DNA of 46,594 bases, taken from positions 1 to 46,594 of the forward strand of contig JAATGF010000180.1 of assembly GCA_015654795.1 (NCBI GenBank). The letters run 5' to 3'. The DNA comes from Bacteroidales bacterium. Lineage in GTDB: Bacteria > Bacteroidota > Bacteroidia > Bacteroidales > Prolixibacteraceae. Within the stretch, counting starts at the first letter, position 1; the number at the start of each line of letters is the position of its first letter. The notes under the pieces are model-generated. The model made no database searches. It worked only from the letters and a program-made list of their open reading frames with translations, and was not told the DNA's origin. Positions 1 to 46,594 of this stretch are shown here, piece after piece. A program made the position numbers and the translations under genes.

Positions 1-31
1 CGGAGGGAGTGTGATTAAAGTCATTAAAATA

Positions 32-80
32 GTCATTGGCTTCGCCGTCATTGAAAAGGTCATTGGCTTCGCCGTCATTA
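32..80. repeat. Two-copy direct repeat, also found at 30817
   Basis: The unit GTCATTGGCTTCGCCGTCAT starts at 32 and again at 59, inside a run of GTCATT words from about 20 to 88. The reverse complement recurs with one mismatch at 30817-30839. There is no coding sequence here. It looks like an intergenic repeat family rather than a CRISPR, because there are no regular spacers or cas genes. Confidence 0.6.
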
Positions 81-135
81 AAAAGTCATCCGATGCTGAT
101 ATAGGACCTGATACCAGGCTCGATATGGACAAAAC

Positions 136-155
136 ATGGAGCAAACCCATCCGGG
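136..155. repeat. 20-bp dispersed repeat, inverted copy at 33574-33593
   Basis: ATGGAGCAAACCCATCCGGG at 136-155 is matched exactly on the opposite strand at 33574-33593. The match extends about 7 bases further with one mismatch. Both copies are intergenic and each sits near other short repeats. Confidence 0.6.
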
Positions 156-203
156 TTGTTTGTGTGTAACCGCTACGCAGTAAAGGGGTACCGTGTGATT
201 ATA

Positions 204-344
204 TTCTACAATACCATAACCGTGGTAAAAAGTGCCATGCCCTTATATTTCTACGATACTGTATGTAACCGATTATGTTCTACAATACCGTAACTGGAAC
301 GCGGTAATTGTACCTTGGGGGATCATTTTTTCTACAATACCATA
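204..344. repeat. Four imperfect TTCTACAATACC repeats
   Basis: Related units of the form TTCTACAATACCRTA begin at 204, 249 (two changes), 278 and 330. Spacing is irregular, about 29 to 52 bases. No reading frame is maintained. Bases 1-438 hold no convincing gene, only these repeats. Confidence 0.5.
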
Positions 345-391
345 TCTCCTACGGAGAAAGATGAGATTGGTAAGTTGATGAATGACAGATA

Positions 392-417
392 TTTGAAAAA
401 ATATTATTTTATTCAAA
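392..417 (-). terminator. Weak AT-rich hairpin after the GH20 gene
   Basis: TTTGAA (392-397) pairs with TTCAAA (412-417), 22 bases beyond the GH20 stop on the minus strand, and is flanked by T runs. The stem is short and AT-only, so this is a weak terminator candidate for the 4415-to-439 transcript. Confidence 0.25.
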
Positions 418-438
418 AAACCTGAAAAAATCAATATT

Positions 439-2070
439 TTAATTAGTTGCTGCCTTAAATTCAGCTTTGCAATACCTGATTCCCTCGGCATCGTACCGTT
501 TAATTTGTTCAAGCATACGTTTTTTGAACCACTGATAGTTTCGGCTTTCTTTAGTCGACCATAATACTTCCGACAAAGCTGCCGCCCGTGGAAATATCAT
601 ATATTCAACGTATTCCGGAGTTTTCATGTATTGTGTCCAGACGTTTGCCTGTGCGCCGATAATATATCTGGCTTCTTGTCTCGTGAGATCTTTCGGAACA
701 GGCTCAAAATTATAGACCTGTTCGAGGGTTAAAAGGCCTCCTACAGCCAGAGGTTCTCCTTTAGGATTGGCTTGATACTGGTCAAAATTGCAAAGTTTAG
801 CCGGACACATTATCGTCTGTACTTTTCTTTGAATGGCCGCAATTCCTCCTGTCTGGCCACGCCACGACATTATAACTTCCCGGGTAATTAATGTGTCTTT
901 CACAATATCGTCCCATCCGACCAGTTCTCTTCCGAGTGAATCAAGCGTTTTACCGATTCGTCGAACAAAATAGTCATGCAGATCATGTATTGATCCCATA
1001 CTGTCTGTTTTCATCTTAAGCTGGCACTGCTGGCATTTTTCCCATCGTACTTCTGAACAATCTGCTCCGCCGATATCAAAATACTTACCCGGGAATAGCG
1101 TCGTCATTTCGGCAATCACATCTTTCATAAAGGTATAAGTCCCTTCCTTTCCGGGGCAATACACATCGTTAAACATTCCCCATCTTGTTGCAACTTCGTA
1201 AGGTGCAGCTGTACAGCCCAATTCGGGATATGCAGCCAGCGCTGCCAAAGCGTGCCCAGGCATTTCTATTTCGGGAACGATAGTAATAAAACGTTTTGAA
1301 GCATAGGCAACTATTTCCCTGACATCATCCTGGGAATAAAATCCGCCATGGGGGATTGTATCGGTTCCTGTTGGATTATCGATATGTCCGATCACCGTCG
1401 TTTTTCTTATTGAACCGACTTCTGTAAGCCGGGGATATTTTCTTATTTCAATGCGCCAGCCCTGATCATCAGCCAAATGCCATATAAACGTATTGAATTT
1501 GTGCATCGCCATGTAATCAAGATACTTCAGGATGAATTCTTTAGGCATAAAGTGACGGCTAACATCCAGTTGAAGCCCCCGCCACGAAAAACGCGGGGAA
1601 TCTTTAATTTCAACTCCCGGAATGATAATTTCTGTGACCTGTTTCGAAGTAGAAGGCATTAATTGAATCAATGTTTGCACACCATAAAAAAGTCCGTTTG
1701 GAGAAGCAGCTTCAACAAGTACTCCATCCGCAGTTACTGCAAGATGATAATCTTCTTTCCCAAGTTTGAGATTTTCATCAAGTTTAAGAAAGACGGATCC
1801 ACTTTCTCCACTTTTGGAACCCTCTATTGCATTGCTGATTCCAAAGTATTTCTCCGTATGTTGTGCCAGCAATGATGCTATTTGTCGCATCTGCTCATCA
1901 TCGCTGTTAATCCCGATTTTAGTCGAAGATTTGAGTATAAACAAACCTTCCTGATCAGTTACTTCAGCCGGCAACGGAACAAGTCTTATAACAGGACGTG
2001 GAGGTGGTTCTTTGCACGAAAACAGGACTGAGATGATCCCTATGGTGAGAAGTAATCGGAGAAAATTCAT
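439..2070 (-). CDS. GH20 beta-N-acetylhexosaminidase homologue, lipoprotein, altered active site
   Basis: A 543-residue exported GH20 protein. The N-terminus ends in lipobox LFSC (Cys19), then the GH20 N-terminal alpha/beta domain (about 27-155) and the TIM barrel (about 160-520), with HLADDQGWR and PEIEMPGH clearly recognisable. The family normally removes terminal GlcNAc/GalNAc using an adjacent Asp-Glu pair in H-x-G-G-D-E. Here that site reads D332-I-G-G-A336-D337, so Asp becomes Ala and the acid/base Glu becomes Asp. Two other usually acidic positions also differ: GWDD for GWDE, and WTQY for WTEY. The fold is clear; normal hexosaminidase activity is doubtful. It is the last gene of a likely operon (UPF0104, symporter, GH20), 44 bases after the symporter, in a peptidoglycan locus. 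It could act on an unusual amino sugar, bind sugar only, or be inactive. Confidence 0.9.
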   Translation of the reverse strand: MNFLRLLLTIGIISVLFSCKEPPPRPVIRLVPLPAEVTDQEGLFILKSSTKIGINSDDEQMRQIASLLAQHTEKYFGISNAIEGSKSGESGSVFLKLDENLKLGKEDYHLAVTADGVLVEAASPNGLFYGVQTLIQLMPSTSKQVTEIIIPGVEIKDSPRFSWRGLQLDVSRHFMPKEFILKYLDYMAMHKFNTFIWHLADDQGWRIEIRKYPRLTEVGSIRKTTVIGHIDNPTGTDTIPHGGFYSQDDVREIVAYASKRFITIVPEIEMPGHALAALAAYPELGCTAAPYEVATRWGMFNDVYCPGKEGTYTFMKDVIAEMTTLFPGKYFDIGGADCSEVRWEKCQQCQLKMKTDSMGSIHDLHDYFVRRIGKTLDSLGRELVGWDDIVKDTLITREVIMSWRGQTGGIAAIQRKVQTIMCPAKLCNFDQYQANPKGEPLAVGGLLTLEQVYNFEPVPKDLTRQEARYIIGAQANVWTQYMKTPEYVEYMIFPRAAALSEVLWSTKESRNYQWFKKRMLEQIKRYDAEGIRYCKAEFKAATN

Positions 2071-2114
2071 TTAATGGTTGCTTTATGTTTTCCGGATGAC
2101 AAAAGTACAAAATC

Positions 2115-3497
2115 TTATTTGGATGTAGGATTAATCTTTCTTTGTGTCGCTGGTGACTTTCGATTGTTTCCGACAAAAAGAATCAGCGCATTTAATGCAA
2201 AACCTGTAATTATTAATAGATTGCCAAGTGTACCTTTCCCGTTAAGTGCAATGATTTTTCCTGTCAAAGCAATTGCTCCTCCCACGATCATGGCAGTACT
2301 GCTTCTGATTTTGCTCGCCCTAAAACCTAAAAGTCCTGCTGCCGTTGGAATTATAAATGCTCCTGAAAAAATTGTCAATGCAATTAACAGCGACTGGATA
2401 ATGGACTGAACATTTAGCGAAAGGATAATGCTTAATGTTCCGATAATCAGCATTATGATTTTAGTATTTCGCATTGAATTCTTCTGATCCAACCCTTTTG
2501 AAATCGGATCGCTGATTATGGTTGCCGAAGTGAGTAAAGCTGTTGAGCCGGAAGACATCACAGCCGAAAGAAGTGCCGCAATCAGTAATCCTACGGCCCA
2601 TTCAGGCAAGGTATTAACCATTACCGGTATCAGTGCAGAGCCCTTCTGTAAATGAAGTTCGGGAAATTTATAGGCAGCAAATATACCAAGGAAGGTAATA
2701 CATAAAGAGAAGGGGATCAAAACTATGGCGCTTATCGAGACGCTTTTTCGGGCAATATGTTCATTTTCAGCACAAAATATCCGTGAATAAATATCAGGCC
2801 CGACTACAAAAGTGGTGGAATAGGTTAATAACAGTACAATCAGATCGAAAGCATGAAATCCTTCGTTGAACGGAAATTTCAGTGAAGTCATTGCCGTTGG
2901 AGAAACTGGTTGTGAAAAAAGAATATAAAGAGCAGTTACTAAAATTCCCGTGAGGATGATCGCAGTCTGGTACATATCTGTTTTTAAGACAGATATTTGT
3001 CCGCCGATCACGGTATAGAAAATAAAAACAGCGCCCGAGCTCCAGACCGCGATAGAATAATCCAATCCGGTAAATCCGTTCAGAATTTTTGCTGCCCCAA
3101 TAATTTGAGCAGCAATAATGCCGATCCAGGCAAAAGAGATGATAAAAGAGGAGATTATTTTTGCTTCATTCCCGTAAAAATCGCCAATCATCTGAGGGAG
3201 TGTGTATTTCCCTTGTCGTCGAACCACCATTGAAAAAGGAACCAACAAAAAAAGACCTGCGGATGCGCTTATTAAAAGCCATGATGCTGCCCATCCTTGT
3301 GTAAGTGCAAGATCGGCAGTACCTAAAATTGCTGAACTTCCCAAGATTGTTGCAAGCAAAGATCCCGTGATCTGCCACAAATTTCCACGTTTTCCGGCTA
3401 CATAGTAATCGCCTTCTGACCGGATTTTCCTTGCGGAAACAACTCCGATCAATATCATTGAAGCAATGTAAACTATTATAGATAAGTATATAACCAT
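2115..3497 (-). CDS. Sodium:solute symporter (SSS family), candidate amino-sugar importer
   Basis: A 460-residue inner-membrane protein with about 12-13 hydrophobic segments. It carries an SSS-like N-terminal signature after the first helix (KIRSEGDYYVAGKRGN, then the glycine/serine-rich second helix). SSS proteins couple sodium entry to uptake of sugars, amino acids or nucleosides. Substrate cannot be read from sequence. The gene lies 12 bases after the UPF0104 gene and 44 bases before the GH20 gene, so it is probably cotranscribed with both. In Tannerella forsythia an inner-membrane MurNAc transporter (MurT) is encoded with MurK and MurQ. Here no transporter adjoins murK-murQ, so this symporter is a reasonable candidate for MurNAc or GlcNAc entry (inference). 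Confidence 0.85.
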   Translation of the reverse strand: MVIYLSIIVYIASMILIGVVSARKIRSEGDYYVAGKRGNLWQITGSLLATILGSSAILGTADLALTQGWAASWLLISASAGLFLLVPFSMVVRRQGKYTLPQMIGDFYGNEAKIISSFIISFAWIGIIAAQIIGAAKILNGFTGLDYSIAVWSSGAVFIFYTVIGGQISVLKTDMYQTAIILTGILVTALYILFSQPVSPTAMTSLKFPFNEGFHAFDLIVLLLTYSTTFVVGPDIYSRIFCAENEHIARKSVSISAIVLIPFSLCITFLGIFAAYKFPELHLQKGSALIPVMVNTLPEWAVGLLIAALLSAVMSSGSTALLTSATIISDPISKGLDQKNSMRNTKIIMLIIGTLSIILSLNVQSIIQSLLIALTIFSGAFIIPTAAGLLGFRASKIRSSTAMIVGGAIALTGKIIALNGKGTLGNLLIITGFALNALILFVGNNRKSPATQRKINPTSK

Positions 3498-3509
3498 AGT
3501 TATTTAAAT

Positions 3510-4415
3510 TCAGTCCTTAAATTCACTCCGTTTTTCCGATAATTGATCCGGAACCTGTTCTCGTCTGAACGGCGGGAAGAATACCCAATATAAACCACCT
3601 AAAGAGAAAAAGGCCGAAAGAAGGAAAAACATGAAGCTTAGTGCAATACACAATTCAATATTAAGTCCGAGAGTTTTTGCACCAAGGAGAAAAACCATTT
3701 CGCGTGCACCAATTCCGCCAACGGTGATTGGAAGTGCAGTTGCAATTGTTGCTACAAAAAAGAGGAAAAGGTAATCGAACAGATCAGCTGTCTGATGAAA
3801 AGCGCACAGAATAAACAGTGCTGAAATAAATTGCGCTATTTGCAAAGCCAGTGACCACCAGAATAAAGCGGCATGGATTTTCAAAAAACTTTTCAAAAAG
3901 AGCCTGAGAACAAAATAGTAAAGGGCATAAACTGCCGGTATACCAATCCATACTCCCTTTCCGTAGGCAATGTGAAGTTCTGAAAGGTAATACAACACTA
4001 CAGTGATCATGCCTACTGCTACAAGTCCTGAGATCCGGTTCACCAACATGGTCCCGATGTTCTTTTTAATGCCGTTTTTTCGGTATTTATTAACAAGATA
4101 AACCTTAATGCCATCGCCGCCAATGCCGCCGGGAAGAAACAGATTATAGAACAATCCCAGCCAGAAAAGCTTGATATTAAGAACTTGTGAAAGATTTGCA
4201 CCCGTATTCCTGAATGAGAGATTCTGTCGGAAGGCCGACAAAACAAACGACAATACTAAAAAGAAGGCCGCTCCCAGGATATAGAAAGCATTTGCTGTTG
4301 AAAAGACATTCAAAACCTCTTTGAACGAGATTTTAGAAAGCACATACCAAATTGCGGAAACCGTTACAATTAGTTTTAAAAGGTTTATGCCAATCTTTTT
4401 AGTTTTATGCCTCAC
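3510..4415 (-). CDS. UPF0104 / lysylphosphatidylglycerol synthase-like membrane protein
   Basis: A 301-residue integral membrane protein with about 7-8 hydrophobic segments. It has the features of the YbhN/AglD/MprF-transmembrane family, including the loop LFLPGGIGGDGIKVYLV and the later PITVGGIGARE segment. It lacks the soluble lysyl-transferase domain of MprF, so it is not a lipid aminoacylating enzyme; roles suggested for stand-alone members involve lipid-linked substrates. The start codon is GTG at 4415, chosen because the signal-anchor-like helix follows directly and no ATG is better placed. A promoter-like element lies at 4502-4530, and the symporter follows after 12 bases. Its job in a peptidoglycan locus is unknown. 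Confidence 0.75.
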   Translation of the reverse strand: MRHKTKKIGINLLKLIVTVSAIWYVLSKISFKEVLNVFSTANAFYILGAAFFLVLSFVLSAFRQNLSFRNTGANLSQVLNIKLFWLGLFYNLFLPGGIGGDGIKVYLVNKYRKNGIKKNIGTMLVNRISGLVAVGMITVVLYYLSELHIAYGKGVWIGIPAVYALYYFVLRLFLKSFLKIHAALFWWSLALQIAQFISALFILCAFHQTADLFDYLFLFFVATIATALPITVGGIGAREMVFLLGAKTLGLNIELCIALSFMFFLLSAFFSLGGLYWVFFPPFRREQVPDQLSEKRSEFKD

Positions 4416-4501
4416 GGGAATTCATTTGATTTTAAATGATTTGACGTTTACTGCATTGACGAGTCAAAGACTTTCGGTCAGCCACGTTTCATTGCAGAAG
4501 G

Positions 4502-4530
4502 CAAAAGTATTGAATATTGCATTATCACAA
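4502..4530 (-). promoter_or_regulatory. Candidate promoter for UPF0104-symporter-GH20
   Basis: On the minus strand there is a TACTTTTG -7 box (4502-4509) preceded by TTG (4528-4530) with an 18-base spacer, close to the Bacteroidota TTTG-N19-21-TAnnTTTG pattern. It sits about 87 bases upstream of the GTG start at 4415, in the 163-base gap after the upstream gene. Confidence 0.4.
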
Positions 4531-4578
4531 CAGGGTTATCGGATTAAAAAACAGTTACTGTTATGATGATTGGCTAAC

Positions 4579-5688
4579 TTACAACTTAATAAATACTTTA
4601 CGTTTATAAAGAAAATAACAGATTCCCCACATCATTGCCCAAACGGAAAGCGTCAAAGCCATTTCAACTGTCAGTTCGTTGAAGACGCCGAAAATTGCCG
4701 TGATAAATGGTTTGGCAATGGCTTTAAGCCAATCGTTACCGCCTGTATGGGCAAATAAGTAAATAAATAGCGGATTCATCCCGACAATTGCAAAAAACAA
4801 TGTGAACTTTTTGTAATTCCTCACATCAATCAGCCAGTACGAAATGGCCAATGCGATAAGGCACCATCCGCCGCTAACAATTACAAAAGAACTCGTACAT
4901 ATGTGTTTGATAATCGGGATAAAAGAACTCATTCCGTAGCCAATAATCAAACCGATTATTCCTGTAATTGCAAGGATTTGAATTTTCTTACGTGGTTTCC
5001 ATTCGTTCATCAGGATCATTCCGGCAATTACGCCCCATATGGTATGGGCAGTTGTCGGGATGGCATTGAAAGCAACCCAGTTTCCTCCACTTAAGCTACC
5101 TGTCAGCGCAAGATCGAACCACGACCCAAAATTTTGATCGGGCGTGAATGGTTGATTGAAACCTTCCACACTCCAAAACCGGTAAAGTAAGTCGGATGCA
5201 AGGATCATCAGGAACGAAATCAGTAACTGCCATTTAACAGCCTTTCTCATGATTAGGAAGGCAATCAGATAGGTGACGGAGAGCTGAGCAAGGACATTTG
5301 TAAAATGATAGGTAATCTCTCCGGGACCAATACAATAGAGCGCCCAACCCAGGAAAAGCAGCAATACGGAGCGGGTCAATGCATGATGAAAAGTTTTATT
5401 CCAGCTATCACCCCTGTTCCACCTGCGGGTCATTGAAAATGGCATGGCAACTCCGACGATAAACATAAAGAAAGGCTGAATCAAATCCCAGAAGTGAAGT
5501 CCTATCCAATCAACATGATGCAGTTGTCGGCCAAATGCAGAAATAATTGTCCCATCCAGAGAAGGATTGACCAAAGTACCGAAGAAGCCCGAAAACTCGC
5601 CAACAAGCATAAACATTGTAAATCCCCTGAAAAAATCGATGGAGAGCATTCTGCTCTGATCCTGATTTGGAAGGACTGTATTATTCAT
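4579..5688 (-). CDS. HGSNAT/NagX-like transmembrane acyltransferase (DUF5009), copy 1
   Basis: A 369-residue polytopic membrane protein with about 10-11 hydrophobic helices. It starts with the family signature SIDFFRGFTMF and the loop W-x-GLHFWDLIQPFFMFIVGVAM. Homologues include human heparan-alpha-glucosaminide N-acetyltransferase, which passes an acetyl group across a membrane to glucosamine, and bacterial NagX proteins found with GlcNAc catabolism genes. Here it could re-acetylate deacetylated amino sugars at the inner membrane, or help their transport (inference). A paralogue lies at 26158. The gene is monocistronic-looking: 568 bases separate it from gntR upstream and 163 from the next gene downstream. 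Confidence 0.8.
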   Translation of the reverse strand: MNNTVLPNQDQSRMLSIDFFRGFTMFMLVGEFSGFFGTLVNPSLDGTIISAFGRQLHHVDWIGLHFWDLIQPFFMFIVGVAMPFSMTRRWNRGDSWNKTFHHALTRSVLLLFLGWALYCIGPGEITYHFTNVLAQLSVTYLIAFLIMRKAVKWQLLISFLMILASDLLYRFWSVEGFNQPFTPDQNFGSWFDLALTGSLSGGNWVAFNAIPTTAHTIWGVIAGMILMNEWKPRKKIQILAITGIIGLIIGYGMSSFIPIIKHICTSSFVIVSGGWCLIALAISYWLIDVRNYKKFTLFFAIVGMNPLFIYLFAHTGGNDWLKAIAKPFITAIFGVFNELTVEMALTLSVWAMMWGICYFLYKRKVFIKL

Positions 5689-6256
5689 CTATTTGAACTA
5701 AAGTATGTTAATGATGTACTTAATAGTTAATCAGGTTGAAGATCGACCGAAATAAATTATTCCAGGGCTTAGTTTAGTCCTTTACCCGATGTTGTAAAAA
5801 TAGTAAGAAATAACACAAAACGGGAAGATTCACGCAATTAGTAGTAAACAATTTTTCCGCGGTTTTTTTATTGTTTTTAATTGACATATATTCATGGTCT
5901 TAGGTCTATATGTAAATTTCATCATATGAATTTTTGCAAAAATCCACCAATAAATTACACCAACAGATCAAAAACTATGACTCTATGTCGGATCGTATGA
6001 GTAAATTTTGCAAACCGCTTTCACACGTTTAAATTTTTGTAAGTTATTAATATCTAATACGTATTGATAGCATCATTTTTTTGAAATAATCAACGGTGTG
6101 GAACTCGCATCCGTCAGCTGACGGATTCATTCCGATTTGTGATTTTTCAATCATGCCTATTTCACACTACCAAGCAGGGCCTTTGTGTAAATCATTCTGT
6201 AATCTTATTCAAACCTTACTTTGCCAATTACTTAATTAATCAAGGTAAATGAGATA
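5689..6256. other. 568-base gap without a gene; holds an 18-bp palindrome
   Basis: I see no credible coding frame between the acyltransferase start and the gntR stop. The sequence is AT-rich with many short T and A runs. The only strong structure is the palindrome at 6109-6126. No clear TAnnTTTG box on the minus strand was found for the gene starting at 5688. Confidence 0.6.
6109..6126. promoter_or_regulatory. Perfect 18-bp palindrome ATCCGTCAGCTGACGGAT
   Basis: ATCCGTCAGCTGACGGAT is its own reverse complement, GC-richer than its surroundings, and lies about 130 bases past the gntR stop and 420 bases before the acyltransferase start. No T run follows on either strand, so it is less likely to be a terminator than a protein-binding site or a repeat remnant. 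Confidence 0.4.
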
Positions 6257-6982
6257 TTATAAAAAGCTTTTAAAATATTTCACATAAACCTCCATATTGC
6301 GTTCCAGCAATTCAACTGAGTATTGATAGGCTTTCTGATCGTTTTGGGCTTCTACAGCATCTAAAATACATTGCTGAAGTCGTAATGTATACTCTTTCTC
6401 ACCTTCTACATTGGCATAGATCATATTCCGCATCCGTGGTAATAATGAATAAATAGGTTCCATACTGATTATAATAATCGGATTCGCAGTGGCTTTCGAC
6501 AGATTCATATGGAAACGGTTTATCATATCGACCTCAAGCTGCGTATTATCAGGATCACATTTGGCCAATTCAGCGAGATTCTCTTTTAATAATTTTATAT
6601 CATCATCTGTACGATTGCGGGAGGCCAATCGTGCAATCTCTGGTTCAAACAATCTCCTGACTTCAATGATCTGTGTAATCAGATTGGAATCAAATTTAAG
6701 ATCGTAATAGAGGTTGAGCGAATTAATTGCGTCTTCAATTTTTATTTCCGAAACGATCATTCCGCTCCCTTTTCGAATCACAATCAATCCACGAGCGCTT
6801 AATCGTCGCAGCGCTTCGCGTAAAGCGGTCCGGCTTACTGCAAAACTTTCGCATAATTCTTTCTCTGATGGGAGCCTGGCTCCTGCGACTAACTTTTTTT
6901 GCCGTATTGCCTCTTCAATCTTACGTTCGATCTTTTGACTTAGCGTCTGGCTAATGCGTATTTTACCGAATAATTCTTCCAT
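6257..6982 (-). CDS. GntR-family (FCD/FadR-type) transcriptional regulator
   Basis: A 241-residue regulator. The N-terminal winged helix (about 14-80) has the classic GntR motif LPSEKELCESFAVSRTALRE and wing KGSG. The C-terminal helical domain (about 95-230) is FCD-like, with VRRLFEPEIARLA and D-x5-FH. Two histidines usual in the FCD metal site seem replaced (LQQCILDAV and LERNM), so metal-dependent sensing may be lost. Such regulators usually repress until a small acid or sugar acid binds. It is the only DNA-binding regulator in the locus and lies next to SusD/SusC. It has its own strong promoter at 7012-7042. Dyads fitting the family consensus TnGTnnnACnA occur before susC, the transglutaminase gene and murK, so it probably controls this locus (inference). 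Confidence 0.92.
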   Translation of the reverse strand: MEELFGKIRISQTLSQKIERKIEEAIRQKKLVAGARLPSEKELCESFAVSRTALREALRRLSARGLIVIRKGSGMIVSEIKIEDAINSLNLYYDLKFDSNLITQIIEVRRLFEPEIARLASRNRTDDDIKLLKENLAELAKCDPDNTQLEVDMINRFHMNLSKATANPIIIISMEPIYSLLPRMRNMIYANVEGEKEYTLRLQQCILDAVEAQNDQKAYQYSVELLERNMEVYVKYFKSFL

Positions 6983-7011
6983 CAGATTAGTTGTTTCAAA
7001 AATTTACTTAA

Positions 7012-7042
7012 CAAAGGTACTCTTTTTTCATTTTAGGTCAAA
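7012..7042 (-). promoter_or_regulatory. Promoter of the gntR gene
   Basis: The minus strand reads TTTG (7042-7039), a 19-base spacer, then TACCTTTG (7019-7012), a full match to the Bacteroidota -33/-7 consensus with standard spacing. The start codon at 6982 follows about 30 bases downstream, giving a short leader. Confidence 0.6.
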
Positions 7043-7065
7043 ATGCATTACGATTTTAAAATCCT

Positions 7066-7101
7066 TTCATATTGTTAATTAAATTCATATTGTTAATTAA
7101 A
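7066..7101. repeat. Perfect 18-bp tandem duplication upstream of gntR
   Basis: TTCATATTGTTAATTAAA occurs at 7066-7083 and is repeated exactly at 7084-7101. Each copy contains the palindrome TTAATTAA. It lies just upstream of the gntR promoter and abuts the end of the gene remnant at 7107. It is either a slippage duplication or a doubled binding site. Confidence 0.6.
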
Positions 7102-7106
7102 AAGCT

Positions 7107-7345
7107 TTATTCAACCTTTTTAATCCAGTCGGTTATCCCTTGACGAATCTTCTTATTAGCTGCATCCGGTTTAATATTTTTACTGATAATGGCTTATACC
7201 CGATGTAACAGTAATAGGGGCTTGTTCCTTTTGCATTCAGGTTGTCGGCCGAATTATCAATTATCACCCTGAAAACGTCATCCTCAATCTGTTCATTGAA
7301 GACATTTTTAATCTCTTTTGCCGATTTTAACTGTGAAAAATTTGA
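7107..7345 (-). pseudogene. Decayed 3' gene fragment with a frameshift
   Basis: Minus-strand translation gives a protein-like segment containing KEIKNVFNEQIEDDVFRVI, then DNSADNLNAKGTSPYYCYIG. After a frame change near 7190 it continues as NIKPDAANKKIRQGITDWIK and a stop at 7107. Both parts have normal residue composition and read as one C-terminal domain broken by a -1/+2 shift. No start codon is visible upstream, so the 5' end is missing. I do not recognise the family. It lies between the susD terminator and gntR and is probably a relic of a gene once between them. Confidence 0.4.
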
Positions 7346-7448
7346 ACAAAAACATTTTTCCCGTTTAAAAGTTAGCCACTTATATAAAATTGCAAAGGAA
7401 GAATAAGTGCGACGTTTTCAACTCCCCTTTTTGCCGTAAAAGGTACAT

Positions 7449-7488
7449 GAAAAAAAGAGGCTGTAACATTATCTGGAACAGCCTCTTT
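7449..7488 (-). terminator. Rho-independent terminator after susD
   Basis: Eleven-base perfect arms, AAAGAGGCTGT (7454-7464) and ACAGCCTCTTT (7478-7488), enclose a 13-base loop and are followed on the minus strand by a run of Ts. It lies 24 bases beyond the susD stop and ends the susC-susD transcript. Confidence 0.85.
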
Positions 7489-7511
7489 GTAATTATATTC
7501 GGATCAGTGTA

Positions 7512-9338
7512 TTACCAGCCCGGAGTCTGTGTTAATTTGTAGCCTTTACCCAGATATTCGCTAATCTGAGTATTACCAATTGGCGCTAAATAAACACGAT
7601 CAGTAAAAGCATCTCTGTTTGAAACGTTTTCGGGAATGTAGTAACCTACCATATCGGCAGCATTTGAACCTGTATATGTGACTATCGTTCCGTCTTCCTT
7701 TTTAACCTTTAAGTTATTTACTTTAGCAGCAACTAACCATTCGGTATATTCTGCAGGGAAGTTAATCCATAAACCAAGAAGATTGTCAGGATCAGTGTTC
7801 TTCATATAATCGATTTTTTTCCACCGTTTAATATCCATCAGACGGGTATGCTCAAATACAAATTCCATTCTGCGTTCGCGGCGAATTTCCCAAATCAGGG
7901 CAGGAACATCTGCGTCACGATCAGGATCATCAGGAAGGGTTGCTAATGTTAATGGAGCTGTCTTCTTAATCCCTTTGGCGATAGCTGTTGCATCTAAAGG
8001 ACGGTTACGAATTGCATTTACAGATGCATCAAGATCTGCCTGAACCACGGCTGTTCCACCTAATGTTGCCAATTCGGCTTTGGCTTCAATCCAGTTCAGT
8101 ACAACTTCTGCCAGACGCATTACAGGAGCATCATTCGTATTTGTACTTGAACCGTACATCGGAGTATAAGGTCCCGGATATTGTTTCACACCCTCACGGT
8201 CAATAAACTTACAGGCATAAAGTAATGTACCGGATTCCTTCTTAGGTGCACCCCAGAATGTAGCCTCAAAACGAGGGTCGCGGGTAGCAACCATATTATT
8301 GATATCCAATTTGTCAGCATTTGCAACAGCTGATAATTTATAAGGCATACCGTCGTTACATACAAATGATTTGGCCAATTTTAAATTTGGGGCATTACTT
8401 TGACTTTCGTACAAATTTGAATACGAAGCAACCGAATGCATTACACCAATTGCTGCATCATATGTTCTGTACATTATTATTTCCTTATTAGTAGCCAGAT
8501 CCTGTGAACCGAACAACGAACGGAAGTCACTTGTAAATGCATATGCACTGTTTGACATAACAACAGCTGAAGCCCGGACAGCTAAATCAAGGTATTTTTT
8601 AGCCTTTTCTGTATTATTCAGCTGATATTTTTGCCATGTTCCTTCAAATAACATAAAGCGGGAGATAAAACCGGCAGCAATGTATTTGTTCAGGTACTGG
8701 ACATTTCCATCAGAGGTGCGCATATTGTCAAGAACATACACAAAATCATCATATACTTTGTCCATTACCAGCGTTCTGCTGTCTCTGTCTTTGTACATCT
8801 GGTCAAATTCTGTGTCTTTTATAACCTTGTCATAATAAGGTACGTCTCCAAATACACTTACAAGGCGGCTGTACTCATATCCTCTGAAAAAACGAGCTAC
8901 TGCAGACCAATGCTGATAAACGCTTGTAGTAATTTGTTTATCTTTCATCGCCTCTATTCTTTCAAGGAATAAGTTTGATTTGCGCACCCACGCGAAATCC
9001 CATGTAGGTCCTGCATAGGAGTTTAACCATGAAGCAGTTTCACTTGTTGATCCTCTCGAGTCAGGCGCCTGTGATTCAAAGTTACCTTGCTTTCCTGAAG
9101 AGGTAAAGTCATCTGAAAAATAATAGCCACGCAGCGGAGCATAATCTTCAATAAAACCTGAATTATACCCGACAAAGTAGTTTGTATAGAAACCGTTCGC
9201 AAATAAACGAAGGTTATTTTCGGATGTCCAGTAGTTGTCGTCGTTCATTGTTGTCAACGACGGTCTGTCAAGATAATCGCTGCAACCAGCGAAACCCAGC
9301 GAAATTACGAACAGTAAAATGAATGAATATTTTTTCAT
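7512..9338 (-). CDS. susD: SusD/RagB-family surface glycan-binding lipoprotein
   Basis: A 608-residue SusD-like lipoprotein with lipobox LGFAGC (Cys19) followed by SDYLDRP. It then has the helical TPR-type SusD fold and the typical C-terminal region with IRNRPLDATAIA and IWEIRRERRMEFVFEHTRLMDIKRW. SusD forms the lid over the SusC barrel and captures the glycan at the outer surface. It starts 12 bases after susC ends and is followed by a strong terminator. The surrounding genes are nearly all peptidoglycan enzymes, so its ligand is more likely murein fragments than a plant polysaccharide (inference). No carbohydrate-specific enzyme of another kind adjoins it. Confidence 0.95.
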   Translation of the reverse strand: MKKYSFILLFVISLGFAGCSDYLDRPSLTTMNDDNYWTSENNLRLFANGFYTNYFVGYNSGFIEDYAPLRGYYFSDDFTSSGKQGNFESQAPDSRGSTSETASWLNSYAGPTWDFAWVRKSNLFLERIEAMKDKQITTSVYQHWSAVARFFRGYEYSRLVSVFGDVPYYDKVIKDTEFDQMYKDRDSRTLVMDKVYDDFVYVLDNMRTSDGNVQYLNKYIAAGFISRFMLFEGTWQKYQLNNTEKAKKYLDLAVRASAVVMSNSAYAFTSDFRSLFGSQDLATNKEIIMYRTYDAAIGVMHSVASYSNLYESQSNAPNLKLAKSFVCNDGMPYKLSAVANADKLDINNMVATRDPRFEATFWGAPKKESGTLLYACKFIDREGVKQYPGPYTPMYGSSTNTNDAPVMRLAEVVLNWIEAKAELATLGGTAVVQADLDASVNAIRNRPLDATAIAKGIKKTAPLTLATLPDDPDRDADVPALIWEIRRERRMEFVFEHTRLMDIKRWKKIDYMKNTDPDNLLGLWINFPAEYTEWLVAAKVNNLKVKKEDGTIVTYTGSNAADMVGYYIPENVSNRDAFTDRVYLAPIGNTQISEYLGKGYKLTQTPGW

Positions 9339-9350
9339 AATTCTTATATT

Positions 9351-12300
9351 TTAGAAGTTCAACTGAATACCAACTGAAGCAGTTTTAAATGTAGGTACAC
9401 TTACGCCTGTACGATCGGCATTATAGCCGGTACGATTTCCGGTAGCATCAGCCTCCCGCCACATTGAATAGCCTTCAATTTCCTCAGGATCAATAGGAAG
9501 ATTTCCCAGATGGTCGAATGTAAAGAAATTCTCAGCTGCTACGTATACACGCACTTTAGTTGCATGAATTTTGGATATCAGGCTCGCAGGCAATGAATAA
9601 CCTATCGTGATATTCTTGATTCTGAGGTAAGCCATATTAAGCAGATACCTCGACTGAACCTGCATGTTCAGAGTAGTATTACTTCCTGCCTGATTATAAG
9701 GTGCAGGATAGAATGCATCAGTCCGGTCAGCTCTCCAAAAATTACTTGCGAATGCTTCCGGAATTGCTCCGTCTGATGAGTTGTAACCCGGGATTGCAAG
9801 GAAACCATTTCCCCAGACATCACGTTTACCTACTCCCTGGACGAAAACTGACACATCAAATCCTTTATAATCAGCGCCTGCCCTGAAGCCGTATTCATAG
9901 CGTGGAGTTGAGTTACCAATCTTTTTTAAATCACCATAATCAGGTTTGCCATCAACGCCCTTCACTAATCGGTTACCATCATTAATTACACCATCGCCAT
10001 TCAGATCTTTAAATTTGACATCACCAGGACCAAAAACGAAGTTCCCCGACTGTAGTTTTCCCTGGGTCGCTACGGCAGCATCCGCTAATTGATTGACAGG
10101 GAAACCATCCTTTGACGTTACTTTAATAAATTTGCCATCACTGCCATACGCAAAGTCCTCTTTTTGATATAATCTGTCAGTTTCATAACCCCAGATTTCG
10201 CCATAAGTTCTTCCAACATACCAAGCTGGCGAAGCCAAGGTGCCAATACTGTTAGATGACCCATATTTGGTAATCGTTGTGCTTGCATCAGCTAATGTTG
10301 CAGTCAAATTAATTGCAATACCGTTTTTGAAGCGATGATTGTAGTCTACCTGAATTTCAATACCCTTTGTCTGTAATGAGCCAAAGTTACTTTGCGGGGC
10401 TCCTGTGCCAAATGTTAGAGGAATACTTTCCTGCGGAACAATCATATTTTTCGTATCACGTTGATACCAGTCAAATCCAACTCCAAGTTCACCGTTTAAA
10501 AAACGTGCATCGGCACCAAAGTCAAGTGTCGTAATGTCCTGCCACGTAACAGAGGCTGAAACAGCAGCGGGGGAAGCAAACTGATAAAGTTTGGTGTTCG
10601 AAACCAAAAAGTTATTGTATGAACCGGTCATTGTAGGTACATAAAGTGATCCTGGTACAGTCTGATCACCGATTGTACCCCATGATCCGCGAAGTTTTAA
10701 CACACTAAATATTGGTTTCGACCAATTCATCCAGGTTTCTTCATTTACACGCCAGCCCGCCGAGAAGGAAGGGAAATAACGCCACTCAAGACTTGAAGGG
10801 AATTTTGAAGTCCCGTCATACCTGAGGTTTGCCTCAAATAAATATTTTTCTTTAAAGCTGTAGTTGACACGGCCGAAGAAACCAAGTTGAGATTCCCATT
10901 GTTCATCACCGCTGGCAGTCTGTATGCCTGTCGCGAGGCTAAATTGCGGATTGGTGTAATCAATTAACTGAGTTATCTGGGAATAGTTGGAAGCCCAGTC
11001 ATATCCTACCCTGTTCATTCCCAGCATAAACTTAAATCTATGAAGGTCAGCAACGCTTAGATCATACGTTGTATTCAGATTGATTGTATTCCATTGATCA
11101 TTTCTTGAAGTACGATTCACATGATCCGGATTTGAACCTACTCCTGTATAGGTAGAATTAACCAATTGAAACGCAGGTAAAGCGCCTGTTGCCGTTGATG
11201 CGACAACTTCGCCTGCATCATTCACATAAATTCTGTTTCCGGATGCGTCATTTTTGGCTACTGCTGCAGACCAGGTATCGCGGGCCGTAAAACGGGTACC
11301 GGGATTCTTGTTGATATACTCCTGATTTGCGTGCGTATAATCAAAATTAATCGTCCAGTCTTTCGTAGGTGTCATCGTAAAACCGCCGTTAAGACTTGTG
11401 TAATTATACTCCTGGAAAGCAGTATTTGCCTGTGCAACTTCTGATACAGGGCTTCTGAGAGGATCTCCATCTTCAGTCGTCATTGGATAAATTGATGACC
11501 AACGGTACAGGTACAGCCAGGGGTCAGCAGTTGTTGAAGAGGTTGCATAAGCATATTTCTTCAAACGCTTGGAATACACCGTTCCTGCATGAACTTTTAA
11601 CCAGGGGGTTATCTCTGTTCCAACACGAATTGATGCATTGTAACGGCTAAAATTATCTGTTTTTGCAGGTTTAACCATACCTGTCTGGTCCAGATATCCA
11701 ACGCTTATATTATAATCGGTTTTACCGCTTTTACCATTCACTGAAAGGTTATGAGTCTGGGTTGGAGCCCATTCTTTCACCATATAATCATATGGATCGT
11801 AAGTTCTTAAACCAATCTTGCGACCATTTGCATCCACAAACCAGTCACGACCATACAACATCGGATCGTTAGGTTTTACAACCTTGCCGTATTTTTCCTG
11901 CCATACTTTAGCCTTATCATAACCTTCGCGGGTCACATACCAGAAAGCACCGGCAACGGTTCCACCAACACGTTCAGATGCACTTAAGGTATACTCCAAA
12001 GCATCCAATTTTCCCATTTCCATTTGCTTTGAAATATTCTGGAACGCCATGTTCCCTGAATAGGAAACATTTACACTTTCAGTTTTTGCACCTTTTTTAG
12101 TTGTAATCAAAACAACCCCAAAAGCTGCTTTTGCTCCATAAATAGAGGCAGATGCAGCATCCTTTAAGATTGAAATAGATTCAATATCATCAGGATTAAT
12201 CATTTGAATTGAGGGGATTTCGACGTTGTCCATTAAAAGTAACGGAGCTGATCCACCTTTCAATGACCCTAACTGACCACGAATCTTCATAACAGGGTCG

Positions 12301-12776
12301 GAACCAACTTCACCACTGGGAATAACAACGCTAAGACCTGGCGTTATACCCTGGAGGCCGCGGCCAACGTCGGCAATAGGCCTGGCTTCCAGGTTTTTTG
12401 TGTCGATGGAAGCAACAGCCCCGGTAAGATTCGCCTTCTTCTGGGTACCATAACCCACTACAACTACTTCACTCATTTCCTGAACCGTTGATTCAAGATC
12501 GATGATCAGATTAGTCAGTTTACCTGGATTGATTTCTTTTGAAGCCATCCCGATAAAACTTGCAACCACTACCGACTCCGGGGCTATTGAGATCCGGAAG
12601 TTTCCTGAATAATCAGTAATCGTTCCATTGGTTGTACCTTTCTCAATAATTGTAACGCCGGGAAGCGCTTCATTGGTTGCCTTGTCACGAACAGTCCCTG
12701 TGAGTGTTCGCTTTTGCGCGTACGTCAATTGAATGACCATACACAAAATGAAAATAAATGCTACTGTTTTTTTCAT
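9351..12776 (-). CDS. susC: SusC/RagA-family TonB-dependent outer-membrane transporter
   Basis: A 1141-residue SusC-type receptor. In order it has a signal peptide ending near TYAQ (20); a carboxypeptidase-regulatory-like beta sandwich (about 23-105); the TonB box/plug start EVVVVGYGTQKKANLTGAV with the SusC signature; the plug (to about 230); and a large beta barrel ending in aromatic-rich SVGIQLNF. It uses TonB energy to import oligomers captured by SusD. There is no N-terminal STN domain, so it is not linked to an anti-sigma switch; control by the GntR protein is more plausible. A dyad matching a GntR site lies 141-151 bases upstream of the ATG. It probably imports murein-derived glycans or muropeptides (inference from neighbours). 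Confidence 0.96.
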   Translation of the reverse strand: MKKTVAFIFILCMVIQLTYAQKRTLTGTVRDKATNEALPGVTIIEKGTTNGTITDYSGNFRISIAPESVVVASFIGMASKEINPGKLTNLIIDLESTVQEMSEVVVVGYGTQKKANLTGAVASIDTKNLEARPIADVGRGLQGITPGLSVVIPSGEVGSDPVMKIRGQLGSLKGGSAPLLLMDNVEIPSIQMINPDDIESISILKDAASASIYGAKAAFGVVLITTKKGAKTESVNVSYSGNMAFQNISKQMEMGKLDALEYTLSASERVGGTVAGAFWYVTREGYDKAKVWQEKYGKVVKPNDPMLYGRDWFVDANGRKIGLRTYDPYDYMVKEWAPTQTHNLSVNGKSGKTDYNISVGYLDQTGMVKPAKTDNFSRYNASIRVGTEITPWLKVHAGTVYSKRLKKYAYATSSTTADPWLYLYRWSSIYPMTTEDGDPLRSPVSEVAQANTAFQEYNYTSLNGGFTMTPTKDWTINFDYTHANQEYINKNPGTRFTARDTWSAAVAKNDASGNRIYVNDAGEVVASTATGALPAFQLVNSTYTGVGSNPDHVNRTSRNDQWNTINLNTTYDLSVADLHRFKFMLGMNRVGYDWASNYSQITQLIDYTNPQFSLATGIQTASGDEQWESQLGFFGRVNYSFKEKYLFEANLRYDGTSKFPSSLEWRYFPSFSAGWRVNEETWMNWSKPIFSVLKLRGSWGTIGDQTVPGSLYVPTMTGSYNNFLVSNTKLYQFASPAAVSASVTWQDITTLDFGADARFLNGELGVGFDWYQRDTKNMIVPQESIPLTFGTGAPQSNFGSLQTKGIEIQVDYNHRFKNGIAINLTATLADASTTITKYGSSNSIGTLASPAWYVGRTYGEIWGYETDRLYQKEDFAYGSDGKFIKVTSKDGFPVNQLADAAVATQGKLQSGNFVFGPGDVKFKDLNGDGVINDGNRLVKGVDGKPDYGDLKKIGNSTPRYEYGFRAGADYKGFDVSVFVQGVGKRDVWGNGFLAIPGYNSSDGAIPEAFASNFWRADRTDAFYPAPYNQAGSNTTLNMQVQSRYLLNMAYLRIKNITIGYSLPASLISKIHATKVRVYVAAENFFTFDHLGNLPIDPEEIEGYSMWREADATGNRTGYNADRTGVSVPTFKTASVGIQLNF

Positions 12777-12901
12777 TTCATTTGATTTTTGAATTTAGAA
12801 TTTATATCTCTCGGAATATTCAAATTCATAAAAACTTTTTTAGTATTGCCGGTTAGTTGACAAATATTAATAGAGGTTTACAAATTTTCACTAAAGATAG
12901 A

Positions 12902-12927
12902 TAATACATTTGTATGTTGTATTACAT
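12902..12927. promoter_or_regulatory. Candidate GntR operator upstream of susC
   Basis: TTGTATTACAT (12917-12927) fits the FadR-type GntR consensus TnGTnnnACn. It is nested with a second inverted repeat, TAATACA (12902-12908) and TGTATTA (12918-12924). Related dyads overlap promoters at 18898 and 40883. A clear -7 box for susC was not found; TATCTTTA (12899-12892, minus) is a 7-of-8 match downstream. Confidence 0.35.
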
Positions 12928-12940
12928 CTTTCAAAATTTT

Positions 12941-14788
12941 TTATTTTTTTTCCAAAGAAATAATCTTTCCTTCCGAAAGAGTAACAAAAATCATGTTTCT
13001 GCCGTCTGAGAACAGCTTATTAACAGCGGAATTACCCGCTTTGTATTTCCAGTTGATTTTGGGGTCAACCGGATTAATTGAAATAACAACACCTTCTCTG
13101 GTTCCGACAATTATTTGATCGTGTAAAGTCACAATAGCACAAGGATTATGCTCATAACCAAAGCCTGCGTTAATAGACCAGTCAAGTTTGAAACGATTAT
13201 TTAAGGTTGAAACCGCTATCACGGAGTCGTTCATTAGTTTAACATAGATATGACTTTTATCCTCACTAATACCCATCGATTCGCGCACCTTATATTTGCA
13301 ATTACGCCAGATTTGTTCTCCCGACCGAAGGTCAAGAGCTGTCATACATCTGTCGGGAGCAACAACAAAAACCTTTCCATTGGCAATTGCAGGAACAATA
13401 TTTCCCGGTGAATAGAGTTTTTGTTGCTGACCATTATCCCATTTCCAGAGCAGCAATCCTGTATTTTTATCGAGACAATACAAATGACGGTCCCATGCTC
13501 CGAAAACAACCTGATCTTCGGATACAGCAGGCTGACCCTGAATCAATCCCGTAATTCCTTCAAACTTCCAGATCACTTTTCCAGAGGCCATATCTATTTT
13601 ATAGAAAGCGGAGGATCCACCACCGATGTAAAGCACACCATTTTCAATAATTCCGTCTCCTAAAACCGGAGTTCCTGCCTCAATTTTCCATAATTCCTTT
13701 CCGTTTCTGAGGTTCATTCCAACAATTTTTCCATCCACGGTTCCAACAGCAACAACTGACTTCCAGTTTACGGGTGTCGAATAGATGGGGCCCTGAACCT
13801 TAGTTTGCCAGATCAATTTGTGTGATTCAATGCTGATCGCCTTTATTATTCCTACAGAATTTCCATAAATCAATGTTTTCCCGTCAACAACGCAAGGACC
13901 AGTGAAAACCGACGCTGTATCTTCGAGATGAAACCCGACTTTGACTCCGGGATAATCATTATTGATTGAAAAATCGGGCTTCTTTGAAACTTCAAGCGAG
14001 TTAATTGGTTTGGGATTCAGGTAATTCAATTGATATTGCGGATTGTCTTTAACTTTTCCAAGTTCCTTTTGAGATACCAACATGGAATCATTCCGGATTT
14101 CCACGATATTATAACCGGGCAATTTACTGTCTCGCATCATCATTGCACGACCCATAATTCCCGGAATGCCATCGAAATTAAAAAGAGCCAGACGATGTCC
14201 ATGTCCGCAGAAAGAGAGAATGCAATTGCTTTTCTTTAAAATTTCAGTAACACTTTCCCAGTTACTCAATCCATCATTTAACGGATAATGGTTAAATGCG
14301 ATGACCTGTTCCTTATTCTTTTTGGTCTGTTCGAGCTGGCGACTTAGCCAATGCAGATCTTCCTGTTTGACAAGGCCATCTCCCATTCTCATAAAAGGTC
14401 CTGTGTTTATACCAATCATTACAAAGCCGTTCTTCCTGAAACTAAAACGATCGTTACCGAACAATTGGTTAAACCTTAAACCTGCCGACTCTGACCAGTT
14501 TGTTTCGTGATTTCCCGGGATGACATAGTAAGGTTTATTCAATTTTGAAAGGGCATCGGCGACCGTTTCGAGTTCTGCATTTGAACCGGTATTGGTCAGA
14601 TCGCCACTTACAATTACAAAATCATATACAGCTTTATTTATTTCATCCACCATCTGGCGAAGTGCGGTATCACTTGCGGAAGATGGATTAACATGCAAAT
14701 CAGTAAGTAATGCGAATGAAAGTTTTTGTCCAAATCCTGCCTCAAAGGAAAATAAAAGGTAAACGATAATTATGCAATATTTTTTCAT
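12941..14788 (-). CDS. Exported metallophosphoesterase fused to a PQQ-type beta-propeller
   Basis: A 615-residue protein with a signal peptide (MKKYCIIIVYLLF...). The calcineurin-like phosphoesterase domain (about 22-235) has all five metal motifs: D30-L-H32, SGDLT, PGNHE, FNHYP and CGHGH. A PQQ/WD-like propeller of repeated blades follows (about 285-612), with typical GKELWKIEAG and GKVIWKFEG segments. The enzyme should hydrolyse a phosphate ester or diester outside the cytoplasm; the propeller may bind substrate or partner. It is encoded between the dipeptide epimerase and susC on the same strand, and 164 bases separate it from susC. The substrate is unknown. Candidates are phosphorylated wall sugars or teichoic-acid-like links in foreign murein (speculative). 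Confidence 0.8.
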   Translation of the reverse strand: MKKYCIIIVYLLFSFEAGFGQKLSFALLTDLHVNPSSASDTALRQMVDEINKAVYDFVIVSGDLTNTGSNAELETVADALSKLNKPYYVIPGNHETNWSESAGLRFNQLFGNDRFSFRKNGFVMIGINTGPFMRMGDGLVKQEDLHWLSRQLEQTKKNKEQVIAFNHYPLNDGLSNWESVTEILKKSNCILSFCGHGHRLALFNFDGIPGIMGRAMMMRDSKLPGYNIVEIRNDSMLVSQKELGKVKDNPQYQLNYLNPKPINSLEVSKKPDFSINNDYPGVKVGFHLEDTASVFTGPCVVDGKTLIYGNSVGIIKAISIESHKLIWQTKVQGPIYSTPVNWKSVVAVGTVDGKIVGMNLRNGKELWKIEAGTPVLGDGIIENGVLYIGGGSSAFYKIDMASGKVIWKFEGITGLIQGQPAVSEDQVVFGAWDRHLYCLDKNTGLLLWKWDNGQQQKLYSPGNIVPAIANGKVFVVAPDRCMTALDLRSGEQIWRNCKYKVRESMGISEDKSHIYVKLMNDSVIAVSTLNNRFKLDWSINAGFGYEHNPCAIVTLHDQIIVGTREGVVISINPVDPKINWKYKAGNSAVNKLFSDGRNMIFVTLSEGKIISLEKK

Positions 14789-14891
14789 TGAGTTTGGATG
14801 AATGGTTTAGTGAGACAAAAATGTCAATTTTGCTGTTCGGAATGTTTAGTTTATTCTTAAGAATGAATTTAATCTTCTGTTCAGCATAAAA

Positions 14892-16031
14892 CTATTTTAA
14901 ATTAATTCCAATTCCGGGAATGTCCGACAATGTTATTTTACCATCCACCACCTTTATTCCATCATAAATATCATTACTAATCAGGAGATTTCCGTCAAGG
15001 TCTGCCCAATCTGCCACCGGAGATAATTGAGATGCGGCTGAAATGGCACATGATGTTTCGGTCATACAGCCAATCATCACTTTCATGCCCAGCACTTTGG
15101 CCAGATTGGCCATCTTCCATGCATTGCGCATACCGCCGCACTTCATTAATTTGATATTAATTCCGGAGTAGACTTTATTAACCGCAGCAACATCTTCAGC
15201 GGTTTGAACGGCTTCGTCGGCAATAATCGGGAGCGGACTATTTTGCGTGAGCCATGCAATATCATCAACAGCAAGTTTACTCATCGGTTGCTCTACAAAA
15301 ACTACCCCTTGTGTTGCGAGCCACTGAATCATTTCGAGCGCCATCTGTTTGTCTTTCCAACCCTGATTGACATCAACGCAAATAGGTTTATTTGTAACGG
15401 AACGGATGGTTTTAATCATCTCTTTATCGTTCTCGCGACCTAACTTCACTTTTAATATTTTGTATACGTCGGCTTCGCGAACCTTTTCTTTCACAACTTC
15501 GGGTGTATCGATCCCGATTGTAAAACTTGTGTTGGGCGTTTTTGTCCGATTCAATCCCCATAGTTTATGCCATGGTTGCTTTACAATTTTCCCAACCAGA
15601 TCGTGTAAAGCAATATCGACTGATGCTTTTGCTGCATGATTTCCAATGGCTAAACTGTCGATATAAGCAATGATATCTTCCAGTTCGAAAGGATCGCTAA
15701 ATTGAGAAAGGTCAACCTTCGAAAGAAATTCAGCAACTGTTTTATGGCTTTCACCCAAATAGGGAGGCATACTGGCCTCGCCATAGCCAATCAGTCCGTC
15801 GTACTCAACCTCGGTAAGCATAACCGGAGTTGTAGTTCTCGAACTGTTTGCGATTGTGAAAACGTGTTTTAGCTGGAGATCGTAAGGACGGAAACGTAAC
15901 TTCAGGGAAGAAGGCTTTCCTGATTTTGCTCTGATGGCAGGATTCATTTCCTTTGCTGACAGCGATTCACTTATGATGAGCGAACCGGCAACCAGTCCGC
16001 TTAGTTTTAAGAAATTACGTCTATTGTTCAT
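14892..16031 (-). CDS. Dipeptide (L-Ala-D/L-Glu) epimerase, enolase superfamily, Tat-exported
   Basis: The start is taken at 16031, giving 379 residues beginning MNNRRNFLKLSGLVAGS, a twin-arginine signal; an in-frame ATG at 16052 would add seven residues. The enolase-superfamily set is complete: KVK acid/base pair (ILKVKLG), metal ligands in VDVNQGW, VEQP and ADEA, the second lysine in IKLMKCGG, and the C-terminal DLDG that distinguishes dipeptide epimerases. The family converts L-Ala-D-Glu from murein stems into L-Ala-L-Glu for ordinary peptidases. E. coli YcjG and B. subtilis YkfB work in the cytoplasm, so a Tat signal is unusual. It follows the NlpC/P60 gene by 25 bases, as in ykfB-ykfC pairs, and is probably cotranscribed with it. 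Confidence 0.9.
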   Translation of the reverse strand: MNNRRNFLKLSGLVAGSLIISESLSAKEMNPAIRAKSGKPSSLKLRFRPYDLQLKHVFTIANSSRTTTPVMLTEVEYDGLIGYGEASMPPYLGESHKTVAEFLSKVDLSQFSDPFELEDIIAYIDSLAIGNHAAKASVDIALHDLVGKIVKQPWHKLWGLNRTKTPNTSFTIGIDTPEVVKEKVREADVYKILKVKLGRENDKEMIKTIRSVTNKPICVDVNQGWKDKQMALEMIQWLATQGVVFVEQPMSKLAVDDIAWLTQNSPLPIIADEAVQTAEDVAAVNKVYSGINIKLMKCGGMRNAWKMANLAKVLGMKVMIGCMTETSCAISAASQLSPVADWADLDGNLLISNDIYDGIKVVDGKITLSDIPGIGINLK

Positions 16032-16056
16032 TAGGTGTTTATTTTGAATCATTAAA

Positions 16057-17223
16057 TTAATACCAACTATGCAGCTTCACAGGCAGATAGCCTTGTTCGG
16101 TAGGCATGCCTATCACTCTTTTTGCACCAACTAATATCGAAAATAAGTTTTGACTGTAGTTCTCCCGTTTAGGGTCGAAGCTGCTGATGTGAACGCTTCC
16201 CGAGGAATGTATTAGTTCGCTGTCGCCAATGTACATGCCGACATGCGTAATACGTTTTTTCTCTTTCGAACCAAAGAAGAGTAAATCGCCCTTTTGGAGA
16301 TTTTCCCAACCTATGGTAATGTCGACCTCTTTACCATGTTTAAATTGTTGCGAAGCATCGCGTTCGAGAATAATACCGTTCAGAAAGTAGGTTGTTTTTA
16401 CAAATCCGCTGCAATCTATGCCCTTCGTAGAGGTTCCTCCCCACAAATAAGGGAATCCCAAAAACCTTTCTCCGGTAGCAATCAGTTTTGAAGGAGTCAC
16501 CGAAACGGTATCTTTCCATTGTTTCAGATTCAGCCATTTCTGATTTGGAACATAGCCAGATCTCCCATCAGGAAGGGTTACTTCTGTAATATTTTTATTC
16601 TCTGATTTTTTAACGACAATAGTACCTGCAACAAGATCGCTTACCACAGTGGTCAGCTTATCGTCACCGGAAATAACGCCATAAGTATCTGTGTAAATGA
16701 TCCGATCAGCATTTCTCCAATCGTTGATTTCCGAACGGTTCATTTGTTTTATGGAAGAAGCATTCGTCCAGGCGATGTATTGATCGGGTGTCTGGACAAG
16801 GAGCCACTCGTCATTTTCTTTCAAAATGCGAACAGGGGTTCCCATGATTGCCTGAGTCGCCATTTCTGCCGAATGGGCAGGTTTAGTTCTTAGATTAGCA
16901 ACGCTTAAAGATACCACGCCCCAGATTTTTTCCATGTGAATAGTATCAGGAAGTATTATGACACTGTCAATTGCGGAAATTCCTTTGCTGACTAACAGTT
17001 GTAATATTTCGGCTTTGGCATCAGGGAACATTGATTCCCCTTTTAAAATCATTTCATTGGTTTTCCCTTTAATCAGGGTGAGGTTACAAATACCTACTCT
17101 TTTATCCGGAACCCAACGATTGGCAATACCATCGATCTCAGTTTGCAAAAGATCTGCTGAGCGAGGATGGCAACTGAACATTAGGGTTAAAATAACTGCT
17201 GCGATGGGTATAAAAAATTTCAT
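16057..17223 (-). CDS. NlpC/P60 lipoprotein, gamma-D-Glu-diamino acid endopeptidase (YkfC-like)
   Basis: A 388-residue lipoprotein with lipobox LMFSC (Cys18). It has SH3b-like domains (about 40-235) and a C-terminal NlpC/P60 peptidase. Catalytic residues are visible: Cys271 in GIDCSGF after LWGGTS, His327 in ITHVGMYIG and His339 in LIHSSG. YkfC-type enzymes with N-terminal SH3b domains cut between D-Glu and meso-diaminopimelate in free stem peptides bearing N-terminal L-Ala, releasing L-Ala-D-Glu. That product is the substrate of the epimerase encoded 25 bases downstream. A possible -7 box TACATTTG (17271-17264, minus) precedes it, but no clear -33 box does. Confidence 0.92.
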   Translation of the reverse strand: MKFFIPIAAVILTLMFSCHPRSADLLQTEIDGIANRWVPDKRVGICNLTLIKGKTNEMILKGESMFPDAKAEILQLLVSKGISAIDSVIILPDTIHMEKIWGVVSLSVANLRTKPAHSAEMATQAIMGTPVRILKENDEWLLVQTPDQYIAWTNASSIKQMNRSEINDWRNADRIIYTDTYGVISGDDKLTTVVSDLVAGTIVVKKSENKNITEVTLPDGRSGYVPNQKWLNLKQWKDTVSVTPSKLIATGERFLGFPYLWGGTSTKGIDCSGFVKTTYFLNGIILERDASQQFKHGKEVDITIGWENLQKGDLLFFGSKEKKRITHVGMYIGDSELIHSSGSVHISSFDPKRENYSQNLFSILVGAKRVIGMPTEQGYLPVKLHSWY

Positions 17224-17324
17224 GATTTAGAAAATTGTATCTTGTATGATATCTTTTAATATGCAAATGTAATATTATTTGGGTAAAAAGATTACCGGAT
17301 TAATACGGATTGCCCGGATTGATA

Positions 17325-17414
17325 GAACGCAGATTACGCGGATTAATACAGATTTACGCAGATTAAAATGGATTAAATCTGCGTAAATCCATTAAATCTG
17401 CGTCATCTGCGTTC
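17325..17414. repeat. Long nested inverted repeat between transglutaminase and NlpC genes
   Basis: Inner arms GATTTACGCAGATT (17351-17364) and AATCTGCGTAAATC (17376-17389) are perfect. Outer arms GAACGCAGAT (17325-17334) and ATCTGCGTTC (17405-17414) are also perfect, and the parts between are built from the same GCGGATTAA/ATCTGCGT words. It begins a few bases past the transglutaminase stop. It looks like a REP-type intergenic element that may also end transcription or protect the mRNA. Confidence 0.7.
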
Positions 17415-17420
17415 AATTGG

Positions 17421-18866
17421 TCAACGGTCACCATATTCAACACTCATTTTGTAATTCCATTGATTAAAATAGAGATTACCTCCGCGCCATTCTACTTCAC
17501 CGCGCTGAAAATCATACGGTTCGCTTCTGGCAAATTTCTTCTCCGGAATAAACTTACTGCTAATAGCATCATTGATGATCAATCGATAAGCATCTATTCC
17601 ACTCATATAAAACTCTTTTTCCTTTAAGTCCTTTGAATTTTGAAGATTAAACGACATATCGAGCGGAACCCAACCCACGCCATTGTAAAAGACTTCGCTC
17701 CAGTCGTGCAGGTTTACTTCGTCAGGATGCATCATCCAGCCACTCTGCCATTTAGCCGGGATTCCCTGATACCGTGCCATCGTCATAAATAATAATGTTT
17801 GCATACCGCAATCGCCACGATGGTTTTTTAAAACATACCCGGGAATAAATGGCATAATTGAATACTCCAGTGCGCCTGTCCAGATGATATGGTCGTTAAT
17901 CCAGTAATAGAGCTTTTTAACTTTCTCTACGGGATTTGTGGTTGTGCCCACAATACTGTCCGATAATTGCTTAATTTCGTTCGTAAATACGATTTGTGGG
18001 AATTGCTCTGCTGTATATTTTTTGAAGATTGCTGATGTTGTGTCGTAGGGGAGGATATTCAATTGGGATAAATCAAAGTACTGAGCTATTGATTGATAGG
18101 TAAACTGGATTTCAAACATAGCGGGTTTCCCTTTCGAAGCTGGCTGCTCCATATAAACTGAACGTTGTTCAGCAGAATCGGGGGCAATGGTATGAATGGC
18201 GGGAATCGTATTCAGAAGTTTAACATCTGTCTGACGATCATGAGATTCGTGCGGCCAAGGCATCCAGCAACGTATCGTTTCACCGTCCGGAACAGCGTCT
18301 GCTTTAACAGTGAGCCGATAGGTTACCTTCATTTTGACAGGACTTACTGGTTTTCCGTTAGATCCCTGTGTATTAATTACCCTACGGGAATGTTCCAATT
18401 TAAACTGAGAGAACTTGTCTGTAATCAAATCTGTCGAACCCATTGGTTTGGATTGCTGACCTGCAAAGATTAATTTCAGATTTGAAACAGCCCGATTGAA
18501 ATAGCGTTTTTCTCCATCGATAACCCTGTATTCGAGCCAATTGTTTTTTTCCCATTTAACGCGTTCTTCCTGTGAATATTCCCCAAATTCCTTTTTGAGC
18601 TTTTTTTCAACTTCAGTTTCCGTAAGGCTAAAATCGAGCCTTATACGTCCGGCCTGATCGCGCAATAATAATATTTTTTTTTGCGTTACCGAATCTGCCT
18701 TTCCTGCTGTTAGTATAGAATCAGCCCATTCAGTAACGAGCGACAACTGCCCGCTTTTAAAAGCAGCATCAATATCCACCGTTGAATGGCTTTTAATACC
18801 CTGGTACTGACAACTTACGATGACCAGGAAGAGAATAAGGGAAAAACCCGTTTTTTTGCGTTCCAT
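17421..18866 (-). CDS. Transglutaminase-like cysteine peptidase lipoprotein
   Basis: The start is set at ATG 18866 (481 residues). A longer frame opens at TTG 18908 but would run through the promoter and operator. From this ATG there is a lipoprotein signal with Cys19 (LFLVIVSC). The N-terminal half (about 25-300) is an extended beta-rich region, followed by a transglutaminase core (about 310-440) with Cys in HRGDCGMQT, His in LHDWSEV and Asp in WVPLDMSF, a complete triad. Such bacterial proteins usually act as peptidases. It may trim murein stem peptides or crosslinks next to the NlpC/P60 enzyme (inference). A palindromic dyad overlaps its -7 box, suggesting direct repression. Confidence 0.85.
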   Translation of the reverse strand: MERKKTGFSLILFLVIVSCQYQGIKSHSTVDIDAAFKSGQLSLVTEWADSILTAGKADSVTQKKILLLRDQAGRIRLDFSLTETEVEKKLKKEFGEYSQEERVKWEKNNWLEYRVIDGEKRYFNRAVSNLKLIFAGQQSKPMGSTDLITDKFSQFKLEHSRRVINTQGSNGKPVSPVKMKVTYRLTVKADAVPDGETIRCWMPWPHESHDRQTDVKLLNTIPAIHTIAPDSAEQRSVYMEQPASKGKPAMFEIQFTYQSIAQYFDLSQLNILPYDTTSAIFKKYTAEQFPQIVFTNEIKQLSDSIVGTTTNPVEKVKKLYYWINDHIIWTGALEYSIMPFIPGYVLKNHRGDCGMQTLLFMTMARYQGIPAKWQSGWMMHPDEVNLHDWSEVFYNGVGWVPLDMSFNLQNSKDLKEKEFYMSGIDAYRLIINDAISSKFIPEKKFARSEPYDFQRGEVEWRGGNLYFNQWNYKMSVEYGDR

Positions 18867-18897
18867 AATATTAATTCTTTTTCTACCTTTACAATTA

Positions 18898-18913
18898 TTG
18901 TAATACAAATTTA
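18898..18913 (-). promoter_or_regulatory. -7 box overlapped by a GntR-type palindrome, transglutaminase promoter
   Basis: The minus strand reads TAAATTTG (18913-18906), a full -7 match, which shares TTG with the perfect 11-bp dyad TTGTATTACAA (18908-18898). A TTTG upstream is 24 bases away, longer than the usual 19-21. Operator over the transcription start is what a simple repressor would use. The ATG is about 32 bases downstream. Confidence 0.4.
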
Positions 18914-19048
18914 AAGGTAAACATTTCGGGCTAATTTCAAACTTTTTTTAACCATCCTAACCAGATTACAAATCCCTGAAAAGTCAAATGTATTTCCCTG
19001 AACAATTACAAATTAAACAATTTTTTTTTAAAATGAAACGCTCATGAG

Positions 19049-19155
19049 CCAATGTTCATTGGCGAGCATTAAAAAACAAATTATATACGTATGAAATGAG
19101 CATGATTGATCAATCGCAAACCGAAATGAATATAATCTTCATGCGAATCGAAGAT
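19049..19155 (+). promoter_or_regulatory. Structured namZ leader with three inverted repeats and a possible 23-codon upstream frame
   Basis: CCAATG-TT-CATTGG (19049-19062), the perfect palindrome GATTGATCAATC (19104-19115) and ATCTTC/GAAGAT (19135-19155) lie in the 335-base gap before namZ. A 24-base segment at 19071-19095 resembles the sequence around the namZ start (19182-19206). An ATG at 19096 opens a 23-codon frame ending before namZ. No clear TAnnTTTG box was found. The region could be regulatory leader RNA or a duplicated gene start. Confidence 0.35.
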
Positions 19156-19201
19156 CAACGAAGTTAATTCCATATGGCCTTGAAAAAACAATTATATACA
19201 T

Positions 19202-20446
19202 ATGAATAATATCTTCAAAAAGCATTTTTTATTTGCATTCGTATTAACCCTGTTAACCTCGTCACTTTTTGCGGGAACTGTTAAAACAGGATTGGAAGTA
19301 CTAACATCGGCCGACTTCGGACCGTTAAAGGGTAAAAGAGTAGGTTTGATTACAAATCCAACAGGAGTTGACCATAATTTCCAATCGACCATTGATCTTT
19401 TCTTTCATTCAAAGCAAATTAAGCTGGTTGCTTTATACGGTCCGGAACATGGGGTCAGAGGTGATTATACTGCCGGAGCTACTGTTTCAAACTACAAGGA
19501 CCCTGAGACCGGTCTGCCGGTTTACAGTATTTACGGAAAAACACGGAAACCTACGCCTGAAATGCTTCAGAATATTGACGTTCTCGTCTATGATATTCAG
19601 GATATTGGTTCCCGTTCGTATACCTACATCAGTTCGCTTGGACTCGCCATGGAAGCTGCCGCCGAGAACAACATCGAATTTGTTGTATTGGACCGTCCTA
19701 ACCCTTTGGGAGGAATGAAGATGGAAGGTAGTCTCACGGAACCTGCGTTTACTTCGTTTGTGAGTCAGTTCCCGATACCCTATATTCATGGTCTTACGGT
19801 AGGTGAGCTTGCTACATTTCTGAATGATGAGGGATTACTTGCCAATAAAGTAAAATGCAATCTTAAGGTCATCAAGATGAAAGGGTGGAAAAGAAAAATG
19901 ACCTTCGAAAAAACAGGTCTGCCATGGGTCCCCTCCTCTCCGCATATTCCGCAAAATTATTCTTCGGTTTTCTACCCGATTTCAGGAATATTGGGTGAAC
20001 TTTACGTAATGAATATAGGGGTGGGTTATACTTTGCCCTTTCAGCTCTTTGCAGCCGACTGGATCAATGCTGACAGCCTTGCGGAAAATATGAAAGGACT
20101 CAACCTTACGGGACTCGACTTTCGCCCGATCCATTTCACTCCTTATTACAGCGTTGCAAAAGACAGGATGGTTCATGGGGTACAGGTTTATGTTACAGAC
20201 TATAAAAAAGCAGAACTGTCGCTTGTCCAGTTCTATATATTGCAGGAATGTCACAAACTCTGGCCTTCCAAAAACGTTTTTGAAATGTGTGATAAATCTC
20301 GTTTCGATATGTTTGACAAAGTATGCGGAACGGACAAGATAAGGATTGAATTTTCGAAGAGCTTTGAGGTTCAATCCATCCGGCAGATCTGGGAAAAGGA
20401 TATCGTGGCTTTTAGAGAGAAGGCAAAGAAATACTTGATGTATTAA
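19202..20446 (+). CDS. namZ: NamZ-type exo-beta-N-acetylmuramidase (DUF1343, GH171)
   Basis: A 414-residue DUF1343 protein with a signal peptide (MNNIFKKHFLFAFVLTLLTS, cleavage near LFAG). Family hallmarks are present: KRVGLITNPTG, LYGPEHGVRGD, LPVYSIYGKTRKPT, VYDIQDIGSRSYTYI, LDRPNPLGG, the PSSPHIP segment and GILGE. Members in B. subtilis (YbbC/NamZ) and Tannerella release MurNAc from the non-reducing end of peptide-free murein glycan. In B. subtilis NamZ works with NagZ and the amidase AmiE, and counterparts of all three are in this window. It is on the plus strand, against the flanking genes, and is followed after 46 bases by an unknown gene. Confidence 0.93.
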   Translation: MNNIFKKHFLFAFVLTLLTSSLFAGTVKTGLEVLTSADFGPLKGKRVGLITNPTGVDHNFQSTIDLFFHSKQIKLVALYGPEHGVRGDYTAGATVSNYKDPETGLPVYSIYGKTRKPTPEMLQNIDVLVYDIQDIGSRSYTYISSLGLAMEAAAENNIEFVVLDRPNPLGGMKMEGSLTEPAFTSFVSQFPIPYIHGLTVGELATFLNDEGLLANKVKCNLKVIKMKGWKRKMTFEKTGLPWVPSSPHIPQNYSSVFYPISGILGELYVMNIGVGYTLPFQLFAADWINADSLAENMKGLNLTGLDFRPIHFTPYYSVAKDRMVHGVQVYVTDYKKAELSLVQFYILQECHKLWPSKNVFEMCDKSRFDMFDKVCGTDKIRIEFSKSFEVQSIRQIWEKDIVAFREKAKKYLMY

Positions 20447-20492
20447 AATCATGATGCTTTTGGAATAGTAATAATTCGAAATACAGATCATT

Positions 20493-21218
20493 ATGAAGAA
20501 CGAAGACGAGGAGATACAAAGAATTTTAGAATCGGTCCCTGACAAGTTTGATGTTATGAACGAAGGCATTGATATTCAAACTCAGGAAGAATATATAGCG
20601 CTTTCGCACTCTTTCGGCGAAGGTGAATTGACAGAGCAAGAGACAATTAAGTTAGGAAGTTTGTTATGCATGACTATACCTGCTGAAGGGAAAAAAAGAG
20701 CTTTATCCATGTTAGCCCATATCGGAACAGTGACAGCCTTCAGGCAAATTGAGCAATACAACAAAAGCCCGGACAGGGAACTACAAAAATGGACCTACCT
20801 GGCACTAAACGAGTGCAGAATGCTCATGGAAAATTCGTTGGGCAGTGAAAATGGATTAATTATCAGTGGTATGGGAGGTCTTGGCGACAGATTGAGATAC
20901 TATTTTCTTCTTCTCCCTTTAATGGGAAAATCTTTTTCGGGTCTTCATCAGGATATAATAAGAGATGAGTTTACGATTGTATGTCATGATTTTAATTCAA
21001 TTTTAGAAACGCTCCACTATTCCGACAAATATGTAGGGGTAACAATACTAATGCCTTTAGATGTGGCTATTGGAACGATCATTGATACCGGAATAAAAAA
21101 GTGCAACGAACTGGGAACCTTTGTGCTTGTAAATTATTACGTAACCAACATGGACGTACCCGATGAATCGGAAATTCCTGATATTATCAGGAATGTGATG
21201 GGAGGAGAATCTGAATAA
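20493..21218 (+). CDS. Unknown cytoplasmic protein with HEAT-like helices
   Basis: A 241-residue protein I do not recognise. It has no signal peptide or membrane segment. Residues about 60-120 look like a HEAT-type helical repeat (KKRALSMLAHIGTVTAFRQI, then a second amphipathic helix). The second half is a mixed alpha/beta segment with GMGGLGDRLRYYFLLLP and a hydrophobic GVTILMPLDVAIGTIIDTG strand/helix. Codon use resembles neighbours, so it is a real gene. It lies 46 bases after namZ on the same strand, ends with a hairpin shared with the convergent GH3 gene, and is probably cotranscribed with namZ. A regulatory or scaffold role is possible but unsupported. Confidence 0.75.
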   Translation: MKNEDEEIQRILESVPDKFDVMNEGIDIQTQEEYIALSHSFGEGELTEQETIKLGSLLCMTIPAEGKKRALSMLAHIGTVTAFRQIEQYNKSPDRELQKWTYLALNECRMLMENSLGSENGLIISGMGGLGDRLRYYFLLLPLMGKSFSGLHQDIIRDEFTIVCHDFNSILETLHYSDKYVGVTILMPLDVAIGTIIDTGIKKCNELGTFVLVNYYVTNMDVPDESEIPDIIRNVMGGESE

Positions 21219-21252
21219 TTGTTTCTTCAAGGTTATCTGATTTTGTGATTAC

Positions 21253-21277
21253 TTGCCCGGCTTTAAAGCCGGGGCAA
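21253..21277. terminator. Bidirectional hairpin terminator overlapping the GH3 stop codon
   Basis: TTGCCCGGCTTT (21253-21264) pairs with AAAGCCGGGGCAA (21265-21277) with one bulged G. On the plus strand a T-rich tract follows. It sits between the convergent genes ending at 21218 and 21263. The last codons and the TAA of the GH3 gene lie inside the stem. Confidence 0.7.
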
Positions 21278-24200
21278 TTTTGATGTTTTCAATTCGTCAT
21301 ACATGAGTTGCAAAATTCCGGTCCGAACATTCAGATCACTAATCTTGTTATTGTTTCTAGTGGGGTAAACCCTGTTTGAAAGGAAAATATAAATAAGTCC
21401 ATTTGACGGATCGGCCCAGAAAAATGTTCCGGTATAGCCAAAATGACCAAAACTTTGAGGCGTAGCTCCGGGACAAGGATAGGCGTCTTCCGCTGTAAAT
21501 TTTTGATTATCAATTAAAGGCTTGTCGAAGCCCAGTCCGCGGCGGTTGTTGTTCTGCGGAAATTGGACACGATTAAATTCTTCGATGGTTGATTTTTTCA
21601 GATATTGTTTTCCTCCATAAGTTCCAAATTGAACATACATTTGTATCAATTTGGCTAAATCGTTAGCTGAAGCAAACAGTCCGGCATTCCCGGCAATCCC
21701 GCCAAATACGGCAGCCGACTCGTCGTGCACACTGCCATGTATCAATCTCTTACGGTATATCGAATCATATTCGGTAGGGACAATCTGATCATCAGAGAAT
21801 TTTTTCGATGGTTGATAGGTTATCGTCGTCGCACCAAGCGGAGCATAGAAATTTTGATCAAGATAATCTGTAAATTTCATTCCCGTTATCTTTGTAACAA
21901 TTTCAGGCGTTAAAATAATTGACAGATCACTGTAAACATATTTTCCCCTTGTCTTCAATGGCGATTTTCTGATCGCTTTATTTACTTTGCTTCTAAACTT
22001 TGAATTGAGATAAAGGCCGGGAGCAACTTCCAAATTATACTTATCGTTTGGCGCGGCGCTGTACCACTTTGGCAATAAGCCTTTTCCATTCATCGACTGT
22101 TTGTAGAACGGAATAAAGGGAACCAATCCTGACTGATGCGCAAGTAGTTCACGCAGTGTAAGATCACTTTTATTTGACGGATGAAGAAAACCTTTTCGCC
22201 AATCAGTCCAGTAGGTTGAAAATGGTTTATCGAGAAGGTATTTACCTTCTTCATTTAATTTCATAATAGCAGGAAGTGAACCTGCAACCTTAGTGACAGA
22301 AGCCAGATCGTAAATATCATCTAGGGACGCAGGAATCCGGTTTTCGTAGGTATGAAAGCCATATGCTTTTTGAAAAATCACCTTCCCGTCTTTGGCAACG
22401 AGGATATTACACCCGGGAAAAGCTTTCTGATTCAATGCATTATTTACAATAGAATCGATGTGCCCGTTAAATTTTGCAGAATTTAGTCCAACCTCTTCGG
22501 GGACTGTATATTTTAAACGAATTGGCAGACTGATTGTCAGTCCGTCCCCGACCCGGTAGCGATTACCGATCGAGACTGGCAATTTTCCACTTGCGCCGAT
22601 TCCTCCAAATAATAATTGAGCTGCTAATTCCTGTGAGGTTGCCGTATTTTGATAAGCGATCAACATACCATCGGGATGTCCAACGTCTTTCAACTCACTG
22701 ATGGCGTAAGGATTAGAAAAGAAAACAATTACCGATTTGTTCATCGAAGATAAACGGCTGATCAGATTTTCAAGGTTTTCGGTTACACCATAAGGGCGTC
22801 GTGGGGCAATATGCTTCAGGATTCCCACCTTGACAGTACGACGGACTTTACTTTCATATAATGAATGGATGCCTGAAATCACCAGATTATATCCTTTTAG
22901 TTTCTGAATTATTCCGTTCAGCTCTGTTTCTGTAAAATCCTCAGAGAGATTAAAATAATCAACTTTGGTATAGTTACCGAGCATTTTCTGAAATGGGGTA
23001 ACCGATGCAGATCCCACAGAAAGAGCTGCAATCCGAAGCGAATCTAATCCCTGAAACGGAATCAAATTGTTTTTATTCTCAAGTAGCGTAAGTGCTGATT
23101 CAACAAGTTGTCGTTGGGCAAATTGAGCGCCCGAAGAATTCAGTTCAGCAACAAGTCCCTGAATTTTTACCGGCAGATAGTGATTTAATCCTGCAAAATA
23201 TTTGGCTGCCAACACCCGGCGACATTTGAGATTAATATTATCCCACGAAAGTTCCTTTTTAAGGATTGCCTCTTTAATCGCTTTAAGTGTTGCTTCACCA
23301 TCGACCGGGAATTCGATAACATCATTTCCAGCTTCAATAGCCTGAACATCAATACTTCCTTCTTTTTTGGTTAAGGCTGCACCGCCCATATTCATCGCGT
23401 CGGTGATAATGAGTCCTTTATAATTCCACTCTTTTCGGATCACACCTTCAATGGCACTATTTGAAAGACTTGAAGGACCTTCACCATTGGGATCGAGGGC
23501 AGGTACGCGCATATGAGCCGTCATTATTCCTCCAATCCCTTCGACGGATAATCTTTTAAACGGAAAAAGTTCGAGGCTGTCAAGCCGCTGACGCTTGTAT
23601 GGAAGATATGGTAATGATGAGTGAGAATCAGTCTTTGTATCACCGTGGCCCGGATAATGTTTGGCTACAGCGATTATTCCATTCTCCTGGAGACCTTTCA
23701 TATAAGCCAGACATTTATTGGTAACACGGTCGCGGGATTCGCCAAAAGAACGCATTCCGATAATTGGATTAAGAGGTTCCGTGTTAATGTCAGCAACAGG
23801 TCCAAGACTCATTTGAACGCCAAGACGTTTTAACTGCGATGCCATCACGATGGCACATTTCCGGATCAGTTCGTCGTCCGAAATAGCTCCCATTGTCATA
23901 TTATATGGAAACGGCTCCACATCATCGAGACGCATGCCGGCGCCCCATTCGGCATCCATAGCAATCATAAGTGGCGTTTTGGCCAATGACTGATAGTAAT
24001 TAATTAATTGCGACTGCTTTACAGCTGTTCCCTCGAAGAATACCAGTCCGCCAAAATTATTTTTGCGAACAAGCTCAGCTACACGGAATTGTTTTTGCAA
24101 ATCTTCATCACCGCTTACATCAAGCCAGATCAATTGAGCAATCCGTTCATCAGGTGAAAGTGAGTTGAAAACTGAATCGACCCAGGGATGATTTAGATAC

Positions 24201-24286
24201 TTGTCAAGATTTATCTGCGCTTTCGATTTCATGGGGAAGATCAGCGTCAGCAATAATAACAAACCAATCAGCTTATTCTTTTGCAT
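21263..24286 (-). CDS. NagZ-type GH3 beta-N-acetylglucosaminidase fused to a beta-lactamase-fold serine hydrolase
   Basis: A 1007-residue exported two-enzyme protein with a signal peptide ending near SKAQ (24). The GH3 N-terminal barrel (about 30-375) has the NagZ catalytic loop KHYPGHG (209-215) with DSH (220-222) and nucleophile Asp296 in IITDAMNMGG. The GH3 C-terminal domain is about 390-590. The class C beta-lactamase/esterase domain (about 600-1005) has S663-V-T-K666, Y785-S-D and HFGYTGT near the end. NagZ removes GlcNAc from murein disaccharides and glycan ends. The second domain could be a peptidase, esterase or amidase on the same material. This pairing recurs in Bacteroidota. It follows the M28 gene by 50 bases, so the two are probably cotranscribed. 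Confidence 0.93.
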   Translation of the reverse strand: MQKNKLIGLLLLLTLIFPMKSKAQINLDKYLNHPWVDSVFNSLSPDERIAQLIWLDVSGDEDLQKQFRVAELVRKNNFGGLVFFEGTAVKQSQLINYYQSLAKTPLMIAMDAEWGAGMRLDDVEPFPYNMTMGAISDDELIRKCAIVMASQLKRLGVQMSLGPVADINTEPLNPIIGMRSFGESRDRVTNKCLAYMKGLQENGIIAVAKHYPGHGDTKTDSHSSLPYLPYKRQRLDSLELFPFKRLSVEGIGGIMTAHMRVPALDPNGEGPSSLSNSAIEGVIRKEWNYKGLIITDAMNMGGAALTKKEGSIDVQAIEAGNDVIEFPVDGEATLKAIKEAILKKELSWDNINLKCRRVLAAKYFAGLNHYLPVKIQGLVAELNSSGAQFAQRQLVESALTLLENKNNLIPFQGLDSLRIAALSVGSASVTPFQKMLGNYTKVDYFNLSEDFTETELNGIIQKLKGYNLVISGIHSLYESKVRRTVKVGILKHIAPRRPYGVTENLENLISRLSSMNKSVIVFFSNPYAISELKDVGHPDGMLIAYQNTATSQELAAQLLFGGIGASGKLPVSIGNRYRVGDGLTISLPIRLKYTVPEEVGLNSAKFNGHIDSIVNNALNQKAFPGCNILVAKDGKVIFQKAYGFHTYENRIPASLDDIYDLASVTKVAGSLPAIMKLNEEGKYLLDKPFSTYWTDWRKGFLHPSNKSDLTLRELLAHQSGLVPFIPFYKQSMNGKGLLPKWYSAAPNDKYNLEVAPGLYLNSKFRSKVNKAIRKSPLKTRGKYVYSDLSIILTPEIVTKITGMKFTDYLDQNFYAPLGATTITYQPSKKFSDDQIVPTEYDSIYRKRLIHGSVHDESAAVFGGIAGNAGLFASANDLAKLIQMYVQFGTYGGKQYLKKSTIEEFNRVQFPQNNNRRGLGFDKPLIDNQKFTAEDAYPCPGATPQSFGHFGYTGTFFWADPSNGLIYIFLSNRVYPTRNNNKISDLNVRTGILQLMYDELKTSKLPRL

Positions 24287-24336
24287 CTTAAACGTTTTTA
24301 ACGGACATTATATTTGATGTTATATGTTTTCTAAAA

Positions 24337-25620
24337 TTAAATCGAATCAAAAAACAGGATCATTAATTTACAGTAATCGACAAATTCTGTAAGTGGCAGG
24401 GTTTCATATTTGTCGAATATGTCGTGATATGCGCGAATTCCGCCCTGCGTATAAATGTAAAAACAAGGTACGCCTTTCTGATAAAAAAAGCAATGATCGC
24501 TATTACATGCAGCGCCACGGATATCGACCTTTGGCAATAAACCTTGCTGTTGGTTTATTGTTGAAATCAGATCGAATTTTTCTTTGTAAATACTCCCGTT
24601 AACGATTCTTATTCCTTCCTCTCCGGTTCCGGCGAGATCGAAATTTACAAGGAATTTTATTTTGGTTAAGTCAATCAACGGATTATCAATAAAAGCCTTC
24701 GCACCAAGTAGTCCTAATTCTTCGCCTGATAATGCGATAAATACGATTGTATATTTGGGTTTATTTTCTGCGTAATGTTTTGCGAGATTTAAAATCATAG
24801 CTACTCCACTCGCATTATCGTTAGCTCCCGGGAAATAAATGTCTTTTCCCAGTTTACCCAAATGATCATAGTGCGCCAAAACTACGATAGTTGAATCCGA
24901 GTCAGATGCCCCTTTTACAGATCCTATTATATTCTGAGTTTCGTATTTCTGAATGAACTTTGCATCAACGGTTATTTCGATGGAGTTTAGGCTGATCAAA
25001 TCTAACTCCTTGTTTACAATAACAACCGGTCGAATATTTTGAGTCGTCGAGCTTTCCCAGGTGAGTTTCTCATTTGTATAAATGATGATACCTTTGATAT
25101 TTACTTCAGGACTATATTTCAGGAATTGCAGGTATTCATCAATCTTCTTACTTAGTTCCGGTTCTTCATTCTTTTTATTTCTGTTGTCAATAAGAATAAA
25201 TGAATTGCCTGCTTTATTTACCAGGGAAACTAATTTTGCATCTGTGTCAATTTGGCTCCTATCTGTCTTAATTATCTGATATTTACCATTTATAGACGGA
25301 CACGAAGATTCGACTAAATAATCAGTAGCCGTCTTTAATTCCATTCCATCTATCCTGACGAATACTCTATTGGGTAGAGTATTAACGGAGATATTGAGTT
25401 TCTGGAAGTAAGTTTTCTTGTTTCCTGGCAACAAACCGAGATTGCGGTATTCATTTGCAATATAGTCAGCACTTATCTTGTCACCATTTTCAATATACCC
25501 ACGACCTTTAAATTCTGCAGAGGATAGTCTTTCGATAATTCTTCTTGCATAATCAATATCCTGCGAAAAGGTAAGAAGGTGGAAAGAGAACAAAAGCAGA
25601 AAGAGCAGTGGTTTTTTCAT
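24337..25620 (-). CDS. Secreted M28-family aminopeptidase
   Basis: A 427-residue protein with a signal peptide (MKKPLLFLLLFSFHLLTFS-QD). It has an inserted region (about 85-225) of the PA/protease-associated kind and a C-terminal M28 zinc peptidase (about 235-425). Ligands are visible: AHYDHLG (His, Asp), GANDNASG (bridging Asp), SGEELGLLG (catalytic Glu and zinc Glu), NFDLAG (Asp) and HCFFYQKG (His). M28 enzymes release N-terminal amino acids. In this context it may split L-Ala-L-Glu made by the epimerase, or cut stem peptides (inference). It precedes the GH3 gene by 50 bases. I see no good promoter box upstream in the 137-base gap. Confidence 0.88.
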   Translation of the reverse strand: MKKPLLFLLLFSFHLLTFSQDIDYARRIIERLSSAEFKGRGYIENGDKISADYIANEYRNLGLLPGNKKTYFQKLNISVNTLPNRVFVRIDGMELKTATDYLVESSCPSINGKYQIIKTDRSQIDTDAKLVSLVNKAGNSFILIDNRNKKNEEPELSKKIDEYLQFLKYSPEVNIKGIIIYTNEKLTWESSTTQNIRPVVIVNKELDLISLNSIEITVDAKFIQKYETQNIIGSVKGASDSDSTIVVLAHYDHLGKLGKDIYFPGANDNASGVAMILNLAKHYAENKPKYTIVFIALSGEELGLLGAKAFIDNPLIDLTKIKFLVNFDLAGTGEEGIRIVNGSIYKEKFDLISTINQQQGLLPKVDIRGAACNSDHCFFYQKGVPCFYIYTQGGIRAYHDIFDKYETLPLTEFVDYCKLMILFFDSI

Positions 25621-25757
25621 GGAATAATTATTTGATGGAAATTAAATGTCATGTAAATTTGCACTTTTCAATCCTATTTATTCGTGATAATCATCTATTT
25701 AGTTGGTACTAATCAGATATGCAATACAAAAAGCTATATATGATAATTTCAAAGAAT

Positions 25758-26048
25758 CTATTTACCTGTGGCATAAGAATATTGATTATTTTTCCACTGT
25801 TCGAAAGTTATTCCTTTTATTTTTAAATATATATTGTCAGGACAGAGTTCAATATTTTCGTCCCAGGCAATTGCACCAGTTTCAGTATCAATATAGACTT
25901 TGTCGAAGAAATCCGAATCCTTCCAATTTTGAAAAACAGGTTTATTGATTAAATGCGACAAATCAACCTCTCCTTCGGTGTCATCATCGAATTTTAACCA
26001 AATGGAATATTGACTAATTGTTTTAACCTGTATTGGTTTAGATATCAT
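25758..26048 (-). CDS. DUF2442-like small protein
   Basis: A 96-residue protein with the DUF2442 pattern: KTISQYSIWLKFDDDTEGEVDL, then GAIAWDENIELCPDNIYLKI. Members are often the second gene of DUF4160-DUF2442 pairs linked to toxin-antitoxin-like islands. No DUF4160 partner is present on either side, so it is an orphan, and its link to murein use is doubtful. A -7 box TAAATTTG (26079-26072) lies 24 bases before the start, suggesting independent transcription. Confidence 0.7.
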   Translation of the reverse strand: MISKPIQVKTISQYSIWLKFDDDTEGEVDLSHLINKPVFQNWKDSDFFDKVYIDTETGAIAWDENIELCPDNIYLKIKGITFEQWKNNQYSYATGK

Positions 26049-26071
26049 GATTTTAATTTTTTCGTTTATTA

Positions 26072-26079
26072 CAAATTTA
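26072..26079 (-). promoter_or_regulatory. -7 box of the DUF2442 gene
   Basis: The minus strand reads TAAATTTG, a full TAnnTTTG match, 24 bases upstream of the start codon. No matching -33 element at 19-21 bases was seen. Confidence 0.35.
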
Positions 26080-26157
26080 GTATTTATTAATGGAATCTAT
26101 TCCGGGATTTGTAACATTTACGAATCCCTAATTTTCAAATAAATCCATCGTAAAATC

Positions 26158-27270
26158 CTAAACCTTTATAAAAAGAAGATTTTTATAAAGCACAAGTCCG
26201 ATGAGCCAGAACATCGCAATATGAGCCAGTGCGAACAGTAAGGATGAAATTTTGGGGTCTGATGACAGTGGCATAAACAGATGTTCATACAGCCAGGTAT
26301 ATCCATTCACGACCCTTCCGTCGGGTTCTGTAACATGAATAAAGCGCGTGATTGATTTGACATAGAAACCCGACAATGCAAAGATAAATAATGGATTCAT
26401 CCCAAATACGACAAAGAATGAGGTCCATTTTGAATAGCCTTTGAGGTCAATGATCCAGATCAGTAAAGCCAGTACCAGTAACGCCCAACCCGCAGAATAG
26501 ATCACATAGGAGCTGGTCCACAGCGGTTTGTTGAGCGGAAAAGCCAGGCCCCATAAAAATCCGGCTGCAACCCCGGCAATACCGTATATTGCCAACGTTC
26601 GCGGCACTTTGATTGACGCTGTCTGTTTGATTACTGAGCCACACAGGTAACCCAAAATGACAGTTACAATAGCAGGAATCGTGCTTAATAAACCTTCGGG
26701 GTCAAAAGGGATTCCAAACCCCTTGTACAAATGCGATTCGCCAAGTATCGCCGTATCGAACGGAATTGCTGCATTCCCTTCGGGCGAATAAGGATCAGCT
26801 CCTCCGAAGAAGTAAAGTATTCCCCAATATATCAATAGTATAGTAACGCCTGCATATGGAAGATATTTGCGTTGAATTGCCAGTACGATGAGTGAGCCGA
26901 TTCCGTAAGCGATGGCTATACGTTGAAGTACACCCAGAATTCTGAGTTTTGAATAATCAGTCATCCATTGCGGAAAAGAGTTCAAAAACAATCCGATTGC
27001 AAAAATGAGCAAGGTCCGTTTTCCAATTCTCAGAAGTGATTCTTTATTGAGCGTATTATTATACTTCGAGAAAGAGAAAAACATCGATACCCCCACGACG
27101 AAAAGGAAAAACGGAAAAACAAGGTCGGTGGGTGTACATCCGTGCCATTTCGAATGTTCAAGCGGAGAGAAAATATGGGCCCACGTTCCGGGGTTATTCA
27201 CGGTAATCATCGCAACAACGGTGATCCCTCGAAGAACGTCAAGTGCTAAATATCGTTTTGGTGAATTCAT
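26158..27270 (-). CDS. HGSNAT/NagX-like transmembrane acyltransferase (DUF5009), copy 2
   Basis: The start is set at ATG 27270 (370 residues, MNSPKRYLALDVLRG); a TTG six bases upstream is less likely. It is a polytopic protein with about 10 helices and strong family motifs: LALDVLRGITVVAMI and W-HGCTPTDLVFPFFLFVVGVSM, closer to the HGSNAT consensus than the copy at 4579. The two are clear paralogues with similar length and layout, but much divergence. It starts 41 bases after the GHL10 gene ends and is probably in the same operon. A likely role is acetyl transfer to glucosamine-type sugars at the inner membrane, which would suit the deacetylase domain encoded upstream (inference). Confidence 0.85.
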   Translation of the reverse strand: MNSPKRYLALDVLRGITVVAMITVNNPGTWAHIFSPLEHSKWHGCTPTDLVFPFFLFVVGVSMFFSFSKYNNTLNKESLLRIGKRTLLIFAIGLFLNSFPQWMTDYSKLRILGVLQRIAIAYGIGSLIVLAIQRKYLPYAGVTILLIYWGILYFFGGADPYSPEGNAAIPFDTAILGESHLYKGFGIPFDPEGLLSTIPAIVTVILGYLCGSVIKQTASIKVPRTLAIYGIAGVAAGFLWGLAFPLNKPLWTSSYVIYSAGWALLVLALLIWIIDLKGYSKWTSFFVVFGMNPLFIFALSGFYVKSITRFIHVTEPDGRVVNGYTWLYEHLFMPLSSDPKISSLLFALAHIAMFWLIGLVLYKNLLFIKV

Positions 27271-27317
27271 AATCAATGCAATTAAATAAATTAATCATCC
27301 TAAATTCAGATATCATC

Positions 27318-28826
27318 TTATTCAACCATTGAAAACCCTACCGGACTGCTTTCGATATTCGATTTGCTTACAGCGGTTACAACATATCTAAAACGTCTGG
27401 GATTAGTGCGTTTATCGAGTGCATAGGTTATTGAGTTGTCTGCTGTTGTTAAAAAGATACGTTTTGGTTTTTCAATATTTATCCTTTGCAGCTTTTTATA
27501 TTGATAAATCACAAACGACTTCGTGTTTTTACCCTTTTCCCATGAAAAATGGAGCTGTCCATTTCCGGAAGTTATTTGAGCATATGCAGGCGCCTCAGGT
27601 ACTATGGGATTTATTCTTTGATTTGATGGAACAAGAGCCGGATAACGATAATACCGTTTCTGCAATTTCTCCTGAAGTTCCAACGGGTTCTTGCGCATGA
27701 ATTTCGCACTATAAAACATACTTCCTGAAATCTCGTGATATTTGCGGTTGAGCTTAATTTGCCGGATAATTTCGTCAGCACTTTGCCATGATTTTTCTTT
27801 TGCCTGGGCGTCAATCTTGTAAAGTGCCTGTCCAATATATAATTGAGTTTCAAAACTATTGTGACACCACCAATCGGCAATGATTTTATAGTCGGCAATC
27901 TCTTTACCAATTTCCCAATAGATTTGAGGCGTAATATAATCGATCCATCGTTCACGTTGCCATTTCAAAACGTCCGCGAAAAGATCATCATAGTTGGTTT
28001 GACCTGCTTTTGTTTTCGAACCGGCCGGATCTTTTGTACTGTTGCGCCAAACCCCAAATGGTGAGATGCCGAACTCAACCCATGGTTTGATTGCCTTGAT
28101 ACTGTCATGCAATTGTTTGATAATCAAGTCGACATTATTCCGGCGCCAATCGTCACGCTGATTGGCAGAATAACCTCTTGAATAAGTTTTAAATGATTTA
28201 TCATCAGGGAATTCAACTCCGGCAATCCGATATGGATAAAAATAATCGTCCATATGAACGGCGTCAATATCATACCTGCGTACGATATCGCTCACCACCT
28301 TAGCTACAAAATTACGGGTTTCAGGAAGTGCAGGATTGAAATATTTGGTCTTGCCATAAGTGATAAACCATTCCGGATGTATATTGGTAATATGATTGGG
28401 AGCAGTCTGATTATTATTAACATCCGAAACAGCCCTGTAAGGATTGATCCAGACATGGAGATCAAGGCCACGTTTGCGACATTCGACACTTGCAAATGCG
28501 AGCGGATCATAATCAGGCGTTTTCCCCTGTTTCCCTGTGAGCCACTGTGACCATGGTTCGTATTTTGACGCATAAAAGGCATCGGCCGATGGTCTGATCT
28601 GAAAGACAACTGTATTCATATTGTACTCTTTACATAAATCAAGTAACTCGGTAAACTCTTTTTTCTGCTGCATTGCCGTAAGATTCGATGCCGAAGGCCA
28701 ATCGATATTAGCTATTGTTGCAATCCACACTGCGCGCATCTCATGCTTGGGATATTTTGCGGCATATAAGTTGATTGCCAATAGTAATATCAGACTTAAT
28801 CCAATTAATTTCTTCATATTATTCAT
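27318..28826 (-). CDS. GHL10 (DigH/YngK-like) glycosidase, secreted
   Basis: A 502-residue exported protein. ATGs at 28826 and 28817 are both possible; the signal peptide (KKLIGLSLILLLAINLYAA) follows either. The GHL10 barrel (about 28-390) has MRAVWIATIANIDWPS, FQIRPSADAFY, LHVWINPYRA, VHMDDYFYPY and DYITPQIYWEIG. A fibronectin-III-like domain ends the protein (about 405-500). E. coli DigH (YddW) of this family hydrolyses denuded murein glycan, so the same substrate is the best guess, in keeping with the amidase in the locus. It is flanked in the same direction by AmpG (131 bases upstream) and the acyltransferase (41-47 bases downstream). Confidence 0.9.
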   Translation of the reverse strand: MNNMKKLIGLSLILLLAINLYAAKYPKHEMRAVWIATIANIDWPSASNLTAMQQKKEFTELLDLCKEYNMNTVVFQIRPSADAFYASKYEPWSQWLTGKQGKTPDYDPLAFASVECRKRGLDLHVWINPYRAVSDVNNNQTAPNHITNIHPEWFITYGKTKYFNPALPETRNFVAKVVSDIVRRYDIDAVHMDDYFYPYRIAGVEFPDDKSFKTYSRGYSANQRDDWRRNNVDLIIKQLHDSIKAIKPWVEFGISPFGVWRNSTKDPAGSKTKAGQTNYDDLFADVLKWQRERWIDYITPQIYWEIGKEIADYKIIADWWCHNSFETQLYIGQALYKIDAQAKEKSWQSADEIIRQIKLNRKYHEISGSMFYSAKFMRKNPLELQEKLQKRYYRYPALVPSNQRINPIVPEAPAYAQITSGNGQLHFSWEKGKNTKSFVIYQYKKLQRINIEKPKRIFLTTADNSITYALDKRTNPRRFRYVVTAVSKSNIESSPVGFSMVE

Positions 28827-28957
28827 TATTTCAATTTGTTACAATCTTTAAGATGTGCAGCAGGCGACTGACAACTGGCAGGTCTCTGCTAATTAATCAG
28901 AAGCTACTAAAGGAAGGGTAAGATAACATCCGATCTCCCTTTCTCTGAGTCTCTCCC

Positions 28958-30649
28958 TCATACACGCTCTGTTTCCTCTTTTTTCTTAATCCCAAATGTA
29001 GGATCGATCTTCAAAAACTTAATCGCGATAATCCCGGGAATCGCGCAAATCATTACATAAATAAAGAAATGCTGATAACCCAACAGCTCTTTCATATAGC
29101 CTGAAATCATACCCGGTAACATCATACCAAGCGCCATTAAGGAAGTTCCAATGGCAAATTCAGCTGTTTTAAATTTACTTTCCCCAACAAAAGCGAGCAT
29201 GTAAAGCATGTAGGCTGTGAATCCGAATCCATAGCCCATCTGCTCAGCTGCAATGGAAAGATAAATTGATATATCGCCGGGAACAGGCTGAAATGTAGAT
29301 AAATAAACATAAACACTCACCGGAATATTCATCGCGAATGCCATTACCCATATCATCTTTTTTAAACCAAATTTTGCTGCGACAATGCCTCCAAAAATTC
29401 CACCGATTGTAAGACAGATCATCCCCAGTGTTCCGTATGCAATGCCATATTGTGCCGATGTCAAACCTATTCCGCCGCTATTTCGCGCATCGACTAAAAA
29501 GGGCGTGGCCACTTTCACGAGTTGTGCTTCACCCAGACGATACAATAGAAAGAAAATTAGTGCCGGAACAATTCCCGGTTTAGTGAAAAAAGATTTAAAT
29601 ACTTCACCATAAATTTTCAGATCAACTTTGGTTTTTTCTCTTGTTTCATTGGGTCTGGGAAGTACAATCCGATGATAAACGGCAAGAAGCAATAAAATAA
29701 TTCCCAGAGCCCCTAATGAGACTGTCCAGCTGAAAGCAATATTGCCGGCTGTTGCTCTAAACTGTGAGCTGGTCTGGCTGGTTAGATTGTGATCGACCCT
29801 AATTACTGCCGCCATTGGTTTGTCCCAATTTGTTGACGTAAATTCAAAACGCCCTGTTTGATTTTTAGAAAGATCGATATCCTTGCTCCCCGATTTACGC
29901 CCAAGATTTACAACAATCGTTTCATCGGGAGCCGGTGAAGCAGACAAAGCTACAAAAATAACCGTTGAATCGGGATTGGAAATCCCCTTTTCGAAAACAG
30001 GAATCTGAACTTTTTCGGGATATATAATTATTTTAGGAATCCCTTCCTGTTTTGTAATCTTAAAATCGGCAACATTGGCAGCCTTATACTGACTGACCGG
30101 AACGGCATTTACTTCGAATGAAACCGGATCCAGTCCCGTATTCTCCTGAATAACACCTGCAATCAAAGGAAGCAGCCCTAAAGCAGTAAGCATCGCAAAA
30201 CGATAAAATGTGCTTCGGATGCCGACAAAGAATGCTTGTTTATGCTGATCGAGCGAAAGCATATAAAATCCGTCTGCAGCGATATCATGACTGGCAGATG
30301 AAATAGCAATCACTGCAAATATGGCAATTGTTGCCGGAAAGTAGAATGGAAGCTGCATCGCGAAACCAACTGCGATAAATGCTGCTCCGAGCAAAAGCTG
30401 CGTCCAAAGAATCCAGTTACGTTTCGTCGAAACCACATCAATGTAAGGACTCCACAATGGCTTTATCGCCCATGGCAGGTAAAGTAAACTTGTCCAGAAT
30501 GCGAACGTGGCGATCGAGACTCCCATTGTCTTGTAAATGAGCCCTGAAGTGATCATCACAATGCTATATGGAATTCCCTGGTAAAAATAGAGACTCGGAA
30601 TCCATGCCCATGGGTTCCGGGAATTCTTTGGTTGGTTGTTGGCAGTCAT
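28958..30649 (-). CDS. AmpG-like MFS muropeptide permease with an extra periplasmic domain
   Basis: A 563-residue MFS protein with about 12 helices. AmpG features are visible: IPSLYFYQGIPYSIV, the loop PLWSPYIDVVSTKRNW and SASHDIAADGF. AmpG imports GlcNAc-anhydroMurNAc and its peptides. The protein is longer than E. coli AmpG (about 490) because of a beta-rich insertion of roughly 115 residues (about 195-310) between transmembrane segments. Flanking helices put it on the periplasmic side, where it might capture substrate. Its position between murein hydrolase genes supports murein transport. There is no anhydroMurNAc kinase in the window, so the transported species may not be the anhydro form (inference). 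Confidence 0.88.
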   Translation of the reverse strand: MTANNQPKNSRNPWAWIPSLYFYQGIPYSIVMITSGLIYKTMGVSIATFAFWTSLLYLPWAIKPLWSPYIDVVSTKRNWILWTQLLLGAAFIAVGFAMQLPFYFPATIAIFAVIAISSASHDIAADGFYMLSLDQHKQAFFVGIRSTFYRFAMLTALGLLPLIAGVIQENTGLDPVSFEVNAVPVSQYKAANVADFKITKQEGIPKIIIYPEKVQIPVFEKGISNPDSTVIFVALSASPAPDETIVVNLGRKSGSKDIDLSKNQTGRFEFTSTNWDKPMAAVIRVDHNLTSQTSSQFRATAGNIAFSWTVSLGALGIILLLLAVYHRIVLPRPNETREKTKVDLKIYGEVFKSFFTKPGIVPALIFFLLYRLGEAQLVKVATPFLVDARNSGGIGLTSAQYGIAYGTLGMICLTIGGIFGGIVAAKFGLKKMIWVMAFAMNIPVSVYVYLSTFQPVPGDISIYLSIAAEQMGYGFGFTAYMLYMLAFVGESKFKTAEFAIGTSLMALGMMLPGMISGYMKELLGYQHFFIYVMICAIPGIIAIKFLKIDPTFGIKKKEETERV

Positions 30650-30987
30650 GCGTCTTTTATTTAGTTTTTATCTATTATTTTATCTCATAAATAATGTGAA
30701 TCAAGAGATCTCGTATTCTCCAACTCGGCTGGATTTTCTCCCCACCACCTTCCTTATATCAGGTCTTATCCTTGTACCTATACTAACGAATATCTTCACT
30801 GACCCAATGACTTTTTTCAATGACGGCGAAACCAATGACGAGTGTTTCTTTCAATGACAATACTTCATGATTCCACTCCAATTACTTAATTGACTGGTTG
30901 ACAATTCGTTTCCACCAACTTACAGTCAGTAGCCAAAAGCCAGTTGCAGTGATTTTTCTATTCATAAATCTTGTTTTGTTTGTCATT
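30650..30987. other. 338-base gap with a dispersed CAATGAC-type repeat
   Basis: There is no credible coding frame. It contains four CAATGAC words at about 30805-30856. The segment 30817-30839 is the reverse complement of the left-edge repeat at 32-54 with one mismatch. No full TAnnTTTG box for the AmpG gene was seen. Confidence 0.55.
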
Positions 30988-33459
30988 TTAGTTCAGTGCC
31001 TTAAATGTATACCCTTTTTTTGATAATATTTTAATGATCTGATCCAATGAATTATAAAATTTGTCTTTTCGGTCGGGATGCGTTCCAAGGTGAATCAATA
31101 CTATTGCGCCATTGAGTTTATCAGGATTTGTCATTTCAAATCTCATTAATCTTTCCATCAACTCCTTGGATGTCTTATAATTTGCCATGTCAGGTGTTGT
31201 ATAATCAGCGTTTGTTCCGACTCCGGGAGTGAAATTAATCAATTGCATATCGCGTTGCGCACTCCATCTGCTGATCGTATGGTTGTACCATTCATAGGGT
31301 GCCAGAAAATACTTTATGTCTTTGAGTTGAACTCCGAATTTGTTAAGCTGATCAAAATTAGCGGTTATATCGTCGTTAAATTGTTTTCTTGAAACCAATA
31401 GTGAATCACGCTTTTGCCAGGGAGCATACAGCAAATGGCGATCAGAATGCGGACCAACGTAATGATGATCAGCAATCATGCGCTTAACAGTACTTTCAAA
31501 CTCGGGATTTCTAAGGAAATTTCCTGTTAGGAAAAATGATCCCTTGATTTTTTTTCGGGATAATGTGCTCAGAATTTGATCTGCTCCTTCTCCGTATTCA
31601 TCAGCCGAAAAAATCAGGTAAATTGTTTTCAGGCTATTGTCCATCCTTACCAGGGCACCTGACTCATCAATTGAGCTGTTCTTCATTTTGAGCTGTCTGA
31701 TTCCCTCTTTTTCAAGCGATGAGAGATAATAACTTAGGCTGGCAGTTCCATCCATAGTTGGCTCATTCGACGTGTAATCGCCAATATCGTCATGGTAAAC
31801 TGCTATTCCATTTTGAAACGGCTCATATACATCCTTTTTCAATAAGCTAACGCCGATGTGCCCGTTAAAGATTTCGCGATAAACCGGACCATCGACTAAT
31901 CCGCCAGAGGTTGTTTCTCCTTTAATCGAAGTGATCGAAGAGTGAGGATATTGCGGGTAATCGCCATTTGATGGTAAACCGCAGATCATACTCGTTCCCC
32001 AGGGATTGCAACCGAACAACCAGTCACGTAAAGCAGCCTCCATTTCAATATATGTTGAATCGGAAGTTGATTCAAAATAGAGCCTGGCCTGTGTGATGGC
32101 CGCAACATTCAGATTATTCGAACACCAGATATAAGGGATTCCATTCAGAAATGGATCAGCTTTGCCTCTTTCGTAAATAGCCTTTAATCCGTCGCTCATA
32201 AAATCAGAATAACTCTTTGATGTTGAATTATCTATATTTGCCTGATTAGCATGTCCCAGATTCACAAAGGGATAGTACTGATAATGACGTGCGCTTTCTT
32301 TCTCCATCCACGGCGTGATCGGTTCAAGTTTTCCCCAGTAGTTGGCTTGTTTCAGGTAGTATTCATCACCGTCTGATTTATAAAGTTCGATTGCCGCCAA
32401 TTCAAGATCATCTGTATAATTGTCTTCTTCATAAAAATAAGGTGAAACCACACTTGCTGTCTGCGCTACACCAAGATCTGTCAATCCAAAAGCGAAAGCC
32501 TGTTTTGCCTTGGTAGCCAATAATTTGCTAAATACGGGATCATATCTCTTGAAAATTTGCGCCCCCATTGCGAAGGCCGAGCTGAACTTCCCGGCTGTGG
32601 AAGAAACACCTGTTGATCGATTTTTGTATTTAGATAATCCCTGAACTTTTCCGGTCACAAAGTAAACCGGACGGTACAAACCATTTCCGTAGGAGGCTGT
32701 ATCTTTATTAGGTAACCGGAATCCTTTGTGATCGCGATCATCAGCAATTTGATTGTACATCTCTGTGCTGTCAGGATTCATTTTCACTAACCAGTCCAGC
32801 CCCCATCGAATCTCATTCACGATATCCGGGATACCATCTGCGCCCGGAAGCCCGGCTGCATTATATTGATCGCCATACACTTCCGGATTCTTCGAATAGG
32901 CAAAAAGCATCTGGTAAACAGCATTTGCTGAAGTTGTTACGTATTGCAGGTAATCAGTTGCATCATGCCATCCGCCTTTTACATCGATGATCTGTCCTGT
33001 TTTAGTTGGGTGATCAGCAATAAATCCATCATGAGTATGACATGAATCTTTCAGGTAGGGATTGTAACCACATCGTTGCTGCCGCATATAATTCAATATA
33101 TAATCAGCAGAACCTTTGTAAACATCAGCCGCAATCGTAAATTCGACAGAACGTGAATTTCCTGCTTTCAGATAATATCTTCCCTGTTTCGTGAATCGGG
33201 AGAAGTTAAGTCGGGCTGCTGATTTCATTCCCCATTTCGAACCATCGTAATTCGTTGGCAAGCTTTCAAATACTACTTTGTCAGATACTGCATCAACAAG
33301 CTGAAACAGATGAAATTCTGTCGATTCATCAGAAATAAAGACTGCAACCTTAACTGAATGAGGCAAGTAGCCCAACTGGTTGATCCTAATCCAGGACGAT
33401 CCGTGAGTTACTATCGCCGTAAGTAAGAATAATAATCCGATAATAGTTCTGCTTATCAT
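30988..33459 (-). CDS. GH9 glycosidase fused to a polysaccharide-deacetylase-like domain
   Basis: An 823-residue exported protein. It has a signal peptide (to about 20), an Ig-like GH9 N-terminal domain (22-110) and a GH9 (alpha/alpha)6 barrel (115-585), with both catalytic-site Asp residues in GGWHDATD (D166, D169) and the acid Glu566 in DYTSNEPTMD. A C-terminal NodB/polysaccharide-deacetylase-like domain (605-823) keeps H671-SDR-H675 and LIHLGTH, but the usual TFDDG reads FSADEYGEG. GH9 is best known from cellulases but includes exo-glucosaminidases. Between AmpG and SpoIID genes an amino-sugar polymer is more likely. It may cut or modify murein glycan and deacetylate GlcNAc (inference). 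Confidence 0.85.
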   Translation of the reverse strand: MISRTIIGLLFLLTAIVTHGSSWIRINQLGYLPHSVKVAVFISDESTEFHLFQLVDAVSDKVVFESLPTNYDGSKWGMKSAARLNFSRFTKQGRYYLKAGNSRSVEFTIAADVYKGSADYILNYMRQQRCGYNPYLKDSCHTHDGFIADHPTKTGQIIDVKGGWHDATDYLQYVTTSANAVYQMLFAYSKNPEVYGDQYNAAGLPGADGIPDIVNEIRWGLDWLVKMNPDSTEMYNQIADDRDHKGFRLPNKDTASYGNGLYRPVYFVTGKVQGLSKYKNRSTGVSSTAGKFSSAFAMGAQIFKRYDPVFSKLLATKAKQAFAFGLTDLGVAQTASVVSPYFYEEDNYTDDLELAAIELYKSDGDEYYLKQANYWGKLEPITPWMEKESARHYQYYPFVNLGHANQANIDNSTSKSYSDFMSDGLKAIYERGKADPFLNGIPYIWCSNNLNVAAITQARLYFESTSDSTYIEMEAALRDWLFGCNPWGTSMICGLPSNGDYPQYPHSSITSIKGETTSGGLVDGPVYREIFNGHIGVSLLKKDVYEPFQNGIAVYHDDIGDYTSNEPTMDGTASLSYYLSSLEKEGIRQLKMKNSSIDESGALVRMDNSLKTIYLIFSADEYGEGADQILSTLSRKKIKGSFFLTGNFLRNPEFESTVKRMIADHHYVGPHSDRHLLYAPWQKRDSLLVSRKQFNDDITANFDQLNKFGVQLKDIKYFLAPYEWYNHTISRWSAQRDMQLINFTPGVGTNADYTTPDMANYKTSKELMERLMRFEMTNPDKLNGAIVLIHLGTHPDRKDKFYNSLDQIIKILSKKGYTFKALN

Positions 33460-33744
33460 GTTAATTATTTTTTGTCGTAAAGCAATTTAAGTAAGGGGAA
33501 TAAATAAATGTCGTCTTTTGACAATACGCAGTACAATTTTATAGTACATGTCCATCATAATTGATAGAAACAGCCCGGATGGGTTTGCTCCATACCTCGT
33601 TTATCTCTTTCTCCCCATCGCCCCATCCTTCCATTTCCCTGCTCTGTGTTTGGTTCGTGTTTGATCCATACCTCGTTTATCAAAGATTCTTTTCAAAATA
33701 AATAATTGTGGGACGAGTCTAGGACCTGCCTTACAAATAGCACA
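33460..33744. repeat. Intergenic repeats: 17-bp direct repeat and copy of the left-edge element
   Basis: TCCATACCTCGTTTATC occurs at 33589-33605 and 33665-33681. Overlapping the first, 33574-33593 is the exact reverse complement of bases 136-155. No gene is seen in this gap between the SpoIID and GH9-deacetylase genes. Confidence 0.55.
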
Positions 33745-35079
33745 TTAATATTTGCGTTCCAGACCGGCACCACGGAAATAGTGTAATAATATCTCATGGT
33801 ACGAATATCCTTTATCTCCCATTACAGCTGCTCCAATCTGACATAAGCCAACGCCATGTCCCCAACCGGCGCCATGCAGAATAAAATGAATGCTCCCCGC
33901 AATCTCTTGTTTATCAATGATAAATGCGGAACTATAAAGATGCGATTTAGACAATGTTTTTCTGATTTCCAGCTCTTTACCAATTGTCATTGTCTTAAGT
34001 GTCCCGACAATTTTTAATCTGATCAGTCTGGCCGAACCTCCGCGCTCAACAGGAATCAGATCAGTAATCGTTCCAAAATCAATGCCTGTACGTGTTTTAA
34101 CCAATTCACTTAATTCATCCTGTGAATAATCCACTTTCCAACGGAAAAAGTCATTTGTTTCCTGGTCATAGTCATTCAATATTTGCTTGAGCACTTTTTT
34201 GTCAGATGAATTGCAGAAAGCAGTTGGATTCCTCATAATCCATTTTTTCGCCACATCTTCCTGATCAAGCTCAAGGCTAAATCCCTCAGGAAGAACGTTA
34301 TTATCGACAATTTTCTGCAAATAGGAATGATTGACAGGCTCCCAAACATTTTCAAAAACCTCGGTAACACCGCCACAGCATTTCGAAAAGCGGGCGTCGC
34401 ATATCACGCCATCTATGGCAAGTACTTCACCATGAGTTTCTTTAACTGCTTTTTCTACCACCTCTGTTGTTGAGCGGGTAATTCCTTGATAACGTTGACA
34501 ATGATCATCGGCACATACGTCAAAATGAGTGTGATCTTCACGATCATACCATTTTACCAGTTCATCGTCTGTACGAAAAGTTGTCTGATATTTTTGAGAT
34601 TTTGTTTGCAGGTTTGTATTTTTCTGAATTTGCGCTAAGAGCCAGCTTCTCGAAATCACGGCATGCGCTTTTAGCAATTCCATCGAGGAGGTGGCGCTCA
34701 TTTCAGATGATATTACACTTATCAAATAATCTTCAATGCTTAATACATTAATCGCATATATTTTATCCCCATCGGTAATGAATTGAAGACTGCCTTTAAA
34801 TGTCTGATTTTCTTTTCGTTCCCAATGAAAATTAATGCCGATTGTTACATCATGAAGTATGAATTTTCCTGTTTCGGGGTTAAAAGGAATAAACTTCACA
34901 TTGTTCGGACAGAGGAAGTTATCATCAATAGATTCGATGTAAATTTCTGCTCCTGTTTTTCGGGCCTTATACTTGCCTGTTAAAACGGTTGTCGAATTCG
35001 CTAAATGATAATTTCCGTGAAGGGTAAAGGAGATTTCCTTTTCTGCCATGATCCCAACCTTAATTTGGGGTGTCTCCAT
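33745..35079 (-). CDS. SpoIID/LytB-domain protein without signal peptide
   Basis: A 444-residue SpoIID-family protein. The start at 35079 keeps the family-like beginning PQIKVGIMAEKEISFTL. Motifs are SSEMSATSSMELLKAHAVISR with the catalytic Glu, FSKCCGGVTEVFENVW, and GAGWGHGVGLCQIGA. SpoIID is a lytic transglycosylase that acts on peptide-free glycan. Family members are normally outside the cytoplasm, but this protein has no signal peptide or membrane anchor, so it may act on imported glycan inside the cell (inference). Extra Cys/His residues lie in FDVCADDHCQRYQG. It starts 35 bases after the DUF4922 gene and belongs to the amidase-led operon. It is unrelated to sporulation here. Confidence 0.88.
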   Translation of the reverse strand: METPQIKVGIMAEKEISFTLHGNYHLANSTTVLTGKYKARKTGAEIYIESIDDNFLCPNNVKFIPFNPETGKFILHDVTIGINFHWERKENQTFKGSLQFITDGDKIYAINVLSIEDYLISVISSEMSATSSMELLKAHAVISRSWLLAQIQKNTNLQTKSQKYQTTFRTDDELVKWYDREDHTHFDVCADDHCQRYQGITRSTTEVVEKAVKETHGEVLAIDGVICDARFSKCCGGVTEVFENVWEPVNHSYLQKIVDNNVLPEGFSLELDQEDVAKKWIMRNPTAFCNSSDKKVLKQILNDYDQETNDFFRWKVDYSQDELSELVKTRTGIDFGTITDLIPVERGGSARLIRLKIVGTLKTMTIGKELEIRKTLSKSHLYSSAFIIDKQEIAGSIHFILHGAGWGHGVGLCQIGAAVMGDKGYSYHEILLHYFRGAGLERKY

Positions 35080-35114
35080 ATCTGTATCAATAAGTTAACA
35101 TTTGTTAGTATTTG

Positions 35115-36047
35115 TCACAGTTGATTGATCAGTTTTATTACAGCCTGAGGCTCAAGACAAACCTGTTTAAAGATGTCCTGTACATCCTCTTTTGATATTT
35201 TAATAAAGTCCTCCTCTCTGGGTGTAATTAAAACTCCTCCCATATCGACCGATGCCGGACTCAAAATTAACTGTTTTTCACCGGATTCGAAATATTGGGC
35301 AGGTCGATGCAACGTCCTTGGGAAAATATGAATGATCCATTCTCCGTGTTCAAATATAGCAAGAATATTAAGCATTGGTTCAACCTCATCGGGTTGTAAT
35401 ATTTGCAATTTACGATATACGCGATTAAAACATTCAATTAAATCAACCTTGTTTTTGCCGTTTAGCGAGATGGTTCCTCGTTGATAGTTTGGCCAGTGGA
35501 AGATGGTAATGTTACCAATCCGACGAACCTCCCGGCAACATTTGTTATTTAGAAAATCAACTTCAATTGATAAGAAACCTTTTATTCCTGCCTGAAAATG
35601 AAGATGATCGGGTGCCGATGCTCCACATTTGGGTCCGTTATAAAAAATGACAAAATCATCCAGACTGGCAGCAAGGTCGAGCATACTTCCAAAATTTCCG
35701 ATGATTCGCTGATCAGTATGTGAAATATTTGGAATGGTAAGATGTTCGGGGAATATTGGAAAAGGATTTACCAGTACGACATATTCACTATTAAAGGATA
35801 AGCTTCGTTGTTGGGATGGACGGTTTTTCTCACATAAAAAGCAGGGTCGTGCTTCAATGGATTTGGTGTCAACTTTGGCAGCCGAAGATACAATTCGCTC
35901 CGGATTAAATTGGATATCAATGTGATAATCTCCATAATCGAATGTTTTTATCTTGACATTTTTTAAACTGCCATAGTTCTTTGCTGCAAGATCCCATTCA
36001 CCAATCTGTTCGCGTATTAACTCCCTTGCTTTTTTTGAAAACTCCAT
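35115..36047 (-). CDS. DUF4922 HIT/GalT-like nucleotidyltransferase or phosphorylase
   Basis: A 310-residue soluble protein of the DUF4922 family. It has a Cys69-F-L-Cys72 pair that could bind zinc as in GalT-like proteins, the PFPIFPEHLTIPNISHTDQ segment typical of HIT/Ap4A-phosphorylase folds, and the catalytic-type H148-L-H150-F-Q152. HxHxQ enzymes transfer a nucleotidyl group through a histidine intermediate or phosphorolyse nucleotide sugars. No signal peptide is present, so it is cytoplasmic. It lies between a GT2 gene and the SpoIID gene in the murein operon. It may make or break a nucleotide-activated amino sugar, a job like that of MurU in other bacteria (inference; the substrate is unknown). 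Confidence 0.8.
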   Translation of the reverse strand: MEFSKKARELIREQIGEWDLAAKNYGSLKNVKIKTFDYGDYHIDIQFNPERIVSSAAKVDTKSIEARPCFLCEKNRPSQQRSLSFNSEYVVLVNPFPIFPEHLTIPNISHTDQRIIGNFGSMLDLAASLDDFVIFYNGPKCGASAPDHLHFQAGIKGFLSIEVDFLNNKCCREVRRIGNITIFHWPNYQRGTISLNGKNKVDLIECFNRVYRKLQILQPDEVEPMLNILAIFEHGEWIIHIFPRTLHRPAQYFESGEKQLILSPASVDMGGVLITPREEDFIKISKEDVQDIFKQVCLEPQAVIKLINQL

Positions 36048-36101
36048 TTTGATGTTCTCTTTCTTTATTTTGATTCACCTAATAGGTTAAGTTTCTATCT
36101 A

Positions 36102-36120
36102 AAAACCTCTTCAAGGTTTT
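36102..36120. terminator. Short hairpin between GT2 and DUF4922 genes
   Basis: AAAACCT (36102-36108) and AGGTTTT (36114-36120) form a 7-bp stem with a 5-base loop and flanking A/T runs on both sides. It lies in a 119-base gap inside a likely operon, so it may be an attenuator or processing site rather than a full stop. Confidence 0.35.
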
Positions 36121-36136
36121 ATTTTCTCATTTTCTC

Positions 36137-36172
36137 TTACTCCATCCATCACCCTTACTCCATCCATCACCC
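36137..36172. repeat. 18-bp tandem duplication across the GT2 stop codon
   Basis: TTACTCCATCCATCACCC is present at 36137-36154 and again at 36155-36172. The stop of the GT2 gene (36167-36169) lies in the second copy. It is probably slippage; both copies would provide a TGA in the same relative place. Confidence 0.6.
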
Positions 36173-37636
36173 TTTCTCCTTTACAGCCTGCTGACGTGCC
36201 CAGAATTCGAGTGTCCTGATTTTATCCTTGTAAAAATTGTGGACATTCATTTTAGCAATATCAAGTGAAGAATCTGAATTTTCATCCCAACGCCGACAAA
36301 GGTACAACGGATCGTAAATTCGCCCTATCTGGTAATGCCGGCTAATTGCAAGTCCCAATGCATAATCCTCGCCATAACTAACATTGGGAACCTGAATTTC
36401 ACGAAGCACGGGGGTATAAAATGCTCGTGGTGCACCCAATCCATTAATTCTTAATGCATTATTTCTTCCATTATCAGGTGTCCACTCTTTATGATCGATT
36501 AATCCAGGGGGAATCTCTTCAAGTTTAAAGTTGACCATTTTATACGAACCCACCACCATCGCGCAGTTTTGATCATAGAATGAGGCAACAACGCGCTGAA
36601 TAACTGTATTATCGATATATAAATCATCACTATCCAACTGAATGGCAAACTTTCCGCAATCGGGATGGTTAATCGCTTCATTCCAGCAACCGCCAATTCC
36701 AAGATCCTTTCGCTTCGGAATTACATGCACAATCCGGTTATCTGAATCCGCAAATGATTTTATAATTTCGGTTGTTCCATCGGTGGAATAGTTGTCGACA
36801 ATGATAAGGTTAAATTTAAAGTCAACTTCCTGACTTAAAACAGATTTTATGGCATCGCTTATTGTTTTGGCACGATTCCATACAGGAATAATTACAGAAG
36901 CTTCGTATTTAAAATTACCGGCAGAAAATGCAATTTCTTTGAATTTTGGGGCAAGCCAGGCTCCAACCACTTTTAAATGTGAGGTACAAGCTTTCTCCAT
37001 TTCTATCTGTTTGAACCGGTTACGCGGGTCGACATAATCAAACATTTTTTCACCCGATTTGCGGGTATCCAATTCGAGTTCCGTATAAAGTAATTCAGGT
37101 AAATGTACCAGCTTGTAGTTTTGCGAAACTTTTAATCGAAGATCGTATAAGCCGGCAAGCTCAAACTCCTCATCCATACGCTGAGCCGCTTCAACTAATG
37201 CTGCAGTTCGAAAAAGCAGTAAAGAGCCAAAGTCGAAATCGTCGCGCAGACTACCATCCTGGTATTCAATAACAGGGTGGGGTTTTAAAACACCCTCTTT
37301 TTGTTCAAAATAATCGGAATAAACCATTCCTGCCCCGCTGTTTTTGGACGTTTGCAACATTCGATGCAAAGCATTTTGCCCCAGATCGAGTGGCAATGTT
37401 TTGGTATAGAGTAAAATGAAGGGGGTAGTTGTATTTTTTGCAAACTCTTTTATTGCTTTTGTTGAAATAAAACTATCCAACTTTATTTTGGCAATATCAG
37501 CTTCTTCAAGGGAACGTTCCAAATTTCCAACCAGAATAATTTTTTCTACAACGCCCGAATCTCTTAACGTTTGTAGCGTTGGTTCAAATTCCGTTCCATC
37601 CTGAACTGGAAAGAAGCATGTGATCTGATTTTTCAT
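36167..37636 (-). CDS. GT2 glycosyltransferase with a degenerate N-terminal GT-A-like half
   Basis: A 489-residue cytoplasmic protein. The C-terminal half (about 245-480) is a clear GT2/GT-A domain: SVIIPVWNRAKTISDAI, LIIVDNYSTDGTTEII, the metal-binding LDSDDLY and YGEDYAL. The first half (about 1-230) looks like a second, degenerate GT-A fold (YSDYFEQKEG, FDFGSLLLF). No transmembrane segment is seen. It lies 14 bases after the amidase gene and precedes DUF4922. A sugar-polymerising enzyme is unexpected in a degradative locus. With DUF4922 it may form a salvage or modification branch that reuses wall sugars (inference). Acceptor and donor are unknown. Confidence 0.85.
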   Translation of the reverse strand: MKNQITCFFPVQDGTEFEPTLQTLRDSGVVEKIILVGNLERSLEEADIAKIKLDSFISTKAIKEFAKNTTTPFILLYTKTLPLDLGQNALHRMLQTSKNSGAGMVYSDYFEQKEGVLKPHPVIEYQDGSLRDDFDFGSLLLFRTAALVEAAQRMDEEFELAGLYDLRLKVSQNYKLVHLPELLYTELELDTRKSGEKMFDYVDPRNRFKQIEMEKACTSHLKVVGAWLAPKFKEIAFSAGNFKYEASVIIPVWNRAKTISDAIKSVLSQEVDFKFNLIIVDNYSTDGTTEIIKSFADSDNRIVHVIPKRKDLGIGGCWNEAINHPDCGKFAIQLDSDDLYIDNTVIQRVVASFYDQNCAMVVGSYKMVNFKLEEIPPGLIDHKEWTPDNGRNNALRINGLGAPRAFYTPVLREIQVPNVSYGEDYALGLAISRHYQIGRIYDPLYLCRRWDENSDSSLDIAKMNVHNFYKDKIRTLEFWARQQAVKEKG

Positions 37637-37650
37637 ATTTATAGCTGAAT

Positions 37651-40600
37651 TTATTTTGATTCAAAGAAATTGATAATTTGCTGCATAAGTATTTTACGAT
37701 CAGTGGAATCGATGATTGTCTCAAAAGGTAATCCCATCGCCGCGACTTTATATTTACCATTGAATATAACACCCGCGCTCACATTATTTTCACCATAACG
37801 GAATGCCGTGATGGCATTTTTTCCTGCAGGTTCAATCCCGTCGGGTGCCTCAACTGTGTAAATATTCGGATCAAATTCGGTATTGAAATTCCACTTTCCC
37901 TTGAACCATTGATGGACATAATCGGTTGAATAAAAGGAACCACCTTTCGATGCATGACCGGTTCTCCAGGAAAAATGCAAAACATCTTTAACAAATTTGG
38001 CAGTAATGGTATCATTGCTTTCACCAAATTCAGATCCAATGTAGGCGCCTGAAATAAAAAGTTTACTTCCTTTTTCTGTGAGTTCTGAAATCTTCGACAT
38101 TAAGGCTGGTGTATAAATTTTATAGTCAATTAGCATTGGGTCTCTTAAGTTACGCGTAGATCGCTCTTCTCCCAAAATAAGATCTGTAGCAAAATAGGAT
38201 GAAATATCAAATTTAGGTTGACTAAAAACTTCATCACTTGTTGAAACAAATGAATAACCGGCATCCATAATGGCTTTTCCATGGATAAAAGGGTAATCGA
38301 AACTATTACCGGGAACTACTTTCCCTTCCATATTGGCATAGCTTGCGCCCCAACCGGGACTATCGTTGTCAAGCCATTTAGATTTACGATCAAAATCATA
38401 TTGAAATCCTGCAAGGCTGATATCCTGACGATCTGCGATACCCTGATCTTTCCACCATTCGATTCCTGATGTGGCACCGTTATCAAAAATGGCAGGCGCG
38501 CAAATGCGATTAAATCCATTCACAATTAGAATATTACCTTTGCTGTTGTTCTTTTGCCCAACTGAAAGTATTTCGCCTGGAAAACTCTCACCGCCATTGT
38601 TAATTGCCGTAACTTTATAACTATAAATCTGGTCGTACTGATCCAGATTTAAAATCAGGGTAGTATCTTCTACAACAACGCCATTATCAAAGCCATTGTC
38701 ATCAATCCGTTTGTAAACTTTGTATTTATCCGGTTTGGCGCTTGGTTCAAGCAGGTCATTAACAGCACTCCAGCTCAATTTAAAAGAATTTTCCCCCAGT
38801 TTTGTAATCGCTAAATGATCAACGGGCAAGGGCTGAACGACATAGCGTCGTTTTTCTTGGTATGACTGAAATTTCAATATCCCTTTATAAATAGCGCGAC
38901 TAACGGCAAAATGGAATCGCGGATCTAAACCATATTTCATATCAGCAATGTTCTGATGCGAAAGCAGTTCCAGCAACATGGTTGGAACGTTTGGCCGCCA
39001 CGCTTCTGAATACTGTTTATCCCAAAGCCCGCGTCTTGTCCATTGTGGATTGAATTGTTGACGAATATCATCAACCAATTGTGTCTGAATCAGATCTGCT
39101 AAGTCGCGGCTTGCCATTCTTGATTTCCCGTTAGGAAAAAGGCCGCTATCAGCCATTGTGCTGTAGATGCCAAGTGTCCCGATAATCGAATCATTTGGGG
39201 TAACTCCCGCGTCGGAATGAAAAGCAAACGCGAGATCAATCGGAATCTTTAAGCCGGCAGCATTACGCTGTTTGTCCGGACCGTTTGGTTTGCCCATCAG
39301 GTAATTAACCCATTCTCCGCGCGACTGGTAATCATCGTTGTAATCGTTCCTGTCTTTATTCAGATTATACGTAAGCGTATCCGGGAAACCGGCATTTTGA
39401 AGATAGTATCTTGCTGCTTCAAGGTAGCGAGGCTTGCCACTTAATTTATAATCAAAGAGTTGTGAGTTATTTTTGATAATCTCGTTCCCCATATTTTTGT
39501 CAGCGAGTGACTTTTTATTCAATATCATTTCATCTGCGGGACGTCGGACCACATTTCCCATTCCGCCTCCGAATTTTACGGCATCCGCTGAAATAGAACC
39601 TGGTTTTTCACTATTGCAACTAATCGTTACCATGCCTATTTTAGGATCTTTTCCCAAATTAAAATCGAATGTTCCAAGGTAAATCCATGTTCCCCCGCCA
39701 ATTTTTTGATTTACCAAAAAATCGGTCGTTCCACCAGCATGGCAGACTGTATATCTTACTTCTGAAGATGAAGTGCTATCGCTTTGGTAGGCAATCGAAA
39801 CGGAATATCGCCCTTTTTCGCTAAAGAAAGGTATGTATTTGATAGACTTATTATTATCTTTCAAACTTGAAAGACGGAGCGAGGTTCCCATTTGAAATGG
39901 ATTGTCGTCTGAAAACAACGTATCTTTGAGTAAAAAGCCTTTGCCAGATTGTTCAACAGATAGTCCATCAGGAATATTCAGTTCTGAACCTCGCGTAGAT
40001 CGGTCATTATCAACGATTACCTCATGCAATTGCCAGTCACGTTCGCGGGGCAGGAAAACGTTGGCACCGCTGTTCTCAAGCATCGGAACAAGATAAGGCA
40101 AAACATAGCTCATTGTAAACATATCTTCCACCGTTCCAAACAGGCGGGCTCGCTGCCATTCCCATCGGTCAAGTTTCGACTCGTAATACCATCCATGACT
40201 GTCCCATAATGCTATGTTGTTATTATACAAACCCGACCAGGGTTTATCTTTACTTGATTGTTGTACAACAGGGATCCGTCCCGATTTGTCTCCCCAAATC
40301 CTACTTTGGTCTGGAGGCATAGTCGTCCGGAATGAGTTTGGAACTAACTCCTTTAATAGATGATGATCGGTAAAAATCTCAAGCGAATAGTTTCTGAACT
40401 TTCGCCCTAAATTTTTTTTAACCGAATTTTCAATATCTGTTACTTCATTCTCCCTTACCGGAATATATGAAAGCGGCGTTGTGAAAAAAACCTGGATAAG
40501 TTTATTTTCCGGATGAATCGACAAAGAATCAAAGCGAATACGTCCCACATGCTGCCAATCCGGCATCAGATTGTCCATTCTTTTGAGATGGCTCCCTGCC

Positions 40601-40707
40601 TTGATGGTAAGACGGGATTGCTTTCCCGTTTGCGGAAAACCAATTAATGGAATGATCGAGATGATCATTACGACAATGCCTATGTGGAGTCGGCTAAATT
40701 TCTTCAT
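37651..40707 (-). CDS. N-acetylmuramoyl-L-alanine amidase split by a golvesin-like domain, with FnIII and C-terminal domains
   Basis: A 1018-residue exported protein (signal peptide to about 26). An N-terminal region (30-150) precedes an Amidase_3 fold in two pieces: H171 in WDSHGWYY and E194 in TVEDMF, then H497 in AFHSDAG and E580 in MLLELLSHQ, so zinc ligands and catalytic Glu are complete. Between them (about 265-390) lies a golvesin C-terminal-like beta domain (KGRYSVSIAYQSD ... ISADAVKFGG). A fibronectin-III domain (about 640-740) and a C-terminal alpha/beta domain (about 750-1015) follow. It should cut stem peptides from MurNAc, giving denuded glycan for the glycosidases nearby. It is first in the long minus-strand series and divergent from murK. 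Homologues are often labelled xanthan lyase in error. Confidence 0.85.
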   Translation of the reverse strand: MKKFSRLHIGIVVMIISIIPLIGFPQTGKQSRLTIKAGSHLKRMDNLMPDWQHVGRIRFDSLSIHPENKLIQVFFTTPLSYIPVRENEVTDIENSVKKNLGRKFRNYSLEIFTDHHLLKELVPNSFRTTMPPDQSRIWGDKSGRIPVVQQSSKDKPWSGLYNNNIALWDSHGWYYESKLDRWEWQRARLFGTVEDMFTMSYVLPYLVPMLENSGANVFLPRERDWQLHEVIVDNDRSTRGSELNIPDGLSVEQSGKGFLLKDTLFSDDNPFQMGTSLRLSSLKDNNKSIKYIPFFSEKGRYSVSIAYQSDSTSSSEVRYTVCHAGGTTDFLVNQKIGGGTWIYLGTFDFNLGKDPKIGMVTISCNSEKPGSISADAVKFGGGMGNVVRRPADEMILNKKSLADKNMGNEIIKNNSQLFDYKLSGKPRYLEAARYYLQNAGFPDTLTYNLNKDRNDYNDDYQSRGEWVNYLMGKPNGPDKQRNAAGLKIPIDLAFAFHSDAGVTPNDSIIGTLGIYSTMADSGLFPNGKSRMASRDLADLIQTQLVDDIRQQFNPQWTRRGLWDKQYSEAWRPNVPTMLLELLSHQNIADMKYGLDPRFHFAVSRAIYKGILKFQSYQEKRRYVVQPLPVDHLAITKLGENSFKLSWSAVNDLLEPSAKPDKYKVYKRIDDNGFDNGVVVEDTTLILNLDQYDQIYSYKVTAINNGGESFPGEILSVGQKNNSKGNILIVNGFNRICAPAIFDNGATSGIEWWKDQGIADRQDISLAGFQYDFDRKSKWLDNDSPGWGASYANMEGKVVPGNSFDYPFIHGKAIMDAGYSFVSTSDEVFSQPKFDISSYFATDLILGEERSTRNLRDPMLIDYKIYTPALMSKISELTEKGSKLFISGAYIGSEFGESNDTITAKFVKDVLHFSWRTGHASKGGSFYSTDYVHQWFKGKWNFNTEFDPNIYTVEAPDGIEPAGKNAITAFRYGENNVSAGVIFNGKYKVAAMGLPFETIIDSTDRKILMQQIINFFESK

Positions 40708-41040
40708 CTGATAAGCGTTTAAGATTGGCTGAAAGTTTAATCTTATTCAATACGTATTTCGGTTCACAAAAAATAAAAGGTCTTTCAACGGTTAGCTCCA
40801 ACCAGCCTTTTACAGTGATCTTCTGAACATGGTTGAAAATCCTCACCAAAAATAGAACTAATTTTTAAAAAAATATGTACTTTTGTCATACATGTTGCAA
40901 GACGCAAAATACTTTGATCTCATTTTCCATCAGCATTGCTAAGTTAAATATTTCGGACTATTTTTAAACCATGATAAATATCAATTAAAGAGAGATAAAG
41001 ATAGAGATATTTAGTCTTGTGACAAATAATATATTAGATA
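40708..41040. promoter_or_regulatory. Divergent promoter region between amidase and murK
   Basis: This 333-base gap drives both halves of the locus. On the plus strand a TACTTTTG -7 box (40878-40885) shares TTG with the dyad TTGTCATACAT (40883-40893), the same layout as at 18898. On the minus strand TATTTTTG (40854-40847) is a -7 candidate for the amidase gene, 140 bases before its ATG. No convincing -33 box was found for either. Confidence 0.4.
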
Positions 41041-41883
41041 ATGATTTTAATTGCAGATAGCGGCACAACCAAAACTGAATGGTGTTTGATAAGTGATCGG
41101 AAAACTTCCGAAACATTGTTCACGTCAGGAATAAACCCATTTTATCAGGAAGCTGGAAATATTTCGGCCATTTTAAATAAAGAGTTTACCGCAGCTAAAA
41201 AATTCGATGCCATCTACTTTTATGGAGCTGGATGTATCAATGAGGAAAAACAGAATATCGTAAAAGAAGCCCTTATAAATGTATTTGACGTATCGCACAT
41301 CTTTATCGGATCTGACCTTTTAGCCGCTGCTCATTCGCTGTGTCAGAATCAGGCGGGAGTCGTTTGTATATTAGGAACAGGCTCAAATTCATGTTATTAT
41401 AATGGAAATGAAATTGTAGCCAACGTTTCACCACTCGGGTTTATTCTTGGCGATGAGGGAAGCGGAGCGGTATTAGGTAAAAAACTGATTGGTGATATTC
41501 TTAAAAAGCAGCTATCCCAATCGTTGATTGATGACTTTTTTGAAACTTACCACACAACTTCGGCTGATATTCTTGAAAATGTGTACAAAAAACCGTTCCC
41601 GAGCCGTTACCTTGCCAATTATACTAAATTTCTTTCAGAAAATATCAAATATCGTGAAATAGAGAATATTGTTGTGACAAGCTTCCGCGAATTTGTGACC
41701 CGGAATTTGCTGCAATACCCGGGAATTGGACAAACACCTGTTCACTTTACGGGGAGCATCGCCTTCCATTTTGAGGCGCAACTTCGAAAAGCCATTGAAG
41801 AGCAGCATCTTATATTAGGAAATATAGAACAAGCTCCGATGAAAGGACTTATCAGGTACCATAACAACAAAATTTTCTTATAA
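41041..41883 (+). CDS. murK: MurK-like amino-sugar kinase (BadF/BadG family)
   Basis: A 280-residue cytoplasmic kinase of the BadF/BadG/BcrA GlcNAc-kinase type. It has phosphate-1 motif ADSGTTKTEWCL at the N-terminus, GSDLLAAAHSLC, phosphate-2 motif CILGTGSNSCYY, sugar-site GDEGSGAVLGKKLI, and adenosine-side FTGSIAFHF. Members phosphorylate GlcNAc and/or MurNAc at C6. The gene is 20 bases before murQ, so MurNAc is the likely main substrate: the kinase makes the MurNAc-6-P that MurQ uses, as in the Tannerella murTKQ operon. It is transcribed away from the amidase operon, with a candidate operator over its -7 box. The start has no strong Shine-Dalgarno sequence. Confidence 0.88.
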   Translation: MILIADSGTTKTEWCLISDRKTSETLFTSGINPFYQEAGNISAILNKEFTAAKKFDAIYFYGAGCINEEKQNIVKEALINVFDVSHIFIGSDLLAAAHSLCQNQAGVVCILGTGSNSCYYNGNEIVANVSPLGFILGDEGSGAVLGKKLIGDILKKQLSQSLIDDFFETYHTTSADILENVYKKPFPSRYLANYTKFLSENIKYREIENIVVTSFREFVTRNLLQYPGIGQTPVHFTGSIAFHFEAQLRKAIEEQHLILGNIEQAPMKGLIRYHNNKIFL

Positions 41884-41903
41884 AATATTTAGAAGTGTAG
41901 TTT

Positions 41904-42731
41904 ATGAAGTCAGCAGTTAAAACCAAAACCAGTATTACTGAATCACCTTCGAATTTTGACAATCTCGACAAGATGTCAGTCGAAGAGTTGCTTACACATA
42001 TAAACGAAGAAGATTCGAAAGTTCACCTCGCAGTCAGACAGGCGATTCCGCAGATCAAAAATCTGGTGGAACAAATTGAAGTCAGAATGAAAAAAGGGGG
42101 ACGTGTTTTCTATCTTGGTGCCGGAACAAGCGGCAGGCTTGGGGTTTTGGATGCTTCAGAGGTTCCTCCAACATTTGGCGTTCCTGAAAGTATGGTGATT
42201 GGTTTGATTGCAGGCGGAGATGTAGCACTTCGAAAATCAGTGGAAGCAGCTGAGGATGATCCCAATAAGGCATGGGCCTCACTTCAGGGTTTCAATATTA
42301 ATAAAAACGATATCGTAATTGGTATTGCTGCTTCAGGAACAACGCCTTATGTGATTGGCGGAATCAAACTTGCCCGCGAAAATGGCATACTGACCGGCTG
42401 TATTACTTGCAATCCCGGGAGTGCAATCGCAGAAGTTACTGAATATCCGATAGAAGCAATCGTTGGACCTGAATTCCTGACAGGTAGTACACGGCTTAAA
42501 GCAGGCACAGCCCAAAAGATGATTCTCAATATGATCACGACTTCTATCATGATCAAATTGGGAAGGGTGAAAGGGAATAAAATGGTGAATATGCAGCTCA
42601 CAAATAAAAAACTGATTGAGCGCGGAACCCAAATGATTGTTGATGAGATTAATATACCAACTGACGAAGCACGTCGGTTATTACTGATACATGGTTCGGT
42701 TAAAAAGGTGATTGAAGCCTATCAAAAATAA
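41904..42731 (+). CDS. murQ: N-acetylmuramic acid 6-phosphate etherase
   Basis: A 275-residue cytoplasmic SIS-domain lyase. It carries the MurQ signature GAGTSGRLGVLDASE (Glu86 at its end) and SVEAAEDD with Glu117; the two correspond to the catalytic-site glutamates reported for E. coli MurQ. AASGTTPYVIGGI and TGSTRLKAGTAQKMILNMI are also typical. It removes D-lactate from MurNAc-6-P to give GlcNAc-6-P, the step specific to murein catabolism. It is the strongest single indicator of what this locus does. It follows murK by 20 bases and ends in a good terminator. NagA and NagB, the next enzymes, are not in the window. Confidence 0.97.
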   Translation: MKSAVKTKTSITESPSNFDNLDKMSVEELLTHINEEDSKVHLAVRQAIPQIKNLVEQIEVRMKKGGRVFYLGAGTSGRLGVLDASEVPPTFGVPESMVIGLIAGGDVALRKSVEAAEDDPNKAWASLQGFNINKNDIVIGIAASGTTPYVIGGIKLARENGILTGCITCNPGSAIAEVTEYPIEAIVGPEFLTGSTRLKAGTAQKMILNMITTSIMIKLGRVKGNKMVNMQLTNKKLIERGTQMIVDEINIPTDEARRLLLIHGSVKKVIEAYQK

Positions 42732-42757
42732 ATGTATTTTCCCATTGACAAATGTGT

Positions 42758-42790
42758 AAGGATGTCTCAAAAATCGGGGCATCCTTTTTT
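42758..42790 (+). terminator. Rho-independent terminator after murQ
   Basis: AAGGATGTCTC (42758-42768) pairs with GGGGCATCCTT (42776-42786) using G-U pairs, with a short A-rich loop, and is followed by Ts. It lies 27 bases after the murQ stop and separates it from the convergent kinase gene. Confidence 0.8.
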
Positions 42791-42906
42791 ATTGATCCGC
42801 AAATCTGATTCAGCCCTTCCGTTTCCATTTTGTGGTATAGTTTTGCAACAAGCGATTTACTTTCTGAAGGGAGGGCACTAAATTGTCCTTTTGAAACGGA
42901 CTATCT

Positions 42907-44025
42907 TTACAAAATGATAAAGAATGTTGTGCCTTCTGTTTCGGAAGTGATAAAATCGACTTTCCCCCCAAGATGTTGCTCTCCTAAAATTTTCATACTA
43001 TAAGTTCCTAATCCGCGTTGGGTATTTTTGGTTGAAAATGAGCGCATAAATACCTGCATTTCTATATCACGCGGGATAAATTTAGGGTTATGAACCGAGA
43101 ATTTCAACTTCTGATCACTTTTAGTCACAGCGATAGTAACTGTTTGTCCCGGAGTGCTTGCTTCGAGCGCATTCTTTACCATATTATTTAGAACACGACG
43201 CAATAATACGGGGTCGCTTTCGAAATTTTCGCCAACAGAATTTTCGCTTATAATAATGTTTTTCCTTTTTGCTTCATCAAGAAAACAAAGTCCTTTGGCA
43301 ACCTGATGAATAAAAGTCAAACTGTTTAAGGGTTGACGGTTGAGTACAAGCTCATGATTTTCGGCTTGTGTGAGTAATCTTTGGGTGTCTATCTCATCAA
43401 TTATTTGCTGGCAAAATGATGATCCCATTTTAATGAAACTTTGCTGTTCCTCTTCATCAATTGTGTCGAATATTTCGAAAAAACCTTTTAAACCAGCAGC
43501 AACATTTAAAATATCATGAAAAAATATCTTCTCAATAATTGCCCTGCGTTTGTGGTCTGTAATATCTATCAATGATAATATCGTATAACTTGAATTTTCA
43601 TGCAAGAATGGAGTTGCTGTAACTTCAGCCTCGAGGAAGTTTTCAGTACCATTGTTCATTCTTCGTATCCTGCATTCTGATATTATTTTGAGTCCGGTTC
43701 TCTGGCTTTTCAATATTGCATTCAAGGCTCCACAGTAACGGCAATGCTCTGTAGTTCCGCAACCACCAACTTCATCGTAGGCAAAGTGACAGTTCATAGC
43801 TTCACCTAATCGTTTGCCTAATACTTGACTAATATTTTCAATTCCAATTGTCTTCATCAAAATATCGTTTGCGAAAACGACCTGCCTGTTTTGATCCAGA
43901 ATGCAAAAAATATAGGAGAGCGAGCAAAAAATGTCTTTCAGATAAGGAATCTTTTCGAGACTTAAATTACTTGCAAGGACACTCTCTTTCGAACTTCTGT
44001 CAGCAGGGGCATATTTTGTTTCCAT
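42907..44025 (-). CDS. Cytoplasmic PAS sensor histidine kinase with a Cys cluster
   Basis: A 372-residue soluble kinase with no transmembrane segment. A PAS domain (about 28-155) holds Cys79-His80, Cys89, Cys95 and Cys98 (CGTTEHCRYCGA), which could bind a metal or Fe-S centre or sense redox. Then come an H-box FFHDILN (His170), a dimerisation helix pair, and an HATPase domain with the N box (NNMVKNALEAS) and the GLGTYSMKI glycine motif. No response regulator is adjacent, so its partner is elsewhere. It is convergent with murQ and divergent from the SDR gene. Nothing ties it to murein use except position. Confidence 0.88.
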   Translation of the reverse strand: METKYAPADRSSKESVLASNLSLEKIPYLKDIFCSLSYIFCILDQNRQVVFANDILMKTIGIENISQVLGKRLGEAMNCHFAYDEVGGCGTTEHCRYCGALNAILKSQRTGLKIISECRIRRMNNGTENFLEAEVTATPFLHENSSYTILSLIDITDHKRRAIIEKIFFHDILNVAAGLKGFFEIFDTIDEEEQQSFIKMGSSFCQQIIDEIDTQRLLTQAENHELVLNRQPLNSLTFIHQVAKGLCFLDEAKRKNIIISENSVGENFESDPVLLRRVLNNMVKNALEASTPGQTVTIAVTKSDQKLKFSVHNPKFIPRDIEMQVFMRSFSTKNTQRGLGTYSMKILGEQHLGGKVDFITSETEGTTFFIIL

Positions 44026-44122
44026 ATCTTAATCTTTAGCGGTGCAATTTACGGTTTTTCTTTATTTTTCAAAGACCTAAAATTGTTGATCATAAAGCAT
44101 TTCTGTTGCTCTTTTTTATTTG

Positions 44123-44130
44123 TAAATTTG
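44123..44130 (+). promoter_or_regulatory. -7 box in the gap before the SDR gene
   Basis: TAAATTTG is a full TAnnTTTG match on the plus strand, 164 bases before the SDR start; a properly spaced -33 box is not evident. The rest of the 268-base gap (44026-44293) is AT-rich and holds no gene that I can see. Confidence 0.3.
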
Positions 44131-44293
44131 TATATATTAAGCTTATTGTACTTATTTTTAATTTTGAAGATAAATACTGGAGTAAAATTGGTTTTTGTTA
44201 ATAATCGAGGATATGAATATTTGGTCAAAGTAAGATTTCAAAACAATCAGATAAGTTAAATAGTTACCTAAATAGAAATTTTTAACAATTGAT

Positions 44294-45358
44294 ATGAAGA
44301 ATATTAATAAAAATATGCCAGTTATGGTATCCGGTGCGACAGGATATGTTGCAGGATGGATCGTAAAAAGACTATTGGATGAAGGGCTGACAGTGCATGC
44401 TCCGGTTCGGAATCCCGACAATATTGAGTCGCTAAAATACCTGAATGCGGTTGCAGCAAAGTCAAAAGGGCAAATCAAGTATTTTAAGGCCGATCTGCTC
44501 AAAGAGGGCTCGTATGATGAGGCGATGAAAGATTGTGAGCTGGTTTTTCATACGGCTTCCCCCTTTATAAATACGGTGAAAGATCCTCAGAAAGATCTTG
44601 TCGATCCCGCGCTGATTGGAACGAAGAATGTTTTGGCATCGGTCAACCGCACAGAATCGGTTAAACGTGTTGTCCTAACAAGTAGCTGTGCTGCTATCAT
44701 TGGCGACGCAATCGATTGTTTGGCTTATCCCAATGGAATTGCAACAGAAGAGCAATGGAATCTTACTTCAACGCTTGATCATCAACCTTATTCGTATTCC
44801 AAAACAGTGGCGGAACGGGCGGCCTGGGAGATCAATCAAAAACAAACACGCTGGGATTTGGTTGTGATTAATCCATCGCTTGTAATCGGTCCCGGAATTA
44901 ATCCAAAATCAACTTCCGAAAGTTTTAACCTGATTCGTCAACTGGGTGATGGAAATATGAAAATGGGAGCCCCGGAATTCTATATTGGAGTAGTTGATGT
45001 GCGCGATCTGGCCGAAGCTCATTACAACGCCGGATTTATTCCTCAGGCAAAAGGCAGGCATATTATTTCAGCTAACGAAACTTCATTTTTGACGTTAGCA
45101 GGCATCCTGCAAAAGAAATATGGCAATCAATATCCTTTCCCAACGAAGACCTTGCCCAAGTTTATGGTTTGGCTAATGGCTCCTTTGGCAGGATTTAAAC
45201 GTAGGATGATCAGCCGCAATGTCGGTTATCACTGGCGTGTCGATCATTCGAAGAGCATTAAGGAATTAGGGGTCAGGTATCGCCCGGTAGATAAATCAAT
45301 TATTGATTTCTTTCAGCAAATGATTGATAATGACGTTTTTAAAAAGGTGAAAAAATAG
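44294..45358 (+). CDS. Extended SDR, dihydroflavonol-reductase-like NAD(P)-dependent epimerase/reductase
   Basis: A 354-residue Rossmann-fold enzyme. It has the nucleotide motif SGATGYVAGWIV, HTASPF, LTSSCAAIIGD and the catalytic YSYSKTVAE (Tyr-x3-Lys). It resembles dihydroflavonol 4-reductase/cinnamoyl-CoA reductase-like bacterial proteins that reduce aldehydes or ketones. The substrate is not predictable. It stands alone on the plus strand and shows no link to the murein genes. Confidence 0.88.
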   Translation: MKNINKNMPVMVSGATGYVAGWIVKRLLDEGLTVHAPVRNPDNIESLKYLNAVAAKSKGQIKYFKADLLKEGSYDEAMKDCELVFHTASPFINTVKDPQKDLVDPALIGTKNVLASVNRTESVKRVVLTSSCAAIIGDAIDCLAYPNGIATEEQWNLTSTLDHQPYSYSKTVAERAAWEINQKQTRWDLVVINPSLVIGPGINPKSTSESFNLIRQLGDGNMKMGAPEFYIGVVDVRDLAEAHYNAGFIPQAKGRHIISANETSFLTLAGILQKKYGNQYPFPTKTLPKFMVWLMAPLAGFKRRMISRNVGYHWRVDHSKSIKELGVRYRPVDKSIIDFFQQMIDNDVFKKVKK

Positions 45359-45437
45359 AGGGTGACGTTACGAAATTATTTTTCGCTGATTCAAACAGAG
45401 ATTGAAAAGGAAGATGGATAATAATTTATAGGTGGAA

Positions 45438-45662
45438 TTATTTTTGCAACTCAAATGAATTCCGGACTTTTACGTATTTCTTTTTCAATTGCGAATCAGA
45501 TTCAATTTCTTCATTTTTTTCAATTTTGGGAAAATCCTTTTCGACAAATTCAAGGTTGAACTTGTCGGGCAAGTTGTCTGTGGTACTTGGACTGTCAACC
45601 AAATACTCAACAAAATCAAATGTTAGACCTATATTTCGCTCTATTGTTTCCTTGTTTGTCAT
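45438..45662 (-). CDS. Small acidic protein, second gene of a two-gene unit
   Basis: A 74-residue protein rich in Glu, Asp and Lys that I do not recognise. It begins with MTNKETIERNIGLTFDFVEY and has no membrane segment. Its ATG is 2 bases beyond the stop of the gene at 45665, so the two are translationally coupled or nearly so. Such an acidic small partner fits an antitoxin or immunity protein, but that is only a guess. Confidence 0.55.
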   Translation of the reverse strand: MTNKETIERNIGLTFDFVEYLVDSPSTTDNLPDKFNLEFVEKDFPKIEKNEEIESDSQLKKKYVKVRNSFELQK

Positions 45663-45664
45663 TT

Positions 45665-46003
45665 TTACTTTTCCCCCAATTTTTTAATAAATCGTTCTTT
45701 GTACCATCCCCATCTGTCTTTTAAGTCCTGCTCGGCATATCGTGAAGCATGTTTAAGATTATCAATTTGTATTAATTGTTTTTCTTTGTCTCCGTTTGGT
45801 TTCAAGATATCACGATGAAAGTACCCATGCGCACAATCATATCTTACGATTGAATACCATTTATTGCCAATGAATGACTCATATTGAAAAACTACATCTA
45901 CTAAAAGGCCGTTTTCAATTTTTAGTCTGACTCTTAACCTTTCGTAACCGCTTTTATCTAAATAAGTTTCAAACTCCTTTTCTCTCACGATTTCAAAGTT
46001 CAA
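45665..46003 (-). CDS. Small unknown protein, TumE/DUF7718-like in feel
   Basis: A 112-residue soluble protein. It has an N-terminal beta-rich part (YERLRVRLKIENGLLVDVVF), a centre WYSIVRYDCAHGYFHRDIL and a charged helix-rich C-terminus. The RYD-AHG-HRD segment recalls small proteins of TumE/DUF7718 type that occur in toxin-like pairs; I am not sure of this. It is followed within 2 bases by the acidic protein at 45438. It lies at the window's repeat-rich edge. Confidence 0.6.
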   Translation of the reverse strand: MNFEIVREKEFETYLDKSGYERLRVRLKIENGLLVDVVFQYESFIGNKWYSIVRYDCAHGYFHRDILKPNGDKEKQLIQIDNLKHASRYAEQDLKDRWGWYKERFIKKLGEK

Positions 46004-46351
46004 TACATAGCAAAGTTACTATTTTTTTGAAATCAAAATACATTAAATATATATCTGGTTTTGATCAAAATTCTCATTGATTGCCATCGTTTTTATAAAA
46101 TATCGGTTAAAATATGGTTACTGGTGGCTGGATGATTAATTTGGAAAAGGCCGGGTGAGTTTCTATGACCTGAACATTCATGCGGTCGCTCACTAAATTT
46201 CAATCTGTGCTGGGTATTTGGTGATTGGATCTGGTAATTACTACAATATTGAAAAAAATTATAGTAATCATTGTTGCCTGCGAAAAACCGTGGTAAAATA
46301 ATTATTTGATTAAATCCTCCGGTAATCAGAACAAGAGTTTTCATTTATTGA

Positions 46352-46594
46352 GTCCACTCCGAAAAGTCGATTAATTATCCCGAAGGGATAAAATTTGAAT
46401 AACCACCGGTAAAACCGGTGGAAAAGAAATCAAATAAAGATTACAGCCCCGAAGGGGTTGAACTTTTATTGTATTAATATTCAACCATTTCAGGGTTGCG
46501 TATTCATCTTTTATTCTTCCGTGAGCTCCACCCACAGTTTTAGATTCAGTCCTTTCATGACTATTTTCTGACCTTCTTACTTTTCGGAGTGGAC
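46352..46594. mobile_element. MITE/REP-like element with 16-bp terminal inverted repeats
   Basis: GTCCACTCCGAAAAGT (46352-46367) is the exact reverse complement of the last 16 bases (46579-46594). Between them are three compact hairpins: TATCCC-GAA-GGGATA, CCACCGGT-AAA-ACCGGTGG (46403-46421) and CCCC-GAA-GGGG. No transposase frame is present, so if mobile it is non-autonomous. It could also be an IS end pair that was collapsed in assembly. Confidence 0.5.

Follow-up and report, generated by a model that had tools for sequence, protein, structure and literature searches.

A SusC/SusD pair in a Bacteroidales murein-degradation locus as a candidate importer of murein fragments

The closest described counterparts of the locus analyzed here come from Tannerella forsythia and from a symbiont of mussels. 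In T. forsythia, the ampG-murTKQ operon (Tanf_08345-08385) contains genes for a xanthan lyase and two glycosyltransferases (gtf), together with lytB, ampG, ybbC, murT, murK, and murQ (PMC5388701, PMC7670621), which are described in the available excerpts as forming one transcript under GppX. These excerpts describe AmpG and MurT at the inner membrane and assign no protein to the outer-membrane step; the terms 'SusC' and 'TonB' are absent from the available portion of PMC5388701. For MurT itself, the excerpted PMC5790795 gives two assignments in different places, the sodium symporter superfamily and the major facilitator superfamily. In the Urechidicola symbiont of Idas mussels, the accessible part of the report describes a 27-kb PUL, with most genes in murein metabolism, in which two susCD pairs occur with murQ, ampG, an L-Ala-D/L-Glu epimerase, an amidase, GH3, and GH171; a SusCD-bearing, murein-rich locus has hence already been published (PMC10199937). 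The excerpts of four further papers (PMC11658791, PMC10877868, PMC11169705, PMC13209645) contain no link between SusCD and murein.

The window, i.e., the whole stretch of DNA analyzed, is one entire contig of 46,594 bp from a Bacteroidales assembly near Mariniphaga (69% complete). An earlier sequence-only reading had gathered a set of named murein genes around one SusC/SusD pair and a GntR regulator; Pfam and NCBIfam profile searches of the window ORFs, from which the gene identities are taken, confirm these at their places, with the amidase and AmpG matches falling under cut-off. Judging from these sequences, we consider it probable that the region 6257-42731 is a peptidoglycan utilization locus, and infer that its SusCD would import muropeptides or glycan pieces. 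The same reading had run the locus from 439, and this part did not stand: the left block (439-5688) has four genes, viz., GH20 (439-2070; Pfam/NCBIfam profile), an SSF symporter, a flippase-like gene, and NagXa, each with counterparts in 0/80 of the related named loci (thresholds of 30% identity and >50% coverage), so that the conserved locus spans about 6257-42731. Looser relatives of this block occur elsewhere, namely GH20 at 40-41% in G055 and G342 and NagXa at 28% in G025. The window symporter was also considered as the MurNAc transporter of related loci and rejected, as BLAST (E 1e-3) did not match it to the relevant SSF family; that family adjoins mostly NamZ or MurQ in related loci, and a 53% member lies on contig C30 of the same genome.

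On the glycan side, the exo-beta-N-acetylmuramidase NamZ (19202-20446, + strand; PF07075, 3.1e-86; PDB 4k05, 1.7e-159) belongs to the rarer of two NamZ groups and is followed on the same strand by a protein of no recognized family (20493-21218; no Pfam or NCBIfam match). The - strand encodes a NagZ/YbbD-like GH3 fused to a beta-lactamase/PBP4B-like domain (21263-24286; Pfam, NCBIfam), which has a GH3 N-acetylglucosaminidase as its top PDB match and relatives in 12/64 named loci, a NagX/HGSNAT-like membrane protein (NagXb, 26158-27276; Pfam, NCBIfam), an exported GHL10 glycoside hydrolase-like protein (27318-28826; PF02638, 6.6e-79), an AmpG-family muropeptide permease (28958-30649; TIGR00901 at 147.7 bits, under its cut-off of 350, with MFS_1 over cut-off), a protein combining GH9 with a polysaccharide deacetylase (30988-33459; Pfam; TIGR02884 PdaA at 2e-14, below cut-off), and a SpoIID/LytB protein (33745-35079; PF08486; TIGR02669 at 163 bits, over cut-off). 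Further along this strand are DUF4922, with a GalT/Ap4A-phosphorylase-like fold and an invariant HxHFQ motif (35115-36047), a GT2 glycosyltransferase (36167-37636; PF00535, 1.4e-22), and a golvesin domain joined to an Amidase_3-like region (37651-40707; Golvesin_C 74.9 bits; Amidase_3 25.0 bits, not reaching the cut-off of 27). The + strand then carries a MurK-type MurNAc kinase (41041-41883) and the MurQ etherase (41904-42731; TIGR00274 at 314.6 bits, cut-off 302), the sole match in its genome. MurK keeps the Ser133-Pro134-Leu135 patch of the lactyl pocket, a patch linked to MurNAc (PMC10465942), whereas Thr94 is replaced by Ser, a substitution also seen in 1zxo.

The peptide-side genes lie on the - strand and include a dipeptide epimerase of the L-Ala-D/L-Glu type (14892-16052; NCBIfam; PDB 3iji, E 1.4e-153) with a twin-arginine-like signal recognized by eye and counterparts in 15/64 named loci, an NlpC/P60 lipoprotein with an SH3 domain, of the dipeptidyl-peptidase VI type (16057-17223; Pfam; PDB 3pvq, 9.7e-62; relatives in 14/64), and an exported M28 peptidase (24337-25620; PF04389, 1.6e-36) with an 82% relative in G017 and M28 in 0/80 named loci. 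Two genes had not figured in the sequence-only reading: an exported metallophosphatase with a beta-propeller (12941-14788; Pfam), relatives of which lie within 10 kb of SusD in 26/64 named loci, and a transglutaminase-like lipoprotein (17421-18908; PF01841), whose N-terminus puts the true start probably at ~18866 and which has relatives in G001, G007, G008, G012, G017, G018, and G034 but in only 1/64 named loci. The exported or surface set comprises the NlpC/P60, transglutaminase-like, epimerase, amidase-like, SpoIID, GHL10, GH9-deacetylase, NamZ, GH3-NagZ, and M28 proteins; MurK and MurQ have no signal sequences.

Set against the Tannerella operon by gene names and position, the order xanthan lyase-gtf-gtf-lytB-ampG, as given in the excerpts, is matched in the window (40707 down to 28958) by golvesin/amidase, GT2, DUF4922, SpoIID/LytB, and AmpG with the GH9-deacetylase inserted, and NamZ, MurK, and MurQ are likewise present, the golvesin/amidase and DUF4922 genes being equated with the xanthan lyase and the second gtf by position only. 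The murTKQ region is a partial parallel, as had been proposed. Unlike the single Tannerella transcript, NamZ and MurKQ here are on the strand opposite to AmpG, and the window is therefore not one operon. Among the elements earlier taken to go beyond Tannerella, the GntR regulator and the GH9-deacetylase are absent, like NlpC/P60 and the epimerase, from the gene list in the available part of PMC5388701; the glycosyltransferase does not go beyond it, given the two gtf genes there. As for the acyltransferases, NagXb takes the place of murT in five relatives of the locus (G405, G168, G385, G229, G314) and is by position a possible counterpart of MurT, and NagXa sits in the unconserved left block. 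With the Urechidicola PUL, compared by description in the accessible part of its report, the window shares SusCD together with murQ, ampG, GH171 (which we take to be the NamZ family), the epimerase, and an amidase, the last under cut-off here; a deoR regulator, nagB, dacA, and GH18 are found only in the former, whose figure legend names no SpoIID, DUF4922, GT2, or GH9-deacetylase, all four of which are in the window. Like canonical SusCD polysaccharide loci, the window combines adjacent SusC and lipoprotein SusD genes with exported hydrolases and a regulator, but it differs from them in its murein-specific set with peptidases, epimerase, MurK, and MurQ and in having a GntR/FCD regulator. RagAB and NanOU, whose neighbors are other than those of the window, are SusCD-type pairs for non-polysaccharide ligands, as is proposed here. 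The former is a peptide transporter by its PDB title and the latter takes sialic acid according to the excerpted PMC3969230, contrary to the premise of the sequence-only reading that SusCD systems serve polysaccharides.

The SusD lipoprotein (7512-9338, - strand; Pfam, alignment, and tree), with a lipobox-like GFAGC seen by eye, and the SusC TonB-dependent transporter (9351-12776, - strand; TIGR04056, 765 bits) are encoded by adjacent genes, with SusD matching PF07980. In 79/80 named loci SusC is present at more than half length, and the copy beside the matching SusD is 50-78% identical. The SusD tree recovers a 105-row clade (support 98), with all 13 tested control SusDs falling outside it and murein-linked rows on every deep branch; among the unlinked rows, the largest single block comprises 15 rows of Pedobacter and Chitinophagaceae relatives, and 13 changes are needed between the linked and unlinked states. 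The predicted SusD fold (mean pLDDT 69.8; best PDB match 3i4g) gave no clue to the ligand, and identities in the fold search are low (RagB 12-14%, NanU 17%).

The neighborhood recurs in relatives. At least one strict peptidoglycan gene lies within 10 kb of SusD in 36/64 named loci, and two or more in 32/64, vs 0/20 among SusD loci found elsewhere in the window's genome (14 of these at least 15 kb long); with a wider gene list the counts are 48/64 vs 1/20. No strict murein gene was found in this range in the remaining 28/64, including those of Pedobacter agri and a Bacteroides fragilis strain. A GH92 gene is near the P. agri locus. AmpG, NamZ, MurK, and MurQ lie near SusCD of this clade in six neighborhoods (G405, G168, G385, G229, G200, and G314, the linked copies in the last being of the lower-identity branch), of which 6/6 also have DUF4922 and GT2 and 5/6 SpoIID. 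In an order-level sample of 393 genomes, MurQ is present in 15/15 with this SusD (own included) vs 73/378 without it (Fisher p 6.6e-11, a value that ignores kinship), and, with positions compared by hand, within 25 kb of SusD in 7/14 non-own genomes. In the phylum sample this is so for 3/11 non-own genomes, the place of MurQ in G709 not being listed; as 290/392 genomes there have MurQ, its co-occurrence with SusD is uninformative at that scale. Among 60 other relatives, 15 window-type NamZ loci were found; on the stretches examined, four have this SusCD clade and eight have none (several on short contigs). Within the genus, G001 has the slot filled by a distant SusC and a PF12771-type SusD, and G012 has no SusC within the 20 kb examined.

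The GntR/FCD regulator (6257-6982, - strand; Pfam GntR 2.6e-20, FCD 2.6e-16), 96% identical in G008 and 95% in G001, has NanR as its best NCBIfam relative (NF003011, 117.2 bits, below the cut-off of 260). Short palindromes common to the intergenic gaps, searched in the window alone, yielded nothing clear; the motif TTGTAnTACAA was instead taken from a GntR/FCD consensus and then tested in relatives. A putative operator with one mismatch, TTGTATTACAT, precedes SusC (12917-12927), and a second putative operator, TTGTAATACAA, lies between the transglutaminase and NamZ (18898-18908). An exact copy in this latter gap is seen in the window and in 4/5 other genus members with this NamZ (present in G008, G001, G007, and G017; absent in G012), and the occurrence of the palindrome ahead of SusC and NamZ extends beyond a single genus. 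At ≤1 mismatch and no more than 350 bp from SusC, it is found in 6/7 GntR-bearing loci vs 57/3000 random stretches, and is absent in the seventh and in 57/62 other loci. The motif also adjoins another GntR-like gene, recognized by eye, on contig C19 of the same genome. Through this motif, the regulator might control SusC and NamZ/transglutaminase. The recurrent neighborhood, the MurQ co-occurrence in the order, and the shared putative operator together support, at the sequence level, the proposed tie between the SusCD pair and a murein-degradation locus.

On balance, we lean somewhat toward the 105-row clade being a phylum-wide, dedicated outer-membrane importer of murein fragments, ancestrally linked to NamZ-AmpG-MurKQ and kept in families of (as we assume from the family names) Bacteroidales, Sphingobacteriales, and Cytophagales, with later exchange for PF12771-type pairs in some species. 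At the locus itself, murein of other bacteria would be trimmed at the surface, SusD would capture muropeptides or short glycan pieces, and TonB-energized SusC would draw these inward; periplasmic enzymes would then remove stem peptides and free GlcNAc and MurNAc, whose inward movement might involve AmpG and NagXb or another permease. MurK and MurQ would yield GlcNAc-6-phosphate, and the epimerase would make the L-Ala-D-Glu dipeptide accessible to ordinary peptidases.

The unlinked loci noted above, the GH92 gene near one of them, and the refilling of the slot in G001 by a PF12771-type pair would all fit a SusCD serving another glycan or peptide, its place here reflecting chance or transporter shuffling; we regard this as improbable given the linkage in many families set against the empty control loci, the SusD-MurQ co-occurrence in the order, and the common operator ahead of SusC and NamZ. 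A narrower variant, in which only stem peptides pass through SusCD, with the glycan portion taken up by different means, draws on the same-strand run in which the pair follows NlpC/P60 and the epimerase, and on the appearance of RagAB among many glycan-binding SusDs in the fold search. This strikes us as improbable, as the clade adjoins NamZ, MurK, GHL10, or GH9-deacetylase on stretches with NlpC and epimerase absent (G168, G385, G200, and several named loci), and PF12771-type SusDs adjoin peptide enzymes in G001 and G018 and may therefore be the peptide importers.

Alternatively, the locus may reclaim material from the cell's own turnover, with SusCD recapturing leaked fragments instead of taking food from other bacteria; this would put the same apparatus to another use and is compatible with the peptidoglycan-utilization explanation. 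AmpG, NagZ, and MurQ have a classic role in recycling, and a similar Tannerella core serves salvage in a MurNAc auxotroph, according to the available excerpts; nevertheless, a second GH3-NamZ-SSF set on C30 could do the housekeeping, and the surface-type NlpC/P60, SusCD, and GntR regulator would seem to suit feeding better; we regard such use as unlikely.

If the murein-importer explanation is true, this SusCD clade would give murein fragments a way in through the outer membrane, a step without an assigned protein in the portions of the literature consulted. A SusD subfamily marking murein loci would open this step to direct tests in cultured species that carry a linked locus, for example Dysgonomonas mossii (L117), Bacteroides clarus (L122), and B. 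luti (L096), and, used as a marker, would let surveys predict wall-feeding bacteria.

The window, the entire contig C120 of an assembly of 3.68 Mb in 180 contigs (estimated 68.9% complete), carries one of that genome's 34 SusD matches, namely a SusD (7512-9338, minus strand) with its SusC partner (9351-12776, minus strand). Among the matches listed, the named relatives nearest to this SusD come from Bacteroidia MAGs, one of them Mariniphaga and several Prolixibacteraceae. The surrounding murein genes named by the sequence-only reading were recovered with Pfam and NCBIfam models, those for the amidase and AmpG scoring below their cut-offs. Judged by eye, without a predictor, the N-termini of the SusD, NlpC/P60, transglutaminase-like and GH20 proteins are lipobox-like, that of the dipeptide epimerase resembles a twin-arginine signal, and those of the NamZ, GH3, M28, GHL10, GH9 and amidase proteins resemble Sec signals; no signal was seen by the same inspection in MurK, MurQ, the DUF4922 protein or the GT2 protein. 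The closest solved relatives are dipeptidyl-peptidase VI for the NlpC/P60 protein, 3iji for the epimerase, 4k05 for NamZ, a GH3 N-acetylglucosaminidase for the GH3 part of a fusion with a beta-lactamase-family domain, and 1zxo, 1zbs, MurK and K1058 entries for MurK. As some GH9 enzymes are exo-glucosaminidases, the fusion of GH9 with a polysaccharide deacetylase of weak PdaA similarity (30988-33459, minus strand) may act on de-N-acetylated murein. The window MurK has Ser in place of Thr94 and keeps the Ser-Pro-Leu patch, which one study ties to MurNAc (PMC10465942). RmNag3, a GH3 enzyme likewise fused to a beta-lactamase domain, was characterized as an N-acetylglucosaminidase, and its gene is reportedly not near other glycoside hydrolase genes (PMC6987092). 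A 241-aa protein encoded downstream of NamZ (20493-21218, plus strand) has no Pfam or NCBIfam family match.

The co-localization of this SusCD clade with murein genes, which the sequence-only reading proposed to look for in relatives, is borne out in the order. Among 393 genomes sampled from the order (clade SusD at E <= 1e-70, scoring no more than three candidates in each genome; MurQ at E <= 1e-40), the clade SusD occurs in 15 and MurQ in 88, including all 15 SusD carriers (Fisher p=6.6e-11, and 2.9e-10 when the window's own genome is left out, kinship being ignored in both). MurQ lies within 25 kb of a clade SusD on the same contig, with places compared by hand, in 7 of the 14 other carriers (G055, G168, G200, G229, G314, G385 and G405; in G314 via a lower-identity copy). 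G405, whose SusD is identical to that of Dysgonomonas mossii DSM 22836 (locus L117), has a collinear core of NamZ-SSF-GT2-DUF4922-SpoIID-AmpG-NamZ-NagXb-MurK-MurQ, NagXb being a NagX/HGSNAT-like membrane protein (26158-27276 in the window), and, divergent from it, a metallophosphatase-GHL10-SusC-SusD-GH9-deacetylase-golvesin/amidase run. The G018 contig also carries NamZ, transglutaminase-like, NlpC and epimerase genes; the SusCD stretch of G342 has the golvesin/amidase and MurK, that of G264 the GH9-deacetylase only, and G095 has one SusD copy with GHL10 and a second with a NamZ of the other group described below. The murein core was not found in the SusCD stretches of G258 and G339, and the clade SusD of G363 stands on a 4-kb contig. 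In a phylum-wide sample of 392 genomes, MurQ accompanies the clade SusD in all 12 that carry it, but 290 genomes of the sample possess MurQ overall; here MurQ is within 25 kb of SusD in at least 3 of the 11 genomes other than the window's own (G200, G427 and G767; the place of MurQ in G709 is not among the matches listed).

A comparable picture emerges from named loci, i.e., the best 80 of 577 confirmed SusD relatives from a scan of genome contigs, a set that overlaps in part with the sampled genomes and whose members are not mutually independent. The main count is restricted to 64 loci with 15 kb or more of sequence, leaving out 16 shorter ones, and uses a strict list of murein genes (NamZ, MurQ, MurK, AmpG, SpoIID, epimerase, NlpC, GH3-beta-lactamase fusion, golvesin/amidase, DUF4922 and transglutaminase-like). 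At least one, two and three of these are found within 10 kb of SusD in 36, 32 and 20 of the 64 loci (39, 33 and 21 of all best 80 of 577), and none in 20 control loci drawn from the own genome's 33 other SusD matches, 14 of the 20 being at least 15 kb long. With a wider list adding GT2, GHL10, GH9-deacetylase, the metallophosphatase with beta-propeller and NagXb, the count is 48/64 (from the best 80 of 577) versus 1/20 controls; 26 of the 64 have a relative of the window's exported metallophosphatase-propeller protein (12941-14788, minus strand) no further than 10 kb from SusD. The 28 of these 64 loci lacking any strict murein gene include those of Pedobacter, Chitinophagaceae and a strain of B. 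fragilis, as well as L066, which is the G018 locus and proves murein-linked once longer sequence is taken. In four examined loci among those of Pedobacter and Chitinophagaceae a DeoR-like gene lies 5' of SusC (L098, L106, L107 and L113 by its N-terminus, L106 with Pfam confirmation), and one Pedobacter locus has a GH92 gene near SusCD; the Urechidicola murein locus likewise has a deoR (PMC10199937). Six loci (L063, L064, L075, L076, L079 and L133) have a second SusC-like piece and a neighbor of 606-644 aa close to the SusCD pair, the neighbor in L064 starting like a SusD lipoprotein; this is perhaps a division of labor between glycan and peptide import.

In a FastTree phylogeny of 120 SusD proteins, the 105 clade members group together (98), apart from 13 controls, among which two further SusDs from murein loci (21 and 23% identity) are placed. 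Every deep branch of the clade holds murein-linked members, and the largest unlinked block is one group of 15 (91). The linked and unlinked states, labeled from stretches of unequal length, require 13 changes on the tree, and linkage has therefore been lost or gained often; we read it as old with later losses, gains being the alternative.

NamZ matches in 56 of 61 genomes fall into a commoner group (33-51% identity, in most genomes) and the window's own (53-82%, in 15 of 60 other genomes). In the inspected stretches around these 15 window-type genes, that of G018 being extended, the window's SusCD clade is nearby in four (G008, G018, G025 and G055), a different SusC or SusC/SusD in three (G001, G043 and G046), and no SusCD in eight, several of them short contigs (G007, G012, G017, G022, G034, G036, G044 and G057). 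G012 has a NamZ-transglutaminase-NlpC-epimerase run and no SusC anywhere in its 20.6-kb contig. G001, of the same genus, retains the murein genes and, at 95%, the GntR/FCD regulator (6257-6982 in the window), with the SusCD slot filled by a PF12771-type SusD together with a fragmented, distant SusC; this substitute pair (locus L005, 11295-16208) is flanked by the metallophosphatase gene and GntR, and the putative operator is kept there at one mismatch. Separately, contig C30 of the own genome (locus L015, 4632-10453) holds a second murein set, viz., a relative of the GH3-beta-lactamase fusion (42%), a NamZ (32%) that belongs to the other group, and an SSF symporter whose family mostly adjoins NamZ/MurQ in related loci.

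This putative operator, the palindrome TTGTAnTACAA, is exact at window position 18898 in the gap between the transglutaminase-like gene and NamZ, and has one mismatch at 12917 upstream of SusC. Exact copies occur in both gaps in G008, ahead of SusC and of NamZ in G025, ahead of SusC in G018 and L079, and in the NamZ gap of G001 (with its one-mismatch copy before the substitute SusC), G007 and G017; the NamZ gap of G012 lacks it. A site with no more than one mismatch lies up to 350 bp from SusC in 6 of 7 GntR-bearing named loci, three of the seven being those of G008, G018 and G025, and in 5 of 62 other loci; among 3000 random stretches, 57 contain one. Since one of the own genome's seven exact sites adjoins, by eye, another GntR-like gene, the motif, a candidate operator judged from sequence, is not exclusive to the murein locus.

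The DUF4922 protein (35115-36047, minus strand), whose gene adjoins the GT2 gene, has a predicted GalT/Ap4A-phosphorylase-like fold: its structure model (mean pLDDT 87.1) matches Ap4A phosphorylase, ADP-glucose phosphorylase and GalT structures, and HxHFQ and CFLC motifs are invariant among 13 sequences including the window's. In murein salvage, it may form or cleave a sugar nucleotide. Given the fold match and these motifs, the Tannerella gene annotated as a glycosyltransferase, equated with DUF4922 by position, may likewise encode a nucleotidyl transferase or phosphorylase. The Tannerella operon is described in PMC5388701, PMC7670621, PMC10465942 and PMC5790795, and PMC10199937 describes a locus of Urechidicola in which murein genes accompany two susCD pairs; among the titles and abstracts listed by literature searches, with subscription papers mostly outside their scope, no further murein loci with SusCD were found. 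We conclude that the window holds a peptidoglycan utilization locus with its own SusCD clade, which is real, recurrent and coherent, and in which murein import by SusCD is putative; partial precedents for murein loci with SusCD or AmpG are already published.
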